In this document: one piece after another, positions 1 to 43,339 of the stretch
Layout: every line of letters begins with the position of its first letter
Position numbering within the stretch: the stretch's first letter is position 1
NCBI GenBank assembly: GCA_030684405.1
Contig: JAUXYA010000006.1
Span: forward strand, 1-43,339
Origin: Burkholderiales bacterium
Lineage (GTDB): Bacteria > Pseudomonadota > Gammaproteobacteria > Burkholderiales > SG8-41
Direction: 5' to 3'
Length of the DNA: 43,339 nucleotides
Position numbers and translations under genes: made by a program
Notes under the pieces: generated by a model
The model's database searches: none
Told to the model about the DNA's origin: nothing
What the model saw: only the letters and a program-made list of their open reading frames with translations

Positions 1-17
1 TGAGGGAGAAGTGTCGC
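1..17. repeat. Terminal direct repeat, left copy
   Basis: The first 17 bases, TGAGGGAGAAGTGTCGC, are identical to the last 17 bases of the window. At the right end they belong to a REP-like palindrome cluster. The match suggests a contig broken at a repeat, or the join of a circular molecule; the sequence alone cannot decide. Confidence 0.8.
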
Positions 18-72
18 GCAGTTACGTAATACTCAATAAAGAGTGCAACTGGTTTTAAAAAGCCAACTGAAG

Positions 73-207
73 ATGACAAGCTATGTGGTCTGCGAACTTC
101 GGCGCTGTCAGGATTGCGGCCAGCCGGTGGGGGCCAGGGACAAGTTCTGTGCGCGTTGCGGAGCGAAGCTGCCGCGCGAACCAAAAGCGACCTGGCTTGC
201 GATCTGA
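73..207 (+). CDS. Small zinc-ribbon protein (44 aa)
   Basis: A short frame of 44 codons encodes a protein made almost entirely of one zinc ribbon. Two CxxCG knuckles (C12/C15 and C26/C29) are separated by about ten residues, the usual spacing of a treble-clef or rubredoxin-like zinc ribbon. A zinc-binding fold is the only function that can be read; such mini-proteins may bind nucleic acid or protein partners. The ATG follows a weak purine stretch (CTGAAG), so the start is not certain. It could also be the remnant of a larger protein, but it ends in a clean stop before a repeat-rich gap. Confidence 0.55.
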   Translation: MTSYVVCELRRCQDCGQPVGARDKFCARCGAKLPREPKATWLAI

Positions 208-470
208 AAAGACGATCATTCAAGCTTGCGTGACTTGGGCCGGACCACTAGTTTGCCCTGCACACACTGACGCAGGTAATCGAACACTTCGCCTGCCGGA
301 ACTCCCGCCGTTTCCTGCTCCTAAATAGACGCGGTGATGCGGAATGCGCTGTATGACAGTGAAGCGGTGATATCCGGACAGAAGCACTGGATTCCAGCGT
401 TCGCCGGAATGACGGTTGCTTCATCCGGCGGGTTGGGCTGCGCCCTTACCCGCCCTACAAATGCGCCGCC
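208..470. repeat. Gene-free stretch with two REP-like palindromes
   Basis: No convincing gene. Two dispersed-repeat-like units are visible. One at about 387-414 has ATTCC and GGAAT arms. One at 427-454 has GGCGGGT and ACCCGCC arms. Both resemble the short intergenic repeats scattered through many betaproteobacterial genomes. Confidence 0.5.
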
Positions 471-851
471 TTAGACATACTCGGACACCTCCACCAGATT
501 CAGATCCGGGTCCCTGAAATAGACCGACCGGATCTCCCCCATCGCCCCGGTTTTGATGCAAGGTCCTTCGACGATCGTGACCTTGTGCTTGTCCAGACTC
601 GCGATCACTTCATCCAGCGGTACCGAAGCAATGAAGCAGAAATCCAGCGTGCCGGTGCCCGGCGCATGCGCCTTGGGTTCGTATTTCTTGCCTTGCACAT
701 GGATGTTGATCTTCGAGCGCCCAAACTTGAGCGCCATACGCTGGCCGTTGCGAAATGTTTCGAGCGTCATGCCCAGCACTTCGGTGTAGAAGCGGATGAT
801 TTCTTCGGGCTGGGCGGTGGTGAGGACGAAGTGGTCTAGGCGGTCGATCAC
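471..851 (-). CDS. VOC family (glyoxalase/bleomycin-resistance fold) protein
   Basis: The 126-residue product has the vicinal-oxygen-chelate fold. It opens with IDRLDHFVLTT (first metal-ligand His), continues with FYTEVLGM, and ends with the second beta-alpha-beta-beta-beta unit (VYFRDPDLNLVEVSEY), where the Glu near the C-terminus is the usual last metal ligand. The reaction is unknown; the family includes glyoxalases, dioxygenases and resistance proteins. The frame is open further upstream, but I place the start at the GTG at 851 because GAGGA precedes it at normal spacing and the upstream part runs through a repeat (about 954-983). It lies downstream of a CoA-transferase gene on the same strand. 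Confidence 0.85.
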   Translation of the reverse strand: MIDRLDHFVLTTAQPEEIIRFYTEVLGMTLETFRNGQRMALKFGRSKINIHVQGKKYEPKAHAPGTGTLDFCFIASVPLDEVIASLDKHKVTIVEGPCIKTGAMGEIRSVYFRDPDLNLVEVSEYV

Positions 852-1111
852 CTTGTAAGTTCCTCGGACTCGTTCATCATTCCGGCGCGCCCCGAAGGAA
901 GTCCCCTTGGGAGAAATGCCGGAACCCAGGAATTTGTCGCAGTTGGTTGCTGGATTCCGGATCGTGCTCCGCACGTCCGGAATGACTGTATTTTCAAGAT
1001 ATTGATTTTATTGAAAGTTTTCTGGCGCGTACCGCCAGCACGGACGCCATGGCGGGTCATCAGCTTTTTGATCACTTTGTCATGTGTTTTCACGCTTGAG
1101 CCTTTTTTAAA
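852..1111. repeat. Gap with REP-like inverted repeat
   Basis: The gap holds an inverted repeat with ATTCCGGA (954-961) and TCCGGAAT (976-983) arms, related to the element near 387-414. The rest shows no convincing gene; a short leftward frame from a GTG at 1093 is discussed under rejected items. Confidence 0.45.
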
Positions 1112-2320
1112 TCAGATCACGCCCTTCGCGCGCAAATCAGCAATGGTTTCGGGTTTGAGGCCCGCTTTCTCCAGCACGGCAACGGTGTCTTCACCCAGCC
1201 GCGGCGCGCTGCTGCGGATGGCGCCGGGGGTGGCCGAGAGCTTGGGCACGATACCGGGCACGTCGACTGCGTAGCCGTCGCGGGTGGTGATGTTGAGGAT
1301 CATCTCGCGCGCCCGGTACTGCTGATCTGCTGCAATGTCGGCGATGGAGTAAATCGCGCCGGAAGGCACGTCGTGCTGTTCGAGAATTTTCAGCGCCGTG
1401 GCCTTGTCATGCGCTGACGTCCAGGCGGTGATCGCGCCGTCGATGTCGGCGACGCGTTTGACGCGGCCGTCGTTGCCGGCCATGTCGGGCGACGCGGCAT
1501 AGTCTTCGCGACCCATCGCAGACATGAGCCGTTTGAAAATGCCGTCGCCGTTGCCGCCGATCAGAATCCAGCCGTCTTTGCAGGGATAGGCGTTCGAAGG
1601 CACGATGCCGGGCAAGGCGCTGCCGGCCGCTTCACGCACGATGCCGAAGGCGCTGTATTCGGGCAGCAGGCTTTCCATGCAGTTGAACACGCTCTCGTAG
1701 AGCGCGATGTCGATCACCTGACCTTCGCCACCCCGGGCATCGCGATGGTAAAGGGCCATCAGAATGCCGATCACACCGTGCAGTGCCGCCAGCGTGTCGC
1801 CGATCGATACACCCACACGCACCGGCACCCGGCCGGGTTCGGCAGTGAGGTAACGCAGGCCGCCCATCGACTCGGCGATGATGCCGAAGCCGGGACGGTC
1901 GCGGTAGGGGCCGTCCTGGCCGTAGCCGGAGATGCGCGCCATTACCAGGCGCGGATTTATTTTCTTCAGGTCCTTATAACCGAGGCTCCACTCCTCCATC
2001 TTGCCGGGACGAAAGTTCTCGATCAGCACATCGGCTTCCTTGACCAGCGCACGCAGCACGTCCTGGCCCTCGGCCTTGGTGAGATCGAGCGTCACCGACT
2101 GCTTGTTGCGTGACTGGACTTCCCACCACACCGAGTTGCCGTTTTTCAGCAACCGCCACTTGCGCAGCGGGTCACCCTTGCCCGGCGGTTCGATCTTGAT
2201 TACTTCGGCGCCGAAGTCGGCGAGGGTCTTGCCGCAGAAAGGGCCGGCAATCAGTTGTCCGAGCTCGATGACGCGCACGCCGGCGAGAGGGCCGAGGGTG
2301 GATTTGGATTGGGATGTCAT
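1112..2320 (-). CDS. CaiB/BaiF family CoA-transferase
   Basis: The 402-residue protein is a class III CoA-transferase (family of formyl-CoA transferase, CaiB and alpha-methylacyl-CoA racemase). Hallmarks are the N-terminal GVRVIELGQLIAGPFCGKTLADFGAEVIKIE, the NKQSVTLDL segment, VLIENFRPG, and the region SIGDTLAALHG, whose Asp aligns with the catalytic Asp that carries the acyl anhydride. Length is normal for the family. It would move CoA between organic acids, but the acid is not readable. It lies 164 bases downstream of a molybdenum hydroxylase operon on the same strand, which suggests a pathway that hydroxylates a substrate and handles it as a CoA thioester. The link is inference. Confidence 0.92.
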   Translation of the reverse strand: MTSQSKSTLGPLAGVRVIELGQLIAGPFCGKTLADFGAEVIKIEPPGKGDPLRKWRLLKNGNSVWWEVQSRNKQSVTLDLTKAEGQDVLRALVKEADVLIENFRPGKMEEWSLGYKDLKKINPRLVMARISGYGQDGPYRDRPGFGIIAESMGGLRYLTAEPGRVPVRVGVSIGDTLAALHGVIGILMALYHRDARGGEGQVIDIALYESVFNCMESLLPEYSAFGIVREAAGSALPGIVPSNAYPCKDGWILIGGNGDGIFKRLMSAMGREDYAASPDMAGNDGRVKRVADIDGAITAWTSAHDKATALKILEQHDVPSGAIYSIADIAADQQYRAREMILNITTRDGYAVDVPGIVPKLSATPGAIRSSAPRLGEDTVAVLEKAGLKPETIADLRAKGVI

Positions 2321-2484
2321 GGTGCGGGGTCCTTCATTGGAGACTGAAGGATACCGCGGGAGGGAAGGCGGCAGACAGATTCCGCTTTTTGGAAGCCCCC
2401 CTGCTTCGCTACAAGCGTTCCCTTGACCCTACCCTCGCCCCGCTTAAAGGGGAGAGGGAGAGGTAATTTCTCATCAGGACGGAG
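2321..2484. repeat. Short gap with REP-like sequence
   Basis: The stretch 2420-2462 (CCCTCGCCCC, then GGGGAGAGGGAGAGG) resembles the palindromic repeat at the right end of the window. No gene seen. It separates the CoA-transferase from the hydroxylase operon. Confidence 0.4.
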
Positions 2485-2955
2485 TTACTTGGCCTTTTGC
2501 AGCTCGGCCGCGTGTTTCACCGCTTTGACGATATTGAGGTAACCCGTGCAACGGCAGAGGTTGCCTTCAAGGCCATGCACGATCTGCTCATCCGTGGGCT
2601 GCGGGTGCTGCTTGATCAGGGCCGCGGTGGTCATGATCATGCCGGGGGTGCAGAAACCGCACTGCAGCGCATGGCATTCGGTGAAGGCAGCCTGGGCCGG
2701 GTGCAGCTTGCCGTTTTTGGCGAGACCTTCGATGGTCACCACTTCGCAGCCCTCGGCCTGGGCGGCGAGCATGGTGCAGGATTTCACCGCGCGGCCGTCG
2801 ACGTGAACGGTGCAGGCGCCGCACTGGCTGGTGTCGCAACCGACGTGGGTACCGGTGAGTTTCAGTTCGTCGCGCAGAAAGTTCACCAGCAAGGTGCGGT
2901 CTTCGACGTCGGCGCTGCGTTTCTCACCGTTGACGGTCAATGTGATCTTGGCCAT
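2485..2955 (-). CDS. 2Fe-2S subunit of a xanthine dehydrogenase-family hydroxylase (CoxS-like)
   Basis: The 156-residue small subunit carries two [2Fe-2S] clusters. The plant-ferredoxin-type cluster uses C40, C45, C48 and C60 ([10 protein letters not shown]...C). The second uses C99, C102, C134 and C136 (CGFC...CRC). This order and length match CoxS and related small subunits, which pass electrons from the molybdenum site to the FAD subunit. The gene is last in the operon order CoxL-CoxM-CoxS, with one base between it and the CoxM stop. No signal peptide, so a cytoplasmic enzyme is expected. Confidence 0.95.
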
Positions 2956-2956
2956 G

Positions 2957-3763
<807 letters not shown>

Positions 3764-3765
3764 GG

Positions 3766-6078
3766 TTATTTGCCTTTCTTCGCGGCAGTGATCGCCTGCC
3801 AGACCTTGTGTGCAGTCAGCGGCATGTCGAGGGGCGGCACGCCCAGCGGGCGCAGCGCATTCATCATGGCATTGGTCAGCGCGGCGAGCGATGCGGTGCA
3901 ACCCGACTCGCCCATGCCCTTGACGCCCAGCGGGCTGATGGTGCCGAAGGTGGTGTGTTCGGCGATGGTGATGTCCTTGATCCAGCCGGCCTTGGGCATC
4001 GTGTAATCCATGAAACTGCCGGTCAGCATCTGGCCGGTCTCGTCGTAAACGATGTTCTCGCCGAAAATCTGTCCCCAACCCTGGGCCACCGCGCCGTGCA
4101 TCTGGCCCTCGACGATAGTGTGGTTGATCACCGTTCCGCAGTCATCGACGGTGACATAGGAGGTGACCTCGGTGACGCCGGTCTTCGGGTCAATCTCGAT
4201 TTCGGCGACATGGCAGCCGTTGGGGAAAGTCGAGCCGAACTTGCCTTCTCCAGTGACCACCAGCGGTTTTTTCGCGGCCAGCTCACCCAGAGAAATCTTC
4301 TTGTTCGAAGCGGTCGACTTGAACTCGCCGCCGGCGTAGGCCACCTGTGAGGGTTCAACACCCAACTGCTCGGCAGCGAGCGGTGTCGCCACCTCGACCA
4401 ACTTCTTCGCAGCAATGTGGCAGACCGTGCCGGCGCCCACGATGGTGCGCGAACCGCCCGTGTGGTTGCCGATCAGGCCCTGCTCGCCGATGCCTTGGCG
4501 CAGCTTGATACGTTCGGCCGGGATGCCAAGGCCGTCGCCGATGATCTGGGCGAAGGTGGTTTCATGGCCCTGGCCCTGGGAATGCGACACCGAGTAGGCG
4601 GTGATGTTGCCGTCAGCATGCACTTCCAGCCGGATCTCGTCCTTGGGGAACATTCCGGCGCCGGAGTTCTCGATCACGGTCGAGAAACCGAGGCCGCGGA
4701 TCATGCCGCGTTTTTCGGATTCCGCACGGCGCTGCGGGAAGCCCGTGACGTCGGCGAGTTTCATCGCCTTGTCGAGCACACCGTGGAAATCGGCGATGTC
4801 GTAGACCGAGCCGGTCGGCGTTTTGTAGGGGAAAGCGTCGGTCGGGATGAAGTTGCGGCGGCGGATTTCTGCCGGATCGATCTTCATCTGCGCAGCGGCC
4901 TCATCGACCAGACGTTCAATGGCGAAGGCGATTTCGGGACGCGCAGCGCCGCGGTAAGCAGAGACCGGCGCGGTATTGGTCAGCGCTACGCGCCAGCGAC
5001 CGTACAAGGCCTGGGTCTTGTAAACACCGTTGAGGCAGGTCACCGGGTTGCGCATCGGGCTCACCGGGCCGGCGGGATGCAGATAGGCGCCCAAGTCGGC
5101 GATCCAGTCGATGCGCATGCCGAGGAAAGTGCCGTCCTTGTCGAGCGCGAGTTCGCCGTCGATGTAGTTGGCGCGGCCGTGGGAATCGGAGAGGAAACCC
5201 TCACTGCGCGAGGACACCCATTTCACCGGGCGGCCCAGCGTTTTTGCGCCGAGCATCAGTGCGACGTATTCAGGGTAGCCGATGCTGCGCTGGCCGAAAC
5301 CGCCACCAACATCACGGGCAACGACCTCGATCTTGTCGTCGGCCACACCGGTGTAGGCGGCCAGCTGCATGCGCATCATGTTGATGCCCTGCACCGGCGA
5401 ATGCACGGTGAACTTGCCACTGGCGGTGTCGAAGGCTACCGCGCAGGCCCGCGGCTCCATCGGGTTCGGCGCGACGCGGGTGACATCAAGCCGCAGTTTC
5501 GTCACATGCGCCGCCTTCGCGAACGCAGCTTCCACCGCCGCGGCGTCGCCGGCTTCCTGCTCGAAGCAAAGGTTGCCGGGCACGTTGTCATGCAATTGCG
5601 GCGCGCCGGGCTCCAGCGTGGCCCGCGGCGACACCACCGCCGGCAGGTCCTGGTAGTCGACTTCGATCAGTTCAGTCGCGTCCTGCGCCTGCAGCGCAGT
5701 TTCGGCAATCACCATGGCGACGAGATCGCCGACGAAACGCACGCGGCCGTGGGCCAGCACCGGGCGCTCGGGAATACTGGCCTTCTTGCCGTCCTTGCCG
5801 GCGAAAGTCAGCATGCTCAGCGGTTTGACGTAGCCCGCCTTGACGGCATCCTCGCCGGTCAGCACCGCAAGTACGCCCTTTGCCTTGCGCGCGGCAGCAG
5901 TGTTCACCGACAGGATCCTGGCGTGGGCACGGTCGGAACGCAGAAAAGCGGCATGCGCCTGGTTCGGCAGTGCCCAGTCCGCGGCATAACAACCCTCGCC
6001 CTTGATCAGGCGCAGGTCCTCTAGGCGGGCGAGCTTCGCGCCACCGACTTCAAAAAGATGTGAATGATGTGTGTCCAT
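3766..6078 (-). CDS. Molybdopterin-binding large subunit, xanthine dehydrogenase family (CoxL-like, form II-type loop)
   Basis: The 770-residue catalytic subunit holds the molybdopterin cytosine dinucleotide-type cofactor. Visible hallmarks: GGGFGQR (around residue 270), the active-site loop AYRGAAR (around 374), QGQGHET, and GMGESG (around 722) with the catalytic Glu. True aerobic CO dehydrogenases carry an AYxCSFR loop with the Cys that binds copper; here that Cys is replaced, as in form II homologues. The enzyme therefore probably hydroxylates an unknown substrate and does not oxidise CO. It heads the leftward operon CoxL-CoxM-CoxS. No maturation genes (CoxD, CoxG, MocA) are near. Confidence 0.93.
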   Translation of the reverse strand: MDTHHSHLFEVGGAKLARLEDLRLIKGEGCYAADWALPNQAHAAFLRSDRAHARILSVNTAAARKAKGVLAVLTGEDAVKAGYVKPLSMLTFAGKDGKKASIPERPVLAHGRVRFVGDLVAMVIAETALQAQDATELIEVDYQDLPAVVSPRATLEPGAPQLHDNVPGNLCFEQEAGDAAAVEAAFAKAAHVTKLRLDVTRVAPNPMEPRACAVAFDTASGKFTVHSPVQGINMMRMQLAAYTGVADDKIEVVARDVGGGFGQRSIGYPEYVALMLGAKTLGRPVKWVSSRSEGFLSDSHGRANYIDGELALDKDGTFLGMRIDWIADLGAYLHPAGPVSPMRNPVTCLNGVYKTQALYGRWRVALTNTAPVSAYRGAARPEIAFAIERLVDEAAAQMKIDPAEIRRRNFIPTDAFPYKTPTGSVYDIADFHGVLDKAMKLADVTGFPQRRAESEKRGMIRGLGFSTVIENSGAGMFPKDEIRLEVHADGNITAYSVSHSQGQGHETTFAQIIGDGLGIPAERIKLRQGIGEQGLIGNHTGGSRTIVGAGTVCHIAAKKLVEVATPLAAEQLGVEPSQVAYAGGEFKSTASNKKISLGELAAKKPLVVTGEGKFGSTFPNGCHVAEIEIDPKTGVTEVTSYVTVDDCGTVINHTIVEGQMHGAVAQGWGQIFGENIVYDETGQMLTGSFMDYTMPKAGWIKDITIAEHTTFGTISPLGVKGMGESGCTASLAALTNAMMNALRPLGVPPLDMPLTAHKVWQAITAAKKGK

Positions 6079-6276
6079 GACTTTCCCGGGCTCCGCATGC
6101 TGGACATCAGCAGGGGCGCTCTCGCTCCTCGTTTGGAATAGCGGCTAGGATAACGCAAATGCACGAAAAGTTGAGCATGATCATCGACTCCGCAGGTTGC
6201 GCTGCCATCGGTGCTCGCGCACAATGCCGTGAGTGAAGTCCATATCGTATTCGGCCCGCCTAACTCCTTGCCCCGC
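6079..6276. promoter_or_regulatory. Divergent promoter region between hydroxylase operon and metC
   Basis: This 198-base gap lies between two divergent start codons and must hold both promoters. I see no clear operator or palindrome. The stress box described below is absent. Confidence 0.4.
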
Positions 6277-7434
6277 ATGAAAAAAGACACCCTGCTGACC
6301 CAACTCGGCCGCAACCCGGCGCAAACCCACGGCACCGTCAACACGCCGGTCTACCGCACCTCGACCGTGGTGTTTCCGGATATGGAAAGCTACGAGAACC
6401 GTGATCCCGACGACTACAAGAGCATGCGTTATGGCATTCACGGCACGCCGACGACCTGGGCCTTCGAGGAAGCCGTAGCAAAAATGGAGGGTGGCTGCCA
6501 GGCGGTGGCCCTGCCTTCGGGGCTGGCGGCGATCACCGTCGCGCTGGCCGCCTTCTGCAAGAACGGCGACCACCTGCTGGTGACCGACAGCGCCTATGCG
6601 CCAACGCGGATGTTCTGCGAGCGGCAGCTACGACCGAATGGCGTCGAGGTCGAGTATTACGACCCGCTGATCGGCGCCGGCATCGCAAAACTGCTGCGAC
6701 CGAATACCAAAGCCGTGTTCTGCGAGCCGCCGGGTTCGCTGACCTTCGAGATGCAGGACATTCCGGCGATCGCCGCCGCGGCGCATGCCCGCAGCATCCC
6801 GGTGCTGTCGGACAACACCTGGGGTACGCCCTACTTCTTCCGTTCTTTCGAGCGCGGCGTCGACGTGTCGATCCACGCTGCGACCAAGTACATCGTCGGC
6901 CATTCCGACGTGATGATGGGCGTGGTCGTCACCAACGAGAAATACTGGCTGCCGGTACGTCACGCAGCGGCCGACTACGGCTTTTGTGTCAGCCCCGACG
7001 ACTGCTACCTCGCGTTGCGCGGCTTTCGCACCATTGGCGTGCGCATGAGGCAGCAAATGTCGAATGCCCTCGAGGTGGCACGCTGGCTGCAGCGTCAGCC
7101 GCAGGTGCAGCGCGTGCTCTACCCGGCGCTGGAGGACGATCCCGGCCATGCCCTCTGGAAACGCGATTTCGAGGGCGCGGCCTCGCTTTTCGGCGTGGTG
7201 CTGCGGCCGGCGACGCGCGAAAAAGTGAAGACTTTCGTCAACGCGCTGCAACTCTTCGGCATCGGCTCTAGCTGGGGCGGCTACGAGAGCCTGGTCACTG
7301 CGCCGCAACCGGAGAAAGTGCGCAGCGCGACGCAGTGGAATCCCGGCGGGCCGACGATCCGCCTGCACATCGGGCTCGAAGATCCGGCCGACTTGATCGC
7401 CGATCTGGCGCAGGCACTGCCCCGGCTCGGCTGA
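6277..7434 (+). CDS. metC: Cystathionine beta-lyase (MetC), PLP-dependent
   Basis: The 385-residue enzyme belongs to the Cys/Met metabolism PLP family and would cleave cystathionine to homocysteine, pyruvate and ammonia in methionine synthesis. Visible signatures: YxRTSTVVF near the N-terminus, SGLAAI (81-86), SDNTW (178-182, PLP-ring Asp179) and SIHAATKYIVGHSD with the Schiff-base Lys204. The C-terminal SSWGGYESL is typical of MetC-type members. The frame is open from 6211, but the ATG at 6277 gives the usual N-terminus. It is convergent with the aminotransferase gene, six bases apart. Confidence 0.92.
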   Translation: MKKDTLLTQLGRNPAQTHGTVNTPVYRTSTVVFPDMESYENRDPDDYKSMRYGIHGTPTTWAFEEAVAKMEGGCQAVALPSGLAAITVALAAFCKNGDHLLVTDSAYAPTRMFCERQLRPNGVEVEYYDPLIGAGIAKLLRPNTKAVFCEPPGSLTFEMQDIPAIAAAAHARSIPVLSDNTWGTPYFFRSFERGVDVSIHAATKYIVGHSDVMMGVVVTNEKYWLPVRHAAADYGFCVSPDDCYLALRGFRTIGVRMRQQMSNALEVARWLQRQPQVQRVLYPALEDDPGHALWKRDFEGAASLFGVVLRPATREKVKTFVNALQLFGIGSSWGGYESLVTAPQPEKVRSATQWNPGGPTIRLHIGLEDPADLIADLAQALPRLG

Positions 7435-7440
7435 GCCGGA

Positions 7441-8649
7441 TCAGCGCAGCTCGTCAACCGCGGCGGCAATACGCCGCCCGCCCTCGATGACGCTTTCCAT
7501 GTCGTAGGCAATCGAGATCCGCAGGTGCGGGCTCAGGCCGTAGGCTCCACCCTGTACCACCGCCACGCCGGCGTATTCCAGCATGTAAATCACGACGTCC
7601 TGCTCGGTCTCCAGCACCTGCCCCTGCGGCGTGCGCCGCCCCAGCAGGCCTTCGATGCGCGGAAATAGGTAAAAGGCACCCTGCGGCCGGTCGCAACTGA
7701 TGCCCGGGACCCGGTCGAGGATATCGAGCATGCCATCGCGGCGCTGCTGGTAAGCGGCGGCATGTGCCGCAAGGAACTCCTGCGGGCCTTCAAGCGCTGC
7801 TACCGCCGCCCACTGGCTCAGCGTATTGACGCCGGCCGTACTCTGCGACTGCATCTTGATCATGCCGTTGATCAGTTCGCGCGGCCCGGCGGCAAATCCG
7901 AGCCGGAAACCGGTCATCGCGTAGGCCTTGGAAACGCCGTTGACGGTCAGCGTGCGCTCGGCCAAGTCCGGCGCCACCTGCGCCATGGTGCAGAACTCGA
8001 CGCCGTCGAAACGCAGATGTTCGTATATATCGTCGGACAGGATCCAGACCTGCGGATGGCGGCGCAGCACTTCGGCCAACGCGAGCAACTCGCCACGGCT
8101 GTAGATGGCGCCGCTGGGATTGCCGGGTGAATTGATCATCAGCCAGCGCGTGCGCGGCGTGATCGCCGCCTCCAGCTGCGCCGGGGTGATCTTGAACCCA
8201 TTGTCCATGCTGCAATCGACGGTCACAGGGGTGCCGTCGGCGACCAGCGTCATGTCGAGGTAGGAAATCCAGTACGGTGCCGGAATGATCACCTCGTCGC
8301 CAGCGGCAAGCGTGGCCTGGAAGACATTGAACAGAATCTGCTTGCTGCCGGTGCCGACCATGATCTGGTCAACCGTGTAGTCGAGGCCGTTATCCCGGAT
8401 GAATTTTCGGCGCACCGCTTCGCGCAGCAGGGGGATACCGGCTATCGGCGGATAACGCGTCTCGTTGCGCGCCAGCGCGTCGACAACCGCCGCCTTGACG
8501 TGTGCCGGCGTTTCGAAGTCCGGTTCGCCAATGGTGAGCCCGACGATGTCCCGGCCTGCAGCCCGCAGGTCGCGCACCCTCTGCGCGGCGAGCGTACTCG
8601 GTGACATCCGGATGCGGGACAGGCGGGGCGATAAACGGATCGGGGCCAT
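7441..8649 (-). CDS. Class I PLP-dependent aminotransferase (aspartate aminotransferase-like)
   Basis: The 402-residue enzyme has the fold type I class I/II aminotransferase signatures: GEPDFETP (41-48), NSPGNPSG (173-180), SDDIYEHL, and GVSKAYAMTGFRLG with the PLP Lys241. The arrangement matches class Ib aspartate aminotransferases. Substrate range (Asp, or Asp plus prephenate or aromatic residues) cannot be read. I choose the ATG at 8649, preceded by CAGGAG at slightly long spacing; the frame is open to 8718. Confidence 0.9.
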   Translation of the reverse strand: MAPIRLSPRLSRIRMSPSTLAAQRVRDLRAAGRDIVGLTIGEPDFETPAHVKAAVVDALARNETRYPPIAGIPLLREAVRRKFIRDNGLDYTVDQIMVGTGSKQILFNVFQATLAAGDEVIIPAPYWISYLDMTLVADGTPVTVDCSMDNGFKITPAQLEAAITPRTRWLMINSPGNPSGAIYSRGELLALAEVLRRHPQVWILSDDIYEHLRFDGVEFCTMAQVAPDLAERTLTVNGVSKAYAMTGFRLGFAAGPRELINGMIKMQSQSTAGVNTLSQWAAVAALEGPQEFLAAHAAAYQQRRDGMLDILDRVPGISCDRPQGAFYLFPRIEGLLGRRTPQGQVLETEQDVVIYMLEYAGVAVVQGGAYGLSPHLRISIAYDMESVIEGGRRIAAAVDELR

Positions 8650-8769
8650 GATGCGGGACGCTCCTGAAGGATCGGTCCTGCATCTTAGCGGCGCAGCTCG
8701 GCGCACGGCAATGGGCATGAGTGCACAAATAACCGGGCGCCTGCTGGCGCCTTTATGGCAGGCGGGTGA

Positions 8770-8973
8770 CTACTTCGCTGCCTTCGCCTTGGCACGCTCC
8801 TTGACGAAGATATACCAGGCGAAGCCGCCGATCATGCCCACGAAAAGCAGAGCAAACACGATCAGGCCGGTGGGATCGGCATCGACCGGCGGCATTGCAG
8901 CCGGCTTGGCCTCTTCGGCAAAAACGGGGGTGGTCAGCAACATAGCAACGAATACAGCGAACAGGCGGCGCAT
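8770..8973 (-). CDS. Small exported or membrane protein (67 aa), unknown
   Basis: The product has a clear N-terminal signal peptide (MRRLFAVFVAMLLTTPVFA, cleavage near residue 19), a short Pro/Ala-rich linker, one transmembrane segment (about 36-56) and a Lys/Ala-rich cytoplasmic tail. No known domain. It is probably an inner-membrane protein with its linker in the periplasm. A compact GGCGCC hairpin (8736-8751) lies just downstream. Confidence 0.7.
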   Translation of the reverse strand: MRRLFAVFVAMLLTTPVFAEEAKPAAMPPVDADPTGLIVFALLFVGMIGGFAWYIFVKERAKAKAAK

Positions 8974-9129
8974 TGCGGGCTCCTTATTGGCAGTGGAAAT
9001 TGATCAGTGGACAACATCTGCCGCCAGCCCTGTTTCGTAACTTGGGAGTACTGCGGCGCGCCGGATACTGCGCCGCTGAACTTACTGCAGGCTTACTTCG
9101 CCTTGCACAAAACTTGCGATGACCCGCTT

Positions 9130-9585
9130 TCAGAAATAGCCGTCCATCATGCTTTCGACCCAGATCGGCAGCCGCACCTCGTCCTTGCGTTCGAATGCCG
9201 GGATATAGGGCTTGATGTCCAGCACCGGCGTACCGTTGAGGGCGTCGAGCCCACGTACGCTGATGCCACGCTCATCCACGGCGACCAGTTCAACGGCAGT
9301 GACGCCGATCGGATTGGGACGGAATTTGGTGCGCTGGGCGAATACCCCGACCGGCTCGAGCTTCTCCATCCCGCGCGGACTACGCGCCAGTTGCTTCGCT
9401 GGTTCGAAGGGCGGAATACGGTCAAGGTGGAACACCACGACCACATGCGAAAACTCGCCGAGTCCGGCGAGCCCGGCGGCATACCGGGGGTCGAGCTCGA
9501 TCCGCGATTCGACCTGCGCCCAGTGCCCTTCCGACATCTGATTACGGTCGCTGCGCACATGTCCGACCGGCTCAAAGACTGCCAT
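9130..9585 (-). CDS. trmO: TrmO-like tRNA (m6t6A37) methyltransferase
   Basis: The 151-residue protein belongs to the TrmO/YaeB/VirR (UPF0066) family. The family uses S-adenosylmethionine to methylate t6A37 of tRNA-Thr(GGU). The diagnostic stretch is FRPNPIG (88-94), with LGEFSHVVVVFHLDR and the closing VLDIKPYIP loop. It lacks the C-terminal domain of the E. coli protein, which is common in shorter members. I place the start at the ATG at 9585, preceded by GGGAG; the frame is open to 9912 but that part is unlike the family. Confidence 0.88.
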   Translation of the reverse strand: MAVFEPVGHVRSDRNQMSEGHWAQVESRIELDPRYAAGLAGLGEFSHVVVVFHLDRIPPFEPAKQLARSPRGMEKLEPVGVFAQRTKFRPNPIGVTAVELVAVDERGISVRGLDALNGTPVLDIKPYIPAFERKDEVRLPIWVESMMDGYF

Positions 9586-9687
9586 GTTGTCAATACTCCC
9601 GATATTGAACGCGCCCTGCGCGCGCCGCCGGAACATAACACGGGAAAAAGGCAATGGGCTTCCTCGCCGTGAAGACGGCGGCGCGGA

Positions 9688-9731
9688 TGTGCGCCGACGC
9701 ACAGAAAGCCATGCCGGGCCCTGCCGATAAT
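9688..9731 (+). promoter_or_regulatory. Stress box with -10 element in front of 9782
   Basis: A perfect palindrome TGTGCG-CCGA-CGCACA lies at 9688-9703, followed by GA. A -10-like GATAAT begins at 9726, 22 bases after the box. This is the clearest gene-facing example of the box repeated in the right part of the window. Crp/Fnr-type binding is inference. Confidence 0.6.
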
Positions 9732-9781
9732 CAATCCTTGATCCGGCAATCCTGCCGGATAACACTGCAGGAGCAACACTA

Positions 9782-10222
9782 ATGGATAACACACCCACTT
9801 GCGCACGGCACCAGGCCGCACGCTGCCTTGCGATCGCTGTGCTGTACGGCGCAACGCTTTTCACGCCGGCCTTCGCTGCAGACAGCCCCATCGTCCGCAG
9901 CGGAAACGGCATCCCCTATGTTTCGGGCGGGGTCGGTGAAGAGTCCATGGCGCAACTTGATGCACACGCGGGAAAGTACAATCTCAAGCTCGTCTTTGCT
10001 TTGAAGTCCGGCAACTATCTCAGCGGTGTCGAGGTCAACATCATGGACGGCGCTGGTAAAAAACTATTGGCGGTAACTACCGAAGGTCCATGGCTGTTGG
10101 TCAATCTGCCGAAGGGTCGCTACCGCGTTGTCGCAACCCTGTCTGAGACGACGGTCAGTCGCAATGTTGTCATTGGCTCGTCACCCCTGCAGACGGTCGA
10201 TTTCCGCTGGGCTACGGAATGA
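9782..10222 (+). CDS. Exported protein with carboxypeptidase-regulatory-like beta domain
   Basis: The 146-residue precursor has an N-terminal signal peptide (about residues 1-33, ending PAFAAD). The mature part looks like a small beta-sandwich: GNYLSGVEVNIMDGAGKKLLAVTTEGPWLLVNLPKG-type strands, reading like a carboxypeptidase regulatory or bacterial Ig-like domain. A periplasmic role is likely but unknown. A perfect copy of the stress box lies 78 bases upstream, the first rightward promoter of the stress region. It is convergent with the next gene, 18 bases apart. Confidence 0.8.
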   Translation: MDNTPTCARHQAARCLAIAVLYGATLFTPAFAADSPIVRSGNGIPYVSGGVGEESMAQLDAHAGKYNLKLVFALKSGNYLSGVEVNIMDGAGKKLLAVTTEGPWLLVNLPKGRYRVVATLSETTVSRNVVIGSSPLQTVDFRWATE

Positions 10223-10240
10223 CTACAAGCGTTGCTTGAT

Positions 10241-10549
10241 TCAGCGGAGTCTCTTCTCGAATCTTCGCATGCCATAGCGGATAATGAAGGCGAGGGCCAG
10301 ACCGAAGCTTGAAGTCGCGGCCGTCTCGCCCAAATTATTGATGGCGGAGGTGGATTGCACCCGGGAACGACGTGCAAGCCAAAAAAAGAGCAAGCCGGAC
10401 ACGCCCGTCACAATCACCAGTGTCGACGGTCGAGGAGTCAGGGCGGCACGACCAGCAACTCGCATGCGGCCGAAACCCAAACGGACCTGGTCCATGGATT
10501 GCATGACCCTCTGTTCCGCCTCGCGAATGTTCGCTGGTGCGGGCATCAT
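10241..10549 (-). CDS. Small membrane protein at the YqjK position of a YqjD-YqjE-like operon
   Basis: The 102-residue product has a charged N-terminal half followed by two probable membrane segments (about 44-60 and 72-90) and an Arg-rich C-terminus. I recognise no conserved domain. In size, layout and place (after the YqjE-like gene, with a four-base ATGA overlap) it corresponds to YqjK of enterobacterial yqjCDEK operons, but similarity is positional only. Confidence 0.7.
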   Translation of the reverse strand: MMPAPANIREAEQRVMQSMDQVRLGFGRMRVAGRAALTPRPSTLVIVTGVSGLLFFWLARRSRVQSTSAINNLGETAATSSFGLALAFIIRYGMRRFEKRLR

Positions 10550-11040
10550 GGCGCCACCGGCGTGACTGGCGGCTTTCCAGCCAGACGCCGCCGAATTACA
10601 GGGAACAGCAGGTTATGGCTCATACGACCGCAAAGATAAATCAGCAATGCGCCGGCAGCCCCGCTCATTATCGCGACTACAAGCACCGCGACAATTGCTG
10701 AGGCCCCCAGCGATACCGCCCATAGAACCAGCACTGTCATCAAACCCAGCCATGCCGAAATAATGCAAACGGCGGCGACAACAGCCCATATTGCCATCCA
10801 CATCAGAGTCTGCACCGCGTGATGCGCTTCCAGCGTCAACAGATCAACGACGCTCGACAGCGTGGCACGAACCGAACCAACCAGGCCCGACAACTCATCG
10901 AGTATGCCGGCCGGGACGGCCTGTTCACGCGGCGGTTCGCCGTCGCGCAGCGCGGAGGCGATCGGGCCACCACCGTCTGGCATGACGCCGTGGGCAGCCC
11001 GGGAATCCCCGGACTTGTCTGAACGGAACAACACTGTCAA
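10546..11040 (-). CDS. Phage-holin-family membrane protein (YqjE-like)
   Basis: The 164-residue protein has the layout of the Phage_holin_3_6/YqjE family: an amphipathic stretch (about residues 45-75) followed by two close hydrophobic segments (roughly 80-105 and 110-136) and a basic tail. Despite the family name it is a normal bacterial inner-membrane protein; no lysis genes are near. It overlaps both neighbours by four bases (ATGA), so the three genes are translationally coupled. In enterobacteria the set is linked to envelope stress and stationary phase. Confidence 0.8.
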   Translation of the reverse strand: MTVLFRSDKSGDSRAAHGVMPDGGGPIASALRDGEPPREQAVPAGILDELSGLVGSVRATLSSVVDLLTLEAHHAVQTLMWMAIWAVVAAVCIISAWLGLMTVLVLWAVSLGASAIVAVLVVAIMSGAAGALLIYLCGRMSHNLLFPVIRRRLAGKPPVTPVAP

Positions 11041-11408
11041 TGACGCATCATGCGGCTGAGGATGAAACCGGCGGCAACTGCGATGCCCAACGATTTCAGC
11101 GGGTTGGCGGAAACATAATTGCAGGTATCAGCAACCAGCTTTTTCTGCGTCTCGTCGAGGTTATGTCCCTGTTCGGCAAGCCATCCAACGGCCGGCGCAG
11201 CAACATCAGCGGCCTTGTCAACAGCCTGATGCGCCATGGCGGCAGCATGGGTTAATGCCGGCTGCACCTTGCGTGCCGCATTGTCTGCAGCACCGGCCAT
11301 TGAATCAACGGCAGCGTGCGCGCCTGAGGAAACCTTGCCCAGGGTGCTGTCACCAGCAACCGATTTTCCGGAATTTGAAGGGATATTGCCGTGAATGGTG
11401 TTTTCCAT
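11037..11408 (-). CDS. YqjD/ElaB (DUF883)-like membrane-anchored protein
   Basis: The 123-residue protein is Ala-rich and helical, ending in the anchor typical of DUF883 (ElaB/YqjD): ANPLKSLGIAVAAGFILSRMM, one tail transmembrane segment with a GxxxxxG pattern. In E. coli YqjD tethers ribosomes to the membrane in stationary phase; the C-terminal anchor is shared here, but the rest is too divergent to carry that function over. An SD sequence (AGGAG) precedes the ATG. First gene of the coupled trio, 32 bases after a phasin gene. Confidence 0.8.
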   Translation of the reverse strand: MENTIHGNIPSNSGKSVAGDSTLGKVSSGAHAAVDSMAGAADNAARKVQPALTHAAAMAHQAVDKAADVAAPAVGWLAEQGHNLDETQKKLVADTCNYVSANPLKSLGIAVAAGFILSRMMRH

Positions 11409-11440
11409 GTATTTCTCCTGAGTTAAAAGTTAAAACAAAC

Positions 11441-11935
11441 TTAACGCCTGGCAAGACGCCGGACATTCTTTTTGACGCGTTTCTTCACCGGAACCAGCGC
11501 ACTGCGTGCAATTCGTGCGGTGGCACCAGAGAGTTTGGAGGCAGCAACCACCGAACCTGTCGTGATATCGCGCGCCAGTTCGAGCTGTCGCCCGGCCAGC
11601 TGCTCAGGACTGCGGCTTGCAGCAAGCGACATGAACGCCGCAGACGTAGACATTGCCTGACTGAAAGCAAGAGATAGGAGCTGACCGTTCATCACCAGCG
11701 CGCGTACGCCTGCAGCCTGCGCCGACTCCAGCATTGCTTCGACTTTTTCGCGCCCCATCAGGACGAGTTCGCCGTGGTCACGTGCCTCCTTGCCAACGGC
11801 CGGATTGAGAAAGCGACCCGCACGCTGTCCGATGACCTGCGATGACGACAGCGCCAGTTCGCCAGCTTTCCACGCCAACTGACTCCACATCATGAAAGGC
11901 TGTTGAAACAGGTTAATTGCAGTTATTGATTTCAC
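11441..11935 (-). CDS. Phasin family protein
   Basis: The 164-residue protein has the phasin layout: an N-terminal INLFQQPFMMWSQLAWKAGELALSSSQVI helix, long amphipathic helices without Cys, then a strongly basic C-terminal tail rich in Lys and Arg. Phasins coat polyhydroxyalkanoate granules; short ones also act as chaperone-like stress proteins. The basic tail hints at DNA or granule contact. No PHA synthase is present, and the gene lies inside a stress cluster between a tiny membrane protein and the YqjD-like gene. Confidence 0.75.
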   Translation of the reverse strand: MKSITAINLFQQPFMMWSQLAWKAGELALSSSQVIGQRAGRFLNPAVGKEARDHGELVLMGREKVEAMLESAQAAGVRALVMNGQLLSLAFSQAMSTSAAFMSLAASRSPEQLAGRQLELARDITTGSVVAASKLSGATARIARSALVPVKKRVKKNVRRLARR

Positions 11936-11943
11936 CTAAATTC

Positions 11944-12021
11944 CTAGTTGAACAACAGATATATGATTACCAGCACCACAACCGGGACACCAAAAATCCA
12001 TCCCAAAAGATACTTGCCCAT
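11944..12021 (-). CDS. Tiny single-span membrane protein (25 aa)
   Basis: A 26-codon frame encodes a peptide that starts MGKYLLGWIFGVP and continues as an almost pure hydrophobic helix, ending LLFN. A strong SD (AGGAG, eight bases before the ATG) supports translation. It lies eight bases upstream of the phasin gene on the same strand and would be the first gene of that operon. Peptides of this kind act as membrane-stress modulators or small toxins; function is unknown. Confidence 0.75.
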   Translation of the reverse strand: MGKYLLGWIFGVPVVVLVIIYLLFN

Positions 12022-12084
12022 GGTTAGCACTCCTATTTCAGATTCCGCCACCGCCGGTTATCGGAAGGGCTGCCGTTGAACCTG

Positions 12085-12127
12085 AAGTTACGCACTCAAC
12101 GGTTACGGGTCTGTGCGCTGTGCCACC
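12085..12127 (-). promoter_or_regulatory. Degenerate stress box with -10 in front of the phasin operon
   Basis: On the leftward strand the conserved gene-proximal half CGCACAGAC (12109-12117) is present but the distal half is poor (GGTGGC). A -10-like TAACTT (12090 down to 12085) starts exactly 21 bases beyond the half-site. It lies 64-106 bases before the 25-residue gene. Weak on its own; it gains weight from its geometry. Confidence 0.4.
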
Positions 12128-12158
12128 GATAGCGAAATCCTGGACGAAAGAAAACGTT

Positions 12159-12974
12159 TCAACGCCGCGCCGATTCATAAAGGGGCATCACGACCGGCAA
12201 CAGCGTCTGGATCTGTTGCACGCGGCTGGCTTCTGCGGGATGCGAGCTGAGAAATTCCGGCGGGCGGCCGCCCTGGCTGGCATTGATCATCTTCTGCCAC
12301 AGCGTCACCCCGGCACGAGGGTCATAACCGGCACGTGCCGTCAACTCGAGTCCGATGCGGTCAGCCTCGCTTTCGTCGTTGCGGCTGAAACGCGTTGCAA
12401 TCAGCGCCTCGTAACCGGCATTGGCCAGGCCCGCCGTTCCCTCGCCCAGACCAAACAACGCAGCACCGAGGCCGATGGCGGTCTGGGCCGCAATCGCCTG
12501 CGACACCTGTTCGCGCGAATGTTCGCGCAGCGCGTGTGCAATCTCATGCCCCATGACCACGGCGATCTCGTTATCGGTCAGCTTCAGCTGGCTGATCAGC
12601 CCTGAATAAAACATGATCTTGCCGCCGGGCATGCAGAAGGCGTTGAGCTCGTTGCCGGAAATGATATTGACCTCCCATTTCCAGTCGGGCGCGTCCGCAC
12701 GGAACGCACGGGTCTGCGGTGTTATCCGGGCTGCGATCGCGCGCACGCGTTTGAGCATGGCGGCATCGCGGTTAAGTACGCCTTTGCCGGCCGCTTCGGA
12801 CAGCAGCTTTGCATAACCCTGCGCGGCGACCTGGTCGAGCTCCTGGGAAGACACCAGCATCAGTTGCCGACGATCGGCGCCAACCGATCCGCCGGAGGTC
12901 GTGGTTTCGCAGGCACCGAGGAGGGTCAGCAGCAGACCCGCGCAAATGATTGCAGCTGATCGGCGCAGGCCCAT
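12159..12974 (-). CDS. M48 family metalloprotease lipoprotein (LoiP/YcaL-like)
   Basis: The 271-residue protein has a lipoprotein signal (LLGAC, lipidated Cys22), then an M48 peptidase domain with the zinc motif HEIAH (143-147) in VVMGHEIAHALREHSREQ, and the third ligand region NDESEADRIGLELTARAGYDP. This matches periplasmic M48C lipoprotein proteases such as LoiP and YcaL, which degrade damaged envelope proteins. The C-terminal HPAEASRVQQIQTLLP is typical. Dodecin is five bases upstream on the same strand, so the two are likely one unit. Confidence 0.92.
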   Translation of the reverse strand: MGLRRSAAIICAGLLLTLLGACETTTSGGSVGADRRQLMLVSSQELDQVAAQGYAKLLSEAAGKGVLNRDAAMLKRVRAIAARITPQTRAFRADAPDWKWEVNIISGNELNAFCMPGGKIMFYSGLISQLKLTDNEIAVVMGHEIAHALREHSREQVSQAIAAQTAIGLGAALFGLGEGTAGLANAGYEALIATRFSRNDESEADRIGLELTARAGYDPRAGVTLWQKMINASQGGRPPEFLSSHPAEASRVQQIQTLLPVVMPLYESARR

Positions 12975-12979
12975 GAACG

Positions 12980-13186
12980 CTACTCCTCCAGCATGAAACT
13001 GATTTTGGCGTTGATGCGATACATCACGATCTTGTTGTTTTCGACCTTGGCCTGCATGTTCTTGACATAGATCGACTTGATCCCCTTCAAGGTGCTGCTG
13101 GCGCGCGATACGGCGTTTGCCGCGGCGTCTTCCCAGCTTTTGTCAGACTCCGAGATGACCTCAATGACCTTCAGCATATTGCTCAT
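12980..13186 (-). CDS. Dodecin family flavin-binding protein
   Basis: The 68-residue protein is a dodecin, a dodecameric flavin or CoA store that limits flavin-driven radical chemistry. It shows the SDKSWEDAAANAVSRASSTLKGI core with the aromatic Trp that stacks on flavin, then the strands IYVKNMQAKVENNKIVMYRINAKISF. I choose the ATG at 13186 because GGAGA is well spaced to it; the frame is also open from a TTG at 13192. It precedes the M48 protease gene by five bases. Confidence 0.93.
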   Translation of the reverse strand: MSNMLKVIEVISESDKSWEDAAANAVSRASSTLKGIKSIYVKNMQAKVENNKIVMYRINAKISFMLEE

Positions 13187-13261
13187 TTTCAATTTCTCCG
13201 TGCATTTTGCATTTCAGAAAAAACAGCGCCGCCCTCGCCGGCCGGCGCCTGTAGCGGCCGG

Positions 13262-13753
13262 TCAGTAGCGTTGCACCGTGCCGTTGTCGATACGTACCCG
13301 GTCGCCAACCCGCAGTCCGGCGTTGTTGCCCTGGGTCACCGTCTGATGTTGTCCGCTGTCCATGCGCACCGTGATCTTGTAGGCATCAGCCGTTTTCTGC
13401 TGCTGGCTTTTTTCGATTTCGTTGCCGACATAGGCACCGCCGGCAGCGCCCGCCACGGTAGCCACGGTCTGACCAGTGCCGCCGCCGACCTGGTTGCCCA
13501 GCACACCGCCAACAACAGCACCGGCAATGGCACCAACGCCGATACCGCTGCCGCCTATTCCGGTGCTTGCCGTCGTGTTCTGCCGCACAAGCTCGATGGA
13601 CTGCACCACACCGTAGCCCGAATAGGCGCCCGATCCGGGGTTCGTAGATCTCGCTGAGCTAGTGCCGAAGGGGTCACCCATGGTTCCGCAGCCGGCCAGC
13701 GCAAGAATCGCCAATGCGCAAAGCGTCGTTCCCGTCCAGTTCTTGATATTCAT
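13262..13753 (-). CDS. Glycine-zipper 2TM lipoprotein (SlyB/Pcp-like)
   Basis: The 163-residue protein has a lipoprotein signal (ALAGC, Cys about residue 22), then a Rick_17kDa_Anti/glycine-zipper 2TM domain rich in Gly and Ala (GVGAIAGAVVGGVLGNQVGGG, then ATVAGAAGGAYVG) and a C-terminal beta part (YKITVRMDSGQHQTV). SlyB-type proteins stabilise the outer membrane under stress. I use the ATG at 13753 after CTGGAG; the frame is open further but unlike the family. Two copies of the stress box lie in the 214-base gap upstream, which is shared with the Mce operon. Confidence 0.9.
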   Translation of the reverse strand: MNIKNWTGTTLCALAILALAGCGTMGDPFGTSSARSTNPGSGAYSGYGVVQSIELVRQNTTASTGIGGSGIGVGAIAGAVVGGVLGNQVGGGTGQTVATVAGAAGGAYVGNEIEKSQQQKTADAYKITVRMDSGQHQTVTQGNNAGLRVGDRVRIDNGTVQRY

Positions 13754-13825
13754 GGCAGTTCTCCAGGTAATTTGAAATCGGCTCCGGTGCACCCAGAGGA
13801 GTGCTGGAGTAGCGATCGTGGGCAA

Positions 13826-13868
13826 AGTATCGGCAGGCCCCAGAGAGGGGTCTGTGCGCCTCCACACA
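13826..13868 (-). promoter_or_regulatory. Stress box with -10 in front of the glycine-zipper gene
   Basis: TGTGCG-CCTC-CACACA at 13853-13868 (top strand) reads TGTGTG-GAGG-CGCACA-GAC toward the leftward gene. A -10-like GATACT runs from 13831 to 13826, 21 bases beyond the box, 73 bases before the start codon. Confidence 0.6.
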
Positions 13869-13913
13869 TTCCGCGCAGCCGTGCCTCAATTCGCTTCTTC
13901 TGGTGTGCCACTC

Positions 13914-13956
13914 TGTACGCTCCCACACAGACCGGCCATGTCATCTTGATTAGCCT
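13914..13956. promoter_or_regulatory. Second stress box, shared by divergent genes
   Basis: TGTACG-CTCC-CACACA at 13914-13929, extended by TC and GA on its two sides. A TAGCCT -10 candidate begins at 13951, 21 bases to the right, facing the Mce operon. On the left the other box (13853) is 61 bases away. The site could serve either direction. Confidence 0.5.
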
Positions 13957-13967
13957 GCAACGCACTT

Positions 13968-15104
13968 ATGGACTCCATGTCGGTGGCCTCAGATGCAATC
14001 GCTGATCCGACGCCACACGGGCTCACGCTATCGGGATCCTGGACGGCACACAGGATCGGCACAGGCACATCCGGATGGGACACGCCCTCCCGCGGATCGT
14101 CATCCGCGCTGATCATCGACGGCTCGCGTATTGAGGCTCTGGACACCGCCGGTGCCTGGGTGCTCCAGAAACTTCTGCATCGACTGCGCGACGAGGGCAG
14201 AAACGTGGACCTGCAAGGCTTGCGCCCGGATTTCGCCAAGCTGATGGCGGTCGTGGCGCAACAGGCGGCTGATTCGACGGGTGTAGACGCTCCTGCAGGC
14301 GTCACTCCCGCGTCGCAACTGGCAGCCCTGGAACGGAAGGCAGCGGCGGCCGGGGAACAGGCTCTGGCGCTGCTCAGCTTCGTCGGCGAAAGTGCGGCAG
14401 CGCTTGCAGGGTCTATTGCACATCCATCACGACTGCGCTGGCGTCCCGTTCTTTATAACATCCGCACTGCCGGCTTTGACGCCCTGCCCATCGTCGGTCT
14501 GCTGGCATTCCTGCTCGGCATCGTGGTCGCTTACCAGGGTGCCGAGCAGCTCCGCCAATACGGCGCCAATATATTTGTCGCCGACCTGATCGGCCTGTCG
14601 ATGCTGCGCGAGTTCGGCCCCCTGATCACCGCCATCATTGTTGCCGGCCGTTCAGGCTCGGCATATGCCGCGCAGATCGGCACCATGGCGGTGACCGAGG
14701 AGATCGACGCCATGCGCACCCTGGGCATCGCTCCACTGGAACTGCTGGTGCTGCCGAAAGTACTGGCGCTGCTGATCGTCATGCCGCTGCTGACCGTGTT
14801 TGCGGATGTGCTAGGCGTGTTTGGCGGCATGATCATGGCTCAGCAGCAGCTGGACGTCGGTTATGGGGATTTTCTTGATCGCTTTGTCAAAGCCGTCAGC
14901 GTCACGTCATTTCTGATCGGCATCTGCAAGGCGCCGGTATTTGCCGTCATCATCGCCATGGTCGGCTGCTTCCAGGGCTTCCGCACCCAAGGCGGCGCCG
15001 ACAGCGTTGGCCGTCACACCACGCGCAGCGTCGTGCAGTCGATATTTCTGGTAATCGTTGCCGACGCACTGTTCTCCGTCGCCTTCAGCGCACTGGGCCT
15101 TTGA
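13968..15104 (+). CDS. Mce-system ABC permease with N-terminal STAS-like domain (MlaE-like fusion)
   Basis: The 378-residue protein joins two parts. Residues about 1-105 resemble a STAS/MlaB-like domain (ALIIDGSRIEALDTAGAWVLQKLLHRLRDEG, then VDLQGL). Residues about 115-378 form an MlaE/YrbE permease with five or so membrane helices; REFGPLITAIIVAGRSGSAYAAQIGTM and the EIDAMRTLGI loop are family signatures. In the E. coli Mla system STAS protein and permease are separate. The operon continues with ATPase, MCE protein and lipoprotein; the start of the next gene overlaps the stop by one base. Confidence 0.92.
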   Translation: MDSMSVASDAIADPTPHGLTLSGSWTAHRIGTGTSGWDTPSRGSSSALIIDGSRIEALDTAGAWVLQKLLHRLRDEGRNVDLQGLRPDFAKLMAVVAQQAADSTGVDAPAGVTPASQLAALERKAAAAGEQALALLSFVGESAAALAGSIAHPSRLRWRPVLYNIRTAGFDALPIVGLLAFLLGIVVAYQGAEQLRQYGANIFVADLIGLSMLREFGPLITAIIVAGRSGSAYAAQIGTMAVTEEIDAMRTLGIAPLELLVLPKVLALLIVMPLLTVFADVLGVFGGMIMAQQQLDVGYGDFLDRFVKAVSVTSFLIGICKAPVFAVIIAMVGCFQGFRTQGGADSVGRHTTRSVVQSIFLVIVADALFSVAFSALGL

Positions 15105-15934
15105 TGACAACCGCGGACATGGCCATCAAGAACCGGAGCCGCGATACGGTCATCGAGATCAGCGATCTCACGACACGTTTTGGAGACCATGTCGTGCATG
15201 ACGGTCTTGATCTTGAAGTGCGACGGTCGGAAATATTCGCACTGATCGGCGGCAGCGGCTCCGGCAAGTCAACCCTGTTGCGCGAAATGATCCTGCTGCA
15301 ACGCCCGGACTCAGGCTCGATCCGGGTGCTGGGTGTCGACCTGCAAAACATCAGCGAAGAAGCGGCGCTCGAATTGCGCCAGCGCTGGGGCGTGCTGTTT
15401 CAGCATGGCGGCTTGTTCGGTGCGCTGACGGTTGCCGAAAACGTGGGACTGCCGATGCGCGAACACACCCGGCTCGACGCTGCACTGATCAATGAACTGG
15501 CGGGCTGGAAAATCGCCATGACGGGTCTCAAGCCGGAAGTCGCCGGACAATATCCATCCGAACTGAGCGGCGGCATGATGAAACGCGCTTCGCTCGCCCG
15601 TGCACTGGCACTTGACCCTGAACTGCTGTTTCTCGACGAGCCGACCGCGGGCCTCGATCCGGACAGTGCGGCCGGCGTCGATGAACTCGTGCGCAAACTG
15701 CGCGACCTGTTCGGTCTGACCATCGTCATGATCACCCACGATCTTGACCTGTTGTGGCAGGTGGCTGATCGCGTCGCCGTGCTCGCCGCGGGCAAGGTGC
15801 AAGGCGTCGGCTCGATGGCCGAACTCGCCCAGATGGACCATCCGGCGATAAGTCCGTTTTTCGAGGGGCCGCGCAGTCGCGCGGCTCAGGACAAAAACAT
15901 CGAAAATAAAAAAATAATGAATAAAAACAAGTAG
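15104..15934 (+). CDS. Mce-system ABC transporter ATPase (MlaF-like)
   Basis: The 276-residue ATPase has Walker A GGSGSGKST (about 46-54), the ABC signature LSGGMMKRASLARAL (about 147), Walker B LLFLDEPTAGLDP and the switch His in MITHDLDLLWQVADRVAVLAAG. Family match is MlaF of phospholipid transporters. The frame also opens from a TTG at 15101, but the ATG at 15104 overlaps the permease stop by one base (TGATG), a common coupling. The last 15 codons are A-rich and low-complexity (NIENKKIMNKNK), which is odd for this gene. Confidence 0.94.
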   Translation: MTTADMAIKNRSRDTVIEISDLTTRFGDHVVHDGLDLEVRRSEIFALIGGSGSGKSTLLREMILLQRPDSGSIRVLGVDLQNISEEAALELRQRWGVLFQHGGLFGALTVAENVGLPMREHTRLDAALINELAGWKIAMTGLKPEVAGQYPSELSGGMMKRASLARALALDPELLFLDEPTAGLDPDSAAGVDELVRKLRDLFGLTIVMITHDLDLLWQVADRVAVLAAGKVQGVGSMAELAQMDHPAISPFFEGPRSRAAQDKNIENKKIMNKNK

Positions 15935-15939
15935 TTATA

Positions 15940-16890
15940 ATGGAAACCAAAGTCAACTACGCAATCGTCGGCGCTTTTGTGTTGGTGCTCGGCGCCGTGC
16001 TGATAGGCAGCGCACTGTGGCTTGCCTCGGGCGGCACGCTGCAGAAAAAATATTCTCCGTATCTGGCCATCATGGTGGAGTCGGTTTCCGGCCTCAATCT
16101 GAACGCGCCCGTCAAATACAACGGGGTTGATGTCGGCAAGGTTCGAAGTATCCAGCTGGATCCTGCCAACCCGGAGCGTGTGCGACTGATGTTGTTGATC
16201 GAGCGCGGCACCCCGATCAAGGTGGATACCGTGGCGGTGCTGAAAACCCAGGGACTGACCGGCATTGCCTACGTCGAATTGAGCGGGGGTGCCCTAAACG
16301 CGCCGTTATTGGAAGCCATCGCGCCAGAACCGTATCCGATGATCCTGACGAAGCCCTCGCTCAGCGCACGATTGGAGAACGTGCTGACCAGCGTTCTGGC
16401 AAAACTGGACAGCACCTCGGACAATATCGACGCCCTGCTCAGCGCCGAAAATCAGGCGGCGTTCAAAAGCGCACTCGCCGACATTGCCGTCGTGGCGCGA
16501 ACCGTCGCCGCGCGCAGGGAAACGCTCGATAAGGGCATTACCCACGCAGCGCGCACTTTGGAAAATGCATCACGCCTGACGGCACAGGCCGGGCCGCTGA
16601 TTGACCGCATCGGGCGCAGCGCAGAGGCCGTCGAGGAAATGGGCATCGAGGTTGCCCGCACCAGTGTCAGCGCCGGAAAGGCCGTCGACTCCGCCGGCGC
16701 CGATGTCAAACGTTTCACCGCAGAAACCCTGCCCGAACTGGAACGCCTGCTGGGCGAACTCGCCATTCTGACAACCTCACTGCGCCGTCTCACCGAACAG
16801 ACTGAGCGCAATCCGCGCGGCTTTCTGTTCGGCCGCCAGCCGGTCCCGCCGGGACCGGGAGAAACAACAACCGGACCATCAAAACCATGA
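15940..16890 (+). CDS. MCE-domain protein (MlaD/PqiB-like substrate carrier)
   Basis: The 316-residue protein has one N-terminal transmembrane helix (about 8-30) and one MCE domain (about 38-115; VSGLNLNAPVKYNGVDVGKVRSIQLDP and the loop TQGLTGIAYVELSGG). A long helical C-terminal region follows (about 140-290), as in Mce proteins that build a periplasmic tunnel. It ends in a Pro/Gly-rich tail. It overlaps the next gene by four bases (ATGA). Confidence 0.93.
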   Translation: METKVNYAIVGAFVLVLGAVLIGSALWLASGGTLQKKYSPYLAIMVESVSGLNLNAPVKYNGVDVGKVRSIQLDPANPERVRLMLLIERGTPIKVDTVAVLKTQGLTGIAYVELSGGALNAPLLEAIAPEPYPMILTKPSLSARLENVLTSVLAKLDSTSDNIDALLSAENQAAFKSALADIAVVARTVAARRETLDKGITHAARTLENASRLTAQAGPLIDRIGRSAEAVEEMGIEVARTSVSAGKAVDSAGADVKRFTAETLPELERLLGELAILTTSLRRLTEQTERNPRGFLFGRQPVPPGPGETTTGPSKP

Positions 16891-17540
16891 ACAAGCCATC
16901 CGCGGTTCGCCACGGCCGATACCTTGCTGCAGGCCTGTGTCTTCTCATACTGGGTGCTTGCGGCGCACTGCGCCCTGAAGCAGCACCGCCGCATCCGGCC
17001 TACTATGCGCTGGATATCCCGCAGCGCCCCGCACCGGCTACCGCTACTGCTACTGCTACCGCGCCGACATTGACTGTCAACCCCCCGCATGCCGCCGCCG
17101 GATTTGACAGCGCACGCCTCATCTACGTCCGCGAAACACACAAACCTGAATACTTCGCACACAGTGCATGGATAGACCCGCCGGCGCGCATGCTCGCGCC
17201 GTTGCTGGTCGCCGCGGTCGAAAACACCGGAGCATTCCGGGCCGTAGTGCAGAAGCCCGGCACCGCAACCGGCGACTTCCGTCTGGATACCGAGATCATC
17301 CGCCTGCAACAGGATTTCCGCACTGCACCGAGTCGCGCGCACTTCACGCTGCGCGCTTACCTGGTCGAGGAAAAAACACGGCGCGTGATCGCCTGGCAAG
17401 AGTTTGATGCAGCCGTTCCGGTCACCAGCGAGGATCCTTATGGGGGTGTGGTGGCGGCCAATCAGGCCGTGGGGATCGTGCTCGAACGACTAGCAACTTT
17501 CTGCGCTGATGCGGCAGGCAGCGTATGGATGAAAAAATAA
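16887..17540 (+). CDS. ABC-type transport auxiliary lipoprotein (PqiC-like)
   Basis: The 217-residue protein has a lipoprotein signal (LLILGACGA, lipidated Cys about residue 25), then an ABC_trans_aux (PqiC/YmbA, DUF330) domain: YYALDIPQRP, then VYVRET-like and EYFAHSAWIDPPARMLAPLL, then DTEIIRLQQDF. It would anchor in the outer membrane and receive lipid from the MCE protein. With the three genes before it, it completes a transport route from inner to outer membrane. An Ala-Thr run (residues about 51-60) is a small low-complexity spacer. Confidence 0.9.
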   Translation: MNKPSAVRHGRYLAAGLCLLILGACGALRPEAAPPHPAYYALDIPQRPAPATATATATAPTLTVNPPHAAAGFDSARLIYVRETHKPEYFAHSAWIDPPARMLAPLLVAAVENTGAFRAVVQKPGTATGDFRLDTEIIRLQQDFRTAPSRAHFTLRAYLVEEKTRRVIAWQEFDAAVPVTSEDPYGGVVAANQAVGIVLERLATFCADAAGSVWMKK

Positions 17541-17587
17541 AAACTGCCGACCATTTTCACGCACCTCACGCCATCCGGAGACACCCC

Positions 17588-17806
17588 ATGAAACCCCAAA
17601 CAATCCTCGCCATCATTCTGATCGCGGCCGGCAGTATCGGCCTGGCTTACGGTGGCTACACTTACACCAGGGAAACCACCGGTATGAAGCCGGTCCCGCT
17701 GGAACTCAAAGTCGAAGAAAAGGAAGCGGTCAACGTCCCGCTGACTGTCAGTGCCGGCGCCATTGTGGTCGGCCTGGTTCTGCTTGTCGGAGACGGCCGC
17801 AAATAA
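17588..17806 (+). CDS. Small two-span membrane protein (72 aa)
   Basis: Two hydrophobic helices (residues about 4-24 and 50-69) flank a loop that begins TYTRETTGMKPVPLELKV and continues acidic. This layout is common in small Proteobacterial membrane proteins of unknown role. I choose the ATG at 17588, with GGAGA six bases before it. It follows the Mce operon by 47 bases and is closed by a stem-loop at 17809-17844. Confidence 0.75.
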   Translation: MKPQTILAIILIAAGSIGLAYGGYTYTRETTGMKPVPLELKVEEKEAVNVPLTVSAGAIVVGLVLLVGDGRK

Positions 17807-17808
17807 AA

Positions 17809-17844
17809 ATGGCCGCTAAAACCGAAACCGGTTGAAGCGGCCAT
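17809..17844. terminator. Stem-loop between convergent genes
   Basis: ATGGCCGCT (17809-17817) pairs with AGCGGCCAT (17836-17844); an inner AACCG/CGGTT pairing extends it. There is no T-run on either side, so it is a terminator-like hairpin of uncertain strength. Confidence 0.5.
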
Positions 17845-17876
17845 CCTGACCTTCGGGAGACTCAGTGTCGGGAAAC

Positions 17877-18155
17877 TCAGCGTGCGGGCTCGGCCGGCAC
17901 AATGACAACCGTGCTTCCGCCTTTTCCGGGTTCTCCCTTGGCGCCGGTATTTCCGGTCGAACCAGTCGCGCCGGTGTCTCCGGTTGCGCCTTTTTCAGCC
18001 TGCGCACCAGTAGCCCCTGTTGCCCCGGTCGCGCCCGTCGCGCCCGCAGGACCGGGAACGGTAACCACTGCCGGAGTATTCACTACCGTCGGTCTGTCAC
18101 AGGCGCTCAAGGCAAGCGCCGCCAGGAGTGCGGAAAACAATATAGAAAACTTCAT
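17877..18155 (-). CDS. Small collagen-like (Gly-X-Y) lipoprotein
   Basis: The 92-residue precursor has a lipoprotein signal (AALALSAC, lipidated Cys about residue 19) and then a run of Gly-X-Y triplets over about 45 residues ([45 protein letters not shown]). One triplet has Ala instead of Gly (AEK), a break in the repeat. Such a tract can form a collagen-type triple helix on the cell surface. ATG at 18155, followed by an open frame to the stop at 17877. Upstream of it a rightmost terminator closes the BrkB gene. Confidence 0.8.
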
Positions 18156-18177
18156 GGGAGTTCCTTTGATTGTTGGT

Positions 18178-18203
18178 TTAAAAACCCGTCCCTCATGGGA
18201 CGG
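18178..18203 (-). terminator. Intrinsic terminator of the BrkB-family gene
   Basis: Read leftward, CCGTCCC (18203-18197), loop ATGA, GGGACGG (18192-18186), then GTTTTT. This fits a rho-independent terminator for the leftward gene at 18273-19247. Confidence 0.7.
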
Positions 18204-18272
18204 TTGACTACTTTGGAATGCCCGGCAGAATGCCTTGAATCCTGCTGTCATTCCGTTCGCTGGAACACATAA

Positions 18273-19247
18273 TCAAAGTCTGCGGCCCGCCGGGTTCCCG
18301 CTCGCCGGATTAGCGCCCGGGAGGCCTCGGTCGGCTCTGTATCCGGCGTATGCGTGAGTCATTTCCGCACCTATAAAAAATATCTGGGATGAGTAATACA
18401 CCCACAGCAATATCACTACCAATGAGCCGGCCGCACCGAAACCGGCAGCCAGCTGGCTGTTGCCGAGATAAAGCCCGATCAGAAACTTGCCGAGAGTAAA
18501 CAACGCAGCGGTAATGGCCGCACCTATTCCCACGTCCCGCCAGGCGATTTTTGCATCCGGCAGCCACTTGTAAATCGCGGCAAATAACCCAAAAACGACA
18601 AAGAAAGAAAACAATGAATTGAGACCCTCGAGCAGCCATCCCGTCCCTGCGAGCGAGTCGCTCCAGTATTTCTGCAAGGCAGCAAGTATCGCGCTGACTC
18701 CCAGCGACACCAGCAACAGGAAGCCAATAGTCAGGATGAGGCCAAAGCTGAGCAGGCGTCCGCGTATCAAGGCAATGATCCCGCTATGGGCCTTCTTTTG
18801 CGCGCCCCAGATCACGTCGAGACTGTTTTTAAGTTCTGCGAAGACGCTGGTCGCGGCCACCAGCAATGTGATTACGGCTATGACACTTGCCCAGAAACCG
18901 AGGCCCGAATTGTACGTCGCTGCGAGCAGCGTCTGTATCGTTTTCGCCCCGCTTTCCCCGGTCAAGCCGTGAAACTGAGCGACTACTTCGCCACGGGCGG
19001 CCTCCGCCCCAAAGAAAAAACCTGCGATGGCTATCGTGATCACCAGAATTGGTGCAATCGAGAACGTAGCGTAGAAGGCCAGCGCCGCGCCCATGCTCGA
19101 CACGCGATGATCTGACCAGGCGTTCGCCACCTCCCGCAGCAAACGCAGGTATACAAACCTGCTGCCGCGAAAACGGGAAGGAAAGTCGTGTCCACTGTCT
19201 GACGTCGAGGCCGTACCTGCGTTTCCGGATTTATTAACCATTTCCAT
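18273..19247 (-). CDS. YihY/BrkB family inner-membrane protein
   Basis: The 324-residue protein has the six-helix UPF0761/YihY/BrkB fold. Signatures include SMGAALAFYATFSIAPILVI in the first helix, ELKNSLDVIWG, LPDAKIAWRDVGIGAAITAALFTLGKFLIGLYLG, and the last part VVILLWVYYSSQIFFIGAEMTHAYA. The family was first noted as a serum-resistance factor in Bordetella but the molecular function is unknown. No strong SD precedes the first ATG, and the second Met (residue 3) is an equally possible start. Confidence 0.9.
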   Translation of the reverse strand: MEMVNKSGNAGTASTSDSGHDFPSRFRGSRFVYLRLLREVANAWSDHRVSSMGAALAFYATFSIAPILVITIAIAGFFFGAEAARGEVVAQFHGLTGESGAKTIQTLLAATYNSGLGFWASVIAVITLLVAATSVFAELKNSLDVIWGAQKKAHSGIIALIRGRLLSFGLILTIGFLLLVSLGVSAILAALQKYWSDSLAGTGWLLEGLNSLFSFFVVFGLFAAIYKWLPDAKIAWRDVGIGAAITAALFTLGKFLIGLYLGNSQLAAGFGAAGSLVVILLWVYYSSQIFFIGAEMTHAYAGYRADRGLPGANPASGNPAGRRL

Positions 19248-19288
19248 AAAGCCAGCTCACGGGAAAATTACTGCACCCGGCGCTTCGG

Positions 19289-19447
19289 TTACAACCGTCC
19301 CATCAGCAACAGCACGATAATGACAACGACTACCAGACCCAAGCCCCCGCTCGGTCCATAACCCCAACTTTTGCTGTGCGACCAGCTTGGAAGCACACCA
19401 ATCAACAGCAGGATCAAAACTATCAGCAGTATGGTTCCGACGCTCAT
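19289..19447 (-). CDS. DUF3309 small membrane protein (52 aa)
   Basis: The 52-residue product has two hydrophobic helices around the conserved GWGYGPSGGLGL centre, the signature of DUF3309. The family is frequent in Proteobacteria in stress-type small-gene clusters; function unknown. I use the ATG at 19447, with AGGAG six bases before it. Confidence 0.85.
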   Translation of the reverse strand: MSVGTILLIVLILLLIGVLPSWSHSKSWGYGPSGGLGLVVVVIIVLLLMGRL

Positions 19448-19546
19448 GAGATTCTCCTGGATGTTATCCACCAACAAGCGATGGATGGATGTCCGGACCA
19501 CGCGTTGCGCAGTCCGGAGCGAAACGCACCGTTACCGGCCGAGTTC

Positions 19547-20131
19547 CTAACGATAGACGTGCTCACCACTGTTTTTCTTCCATTCCTGCTCGAAATGAGC
19601 GGCGTCTTCGTCAGAGCGCGGCTTCACACCCATCAGAATGCCGCCCTCTTTGATCCCGTCCTCATACTGCTTGACTCGTTCTTCCGGGATACCCCAGCCA
19701 ATCAGCGCGCCCACCACGCCACCAGCCAAACCACCGGCACCCGCACCTGCCACAGCCGCAGCGATCGGGCCTGCGATCACAAGTCCCAGTCCGGGAATGG
19801 CAAGCGTCGTTCCCACCGCAGCCACGGCAGCAGCAATCGCACCTACCGTACCGCCAATGGCGCCACCAATTCCTGCACCTTCGCTCGCCTTGTTGCCGAG
19901 TTCGGTGTCACCATCCGAATCCGCGGCGAAATGCTTTTTCCGTGTATCGTCCGACATCATCAGGTTGACATCACCCTTGTCATAGCCACGGCTGGTAACA
20001 GCCCCGTACGCGCGTTCTGCATGATCGCGATCCCTGAATAGGCCCGTCACCATCTTGGATTCTGAAGACTTTGTTTTGGCGTTGGTTTCATCTGTTGCAG
20101 CGCCAGGAATATGTTCGACAGGTTTGTTCAT
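19547..20131 (-). CDS. YflT-like general-stress protein with glycine-zipper membrane part
   Basis: The 194-residue protein starts with a heat-induced-stress YflT-like domain (MVTGLFRDRDHAERAYGAVTSRGY..., about 27-70), has a central Gly/Ala-rich hydrophobic region (about 88-150, several GxxxG zippers) and an acidic-to-basic tail. The predicted location is the membrane. Function unknown; the fold occurs in general-stress proteins. A half copy of the stress box lies 95 bases upstream. Confidence 0.75.
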   Translation of the reverse strand: MNKPVEHIPGAATDETNAKTKSSESKMVTGLFRDRDHAERAYGAVTSRGYDKGDVNLMMSDDTRKKHFAADSDGDTELGNKASEGAGIGGAIGGTVGAIAAAVAAVGTTLAIPGLGLVIAGPIAAAVAGAGAGGLAGGVVGALIGWGIPEERVKQYEDGIKEGGILMGVKPRSDEDAAHFEQEWKKNSGEHVYR

Positions 20132-20197
20132 TGAAATGTCTCCGGTTGAATCCCGCGTCCCGCAGATTGCGGGGTGCCGGGATGAGTATCAGGGCTG

Positions 20198-20241
20198 AAC
20201 ATAGGAGATGCCCATGAACAACGTCTGTACGTTGCAACACT
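20198..20241 (-). promoter_or_regulatory. Half stress box with -10 in front of the YflT-like gene
   Basis: The leftward gene-proximal half CGTACAGAC (top strand 20223-20231) is intact; the distal half AGTGTT is poor. A -10-like TATGTT runs from 20203 to 20198, 22 bases beyond. Confidence 0.45.
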
Positions 20242-20345
20242 CTTCATCCAGGCATTCAAACAGGTTTCCGCACTAAGCAAGAGGCCTGGTTCAGCACAAC
20301 GCCAGCATTTTCTCGTCGTATGCGTCACAAAAAATAATCAATAAT

Positions 20346-20388
20346 CGTACGTTCTCGTACAGACCCTGCACCGGCGGCTGCCCATGCT
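20346..20388 (+). promoter_or_regulatory. Stress box with -10 in front of the repeat protein
   Basis: CGTACG-TTCT-CGTACA at 20346-20361, followed by GAC; one mismatch in the distal half. A -10-like CATGCT begins at 20383, exactly 21 bases after the box, 65 bases before the ATG at 20453. Confidence 0.55.
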
Positions 20389-20452
20389 GCTTCTTCTCCG
20401 GAATTTTCCGGCAGAGTTTTCACTTCACGACTCAATTTCAAGGAATATCAAT

Positions 20453-20827
20453 ATGAAAGCCTCCAAATTCCTCATCCCGACAGCTGCCACTCTCGCCTTT
20501 GCCAGCATGATCGGCATTGCCTACGCACAGACTGGAACCACTGGCACTCAGTACAATCGCTCGAATACCGGCACGAATGCTGATGCAACACTCACCCAGA
20601 ACCGCGACTCAACAGGAACGATGAATCGTGATGCCACTGGTTCGACGAATCAAGGCACCACCGGCACCATGAATCGCGATTCGACGGGCAACATGAATCG
20701 TGACACGACGGGTGCAATGCAACGGAATTCGCCCAGCACCACGAACCGCGATTCGACCGGCAGCATGAATCGCAGCTCGACCGATGACCGATCCAGCCAA
20801 CGTTTGGCCCGCGCTGACCGTAACTGA
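20453..20827 (+). CDS. Exported low-complexity repeat protein (Asn/Thr/Gly-rich)
   Basis: The 124-residue precursor has a signal peptide (residues about 1-25, ending IAYAQ). The mature part consists of imperfect 8-10-residue repeats of the form TGTMNRDSTG, about eight copies, with no Cys and almost no hydrophobic residues, so it is probably disordered. I recognise no family; it may be a surface or matrix protein. A perfect stem-loop terminator follows. Confidence 0.7.
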   Translation: MKASKFLIPTAATLAFASMIGIAYAQTGTTGTQYNRSNTGTNADATLTQNRDSTGTMNRDATGSTNQGTTGTMNRDSTGNMNRDTTGAMQRNSPSTTNRDSTGSMNRSSTDDRSSQRLARADRN

Positions 20828-20854
20828 TCTCACGCAACATTCCTGACAGCACTC

Positions 20855-20888
20855 AACCGCTTGCAGGGTTATCCCTGTAAGCGGTTTT
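20855..20888 (+). terminator. Intrinsic terminator of the repeat protein
   Basis: AACCGCTT (20855-20862) and CAGGG pair with CCCTG and AAGCGGTT (20879-20886), loop TTAT, followed by a T-rich stretch. Strong rho-independent terminator. Confidence 0.8.
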
Positions 20889-20940
20889 CACATTTTTATT
20901 CCGTATTCGTGTGCCCCTTATAAATGCGACTTTTCTGACC

Positions 20941-21774
20941 ATGAATATCTTTTCTAACTCCAGAATGGTTGCGACTTGTTCCGGCAGTGCCGGAATCATT
21001 CGTCGTGCGCTGCTTGTCAGTGCAGCAACATTGGTTGTAGCAATTCCGTCCACGGTCAGTTCGGACCAGGTTGGCGTGACTAACCGGGTCTCCATTCGCA
21101 CTGCAGTAACGGTTGATGAGCCAGCCATCGCCCGATTCGCGGATTTCGCAAAGGAAACCGCTTCAGTTGAAGCACGTCATGTCGCAGATTGGATCGCTGA
21201 TTCCCGGGACAACGCCGGTGCCGACTTTATCCTCATCGACAAGAAGTTCGCCAGACTCTATGTCTTTGATAACGCCGCCCGCCTGGTGGGGTCGAGCCCC
21301 GTGTTACTCGGTGCCGCCCGCGGGGATGACGCAGTTCCAGGTATCGGCACGCGGCCCATTGAACAAATTAGGCCCGAGGAACGGACCACACACGCCGGTC
21401 GATTTGTCGGCGAACGCGGCCACAATACGAAGGGCGAGGACATCATCTGGGTCGACTACGATGCCGCTGTATCGATTCACCGTGTGCGCGCAACGAAGCC
21501 AGCTGAACGGCGGTTGGAACGGCTGGCGACAGCGACGGTTGATGACAACCGGATTTCCTATGGGTGCATCAATGTACCCGTGGCTTTCTACGAAACCCAT
21601 ATCCGCCCGGCTTTCGCCACCCACGATGCCGTCATTTACGTATTGCCGGAGGTCAAGTCCACACTCCAGGTATTTGGATCCTATGATGTCGCCGCCGCAC
21701 ACGGTCTCGGGGCAGGCCGGGCTGCGCATTCTCATAATCTGAGCCGACTCCACACAACAGGGAGTTCTCCATGA
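20941..21774 (+). CDS. L,D-transpeptidase-like exported protein (YkuD fold)
   Basis: The 277-residue protein carries a YkuD-type domain: DFILIDKKFARLYVFDNAARLVGSSPVLLGAARGDDAVPGIG, then YGCINV with the presumed catalytic Cys. The family motif is [S/T]HGCxN; here the His is Tyr (SYGCIN), an unusual change next to the active Cys. It has a hydrophobic N-terminal segment (about 22-40), likely a signal or anchor. Its stop codon TGA overlaps the ATG of a 12-residue peptide at 21771. Together with the flavoprotein gene it forms a tightly coupled unit. Start at 20941 is preferred; a GTG at 20911 is possible. Confidence 0.75.
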   Translation: MNIFSNSRMVATCSGSAGIIRRALLVSAATLVVAIPSTVSSDQVGVTNRVSIRTAVTVDEPAIARFADFAKETASVEARHVADWIADSRDNAGADFILIDKKFARLYVFDNAARLVGSSPVLLGAARGDDAVPGIGTRPIEQIRPEERTTHAGRFVGERGHNTKGEDIIWVDYDAAVSIHRVRATKPAERRLERLATATVDDNRISYGCINVPVAFYETHIRPAFATHDAVIYVLPEVKSTLQVFGSYDVAAAHGLGAGRAAHSHNLSRLHTTGSSP

Positions 21775-21809
21775 GAACCTGCTGCAGCGTTTTCTGGCTA
21801 AACGCATGA
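21771..21809 (+). CDS. Minicistron coupling two genes (12 aa)
   Basis: A 12-codon frame (MRTCCSVFWLNA) starts inside the stop of the transpeptidase-like gene (ATGA) and ends inside the start of the flavoprotein gene (ATGA). It has its own SD (GGGAG, about seven bases before), while the following gene has none. Its likely role is to carry ribosomes from one gene to the next; a regulatory peptide is possible. Confidence 0.45.
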   Translation: MRTCCSVFWLNA

Positions 21810-22876
21810 TTCAAATTCGCAAAGGGCAGGCGCCGGCCCGTCTGGACCGCACTGAGTTCACTTCCCGCTTCCGGGCCGCCTTCATTGACCCCGCATACCA
21901 AGTTGAAGAGGAGTCGATTGCTCGTCTGGAAGCAATTGCCTGGGAAGCCTATTCCGAAGGACGCAAGGCGCCCTACACGCAGAAAGCGGGGCCTGGATAT
22001 GCTGATCCGGCTTATGACCTCTCAACCGAATGGATCGCGACAAGGCAACGTATAGATCAGGCGCAGCTGCGCTGGGCGGACCCGGGGACTCAGTCACGGG
22101 TGTTGTTGATTTGCGGCTCGGCCAGGAACGACGGCACTTGTCCGGGCGAGATATCGAAGACATTCCGGCTTATTGGGATCGCCCGGGAAGCGCTGGAGCA
22201 CGCTGCAATCGAGGCAGATGTACTGGATTTGAGTCGGCTGACTTCCGAATATGCTCTGCATATTCATCCCTGCAAGGGCTGCGTATCGACTGCGATGCCG
22301 CTGTGTCACTGGCCGTGCAGCTGCTACCCCAATCCCGCGTTGAATCAGACAAACGACTGGATGGCGGAAATCTACGAACGCTGGACCGCCGCTCATGCGG
22401 TAATCATCATCTCGCCGGTTTATTGGTACCAGAGTCCAAGCCCGTTGAAACTGATGATCGACCGCCTGGTCTGTGCCGACGGAGGCAATCCCGATCCGAC
22501 CTCAACCTCCGGCAAGAAAGCCGGCAAGGCGAAAGAGCTCGAGATGGCCGGCTGGGACTACCCTCAGCATCTGGCAGGGCGCGTATACGGTTTACTTGTC
22601 CATGGCGATGTGGCCGGCATCGAAGATTCGCGTCGCGGCCTGTCGGACTGGCTCGACTGGATGGGTTTCATCGACGCGGGTCCACAGGCCCGATTGGACC
22701 GCTACATCGGATACTTCGAGCCCTATGCGACCAGTCACGAGGCCCTCGACAAGGATGTGGCGATACAGGAGGAAGCGCGCAATGTGGCGCTCGCAGTGGC
22801 CAAGGCCGTTGTCGAGTTGCGTAGCGGCAACCTCCAGGCAGTACAGCCTGTCCTGTCGCGTCCGCGCCCCAAGTAA
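21806..22876 (+). CDS. NAD(P)H-dependent FMN reductase/flavodoxin-fold protein with N-terminal extension
   Basis: The 356-residue protein has an N-terminal helical extension of about 95 residues and then a flavodoxin-like FMN reductase domain: VLLICGSARNDGTCPGEISK (phosphate loop), then IIISPVYWYQSPSPLKLMIDRL (FMN-ring loop). Between them is a Cys-rich segment, CKGCVSTAMPLCHWPC, which looks like a redox or metal-binding insert and is not usual. The enzyme would reduce quinones, flavin or chromate-like acceptors; the substrate is unknown. No SD of its own; translation is probably coupled to the 12-codon frame before it. Confidence 0.85.
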   Translation: MIQIRKGQAPARLDRTEFTSRFRAAFIDPAYQVEEESIARLEAIAWEAYSEGRKAPYTQKAGPGYADPAYDLSTEWIATRQRIDQAQLRWADPGTQSRVLLICGSARNDGTCPGEISKTFRLIGIAREALEHAAIEADVLDLSRLTSEYALHIHPCKGCVSTAMPLCHWPCSCYPNPALNQTNDWMAEIYERWTAAHAVIIISPVYWYQSPSPLKLMIDRLVCADGGNPDPTSTSGKKAGKAKELEMAGWDYPQHLAGRVYGLLVHGDVAGIEDSRRGLSDWLDWMGFIDAGPQARLDRYIGYFEPYATSHEALDKDVAIQEEARNVALAVAKAVVELRSGNLQAVQPVLSRPRPK

Positions 22877-23201
22877 ACAATCTCGGCATCAGTCGCGGGA
22901 CACACGGGCTGCTGGGAACAAATGCCCGACTGTAATATTTCCGGATTGAGCTCAAGCGCCCCTCTATCACTATGGGTATGAATGCCCGTTAAAGCGGGTC
23001 TGAAAAAGCGGCATTGCACCGCTGAGTGCAACGCCGCCTGTGCTGCGAAAACCCGTTAGTGACAGCGGGTTCTAATTACCGGAAACGCGTTAAGCTCTGC
23101 CACGCGATCACCTCACCCTCGGCACCTTAACAGGCAATGCTCCTGCTTCACGAAAAGTCCTGCGTGGATTTGATGGATTTGCAAAACGCCACGGAGGAAC
23201 A
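22877..23201. other. Gene-free stretch with three hairpins
   Basis: No gene in 325 bases. Three stem-loops are visible: CCCG-TTAAAG-CGGG near 22985-22998; an 11-pair stem GCGGC-A-TTGCAC with GTGCAA-C-GCCGC (23008-23037); and AACCCGTT with AGCGGGTT (23050-23071). They could be a terminator, REP-like units or a small RNA. No clear T-run follows any of them. Confidence 0.5.
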
Positions 23202-23345
23202 CTACATACTTTGCTGGGTATCTTTGGCAGTGCCCTGCAGCTTCTCGCCACCGCGTTCGATATCCTTGCCCACGCCCTGCATGGTATTGCAACCTGCCAG
23301 AATGCCCAGCATCAGCATAGCCAGTACTGCAGTGATCTTTTTCAT
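23202..23345 (-). CDS. Entericidin A/B family lipoprotein
   Basis: The 47-residue lipoprotein has the family sequence layout: MKKITAVLAMLMLGILAGC (lipidated Cys19), then NTMQGVGKDIERGGEKLQ. Entericidins are small outer-membrane lipoproteins (EcnA/EcnB) tied to stationary-phase cell lysis. Start ATG at 23345, with AGGAG eight bases before it. No partner gene (EcnA versus EcnB) is seen next to it. Confidence 0.9.
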   Translation of the reverse strand: MKKITAVLAMLMLGILAGCNTMQGVGKDIERGGEKLQGTAKDTQQSM

Positions 23346-23459
23346 GGTGCTACTCCTTTTAACTATTGTTGATTGAATGTGCTGTTGTTGTCGCCGGAAC
23401 CACTGTGCAATTAACCGCCTGCTTGTGGATTTGCAGATGCCGCGCTGGACGTTAATACC

Positions 23460-23828
23460 CTATTCCCAATACGGCAGGCGCTCATAGTATTTGTAGACGT
23501 CACGATTCCACTTTTCATCGGTCATCAAAGGCCAGTCATCCGCGTCAAATCCAGGGGCTGCCTCCAATCGCTCCTTTGAAATGTCGAGCACGTATTCGTT
23601 TTCCGTTTGGTCGTAATTGAATGAGCTGAACGGAATTGCAAACAGCTTTTCCCCCATGGTCAAAAAACCGCCGAAGGACACGACGGCGTACGCCACTTTT
23701 CCGGTCTTCGGATCGATGACCACTTCCTTTATGTCGCCGAGGTTATCGCCATTGGGATTGACCACGTCTGTACCGATGATGCTCGATGCCTTTACGGGTG
23801 AATTTGCAAACACTTGCGTTTGACTCAT
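23460..23828 (-). CDS. PRC-barrel domain protein
   Basis: The 122-residue protein is one PRC-barrel domain: VKASSIIGTDVVNPNGDNLGDIKEVVIDPKTGKVAYAVVSFGG, a six-stranded barrel found in photosynthetic reaction-centre H subunit and in RimM, and in stress proteins of unknown function. The acidic C-terminal tail ends ERLPYWE. Start at the ATG at 23828, with AGGAG eight bases before it. A near-perfect stress box lies upstream. Confidence 0.9.
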   Translation of the reverse strand: MSQTQVFANSPVKASSIIGTDVVNPNGDNLGDIKEVVIDPKTGKVAYAVVSFGGFLTMGEKLFAIPFSSFNYDQTENEYVLDISKERLEAAPGFDADDWPLMTDEKWNRDVYKYYERLPYWE

Positions 23829-23935
23829 GCCGGCTCTCCTGTTTTGAAGATGGATGAAACACGGGAGTCCAGTGGTGCTATGCAGATCTGATATGGCCAA
23901 AGTTGATCAGAGACACGCACTGGATTTCAGGGAAC

Positions 23936-23978
23936 AGCTTATTCAGCTACGTTTGCGTGATCTGTACGAGAACGCACA
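23936..23978 (-). promoter_or_regulatory. Stress box with -10 in front of the PRC-barrel gene
   Basis: TGTACG-AGAA-CGCACA at 23963-23978, with perfect arms. Toward the leftward gene it ends CGTACAGAT. A TAnnnT candidate, TAAGCT, runs from 23941 to 23936, 21 bases beyond the box. Confidence 0.6.
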
Positions 23979-24029
23979 CAAGCGGACAGACCTGCTGTCA
24001 AGGCATGAACGAAGGACAAATCCGGTTTG

Positions 24030-24521
24030 CTAGGCACTCAATGGCCGTCCGGCGAGGAGCACCGCCTTGCGCTCGGGGAGTCTGGCACCCAGCTCCGCCA
24101 TATCCAATTTTGTTTTTTTGGCCTTGGGAAACATCTCGTTCTGCTCTTCCTTGACATGATGCTTGACGTATTCGCTCATGACCTTGATTTTGGCATCGAA
24201 CATCTCCCCGTCCGGCTCCACACCCTGCACCTGGGCAATGAGATCCTTCAGTGTTGCATGTTCCACCGTTGCCTCAGGGATCAGTTCGCTGTCTTTCAGA
24301 GCCTGCTTGACCGCAGGGTAAAAAATCTCTTCTTCCACTTGGGCGTGAACACTCAGTTCAGTGCAAATTTCAGCGACTATCTGCTTCTTTTTTGCGCCCG
24401 GTCGGGTTTTTTCGTATGTGGCAAACAGGTCACTCACTTTTTTGTGATCAGCACGCAGAAAGGCCGTGGCGTCCCGGGCTTTTGGTTTGGATTCAGATTT
24501 TTTGCTGTCTGCAGTGGGCAT
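24030..24521 (-). CDS. Hemerythrin-domain protein (HHE)
   Basis: The 163-residue protein has a four-helix hemerythrin HHE domain: H26 (ADHKKVS), H59/E63 (HAQVEEEIFYPA), H88 (EHATLKDL) and H122/E126 (HHVKEEQNEMFP), the usual diiron ligand set. It would sense or store oxygen, nitric oxide or iron. A basic N-terminal segment rich in Lys/Ser precedes it. Its place downstream of a small membrane protein and a larger membrane protein suggests one leftward operon (25625 to 24030). Confidence 0.9.
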   Translation of the reverse strand: MPTADSKKSESKPKARDATAFLRADHKKVSDLFATYEKTRPGAKKKQIVAEICTELSVHAQVEEEIFYPAVKQALKDSELIPEATVEHATLKDLIAQVQGVEPDGEMFDAKIKVMSEYVKHHVKEEQNEMFPKAKKTKLDMAELGARLPERKAVLLAGRPLSA

Positions 24522-24556
24522 TTTGTTGCTCCGTACTGTTTGGTTGCGGATGTTAA

Positions 24557-24628
24557 TCAGAGGAATAAAGCAATCAGAATGATGATGGGAATGGGAATAC
24601 CGAGAAACAATAAAAGTAGCGAGCGCAT
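24557..24628 (-). CDS. Tiny single-span membrane protein (23 aa)
   Basis: A 24-codon frame encodes MRSLLLLFLGIPIPIIILIALF plus one residue, an almost pure hydrophobic helix with an N-terminal positive charge. The ATG at 24628 is preceded by TGGAG seven bases upstream. It lies between the 320-residue membrane protein and the hemerythrin gene, on the same strand. The sequence type, a Pro-containing hydrophobic helix, resembles the 25-residue peptide at 11944. Function unknown. Confidence 0.65.
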   Translation of the reverse strand: MRSLLLLFLGIPIPIIILIALFL

Positions 24629-24662
24629 GGCTGACTCCAGGGTTGTCCGTTCTTGAGATTGA

Positions 24663-25625
24663 TCAAAGGTCGCGTTGCCGCCCACCATAGGTGGCGGCAA
24701 AACTGGCGATAAACGCGCCAATTAACATGGAGATGAAAATCCAGATTGCTGCGTAGGCGGATGCCTTGCGCGCTTGGTCGGCAGCGTCTTTCGCGGCGGT
24801 CTCGGCTTCACGCAACTTCGTCTGTGCCTGGGTATAGGTATCGCTGACCCGCTTTTCCGCTTCCTGTTGTGTTAGACCCGTGCGTTGTGCGACCAATTGC
24901 CCGACGTAGCGAAGGTCGGCTGCCGAAAGGGCGCCGGTTCTCAGAGTATTCATGAAAATACGCGCCACTTCGGATACGGACGCAGAATCGATTTGCTGCG
25001 CGCCTCCCGTTTGAGTCCCGCTTCCGGAAGAGACGGCTGCAGAGGCATTCGTGTCTTTGCGGAACAGGGAATCGATAAAGTATCCCATTGATCCGTTGTC
25101 ACTCATTGCCGTTCCGGCTGCAGCAACACCTGCACCGGCAACGGCAGCGACGCTCCCTGCTGCTGTGGCACCTGCCCGGACACTGCCACCCACAACTGAT
25201 CCGATCACAGAGGTCAGCAACGCGGCGGTCGCCAGCGACGCCACCGCCCAGGCCAGGAATCCATGAGCGGTATCACGGAAGTAAATCTCGTCAGCGTGCG
25301 CTTCAAGCCATTTTGTTCTCAGCCGCCCGGCCAGATAGCCACCCATGCCGGAAGCCGCCAGTTGGGTGAATGTCAGCCACAGGATTGTCGATACGCCGAA
25401 GGATGTCGCACTGACGCCGTCGTGCGCCCATGGCGATACTGAAGACAGCCCCAGACCGGCTCCCAGTATCAACAGGATCAGCGACAGGGCGGCTGCAGCA
25501 CCAGCCAGGAAAGCCCCCCCCCCCCCCCAGGACACTGCACTCGTCTGTGGCGCAGGGCTCGTGGCATTCACATTCGGCGTTCCGCGCGCACTCCCAATAG
25601 CGGTTGCAGCATTGGATGAAGCCAT
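24663..25625 (-). CDS. Ala/Gly-rich multi-span membrane protein with poly-G tract
   Basis: The 320-residue protein has four or so hydrophobic regions: about 38-60, 75-100, 124-170 (a long Ala/Gly-rich stretch), and 292-312. The segment before the last is helical and charged (KRVSDTYTQAQTKLREAETAAKDAADQ). I recognise no function. Near residue 32-37 the code is a run of 14-15 G residues on the coding strand (four Gly codons), a slippery homopolymer. A gain or loss of one base there would stop translation early. Two stress boxes lie upstream. Confidence 0.75.
   Translation of the reverse strand: MASSNAATAIGSARGTPNVNATSPAPQTSAVSWGGGGAFLAGAAAALSLILLILGAGLGLSSVSPWAHDGVSATSFGVSTILWLTFTQLAASGMGGYLAGRLRTKWLEAHADEIYFRDTAHGFLAWAVASLATAALLTSVIGSVVGGSVRAGATAAGSVAAVAGAGVAAAGTAMSDNGSMGYFIDSLFRKDTNASAAVSSGSGTQTGGAQQIDSASVSEVARIFMNTLRTGALSAADLRYVGQLVAQRTGLTQQEAEKRVSDTYTQAQTKLREAETAAKDAADQARKASAYAAIWIFISMLIGAFIASFAATYGGRQRDL
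25514..25530. repeat. Homopolymer tract of about 14-15 C (G on the coding strand)
   Basis: A run of 14-15 C lies inside the leftward gene at 24663-25625. Such tracts in coding DNA are typical of phase-variable genes and are also common assembly errors. The exact length decides whether the gene is in frame; the full-length frame needs 15. Confidence 0.7.
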
Positions 25626-25657
25626 AATTCCTCCTGATAAGTTGACTGATTTGGACG

Positions 25658-25700
25658 AGCATCATCCTCTGCTGACTGTAGGGCTGTCTGAAACCGCACA
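25658..25700 (-). promoter_or_regulatory. Stress box with -10 in front of the poly-G membrane gene
   Basis: TGTCTG-AAAC-CGCACA at 25685-25700; read leftward, TGTGCG-GTTT-CAGACA followed by G. A -10-like GATGCT runs from 25663 to 25658, 21 bases beyond, about 33 bases before the start codon. Confidence 0.5.
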
Positions 25701-25788
25701 TGGCATCGAGGGATTTCCTCGTTGTCTGTCATGCCAGGAATTGAGCCAGGGGTTGCCGGGTTCGCCGCATTTGCGATTTTCAGCGTTA

Positions 25789-25831
25789 TGTTCGATATCG
25801 AACACACAGATGCACGCAGCATGGCAATAAT
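25789..25831 (+). promoter_or_regulatory. Perfect stress box with -10, facing right
   Basis: TGTTCG-ATAT-CGAACA at 25789-25804 is a perfect palindrome. AATAAT (25826-25831) starts exactly 21 bases after it. There is no gene on this strand; a terminator follows at 25882. See the predicted small RNA. Confidence 0.55.
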
Positions 25832-25837
25832 CCTGCT

Positions 25838-25919
25838 GCACCCGCCAATACTTCGTTGCCCCGAGCAGGCTGGCAGGTCAGGGCCCTCGGTTCATCCTCA
25901 AGACCGGGGGCCTTTTTTT
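25838..25919 (+). ncRNA. Predicted small RNA of about 80 nt
   Basis: A promoter-like pair (box 25789-25804, -10 AATAAT 25826-25831) predicts transcription from about 25838. The transcript would end at a strong intrinsic terminator: GGCCCTCGG (25882-25890) pairs with CCGGGGGCC (25904-25912), followed by seven T. The about 80-nt product fits a trans-acting small RNA with an unpaired 5' half of about 44 nt. No coding frame of note. Inference from signals only. Confidence 0.45.
25882..25919 (+). terminator. Strong intrinsic terminator facing right
   Basis: A nine-pair GC-rich stem (one G-U pair) with a 13-base loop and seven T. It is oriented away from the leftward genes, so it does not serve the AsmA gene that ends at 25933; it fits a rightward transcript. 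Confidence 0.75.
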
Positions 25920-25932
25920 CGGCTACCGCTGC

Positions 25933-27852
25933 TCAGGACGCGATACGCTTGGCATCCCGCACCAGTCGTCCGCAATCACTGTCCTTACCCGGACCGGCAT
26001 CGATCAATGGAATCAACGCCAACAACGGATTGATCAGACCCAGCGCGAGCGCGCCGAGTCCGCGTGCGGCCATCTGGCCCTTGTCCACCTCTATATCGGG
26101 ACGGGAAAAGCTGCCACGGACATGAATCGGGCTGCGCAGGGCCAACGGGCTGGTGTTCTTGGTTTTCTGGTTGAGCGTCAGGTCGAGTGTCTCCTGACCC
26201 AGATCAATGGTTCCCGTGCCGATAATGGTGGTGATTGCGGTGTCGAGGACCAGGGCATCGGCATGCATGATCCCCCCCTTGACGGAAAAATTGGCAACGC
26301 CGCAATGCAGCTCGATCAACTGGTCGCCGGTAATCGTCAGCTCCAGCATTTCCCAGAGATGAATGCCGATCTTTTCCATCATCAGCCTGCTGATTTCACC
26401 GTTGGCGATAACCAGTCCTACCTTGCCATCGGCGGTTGCCAGCATGCGTCCGACCGAATTGCCTTTTCCTGCCAAAACGAAATTGCCGTTGATCTCGCCG
26501 ACACTGGTTTGGTTCAGCTTGATTGTCGGAAACAACCGGGCGATGATGATTTTTTTTGCCTGTACGCGGGCATTTGCCTGAACCGGAGCCTTGCGACCAT
26601 CCAGCGTGATCGCGGTATTAAGCTGCCCACCGGCCAAGCCGAAATTCAAGGGGTCCAGTGTCAGCACTGAATCGCGCAGACTCAGGTGAACATCCAGGTT
26701 CTCGAGTGGCAACTCCTTGGCGCGGCGTATGGTTTTGGCCTTCAAGGTCACTTCTGCATCGACGCTGTCCCAACGGTCGGTTTTAAACGGCAGCTCGGGT
26801 AGCATGGTCTTCTTCGCCCCCTGAGCAGAAGAACCCTGCGCCACGCGTTCGGGCTGCGAACCGATGATCGGCCCGAGATCCTCGAAAACCAGTAAATTGG
26901 ACAATAGCCTGGCTTTCATGGCCGGGCGTTTGCCGCCGGTATCCACCTGCAGCGTGCCCGCAATATCACTGTTGCCAATGCGTCCGGAGAACTTCTCGTA
27001 ATGCCAGGTGTTTCCGTTACGCAGCAGGCGCCCCTTGGTTGCATAGGCAGGCGTTGACGGAAACGCTATTCCGAGCAATGGATAAAGCTGATCCAGGCTT
27101 TCCCCGCGGAGCTCGAGCCGCATGTCGAGGGCGGAGAATTTGAGCAGGCTTGTCACAGTCCCTTCTGCCCGTATCGCGGTACGCCCGACCGTAGCGTCCA
27201 CCTCCAGCGCATAAGGCGCACTTTCATCACGCATAGCCATCACCGACTCGCCACTGCCACTGGCTTTGAGGGGTAGGCCCCGGTATTGTCCTTGCGCGCT
27301 GAATACCACTCCGGGCGCTGAGACCGTCTCCGATTGATTACGGGTTGAAAGGCTGGAGCGGATGCTCGTTTTATCCGCCGCATCGTCGTAGCCGAGGGTT
27401 CCCTGATCGAGAGTCAGGCGATCGACCCGCATCCGCATCCCTTCGTCCTGCTGGTTTACATCCAGCAGCCAGTTCTTTCTGCCGTTGCTGCCCTGCTCCA
27501 GATATACCGTGGGTCTCTGCAGCCGGACCTCATGCAGGACAATGTTTCGCCGGAGCAATTGCGGCAAATCAATGGTGATTTCAACGGCGTCGGCAGAAAC
27601 CATCTGCTTTTCCCTGGCCCACGACGGATTGGCGAAAGTCACCCCGCCGGCGCTGATGCGGGGCGACGGCCAGCCGGGTTTAATCCCCAGATCGCCGCTG
27701 ATGACCAATTCGCGGCCCGTTTTCTCCAGGGTCTGGCGCTCGATCGGGCCGCGCAACCAATTCCAGCCAAATATCGCAATGAATAAAACAAACAGCAGGA
27801 TAGGGACGACGATCAGCGCAGCCGACCACTGCAAAATGCGGGTATATTTCAT
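25933..27852 (-). CDS. AsmA family protein
   Basis: The 639-residue protein has one N-terminal transmembrane helix (about 9-29), then a long periplasmic beta-rich region with the AsmA N-terminal domain (ISGDLGIKPGWPSPRISAGGVTFANP, INLPQLLRR-like) and an AsmA_2/C-terminal domain (about 420-620; GTGTIDLGQETLDLTLNQKTKN). AsmA-like proteins bridge the periplasm and help move phospholipid to the outer membrane. I place the start at the ATG at 27852; the frame is open to 27945. It follows the superoxide dismutase gene by 19 bases. Confidence 0.9.
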   Translation of the reverse strand: MKYTRILQWSAALIVVPILLFVLFIAIFGWNWLRGPIERQTLEKTGRELVISGDLGIKPGWPSPRISAGGVTFANPSWAREKQMVSADAVEITIDLPQLLRRNIVLHEVRLQRPTVYLEQGSNGRKNWLLDVNQQDEGMRMRVDRLTLDQGTLGYDDAADKTSIRSSLSTRNQSETVSAPGVVFSAQGQYRGLPLKASGSGESVMAMRDESAPYALEVDATVGRTAIRAEGTVTSLLKFSALDMRLELRGESLDQLYPLLGIAFPSTPAYATKGRLLRNGNTWHYEKFSGRIGNSDIAGTLQVDTGGKRPAMKARLLSNLLVFEDLGPIIGSQPERVAQGSSAQGAKKTMLPELPFKTDRWDSVDAEVTLKAKTIRRAKELPLENLDVHLSLRDSVLTLDPLNFGLAGGQLNTAITLDGRKAPVQANARVQAKKIIIARLFPTIKLNQTSVGEINGNFVLAGKGNSVGRMLATADGKVGLVIANGEISRLMMEKIGIHLWEMLELTITGDQLIELHCGVANFSVKGGIMHADALVLDTAITTIIGTGTIDLGQETLDLTLNQKTKNTSPLALRSPIHVRGSFSRPDIEVDKGQMAARGLGALALGLINPLLALIPLIDAGPGKDSDCGRLVRDAKRIAS

Positions 27853-27871
27853 GGCACGCTCATCGGCATGA

Positions 27872-28555
27872 TCACTCCATTGTCGCGACGGCCAGTTCGA
27901 CTTCGTCTTCCAATTCACCCGCGACGGAACCACTGGCAAGATCAAAACGTCGTGCTGCCTCTTCCCAGTTTGTGACGGCCCACCAGCCGTCCAGATAATC
28001 AGGACGCCGATTTTCGTGCTTCAGATAGTAGGCATGCTCCCAGACATCGTTGACCAGTAGCGGGAAATGCCCCTGTGTCAGCGGATTGTCATGGCCGGTC
28101 GTGGTTTCCACCTGCAGCTTCCCGCCCTCCTGACGGACGCTCACCAGCCAGACCCAGCCGGAGCCGAATACTTTGGTGCCCGCTTCGGAAAATCGTAATT
28201 TGAATTTCTCGAAACCGCCAAAATCACGCTTGATCGCGTCGGCCAGGGCCCCGGTGGGCTCTCCGCCGCCGTCCGGTGACATGGCGCGCCACAACATGCT
28301 GTGATTGACGTGCCCTCCCGCGTTGTTGTGCACGATTTTGCGGGCAGCTTCGGGCACCTTGCCCCGATTTCGCAGCAGCCACGTCGCCGAACGCTCATCC
28401 AGTTCCGGATGTTTTTCCAGCTCTGCGTTCAGTTTTTCCACATACGATGCGTGATGCATCTCATGATGCAGTTTCATGGTGCGTGCATCAATGTGCGGTT
28501 CCAGTGCCGCATAATCATAGGGCAACGGGGGCAGGATAAATTTCAAAGAATGCAC
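27872..28555 (-). CDS. sodA: Superoxide dismutase, Mn-type (or cambialistic)
   Basis: The 227-residue enzyme converts superoxide to peroxide and oxygen. Metal ligands by alignment are H30, H85, D170 and H174 (DVWEHAYYLKHENRRPDYLDGWW). The segment HNNAGGHVNHSMLW has GGH before the second ligand, the pattern of Mn-type enzymes, where Fe-type enzymes have an AAQ pattern. No signal peptide, so cytoplasmic. It is the first gene of a leftward pair with AsmA, and a stress box lies about 147 bases upstream. Confidence 0.94.
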   Translation of the reverse strand: MHSLKFILPPLPYDYAALEPHIDARTMKLHHEMHHASYVEKLNAELEKHPELDERSATWLLRNRGKVPEAARKIVHNNAGGHVNHSMLWRAMSPDGGGEPTGALADAIKRDFGGFEKFKLRFSEAGTKVFGSGWVWLVSVRQEGGKLQVETTTGHDNPLTQGHFPLLVNDVWEHAYYLKHENRRPDYLDGWWAVTNWEEAARRFDLASGSVAGELEDEVELAVATME

Positions 28556-28674
28556 TCCTTGTTATCTGGCTTCCTGTTATTTGTGATCCCTACCCATAGC
28601 ACTGATTCTTTGCGGCTTACGCCGGAAGGAAGGGTGTTGCAGCATGAGTTCCGATACTCGCGCCGCGCAATTCG

Positions 28675-28717
28675 ATTGTTGATTTTTTTTCTGATATTTA
28701 CTGTTCGCTGTCACACA
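28675..28717 (-). promoter_or_regulatory. Stress box with -10 in front of the superoxide dismutase gene
   Basis: TGTTCG-CTGT-CACACA at 28702-28717, flanked by C and GA. Read leftward the proximal half is CGAACAG. A -10-like AACAAT runs from 28680 to 28675, 21 bases beyond the box. This leaves a 5' leader of about 113 bases. Confidence 0.6.
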
Positions 28718-28811
28718 GAGAAAACACGCACATTGCCAAATTTCGGTGCGTCGTAGATCAATAAGGGTTGGCCCCAGGCCCGGCTCTGAGGGGTTCTGAT
28801 AACCGCATTTC

Positions 28812-29540
28812 CTACCAGACCAGTTCGGGCAAATGCCGAAACGCCTGCTTCATCCCCTCACCCCAGTCGAGACTGAGATTGGTGAAATAGGCGTCCCCAT
28901 TGTCCAGGCGCCGCCGACGGTCCACTCTGAGGCTGTCCAGTTCGTAACAAATCAGGTCAATCGGCATACCCACCGACAGGTTGCTGCGCATGGTCAGGTC
29001 AAAGGACACCAGCACGCACTTCGTCGCATCCGCTAGCCGCGTTGACGGCGTGATGACGCGGTCAATGATCGGTTTCCCGTATTTGGTTTCTCCGGTCTGA
29101 AAAAACGGGGTGTCAACCCCGGCCTCGATGAAATTGCCCTCGGCATACATGCGGAAAAGCCGCGGGCGCTCGTTGCCGATCTGTCCACCAATGATGAACG
29201 ATGGGTTGAAACGGATTTCATTATCTTCCAGGTGCTGGGCATCCCGCCGCTCGATATCACGCATGGCATCGGCAATCAGCATCGCCACATCAAACATGGT
29301 CTGCGCCCCCCATAGATTGGGAGTCAAGTCGCCGGCATTACAACGCTGGTTGAGCACGCCGATAACGGCTTGGGTTCCTGCAAGATTTCCGGAGCTGAGC
29401 AGCACAATGACCCGGTCACCCGGGCGCTCGAACACTGTCATTTTGCAGAACTTGCCGATGTTGTCCATGCCGGCATTGGTGCGTGAATCGGAGGCGAATA
29501 TGATTCCACGGTCCAGCAATACGCCGATGCAATAGGTCAT
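28812..29540 (-). CDS. Anbu: proteasome-type Ntn hydrolase
   Basis: The 242-residue protein belongs to the Anbu (bacterial proteasome homologue) family. It starts M-T-Y-C with the Thr2 nucleophile exposed after Met removal. D18 and K33 stand at the expected active-site positions (ASDSR, then KFCKMT). Anbu forms an open helical ring of proteasome-like subunits whose substrate is unknown. Elsewhere the gene is usually linked with an alpha-E protein, a circularly permuted ATP-grasp and a transglutaminase; none is here. Instead it stands alone with a perfect-arm stress box upstream. Confidence 0.92.
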   Translation of the reverse strand: MTYCIGVLLDRGIIFASDSRTNAGMDNIGKFCKMTVFERPGDRVIVLLSSGNLAGTQAVIGVLNQRCNAGDLTPNLWGAQTMFDVAMLIADAMRDIERRDAQHLEDNEIRFNPSFIIGGQIGNERPRLFRMYAEGNFIEAGVDTPFFQTGETKYGKPIIDRVITPSTRLADATKCVLVSFDLTMRSNLSVGMPIDLICYELDSLRVDRRRRLDNGDAYFTNLSLDWGEGMKQAFRHLPELVW

Positions 29541-29640
29541 GCCCGGTACCTTCTATCAGGTTATTCCGCGCGACCCCGAACCGGCCGATGAATGCACCGC
29601 CTCGGACACCGGTTGCAGCGCAGAAATGCCCGGTGCACGG

Positions 29641-29683
29641 ACAGTAACTGCTATGGGTCAACAATACTGTGCGGCAACACACA
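29641..29683 (-). promoter_or_regulatory. Stress box with -10 in front of Anbu
   Basis: TGTGCG-GCAA-CACACA at 29668-29683; read leftward it ends CGCACAGT. TACTGT runs from 29646 to 29641, 21 bases beyond. Start codon about 100 bases downstream. Confidence 0.55.
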
Positions 29684-29740
29684 CAGGGTCGGAACGCCAG
29701 GGAACGCAAGACGCGATTGCCTGCCAATTTCCGGACCCAA

Positions 29741-29778
29741 AAGAAGAAAGAGGGGCAGTCATCAAGACCACCCCTCTT
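29741..29778 (-). terminator. Intrinsic terminator of the MBL-fold gene
   Basis: Read leftward, AAGAGGGG (29778-29771) pairs with CCCCTCTT (29755-29748), followed by TCTTCTTTT. It lies 78 bases after the stop of the leftward gene at 29856. Confidence 0.65.
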
Positions 29779-29855
29779 GGATTCGTCAACAGACCGTCAT
29801 GCGGGCTTCAAGCCCGTTTCCGGATCAAGGTAACGGCACGCCTAACCCTCAGCGC

Positions 29856-30875
29856 TCAGCAGCCCGCGACGCACTTTCCCTTGCCGTCGAACTCCAGCGT
29901 ACGCTCGCTGATGGCGAGATGGCTGGCCGGCTTGAGCCTCTTCATCAGCGCTGCCGTGCGCGAGGCGGCTCGGGGGGCACCGCCTTCGGTCACCGGCTCG
30001 TTGGGATGAGTGAGGATCACCGACGCCGGCTTGACCAGCTCGTTGATGACATATTCGCCGGAAAGGAAGATGCCGGGGTTGTTGCCAAGGTTGAGCACCG
30101 CGAGATTGGCCTTGTGAAAATCATGCACGACCGTCTTCATCTCGGAATGGATGCCGGTGTCTCCGGTAAGGTAAACAGTCAGGCCGTTGGTAAACCTGAC
30201 CACGAAACCGGTGGCAGGACCGTACTCGAGGATGGCCCCATCGGCCTGCAGCTGCGCGCGCTGCGCCTCCGATAGCAGCGCAGGCGGGGCGTTGTTTACG
30301 TGCGAGGCATAGACAATCGAAATCTCGACGCCGCGTGGCGCATCAGCCGTTTTTGCTACAAATACGCCGCCGAGGTCGGTCTGCGAAGCGCACACCGCAG
30401 CCACCGGCACAGTGGTCGCGCCGCCGGTCTGCGGGCAGAAGCCGATCGGCTTGCCACCGCCGCGGATGCCGAGGACCTTGCTGCCAACGAAGCCGCTGAT
30501 CGCGCGGGTCATCACCATCGCCGCATTCTTCGCGGCGACGACCTCGGCCGTCGTCGAATTCGGCGCAGGTGTGCGTTCCGAATTCGCGCAGGTGCCGGCG
30601 CCCGGCGCCTTCAGCTTCAGGTCGCCAACATGGTCGCCGTGCATGTGCGATAACAAGACCATGTGGATGGTACCCAATCGCGGATCGTCCCCTCCTGTCA
30701 CGTTGTGCGCCGGATCGTAGAGAAAGCGAACGCCGGTGGGATCCTCGAAAATGATCGCTCGGTCGTTTGCGCAGAGTTCGCCGGGATGCGAACCGATAGG
30801 CGTGATTTTTACGTTCTGGGCAAAAGCGGGAACTGCAGTGAGCGCAAGAGCAAGTGCTGCACAGACGATCTTCAT
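29856..30875 (-). CDS. Exported metallo-beta-lactamase-fold hydrolase
   Basis: The 339-residue precursor has a signal peptide (residues 1-20, ending AFAQ), then an MBL fold with HxHxDH (LSHMHGDH, H77/H79/D81/H82) and further metal-ligand regions (VYLTGDTG with its Asp, and a late ILTHPNE His). The layout resembles UlaG-like or Zn-dependent lactonase-type MBL proteins. A Cys-rich loop between about 95 and 190 may be disulfide-bonded in the periplasm. Start at the ATG at 30875, with GGAGG six bases before. Confidence 0.9.
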   Translation of the reverse strand: MKIVCAALALALTAVPAFAQNVKITPIGSHPGELCANDRAIIFEDPTGVRFLYDPAHNVTGGDDPRLGTIHMVLLSHMHGDHVGDLKLKAPGAGTCANSERTPAPNSTTAEVVAAKNAAMVMTRAISGFVGSKVLGIRGGGKPIGFCPQTGGATTVPVAAVCASQTDLGGVFVAKTADAPRGVEISIVYASHVNNAPPALLSEAQRAQLQADGAILEYGPATGFVVRFTNGLTVYLTGDTGIHSEMKTVVHDFHKANLAVLNLGNNPGIFLSGEYVINELVKPASVILTHPNEPVTEGGAPRAASRTAALMKRLKPASHLAISERTLEFDGKGKCVAGC

Positions 30876-31182
30876 GTCGTTCCTCCGGGGATGCAGGCGT
30901 TGGTTGCTGGAGTCAATGCGGATACGGGCACCTGCACTGGCCATATCCGCGCAAGACCTTGATTCCCTGCACGCATCCTACATCGGGAAGTCGATCCGGC
31001 GAAAAACGACCTGTCGCAGCGTCAATCCTTTGCGACTGGCACGCACCGCGCAGCTGGAGGCTGGTCGTGACGTAAGAACTTGATTTATTTATTGTTTTTG
31101 TCCCGCCCGCAGGTTATGAGAGGAGCCCATCCGGCCGCAACCGAAACCCTATGCGATGCTGCTGGAGATCAAATGCACATCT
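30876..31182. other. Gene-free stretch
   Basis: I see no gene, stress box or clear terminator in these 307 bases between two leftward genes. Confidence 0.5.
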
Positions 31183-31887
31183 TTAGCATGGGACGTCTTT
31201 TATCCATTCGACTAACAGCCGGTTGACTTCCTCGGGTTGATCAAGGGTCGACAGATGTCCGCACTGGTGGATTACCTCCAGTTTCGCATTCTTGATGCCA
31301 TCTGATATTTCCGCTGACAACGCAGGGGGCGTGACCAAATCGTTCTCGCCGCAGATGACCAGCGTCCGGCAGGTGATGCGTTTCAGTATCGGCCGACTGT
31401 CGGGGCGCGCCATGATCGCTCGCTGCTGGCGTTCGAAAACTTCTTCTCCGAGACTTTCTGCCATCGAATGAATGACACCACGCACGTTCGGCAAGCTCAT
31501 TTTGTCGGGATGCGATAGACGTGGAAGCAATTTTTCGGTCACTGCATTCAAATCCGTTTTGGCCAGCTCAATTAATGTTTCACGTGCGGCGCTGGCTTCT
31601 GCGGTATCCGGTCGAGCCGTAGTATCCATCAACACGAGGCCGGTCACCCTCTCGGGCGCCTGGCGCATGATCTCGAAGGCAACGTAGCCGCCCAGTGACA
31701 GGCCCAGCAGGACAAAGCGGTTTGCCGGGGCCGTATCGAGTACGCTGGTCGCCATCTCCCCGATCGTATCGTCATTTGTCAGGTCGCCTACTTCAACCGA
31801 AGCAACAGCCGACAAGGCCGGGATTTGTGCCGCAAAGAGTTCTGCATTGTTGAGCAGCCCCGGTAACAGCAGGATGTGTTGACTCAT
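31183..31887 (-). CDS. Alpha/beta-fold hydrolase
   Basis: The 234-residue protein is an alpha/beta hydrolase with the nucleophile elbow GLSLGG (Ser about residue 84), an Asp in CGENDLVTPP and a His in QCGHLSTLDQPEEV. It resembles small esterases and BioH-like or 3-oxoadipate enol-lactone hydrolase-type proteins; the substrate is unknown. Divergent to the diiron protein gene, with 151 bases between. Confidence 0.88.
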   Translation of the reverse strand: MSQHILLLPGLLNNAELFAAQIPALSAVASVEVGDLTNDDTIGEMATSVLDTAPANRFVLLGLSLGGYVAFEIMRQAPERVTGLVLMDTTARPDTAEASAARETLIELAKTDLNAVTEKLLPRLSHPDKMSLPNVRGVIHSMAESLGEEVFERQQRAIMARPDSRPILKRITCRTLVICGENDLVTPPALSAEISDGIKNAKLEVIHQCGHLSTLDQPEEVNRLLVEWIKDVPC

Positions 31888-31978
31888 GATTTCTCCTGGA
31901 GCGTTTCATTGGCACGGTCTCTTGATCGTAATGTCCCTGCGATGATGCACGGTTCATAAACGATCGGTAACTGGAACA

Positions 31979-32021
31979 ATATTGCTTTAGCTCACGAAGA
32001 CGCTCCGTTCGTTGCCGAACG
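31979..32021. promoter_or_regulatory. Box-like palindrome between divergent genes
   Basis: CGTTCG-TTGC-CGAACG at 32006-32021 is a perfect palindrome but has C and G where the stress box has T and A at its outer ends. On the leftward side CAATAT lies 21 bases beyond (31984 to 31979). Tentative. Confidence 0.35.
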
Positions 32022-32038
32022 CAGTGCAGTTGGCCTCC

Positions 32039-33049
32039 ATGCCTAGCAACTTGAATCCGGATTCTCGACAGGCCCAGTATCGTATGTGGGCCGACGAACA
32101 GATTATTCGTCCTTCGAAGATCATTGTGCGCGATCAATGTCTCAGGAAGATTGCAGCCATGATTACCGCCCTCGCCTTTCACGACCCTGCCCGCAACAAG
32201 GCGCATCAATTCCATACCCATCTGAACCACTTCAACTCGAATCGGCTCACCCCCGCCTTGCTGCGACCCGAGTGGCAGGCCAACTTGCGCACCGAATATG
32301 AAGCGAGTGTGGAAGAAGGATTGTTTGTCGAGCACGAACGGCACTTGATCCAACGCACCGCTCGCGACGCGCCCGAGAAACCCGACGCATTTTTGCGCTG
32401 GTTCGAAGATCTGCGCGAATCCGGTTACGGGCAAAACGATTCCCTGTTCCCGTGGCTGGGAAGTGACGCGACGTTGGAGGAGATGCGCTGGTTCCTGGCG
32501 CAGGAGGCAGCGGGTGAGGCCGGTTTTGATGATTTGGTCGCACTCACGCAGGTGAGGTGTCCGGTGCGCGCGAAACTTGAAATGGCGCGCAATTACTGGG
32601 ACGAAATGGGTCGCGGGCACGAACGGGGCATGCACGGGCCCATGCTGGCGGCTGCTGTGACGGTACTCGACTTGGAGCCGTCCGTTGATAAAACAGTGTG
32701 GGAAGCGTTGGCCCTATCCAACCTGATGGCTGCCCTGGCGTCCAATCGACGGTACGCCTATCAGTCCGTAGGCGCCTTGGGCGCAATCGAAATGACCGCC
32801 CCGGGGCGAGTCGTTCATATCAACGCCGGCTTGAAACGTCTCGGCGTGCCCAAGGAGGCGCGGGCATATTTCCAGTTGCACGCAGGTTTGGACATTGAGC
32901 ATTCGAAAGCCTGGAATAAGGAAGTTATTTACTCTCTGGTAAAGACAGACGCGTCCACCGCCCGGCCTATCGCAGAAGGCGCGCTGATGCGCCTGGCCAG
33001 CGGGGCACGATGTTTCCGGCGTTACCGCGCACATTTCGGCCACAGCTGA
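32039..33049 (+). CDS. Heme-oxygenase-like diiron protein (iron-containing redox enzyme family)
   Basis: The 336-residue protein fits the Haem_oxygenas_2 / heme-oxygenase-like diiron family. Potential ligands are seen in FLAQEAAGEAGFDDLVAL, NYWDEMGRGHERGMH and LHAGLDIEHSKAWNKE, matching the E, D/E and H...D..H pattern of these enzymes. Members oxidise varied substrates such as N-hydroxy groups and fatty acids; which one here is not readable. I use the ATG at 32039; the frame is also open from a TTG at 32012. It is convergent with a methyltransferase gene. Confidence 0.8.
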   Translation: MPSNLNPDSRQAQYRMWADEQIIRPSKIIVRDQCLRKIAAMITALAFHDPARNKAHQFHTHLNHFNSNRLTPALLRPEWQANLRTEYEASVEEGLFVEHERHLIQRTARDAPEKPDAFLRWFEDLRESGYGQNDSLFPWLGSDATLEEMRWFLAQEAAGEAGFDDLVALTQVRCPVRAKLEMARNYWDEMGRGHERGMHGPMLAAAVTVLDLEPSVDKTVWEALALSNLMAALASNRRYAYQSVGALGAIEMTAPGRVVHINAGLKRLGVPKEARAYFQLHAGLDIEHSKAWNKEVIYSLVKTDASTARPIAEGALMRLASGARCFRRYRAHFGHS

Positions 33050-33072
33050 GGCAAGTAAACGAGTCGTAATAC

Positions 33073-34140
33073 TCACCGATCCCGACAAATTTCATTGCGC
33101 ATTGGAGCCAGAATATCTAGGCCAGGACCGGCTTTTGTAACAACGAGCGCCACCGCTGCGATGCGGTCGACCTGCGAATACGCAGCTGCATCAAGTTCCT
33201 CGCCGAATACGTCGGGGTCGAGCTCCGCATATTCAAAGTGCAAATTCGCGGCTTGCACTGCGGACGCGATGGATTCCCAGAATGGGTCGCGCCCCTCGAC
33301 GATGGGGGAACCGGTATAAAGAATCAGCGTGCCATTCGCAGCGAGATGTGGCAGTCCTTCCAGGACGATGCGGGTCGAGAGGTCGGAACCCAGCGCTCCC
33401 CCGCCATGACGGTAAACCCTGGCACCCGGGTCGAGTAAGTAGGGCGGATTGGCAAGGATGAGATCGACGGGTTCGTCGATGACCCCGAAAAGGTCGCCCT
33501 GACGGAAACTGGTGTTCGGCGTTTTCGCGAATTCTGCGTTGATACGAGCATAACGCAGCGCCGTGGCATTGATGTCGGTAAGGATAATCTGCGCGACCGC
33601 GTGTTTCAGCGTTTTCTCCGCGATGATGCCGCCCGCACCCGTGCCGCACCCGACATCGACTATGCAGTCGATCTTGTCCCGGAACGCCAGCGTGCGCTGT
33701 ATCAGTGCGGCGAACCGGTAGGTGTCGGGGCCGAAAAAAACCGCTTCTCCGTCCATGGTTGGGAATGCGGAGTGCAGGTATAACGAATCCATGAGCGTTG
33801 AGAAACGCACTTTGCTGCGCATTAGCCCATCGGCGAATTCCAAGACATCCCCATCCTTGAGCCACTCAAGAACATCTGGCGGGAGCAGTTTCGGCGAAAA
33901 CGGCCGACTCCAGCCGAAGACGTCGGGCAGCGACTTTGCAACGCCCCTCCCCGGTCGCGCGTTCACACGGGCGTGCGTCGCCGGCGTGGGTGTCACGAAA
34001 TGATAACCCTGCTGCTGTAGCCATCTGCCGAGCTGCAACAATGGGGCATCTGTCGTCCTGTGCATGACAGACATTCGGCCCGCAGTGCTTCCTCCGGTCC
34101 TGATGCGAGGAGGCTGCGTAAGCGCTGATGGTTTCGACAT
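33073..34140 (-). CDS. Class I SAM-dependent methyltransferase with NPPY motif
   Basis: The 355-residue protein has a SAM motif I (CIVDVGCGTGAGG, about residue 170), motif II with DINATAL, and LILANPPYLLDPG (about 240-252), the NPPY motif of amino- and N-methyltransferases such as HemK/PrmC and RsmC. The N-terminal part of about 150 residues is a separate domain that may bind the target. It would methylate a protein glutamine or an RNA or DNA base. I choose the ATG at 34140 because of AAGGA eight bases before; a shorter start (MHRTT) is possible. Confidence 0.85.
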   Translation of the reverse strand: MSKPSALTQPPRIRTGGSTAGRMSVMHRTTDAPLLQLGRWLQQQGYHFVTPTPATHARVNARPGRGVAKSLPDVFGWSRPFSPKLLPPDVLEWLKDGDVLEFADGLMRSKVRFSTLMDSLYLHSAFPTMDGEAVFFGPDTYRFAALIQRTLAFRDKIDCIVDVGCGTGAGGIIAEKTLKHAVAQIILTDINATALRYARINAEFAKTPNTSFRQGDLFGVIDEPVDLILANPPYLLDPGARVYRHGGGALGSDLSTRIVLEGLPHLAANGTLILYTGSPIVEGRDPFWESIASAVQAANLHFEYAELDPDVFGEELDAAAYSQVDRIAAVALVVTKAGPGLDILAPMRNEICRDR

Positions 34141-34235
34141 ATCTCAAGTCCTTGCGAGCTCGAGAAAATGCTCTGAAAACGCTGCCTTCGTCATTGGAAC
34201 CCAGTGCACCCTTTAAGTAGCAGAAATTGCAATAC

Positions 34236-36626
34236 CTAAACCTTCGGCGGGTCGCTGTCGCGGGACGGGTGTCGGTGAGCCGCAATCGCCTTGATGAATT
34301 GAGGCGCGGTGTCGGCCGCCTTGTTCTCATCCGCCAATATCACCCCGGGGTCCTCGCCCGCCACCGCCGGGATACCCGCCATTTCAAGGAGCTGCTGCGC
34401 AGCGCCGAACACAAGGATGGTTTTGCAATGCCGGAATTGGTCCTTTACGTATTCCATCGTGTGGCCGTCAATCGCCAGCGTCTCGATCGCCTTCTCGCCA
34501 GCGGGCAGCACCAGCGCATCAAAGAGCACGGAAGGCGAGTTCTCCATCGACTTGTTCGCCTCGACCACAGCGCCATCATCAGCGATGAACTTGCCAACGC
34601 GCGGCCCGACGAAATGCACCACCGCACCCTCTGCGGCCAATGCTGTGTGGATTTCGGCTAATGAGGCAAGATGCACACCGTCGGCAACCAGCATTGCGAT
34701 CTGGCGTGTACGTATGCCGCACTCGCCCGGCAATGCAGTCAGGGACAGCGCGGCGGACGTTTTGACCTCAGGTGTTGGTGCCTTGGCGAGTGCCTTGGGC
34801 ATGGCATCCGGCACATTTATCCCCAGCCCTGCAGCGACACCGGCGGCCAGCTCGGGCGAGACATTCACCAGCGAAGCAACCATGCGCTCGCGGATTGCCG
34901 GCACGCCCACCTTGCTGAGCTCAAACCGGAACGCGGCGACAATATGGGCCTTCTCCACGGCGGTCTGGCTGTCTAAAAACAAAGTTGCCTGCGCATAATG
35001 TTCCGCGAATTTTTCCGGCTTGCCGCGCACCTTGTCTGCTTCGATGGGTTCCGGAAAGGACTTAAAGCCGGTGGAGCCGGCCTGGAATGGACAGCCGCCG
35101 CCGAGCGAATTCGGCTCGTACGAGACGCGGCCGCGGTTGAGCGTCTGGCGGTGCATGCCGTCACGCTGGTTGTTCTGCACGGGAGCAAGGGGCGCGTTGA
35201 TCGGAATCTCGTGAAAATTCGGACCTCCCAGACGACTGATCTGTGTGTCGGCATAAGAGTGTATGCGGCCGGCAAGCAACGGATCATTGCTGAAGTCGAT
35301 TCCCGGCACGACATGCGCCGTGCAGAACGCCACCTGCTCGGTTTCGGCAAAAAAGTTGTCCGGATTTCGGTTGAGAACCATGCGACCCACCGGAGTCACG
35401 GGCACCAGTTCTTCCGGGATGAGCTTCGTCGAGTCGAGAACATCGAAGCTGAACTTGTCGCTTTTCTCCTCGGTAAATATCTGCAGGCCAAGCTCCCATT
35501 CCGGAAAGTCCCCGGACTCGATTGCTTCCCACAAATCCCGGCGGTGATAGTCGGGATCAGCACCGGAGATCTTTACCGCTTCGTCCCACACGAGGGAGTG
35601 TGTGCCGAACAGAGGCTTCCAGTGAAATTTGCAGAATACTGAAGCGCCTTTTTCGTTGATCAGCCGGAAAGTATGTACGCCGAACCCCTGCATCATCCGG
35701 TAGCTGCGCGGTATGGCACGATCCGACATGAGCCACATCAAAGTATGAGTTGACTCGGGCATCAGGGAAACGAAATCCCAGAATGTGTCGTGGGCTGACG
35801 CAGCCTGCGGCATGCCGTGATGCGGCTCCGGTTTAACAGCGTGTACCAGATCCGGAAATTTCATCGAATCCTGAATGAAGAAAACCGGCATGTTGTTCCC
35901 CACCAGATCCCAGTTTCCCTGGTCGGTGTAGAACTTGACGGCAAATCCGCGCACGTCGCGCGCGGTGTCCTTAGAACCGCGTTCTCCGGCAACTGTTGAG
36001 AACCTGACAAATACAGGTGTTTTCTTGCCCGCTGCGGAAAAGGGCGCAGCCTTTGTATATTTGCCAAGTGGCTCATAGGACTCAAAAAAACCATGTGCCG
36101 CCGACCCTCTCGCATGCACGATCCGTTCCGGTATGCGCTCGTGATCAAAATGGGTGATCTTTTCGCGCAGGATAAAATCTTCCAGCAACGTCGGCCCGCG
36201 CAATCCGGCTTTTAGGGAATTCTGGTTGTCGCTGATGGGCACGCCCTGATTGGTTGTCAGCCTCTGCTCCCCGGCATCCGCCCGCACTCGCTCGAGTGAC
36301 GCCGTCGTCGCATTCTCTCCGGGAATTGCCGGGCCGCCTGTCTTGGCGTTGGCGTTTTCTTCTGACCCGGTGCTTGCAGTTATTCCGGGTCTGGACGGCT
36401 CCACGGTGGCACCTTCCCGCGGCGCAGCGGCATTGTCCTGGCCGTATTCAAATTTCTTCGTTGCATTGAAGGGAAATGCGACGGCGAGTTCATTCACTTC
36501 CATCCCCTGTTCCGCCACCACATCATTGCTGCGCAACAGGTCATCGGCTGTCTTTACGTTGCGTTTCTTTGCCTTTGTTTTGGCGGGCGCTTCCGGGGAT
36601 TTGGATGTTCTCTTGCTATTAGCCAT
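34236..36626 (-). CDS. katE: Catalase HPII (large-subunit, clade 2 monofunctional catalase)
   Basis: The 796-residue enzyme breaks down hydrogen peroxide. The core begins around residue 120; the catalytic His171 lies in [15 protein letters not shown], and the heme-ligand Tyr in [18 protein letters not shown]. After about residue 640 a DJ-1/class-I amidotransferase-like C-terminal domain follows ([28 protein letters not shown]), the mark of large-subunit catalases. The N-terminal 115 residues are Lys/Ala-rich and poorly conserved. A good stress box lies 104 bases upstream. Confidence 0.95.
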
Positions 36627-36700
36627 TATTTCTCCTTAAAAGGATGTTGCAGTTCTCTAAGTGTCGGGGCAGGATTTCCGGCGAGGAGTGTTCCGTGGAC

Positions 36701-36745
36701 AATCTTGCCTAACCGCATTCGTCGCTGGCTGTACGGTGAAGTACA
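36701..36745 (-). promoter_or_regulatory. Stress box with -10 in front of catalase
   Basis: TGTACG-GTGA-AGTACA at 36730-36745 has one mismatch in the distal half. Read leftward the proximal half is CGTACAG. The best -10 candidate is AAGATT (36706 to 36701), 23 bases beyond, so the spacing is slightly longer than for the others. Confidence 0.5.
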
Positions 36746-36881
36746 TTTCTTGTAACCCGGGGCACTCTGGACGCTGACGCGAGAATATAAAAACCGCGTA
36801 AGTTGCACATCGCACAGCGTCAGTTCTCTGGCCTGCCCACGGTTCGGCTAACGATTGGCGCGGCATTAACCGATGCGACAT

Positions 36882-36919
36882 AAAAAAAAAGGGGCCTGCT
36901 CGAAAGCAGACCCCTTTTT
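36882..36919. terminator. Bidirectional terminator
   Basis: AAAAAGGGG and CTGCT pair with AGCAG and CCCCTTTTT around a CGAA loop, with A and T runs on both sides, so it can stop transcription both ways. It closes the leftward PEP-CTERM gene at 37024. Confidence 0.85.
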
Positions 36920-37023
36920 CATGGCCGGCTATGCCGGCCTCAAGGTCAGGACCAGACCACTTTGCGTGCCGCTCTCCGCCACGGCGGGGCTGCTGCGGCC
37001 TGCGGCCCCCTACAACATTACGA

Positions 37024-37857
37024 TTACGCGGCCCGCGACATCTTGCGCCGTCCTACAAAGCCCAGCAGTCCCAACCCCGCGGCCAGCATCGCGTAGGTTT
37101 CGGGCTCGGGGATGGGCGTCATGGCGCTGAAACCCGCGCTACCGAAATCGTTGCGGCTGCTGTCAAAGTTCATAACGTCGCAGTTACCGGATACCGTATT
37201 GGTATCCATCGTCACAGCGCCGGTTTGTGCGAAGGCCCTGCCGCACAGGATGCTTGCTCCCGTATTCAGGGTGATACTCGCGAGTGCCAGGATGTTTCCC
37301 GCGAACGAGGTGCCTGTCCCGAGGGTCGCAGAGCTGCCCACATTCCAGAACACGCCGTTATTCGCACCGCCGTTGATCACGTCGACAAATGAACCACTGG
37401 CGGTCGTGAGGGTACTACCAATCTGGAACCCGAAGAACGCATAGGGATCATTCTGGGCATTGAGGGTCAGCGTTCCAGTCAACTGCGCCGAGCTGTCAAA
37501 CTTGTAGATTCCGGGGGTCAGCACCAATGATCCCAGGTCCACGCCGGTCAGATCGGTGGTAAATGGCTGGAGCGCAATATTGTTGTACGCAGTCGTGACG
37601 TCTGCCTGGGCCTGCTGAGCAACCGCGTCGGTCTGGTGCACCGTCCCTGTGAGAGTGATGCTGCCGAGGCCGGTGATCGATGTGCCCGGGTACAGGCCCA
37701 GATCACCATAAATGGTTGTCGGTCCGGTATTGGTCACTGTAGAGGCGCCAAGTATCGAAAAGCTCTGTGCCGAACCCAGGAATGGATCGGCCAATGCCGT
37801 GGCGGGACCGTACGCCATGGCGATGAGGAAAGGTATTGCCAATTTCGTGGTTTTCAA
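37024..37857 (-). CDS. Ice-binding-like (DUF3494) PEP-CTERM protein
   Basis: The 277-residue precursor has a signal peptide ([19 protein letters not shown]), a DUF3494 ice-binding-type beta-helix domain ([30 protein letters not shown], then [35 protein letters not shown]), and a PEP-CTERM tail ([30 protein letters not shown]). The tail sorts it through an exosortase to the cell surface or matrix. I choose the TTG at 37857: AAGGAG stands eight bases before it, whereas the Met upstream at 37899 has no SD. So a TTG start with a strong SD. Confidence 0.85.
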
Positions 37858-38031
37858 TGGAGTTCTCCTTGCTGTGAAACTGCTGATGCAGCCCGACAAA
37901 GTTGTTCAAGCTGACGACACACATGTACAGGAGATTCATTTCGGTGAAGAGTGGCAACATCCGCTACAACCTATCTCCACCGTCACGGCCGCCTGCAGGG
38001 CGGAATATCTTGGAATCCGTGCCGTTGCCAC

Positions 38032-38074
38032 AAATTAAGCGGATCCTCAGGCTGCATCCGTGCGAAAGCACACA
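38032..38074 (-). promoter_or_regulatory. Stress box in front of the DUF3494 PEP-CTERM gene
   Basis: CGTGCG-AAAG-CACACA at 38059-38074; read leftward TGTGTG-CTTT-CGCACG. A TAATTT -10 candidate runs from 38037 to 38032, 21 bases beyond, leaving a leader of about 170 bases. Confidence 0.4.
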
Positions 38075-38226
38075 CAAGCCGGTTTGTTATTTCCGCGAAC
38101 GAGCATAGCCCCGTCGCAGATCGCAGGAGTGATATGAGTCAGTCGAGGCGACATGGCACCGGCCTCATACGTTTTCCAGACACCAAAAAGAAAAGGGGCT
38201 GGCCGCTCAGCTAAACTTTTCCGGTG

Positions 38227-38269
38227 TGTTCGCTATCGTACAGATTCCCATGTCATGCGGTGCAATTCT
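38227..38269 (+). promoter_or_regulatory. Stress box with -10 in front of the second PEP-CTERM gene
   Basis: TGTTCG-CTAT-CGTACA at 38227-38242, followed by GAT. A weak -10 candidate AATTCT begins at 38264, 21 bases after, itself preceded by TGC. The start codon is 122 bases further. Confidence 0.5.
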
Positions 38270-38391
38270 CGTGCCGGTAGTACCCGTATGTTTCACATCG
38301 CATGCGCGCCAATACGCCTCAAGGCATCTCGGTTGATGCTGACTGGTTCAGGCATGTAAATGCAGGGTTTTTTATCTTTTGGGAGACCATC

Positions 38392-39030
38392 ATGAAATTG
38401 AAATCCTTACTTGCCTCTATGCTAATTGTGGGATTGTGGACTGCCGGAAACGCAGCGGCCATCATCACTCTTGACAATAGTGGGGCGACGAGTGTCCAGC
38501 AACAGAGCGCTACACCTTGCATATTCGGTGGCAATAATTGCAATAATCCGCTTGGTTTTGGTTTCACGGACGTCAGTAGTTTCGACAACGATGGAACAGT
38601 AACTTTGCTGGAAGGCTTATCTCCTTTTTATACGGTCAGCCAGATCAGTTCCCTCTTGGGCAGTAGACTTTTTTCCGTTGGGATTGATACCAATCAGTCA
38701 TCGGGTGGCGCAGAACCTCGCCAACTATTGCATTCGTTCGAGATGTTGGTAGGCGGTATCTCCACTCAATCGTACTTCGGCCCCACTTACATCAACATTG
38801 GCGCCAATGGAACCGGCTGGTCTGATGCGATGCTCAATGGATTTTCGCTGGAAGGCTTGGCGGGCGCAACGACAATACAGTTCCGGACCCATTACTCGAA
38901 CGCAACCAATGGCACGGACGCCATGTTTTTAACCAGCGCAATTCCCGAACCCGAGACTTACGCCATGATGATGGCCGGTCTGGGTTTAATGGGTTGGGTT
39001 ACCAGGCGAAGGAAACTCTCAGCCGCGTAA
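38392..39030 (+). CDS. PEP-CTERM exported protein, unknown domain
   Basis: The 212-residue precursor has a signal peptide (residues about 1-23, ending AGNAAA), a beta-rich mature part without a family I recognise, and a PEP-CTERM tail ([30 protein letters not shown]). Two Cys near residues 43 and 49 may form a disulfide. GGGAG precedes the ATG at 38392 by eight bases, so I prefer it to an ATG at 38302. A strong terminator follows. No exosortase gene is in the window; it must be elsewhere. Confidence 0.85.
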   Translation: MKLKSLLASMLIVGLWTAGNAAAIITLDNSGATSVQQQSATPCIFGGNNCNNPLGFGFTDVSSFDNDGTVTLLEGLSPFYTVSQISSLLGSRLFSVGIDTNQSSGGAEPRQLLHSFEMLVGGISTQSYFGPTYINIGANGTGWSDAMLNGFSLEGLAGATTIQFRTHYSNATNGTDAMFLTSAIPEPETYAMMMAGLGLMGWVTRRRKLSAA

Positions 39031-39051
39031 CCGGTTTTAAACGTTCATATG

Positions 39052-39081
39052 CAATCCCCGCAGCGGCGGGGATTGTTTTTT
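39052..39081 (+). terminator. Strong intrinsic terminator
   Basis: CAATCCCCGC (39052-39061), loop AGCG, GCGGGGATTG (39066-39075), then six T. It closes the PEP-CTERM gene. Confidence 0.9.
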
Positions 39082-39232
39082 GTGAAGATCCGCTGAATCG
39101 ACATTGAGTAAGCAGACCCGCTGTCGGCATTTATGAGGGCTGCCTGCAGACCCATTTGACGTGGTTGGTCGGGATAGGAGGATTGCCCGTTACCGGCTTG
39201 ATATTCCGGCAGCCCTGACGTCTTAAGCGATG

Positions 39233-39817
39233 CTAGCTTTTTTCCGCTGCCTTACCCGGAAGCTCAATCATGGCTTGGTTCGTATCGTAAAGCGCCCGAT
39301 GTGCAGCTTTGATCGCCGCATCGTGCCGCTCGCCGACGGGTTCGTCAACCATCGCCTGGACGGACTTGAGCAACTGCTCCGCGGATTTTTGCAGCGCTGC
39401 CATGGACTGCGCGTTATCCGGCTGTGAGCCCGTTAAGCCCGTAGCACCTGAACCGCTATTCGAGCTCGATGCCGGAGTCGGATCTGCACGCATCCCGGGC
39501 GGAAGCTGCGACATGGCTTGATTTGTGAGATTCAGCGCCTGATGTGCCATTGCAATCGCAACCGTGCGCTGCGCCCCCGGCTGCTTTTGGGAAATTGCCT
39601 GGATGGCACCGCGCAGCCCTTGCGTCGCCTTGAGCAGGCGCTCCAACTCCTGGTTGTAGCCCGACTGCGTATCGGATTGGGTGGCTGCGACGGCAGGAGC
39701 CGGCACAGTCTTGTTCGGCGATGCAGGAATTGCTGTTTCCGTGGTGGACTCGGACCCGCAGGCAGCGAGGACACTGGCGAACATGATCGATGCAGCGATG
39801 GCAAGTGTGCGTCTCAT
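39233..39817 (-). CDS. Lipoprotein with internal duplication
   Basis: The 194-residue lipoprotein (lipobox SVLAAC, lipidated Cys about residue 20) has an Ala/Pro/Thr-rich linker and two related helical repeats: TVAIAMAHQALNLTNQAM and AAIKAAHRALYDTNQAM, each after a stretch with QSMAALQKSAEQLLKSVQAM-type helices. I recognise no family. Start ATG at 39817, with GGGG six bases before. It precedes nothing in the same operon; the AI-2E gene is next on its right, also leftward. Confidence 0.75.
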   Translation of the reverse strand: MRRTLAIAASIMFASVLAACGSESTTETAIPASPNKTVPAPAVAATQSDTQSGYNQELERLLKATQGLRGAIQAISQKQPGAQRTVAIAMAHQALNLTNQAMSQLPPGMRADPTPASSSNSGSGATGLTGSQPDNAQSMAALQKSAEQLLKSVQAMVDEPVGERHDAAIKAAHRALYDTNQAMIELPGKAAEKS

Positions 39818-39918
39818 ATCGACCCCTTTATTCAAAAAGTCTGCATAGAGCATTCGTTAACAGCCAGGGTGCTGTCCTGTGAACCTCAACACCCTCCGGT
39901 ATTTGTCGGGGTACAGCA

Positions 39919-41079
39919 CTAGTCCCCGAGTAACTCCCCCACAGGTTTCAGGTCTTCCACGTGATCGCACACGGATTTAATTATCATCAGGACAGGAACG
40001 GCCAACAGCAAGCCCCACGGACCCCATAACCAGCCACCCAGAATCACACTGGTGAACACCACGACTGTGCTCATACTGCCGGCGCGGCCAATGAGCCATG
40101 GGGTAAGCAGGAGGCCCTCGATGCTGGTGATGACCAGCGCTACGCTCGCCACCCATAGCGCCATGCCGAGGGAGCCAAACTGAACCAGTGCTACCAGCGC
40201 AATCCCCGTGGAAACGACAATCGGCCCGAAGTAAGGTACCGAATTCAGCACGCCCGCCGCTATCCCCCAGATCGCCGCATGCTCCAGCCCGAGCGCCAGG
40301 AACGCGAGCCAACTCACCACTCCCACCAGCACGCTCGTGAACACCTGCACCAGAAGATAGCGCTGGATCTGTTGTGTAATCCCGTTCAGCACTTCGACGG
40401 TAATTTTTTTTTCGCTGAGCGTCGGGCTGATTTTTACCAGCTTGCGGCGAAACACATCGCCCGCTGTCATCAGAAAATAGGCGAAAAAAAGCACGGTCAC
40501 AAGCTGCCCGATGAAAGTCACCAGCCCCATCGTTCCACTCCACAGATAATTGCGAATGTTGACTCTGGGCTTTTCGATCTGTACCAAGGTCACGCCACGT
40601 GGCGCAGGGCTGGCTACAGTGCCGCTCTCGATGGCTGCTTGTTCGAGTTCGGTTGCTGCTTTCTGGACTTTCTCCACCGCCTTGGCCCCGTCACCTTGTG
40701 ACGTACTCAAAGCCTGTCGCATTTTCTGCACGGAATCAGGCAGCGTCTCGATGATTTCAGCGGTCTCGTCACCTAATGAATAGACCAGCGCTCCCACCCC
40801 TGCAACGATGCCAATCAAAAGCACCGCCGCCCCGATCGCGCGGTGGATATGCCACTTCTCCATGGCATTAACCACAGGAGAGAATGCATAGCTCGTCATT
40901 ACTCCCAGGACAATCGGGATCAGGATGGGGGATGCCCAGTGCAGCATGTAGAGGGCGACGAGTACCGTCAACACGACAATCCAGCCATTCCTTACTCTGA
41001 TCGGCGCGGGGTCAGCTCCACTCACTGAAGCTTTCACTGATTCGTTGGCGGATATTTTTAGGTCAAGTTCGGTTTTCAT
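39919..41079 (-). CDS. AI-2E family transporter (UPF0118)
   Basis: The 386-residue inner-membrane protein has about eight transmembrane helices and the typical AI-2E/UPF0118 pattern: WASPILIPIVLGVMTSYAFSPVV at the start, PLDSVQKM-like loop, the LVQVFTSVLVGVVSWLAFLALGLEHAAIWGIAAGVLNSVPYFGPIVV core and the closing GGWLWGPWGLLLAVPVLM. Members export autoinducer-2, or act as Na+/H+ or solute exporters; role here unknown. I use the ATG at 41079; the frame is open to 41181. Confidence 0.9.
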   Translation of the reverse strand: MKTELDLKISANESVKASVSGADPAPIRVRNGWIVVLTVLVALYMLHWASPILIPIVLGVMTSYAFSPVVNAMEKWHIHRAIGAAVLLIGIVAGVGALVYSLGDETAEIIETLPDSVQKMRQALSTSQGDGAKAVEKVQKAATELEQAAIESGTVASPAPRGVTLVQIEKPRVNIRNYLWSGTMGLVTFIGQLVTVLFFAYFLMTAGDVFRRKLVKISPTLSEKKITVEVLNGITQQIQRYLLVQVFTSVLVGVVSWLAFLALGLEHAAIWGIAAGVLNSVPYFGPIVVSTGIALVALVQFGSLGMALWVASVALVITSIEGLLLTPWLIGRAGSMSTVVVFTSVILGGWLWGPWGLLLAVPVLMIIKSVCDHVEDLKPVGELLGD

Positions 41080-41467
41080 GCGCGCCCATGGTAATGCGGC
41101 CATCCTGCGCTGAACTGCAGCGGATTCAAATCGGCCGAGTAAACCGCAGTTGCTCCGAAAGTTCCGTGCGCCGCCAAACATACGGTGATGCCTCCCCTAC
41201 GGAGGGCACTTGGATCGTCAGGCGAACAAGGCCTGCGATGAACTCCAGGACGCGGCTGGACGACTGACTGTGGACGCACCTAATTGACGACGTTCAGACC
41301 CATCACAGCGGACATTCACCACTCATTGGCGAGGTCGCGCGCAGGGCTGGACACTTACTTGCCGGAGTTGCCCTGACCAGATGATGTCAAGGTACAAACT
41401 ATGTGCGAAAGGAAACAGACGCGTCGGATGGGGGGGCCTATATCTCTTCCTACTAACAAGGATAATA
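41080..41467. other. Divergent gap in front of the Crp/Fnr gene
   Basis: No gene in 388 bases. It holds a possible degenerate box for the regulator gene (41402). A weak CGTGCG-CCGC-CAAACA near 41165 might belong to the AI-2E gene. Nothing else is clear. Confidence 0.5.
41402..41444 (+). promoter_or_regulatory. Degenerate stress box and -10 in front of the Crp/Fnr gene
   Basis: TGTGCG-AAAG-GAAACA at 41402-41417, followed by GAC; two mismatches in the second half. TATATC (41439-41444) begins exactly 21 bases after. It suggests autoregulation of the regulator. Confidence 0.4.
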
Positions 41468-42181
41468 ATGCGGCGCACACCGACGCAGAACCGACTACTG
41501 GCCGCACTGCCGGCCGAAGCCTATGAACGCTTGGCACCCCACCTCGAACCCGTGGCGCTGCCGCGCGGGTTAGCTATCTATGAACCGGGGATTGCCTTGG
41601 ACTACGCTTATTTCCCGATCTCCAGCATCGTATCCGTATTGAGCCCCATGAAAGACGGGGCGTCGCCGGAGGTTGCGATTATTGGAAATGACGGCTTGGT
41701 GGGAGTCGCCCTGCTCATGGGGGGCATGGCCATCACCAACACCCGGGCCGTGGTGCAAAGCGCCGGCCATGGCTTTCGTATACGGTCATTGATGCTGCAA
41801 TCTGCTGCGGATGATGTGACACCGCTACGACATTTGATGCTGCGTTACGCACAATCCTTGATAACGCAAATGACACAGACTGCGGCCTGCAATCGATTTC
41901 ACAATATCGATCAGCAGGTTTGCCGTTTGCTGTTGATGTGTATGGATCGCTGGGCCACCAATCGATTGAGTTTGCCCCATGAGCGGATATCCCATTTGCT
42001 TGGTGTGCGTCGGGAGGGGGTTACCGCCACTTCCCGCAATCTTGCCGCGGCCGGCTTGATAAGCTATCACCGCGGCTGCATTACAATTCTGGATCGCCCC
42101 CAACTGGAAGCACGAGTGTGCGAATGCTACGCCGTTGTCAAAGCAGATGTTGCACGCATCCTTCTAATCAAGCAGTCGTAG
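41468..42181 (+). CDS. Crp/Fnr family transcription regulator
   Basis: The 237-residue regulator has an N-terminal cNMP-binding-type beta-barrel (about 20-125; IAYEPGIALDYAYFPISSIVSVLS-like, IIGNDGLVGV) and a C-terminal HTH_Crp domain (about 160-225; RISHLLGVRREGVTATSRNLAAAGLISYHRGCITILD). The Arg-Glu pair at the start of the recognition helix, which contacts the G/C of TGT...ACA half-sites in Crp, is kept. No Fe-S Cys cluster is seen. It is my candidate for the protein that binds the stress box. I use the ATG at 41468, with AAGGA before it. Confidence 0.88.
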   Translation: MRRTPTQNRLLAALPAEAYERLAPHLEPVALPRGLAIYEPGIALDYAYFPISSIVSVLSPMKDGASPEVAIIGNDGLVGVALLMGGMAITNTRAVVQSAGHGFRIRSLMLQSAADDVTPLRHLMLRYAQSLITQMTQTAACNRFHNIDQQVCRLLLMCMDRWATNRLSLPHERISHLLGVRREGVTATSRNLAAAGLISYHRGCITILDRPQLEARVCECYAVVKADVARILLIKQS

Positions 42182-42492
42182 ATAATGCAACGAGTCGTTA
42201 AGCCGTAAGCGGCGCTAATTAGGCCGTCTGTGCTGGGCGGCAGCTTGCTGCGCTTGGAAAGTGCCGGGCAATGCCGCGAACAGCCTCTTCCCGACTTTAA
42301 AAAATGTCCGACTGCACGCGCGGCTACGCATGTATTGGAGCATCGGGAACAATTTGCTTCCAAGTAAGCTGGGCGGCATGGCGGCCGAAGAAGCTGGCCG
42401 GTAGCAGGCATCGGGATCTGCATGACAGACCGGGTGAAAGGGGCACAGGAAACCGGAAATCTCAAATCCTTGCCCTGGATTCGTCCGTCTAA
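42182..42492. other. Gene-free stretch
   Basis: No convincing gene or box in 311 bases between the rightward regulator gene and the leftward coiled-coil gene, so both end here. No strong terminator is seen. Confidence 0.45.
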
Positions 42493-43029
42493 TCAGTGAG
42501 CTGTCAGGGTGGTAGAACTCGCAAATGCAGACAATGATTGCGCCAGTTTGGTGGCTGCGGTGGCGGTTTCGGCCGATCTTATCGCAACCAATACTGAGCT
42601 CATCGAGCCTAGAATCGCAGTGACATCCCGATCATTCTCAGTTACTTTTTTTGCGGTCAGCAATACTTCGTGAGCTAATCTGGTTGCTTCCGCTGCAGAC
42701 TTGGCGGCCGTTTCGGCAGCGATTTCCGCCTCTTCTACGGAAACCAGAAGCATAAGGTTTTTCGGCTTCTCCATTGCGTTCGCCACCTTCTGGGCCGCAC
42801 GCAACGACTTTGCTGCGGCCCTGCCGGAGAGCACCGCCGCTTCAGTGGATTTGCGGGTGAGGGCTCTCAGTGACTCCAGCGCAACGTTGCTGCTTTCAGT
42901 CGCGCTGGAGTATCTCTTCCGCAAATTCGCGAGTTCTTTGTTCAGCTTAACGATCTTCGTGGCCGCCTCATCGATCAACGTGCGCAAAGTAATCTCTCCT
43001 TGAAGTGCCTGCTGAACATGCTCAATCAT
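42493..43029 (-). CDS. Ala-rich coiled-coil protein, unknown
   Basis: The 178-residue protein is almost all helical and rich in Ala, Thr and Ser, with heptad-like patterns from about residue 20 to 150. No Cys, no signal peptide. It looks like a phasin-like or coiled-coil structural protein, but I recognise no family. It stands alone at the right end. Confidence 0.65.
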   Translation of the reverse strand: MIEHVQQALQGEITLRTLIDEAATKIVKLNKELANLRKRYSSATESSNVALESLRALTRKSTEAAVLSGRAAAKSLRAAQKVANAMEKPKNLMLLVSVEEAEIAAETAAKSAAEATRLAHEVLLTAKKVTENDRDVTAILGSMSSVLVAIRSAETATAATKLAQSLSAFASSTTLTAH

Positions 43030-43240
43030 ATCTTAGTGACATTCGCTATGGTCGGTATATTACATAGGAGAGACTAAACTTCGAATTGATCCAGAAAGGA
43101 GTGTGGGTGAGCTAACCCCTAGTGCAAGAATTGACAGGAGATGCGAACTCTCGAACAACGGGTTAAAAGTTGATTTATTGAGGATTACCAAACCCCATGA
43201 CACGGCATATCTATTCCGACATGCCTCCCTCACCCTCGAT
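43030..43240. other. Gene-free stretch
   Basis: No gene or box seen in these bases, which lie between the last gene and the palindrome cluster at the right end. Confidence 0.4.
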
Positions 43241-43292
43241 CCCTCTCCCGGAGGGAGAGGGATGCAAAGCCCTTCTCCCGTCGGGAGAAGGG
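43241..43292. repeat. REP-like double palindrome
   Basis: Two adjacent perfect stems: CCCTCTCCC-GGA-GGGAGAGGG (43241-43261) and CCCTTCTCCC-GTC-GGGAGAAGGG (43270-43292). This is a known type of dispersed intergenic repeat in beta- and gammaproteobacteria. Confidence 0.75.
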
Positions 43293-43322
43293 GACACTTG
43301 AAGCGGAGCAGAAGGGTGGGGA

Positions 43323-43339
43323 TGAGGGAGAAGTGTCGC
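43323..43339. repeat. Terminal direct repeat, right copy
   Basis: The last 17 bases equal the first 17 bases of the window. They are the tail of the REP-like cluster just before them. Confidence 0.8.

Follow-up and report, generated by a model that had tools for sequence, protein, structure and literature searches.

A 20-bp palindrome linked to a Crp/Fnr-type regulator family marks candidate class II promoters of stress and envelope genes

Class II promoters of the CRP type, known from E. coli CRP, Vfr and Clp, carry a 16-bp dimeric palindrome with a TGT...ACA frame centred at -41.5, and they lack a -35 element. Related regulators have other operators: cAMP-CRP recognizes TGTGA-N6-TCACA, the Fe-S protein FNR combines a TTGAT-N4-ATCAA operator with an N-terminal cysteine cluster, and the operators of GlxR and M. 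tuberculosis CRP differ from the box described here. General stress regulons of the RpoS and EcfG types comprise OsmY-like BON proteins, CsbD, catalase, superoxide dismutase and glycine zippers, and the CcsR 'cuckoo' RNAs of Rhodobacter are present in several stress-linked copies whose C/U-rich loops could pair with ribosome-binding sites. PEP-CTERM and exopolysaccharide genes are reportedly controlled by the sigma-54 system RpoN/PrsK-PrsR (PMC9850573, PMC1569441). Our literature search, at the level of titles and abstract openings, found no published account of the operator discussed below or of its circuit.

The window, by which we mean the whole stretch of 43,339 bases analysed here, contains a palindromic box, TGTNCG-N4-CGNACA, that is confirmed as genuine and not a chance pattern. 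Four positions match it exactly (9688, 23963, 25789 and 38227), against a mean of 0.04 and at most one in 100 shuffles, and 12 match with at most one mismatch (shuffle mean 1.94, largest 6). Matches with two mismatches are at chance level (27 versus 26.04), so the weaker sites listed in a preliminary description of this DNA need other support. The whole genome holds 27 exact copies and only three of the reversed pattern; exact genome matches of the TGTCCG...CGGACA kind fall mostly within genes and were set aside, and under the 20-bp model described below L087, L088 and L090-L093 retain no site of at least 12. The box had been described as 16 bp long, which we amend: the full palindrome, T[AC]TGTGCGnTAnCGCACA[TG]A, spans 20 bp with the box at its core, and its outer T and outer A, found in 91% and 84% of 138 promoters, are conserved even though both lie outside the search matrix.

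When a 20-bp model was trained on 134 regulator-gene promoters, none of them from the source genome, all 16 listed sites came within the 21 highest-scoring window positions. The training promoters had themselves been selected with a matrix built from the source genome's sites, the window's included, and later matrix counts therefore share the core of that matrix; a reversed matrix and the flanking bases serve as checks on this. Eighteen window positions score at least 10, versus 0.73 in 40 whole-window shuffles, and since the highest score in any of these shuffles is 18.8, many of the sites carry conviction as a group and not individually. In gap DNA (9564 of 43339 bases, with genes from our own simple caller), 14 sites score at least 12 against 0.06 in 100 gap-DNA shuffles (largest 1), an excess that the preliminary description had set as a test. 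Each of its 16 sites was recovered at its position and outside the genes of our caller, with the qualification that longer start codons would let the reading frames 13262-13867 and 41381-42181 cover sites 13853 and 41402. Its statement that the first 9.6 kb are free of sites also stands, with a model maximum of 2.9 there.

Most candidate operators face a gene with a -10-like hexamer 21 or 22 bases after the core. The exact site at 9688-9703 (plus strand; score 19.5; GATAAT at offset 22) stands before 9782-10222, and a weak candidate at 12112-12127 (minus; 8.9; TAACTT at offset 21) faces a small reading frame at about 11945-12021 (minus) that was seen by eye only. Sites 13853-13868 (minus; 17.0; GATACT at offset 21) and 13914-13929 (plus; 19.2; TAGCCT at offset 21) precede, respectively, a glycine-zipper lipoprotein gene (13262-13753) and MlaE, ABC ATPase and MlaD-type transport genes (13968-17540), all assigned by Pfam. 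Further on are 20226-20241 (minus; 7.2; TATGTT at offset 22) before 19547-20131, 20346-20361 (plus; 11.5; CATGCT at offset 21) before 20384-20827, which has no family match, the exact site 23963-23978 (minus; 19.3; TAAGCT at offset 21) before a PRC-barrel gene (23460-23828; Pfam) and 25685-25700 (minus; 7.0; GATGCT at offset 21) before 24663-25625. Superoxide dismutase (27872-28546; Pfam) and Anbu (28812-29540) are preceded by 28702-28717 (minus; 20.3; AACAAT at offset 21) and 29668-29683 (minus; 17.8; TACTGT at offset 21). Site 32006-32021 (minus; 14.0; AATATT at offset 22) could serve an alpha/beta hydrolase (31183-31887) or the divergent 32084-33049, and 36730-36745 (minus; 10.7), with a weak CAAGAT at offset 22, precedes a long-chain catalase (34236-36626). 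An ice-binding PEP-CTERM protein (37024-37857) and another PEP-CTERM protein (38302-39030), both by Pfam, follow 38059-38074 (minus; 16.9; TAATTT at offset 21) and the exact site 38227-38242 (plus; AATTCT at offset 21), the window's best at 25.8. Finally, the weak candidate at 41402-41417 (plus; 16.8; -10-like TATATC at offset 21) lies before the regulator gene 41468-42181.

Absent from the earlier list are an intergenic candidate at 18254-18269 (16.7) whose gene side is unassigned; position 24283 (10.2), which is inside a gene and probably chance; 32085-32100 (plus; 17.7), at the predicted start of the haem-oxygenase-like 32084-33049, in which the Pfam Haem_oxygenas_2 match begins at residue 135; 41165-41180 (minus; 17.9; TTTACT at offset 21), before an AI-2E-type transporter (39919-40974; Pfam) whose longer reading-frame start would cover it; and an intergenic site at 43049. 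Among the listed sites, 25685, 20226 and 12112 are weak by sequence. The labels superoxide dismutase, catalase, PRC-barrel, glycine zipper and PEP-CTERM hold in Pfam searches, and the label Anbu holds through matches to PDB Anbu chains at E 1e-77 and better.

In many target genes the -10 stands at one set distance from the box. Among 241 target genes, a -10 at offset 21 after the core reaches a z of 5.9, and 128 of 222 target genes have A at position 2 and T at position 6 of the hexamer at this offset, versus a mean of 10.1 and a largest count of 24 at other offsets. At 15 window sites the corresponding z reaches 5.1 towards the gene and 0.5 in the other direction; this count omits 32006, which is two-sided, and assigns 25789 to its protein gene, a choice that works against the geometry claim. 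At the expected spacing, a -10 score above 3 is reached in only 60 of the 241 target genes, and elsewhere in the source genome 13 of 27 site-and-direction rows score above 0 there. A peak at offset 0 was rejected as a -10, being the outer palindrome. Aligned promoters have no TTGACA-like conservation at the positions of a -35 hexamer. The fixed distance puts the box centre at -41.5, the class II activator position, with start sites inferred from the -10. These promoters resemble those of CRP class II in their TGT...ACA frame, their centre, their missing -35 and the Crp fold and helix of the associated regulator. They differ in having C and G, rather than A and T, at half-site positions 5 and 6, a loose position 4 and a conserved outer T/A and central TA; the conserved half in aligned promoters, T[AC]TGTGCG, is not that of the cAMP-CRP operator.

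Across genomes, position links this operator to the regulator family, whose members probably bind it. At 76 regulator loci, none from the source genome, TGTNCG-N4 is the commonest of 1024 half-sites and also tops its 180 permutations (61 against a mean of 2.1, itself included), and TGTNCG at other spacers from 0 to 11 occurs at most three times at any, making it essentially specific to spacer 4. The half-site ranked second, GCANAC-N4, was taken as a codon artefact: in most loci it falls within the regulator's own coding sequence, spaced by one of a few constant distances from where the regulator match begins. The PhaR (AniA) palindrome is different: some of its sites read TGTGCG...CGCACA, but its motif YGCRNYGCR has halves one base apart (PMC12542648), and TGTNCG at spacer 1 has a count of 0 in the regulator loci. 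Boxes lie upstream of 85 of 120 homologues of 41468-42181 in named records (1 of 120 with the reversed matrix) and of 64 of 109 regulators, 8 of them from the source genome (reversed matrix 0); 42 of the 109 have no upstream site scoring at least 10. These 109 were kept from 112 matches, those dropped having partial N-termini or fewer than 150 bases upstream.

Sites in 156 loci are predominantly intergenic (391 versus 42 in genes). The named and unnamed locus sets overlap by three, since L188, L206 and L242 duplicate contigs with loci of G025, G107 and G137, and without the doubled loci the counts are 386 and 42. Gap DNA of 153 regulator loci holds 385 sites against 1-5 per shuffle in five shuffles. 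Within the genus, genomes with more regulator paralogues also have more exact boxes (Spearman 0.87 over 21 genomes; 0.005 for the control pattern). Exact boxes number 31 in genome G051 and 11-19 in six others, all with no regulator at E 1e-25. Neither this excess over shuffled gap DNA nor conservation in related genomes, the other test set beforehand, refuted the preliminary claim: sites recur across beta- and gammaproteobacteria, with partial conservation before single target genes. Near orthologues of Anbu keep the box in three of five readable cases, with no good -10 at the spacing in one of these (G020), and lack it in G010, with five regulators, and G001, with none; among catalase relatives it is present in one of five, weakly (G013), and absent in the four others. 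Footprinting ahead of these two genes was mixed in outcome.

The gene classes enriched downstream of boxes are CsbD (17 of 240 proteins versus at most 1 of 145 controls) and, less so, BON (22 of 240 versus 4 of 145, a modest difference at p 0.02). Neither glycine zippers (14 of 240 versus 4 of 145) nor DUF883_C (7 of 240 versus 3 of 145) are clearly enriched. The target lists omit regulator genes and reading frames under about 60 aa; 240 of 243 targets were searched in Pfam, three very long ones being left out, and three of the 240 are counted twice through three overlapping loci. BON, CsbD, catalase, superoxide dismutase and glycine zippers are classes shared with RpoS and EcfG regulons, whereas here they stand behind a Crp-type operator with a TAnnnT -10. 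Contig C5 carries a second large cluster of boxes, together with exopolysaccharide and PEP-CTERM genes. In contrast to RpoN/PrsK-PrsR control, the arrangement here is a Crp-type box with a sigma-70-like -10.

The regulator encoded at 41468-42181 (plus strand; 237 aa) is one of eight paralogues in the source genome, and homologues, often in several copies, occur in 63 of the 200 genomes sampled from the order. It has a C-terminal Crp-type winged helix (Pfam HTH_Crp_2, E 1.8e-12, above the Pfam cut-off), and its AlphaFold2 model, a monomer with pLDDT 90.6, has the overall Crp/Fnr fold of beta-roll, long dimer helix and winged helix. A 16-bp inverted-repeat operator with a TGT...ACA frame, linked by position, likewise fits this superfamily. 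The nearest PDB folds in Foldseek are GlxR (E 5e-13) and M. tuberculosis CRP, and 4cyd is matched by sequence at E 4e-7; these best matches (4cyd, 3i54) share only 21-23% identity with it. For 41381-42181 there is no Pfam cNMP-binding match at E 0.001, but its fold matches that of cAMP-binding GlxR, and a missing profile hit is not proof; 41468-42181 has no Pfam match over its sensor domain and matches no NCBIfam model. It departs from FNR in its operator, and 28 aligned regulator sequences have no invariant N-terminal cysteine, their conserved cysteines being at 141, 218 and 220. Cys141, His145 and Cys218 are each present in 229 of 230 aligned rows and Cys220 in all 230 (229 sequences plus the query, which is also among the 229), with the proviso that the peptide QTA[VA]C[NT]R[HF]H served in part to retrieve the named loci and so biases that set towards Cys141 and His145. 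Our guess is that these residues may form a redox or metal switch. Several pairings of paralogues with sites are possible, given eight paralogues and the weak box of 41468-42181 itself. The evidence supports each of the preliminary claims: that the sites are of Crp/Fnr type, that they form a single regulon, and that the regulator is of the kind encoded at 41468-42181.

The perfect palindrome at 25789-25804 (plus; 25.2; -10 AATAAT at 25826-25831) is a strong site that faces a predicted small RNA (25833-25922, plus) instead of a protein gene. This RNA, a stem with a C-rich loop followed by an intrinsic terminator, is kept in relatives and supported by a covariance model and covariation. Boxes precede 16 of 18 non-seed matches; three of the four seeds had been retrieved with a DNA query spanning the box as well. 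No Rfam family matches at gathering score in the window or in 16 loci. Genomes G009 and G241, both 84% complete, have boxed small RNAs and no regulator that we found. With model R2, a box of at least 12 stands at 27-33 bases in two of 33 further matches inspected (32 readable), L313 (in G205, which belongs to a different family) and L096:4655-4737 (an additional copy in G013, of the same genus); the others were dismissed as other C-rich or plain terminator RNAs. The C-rich loops may mask ribosome-binding sites, the putative target rule. CcsR RNAs differ in sequence and hosts, and here a Crp-type box stands in front.

We consider it very probable that the box is the operator of a so far undescribed Crp/Fnr subfamily acting at class II promoters. 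Dimers of this subfamily, of which 41468-42181 is one member, would bind the 20-bp operator at -41.5, partly covering the position that a -35 element would occupy, and would recruit RNA polymerase with an ordinary sigma factor. They would thereby activate the regulators' own genes; envelope and general-stress genes such as BON and CsbD; in the window, the glycine-zipper, PRC-barrel, superoxide dismutase, catalase and Anbu genes; PEP-CTERM and exopolysaccharide genes; and small RNAs whose C-rich loops may mask ribosome-binding sites. The sequences themselves show the operator, its association with the regulator family, the promoter geometry, the enrichment of CsbD and, less so, BON, and the RNA family with its boxes; binding, activation rather than repression, the roles of the paralogues, the target rule of the RNA and the signal are inferred.

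Crp/Fnr proteins are able to repress, and a box overlapping the would-be -35 place could let a dimer block polymerase, so that the subfamily would act mainly as repressor or autorepressor. We regard this as quite unlikely: the positions of a -35 hexamer lack TTGACA-like conservation, and a repressor site needs no fixed register, whereas the -10 is fixed at the class II spacing in many genes (128 of 222). It is also unlikely that the box is read by some other protein or by a single master paralogue, with most Crp-type genes being only targets of that binder. The eight paralogues in one genome, with one operator type before both helix types, would suit such a binder, as would the many boxes of G051, which has no homologue at E 1e-25, and the weak box of the window regulator; the palindrome, however, is in the Crp frame, and one and the same box precedes the genes of regulators with a VRREG helix (121 of 170) and of those with a VRRVG helix (34 of 42). 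That the sites are random palindromes, copies of a dispersed repeat or RNA hairpins of G+C-rich gap DNA is exceedingly improbable, even if loose matches are no commoner than chance, in view of the shuffles of window and gap DNA, the reversed pattern, the permutation rank, the constant distance to the -10 and the repeated occurrence, across many genera, in front of one gene family; the N4 centre and flanks also vary between sites, unlike copies of one repeat.

An operator that precedes stress, envelope and regulator genes as well as a small-RNA family suggests a stress-response circuit of a little-studied family of Crp-type switches. A broader proposal, which we hold tentatively and with somewhat less than even confidence, is that a multi-paralogue Crp/Fnr subfamily, equipped with a thiol/histidine switch, takes the place of RpoS or works in parallel with it in beta- and gammaproteobacteria, one operator firing envelope, oxidative-stress and exopolysaccharide genes together with multi-copy anti-Shine-Dalgarno small RNAs; if so, one activator would bring about both transcriptional activation and translational silencing. 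The operator and its fixed promoter geometry would allow the genes under these regulators to be predicted in many environmental bacteria. One switch would tie the poorly understood CsbD, BON, PRC-barrel and Anbu proteins to PEP-CTERM and exopolysaccharide genes, and a small-RNA family would gain a candidate promoter and regulator.

All 16 copies of the 16-bp box TGTNCG-N4-CGNACA that the preliminary description had located in gap DNA of the window are present, and all lie in gap DNA. Exact copies number 4, against 0.04 in shuffles, and copies at one mismatch 12, against 1.94, with no excess at two mismatches (27 versus 26.04). The proposed excess over shuffled gap DNA also stands up, with 14 sites scoring at least 12 in the window versus 0.06. 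Across the 3.74-Mb source genome (G000), in which the window is contig C4, we counted 27 exact boxes versus 3 for the reversed pattern, and 214 versus 141 at one mismatch. A second site-dense region lies outside the window, at about 96-145 kb of contig C5, where sites precede genes for CsbD, phosphoglucose isomerase, PEP-CTERM proteins, regulator paralogues, an exopolysaccharide-synthesis glucose phosphotransferase, a PpiC-type rotamase, a BON protein and, by a weak family match, a glycine-zipper protein. Other genes in the genome that follow a site encode COX2 (C6), KaiC (C33) and a TPS-secretion protein (C35). The end of the window's contig (43230-43339) carries an inverted repeat, CCCTCTCCC...GGGAGAGGG, of a type common in proteobacterial gap DNA.

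Several lines of evidence tie the box to the regulator encoded at 41468-42181 (+), which has a Crp-type helix and a predicted Crp fold. A matrix-free count in 76 loci centred on regulator genes, taken from genomes of the order other than G000 (members of the same genus and family among them), placed TGTNCG first among 1024 palindromes of the form xyzNuv-N4 (61 copies) and first among 180 half-site permutations (mean 2.1, TGTNCG itself counted in), and at other spacers from 0 to 11 it occurred at most three times each. With a matrix built from 31 G000 sites, 64 of 109 regulator genes (G000 itself contributing 8 genes to the 109) had a site no more than 400 bases upstream, compared with none for the reversed version of the matrix. 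In a second set of 80 loci, mainly from beta- and gammaproteobacteria and with three loci duplicating contigs of the first, the figures were 85/120 and 1/120. Conservation extends beyond the matrix positions, to an outer T (91%) and an outer A (84%) across 138 promoters. A box precedes the regulator's own gene for 121 of 170 proteins with a VRREG recognition helix, 34 of 42 with VRRVG and 5 of 14 with neither. Adjacent pairs of family regulator genes are frequent (L175, L230, L250 and other loci), several with a box each. One G000 paralogue (L082:16033-16767, contig C16) lacks the conserved recognition helix, with SLDGMA replacing RREGVT, and has no upstream box. Four residues are near-invariant across 230 aligned rows (Cys141, His145 and Cys218 in 229 each, Cys220 in all), from which we infer that the regulator may be a redox or metal switch.

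When a box is centred at -41.5, the -10 hexamer lies 21 bases past the 16-bp core. At regulator promoters this offset is the best of 75, offset 0 excepted; the signal at offset 0 was rejected as a -10, being the outer palindrome itself. The same offset carries a -10 signal at 241 other target genes (z 5.9), and 128 of 222 have A at position 2 and T at position 6 of the hexamer there, versus 10.1 on average and no more than 24 at any other offset. At 15 window sites the signal has z 5.1 on the gene side versus 0.5 on the opposite side, and elsewhere in G000 scores at this offset are above 0 in 13 of the 27 site-and-direction rows. No conserved -35 hexamer was found at box promoters. A box at -41.5 with the -10 at this distance is the promoter geometry of class II activators.

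Of the sites scoring at least 12 in 156 regulator loci, 391 lie in the 365 kb of gap DNA and 42 in the 1235 kb of genes; after removal of three doubled loci, 386 and 42 remain, compared with 1 to 5 in five gap-DNA shuffles. In a Pfam comparison of 240 box-downstream proteins with 145 controls of matched length drawn from those loci, BON (22 versus 4; Fisher p 0.02) and CsbD (17 versus at most 1, as it is absent among the 25 control families listed; p 0.0025) were enriched, and the glycine zipper (Rick_17kDa; 14 versus 4) was not clearly so. Exact boxes averaged 3.95, 7.0, 8.7 and 17.8 per genome at 0, 1-2, 3-4 and at least 5 regulator copies (232 genomes; Spearman 0.53, the control pattern rising slightly at 0.18), and within the genus (21 genomes) the correlation was 0.87 versus 0.005 for the control. 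The complete genome G051 is a counter-example, with 31 exact boxes versus 2 reversed and no regulator homologue found at E 1e-25; perhaps a different protein uses the same box there.

One target is probably a small RNA. No protein gene follows the box at 25789-25804 on its -10 side; AATAAT at 25826 leads into a stretch of about 90 bases that closes with a hairpin and a run of seven T (RNA at 25833-25922, +), and this stretch is kept in three of 60 relatives compared (G020, G013 and G030). Searching with a covariance model built only on the RNA gave 22 matches in 17 of 74 family genomes. A box scoring at least 21 lies upstream of 16 of the 18 non-seed matches, L302 and L306 having none, and 15 of these boxes are 27-33 bases from the RNA start. 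Two-sided changes occur in 20 of 26 pairs, a strong covariation that none of 500 shuffles reached by any measure, in an alignment that had been fitted to the model. The regulator is present in 14 of 16 genomes with a boxed copy versus 22 of 58 others (Fisher p 0.0005); among the matches examined, only L313 is a boxed copy outside the family. Loops such as UUCCUCCCU would resemble anti-Shine-Dalgarno seeds, judging from sequence. A different C-rich RNA with a CCCGCUU-CUCCUCCCU-GAGCGGG stem and a terminator (L312, L319, L325 and L332) recurs in the order without a box.

A Crp/Fnr-controlled regulon is of an already known kind; in the portions of the literature covered by our search, we found no description of this operator, regulator subfamily or RNA family. 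Conservation before single target genes, which the preliminary description had proposed to trace across related genomes, was partial. The Anbu site is kept in G004, G020 and G013 (84-86% identity) and absent in G010 and G001 (75 and 72%), the upstream region of a sixth near orthologue (G018) being cut by a contig end, and none of 19 distant Anbu copies has a box. Before catalase, a weak box persists in G013 and is absent in four other genomes. Given this partial retention, the set of targets seems to shift over time, the operator and its regulators remaining in place.
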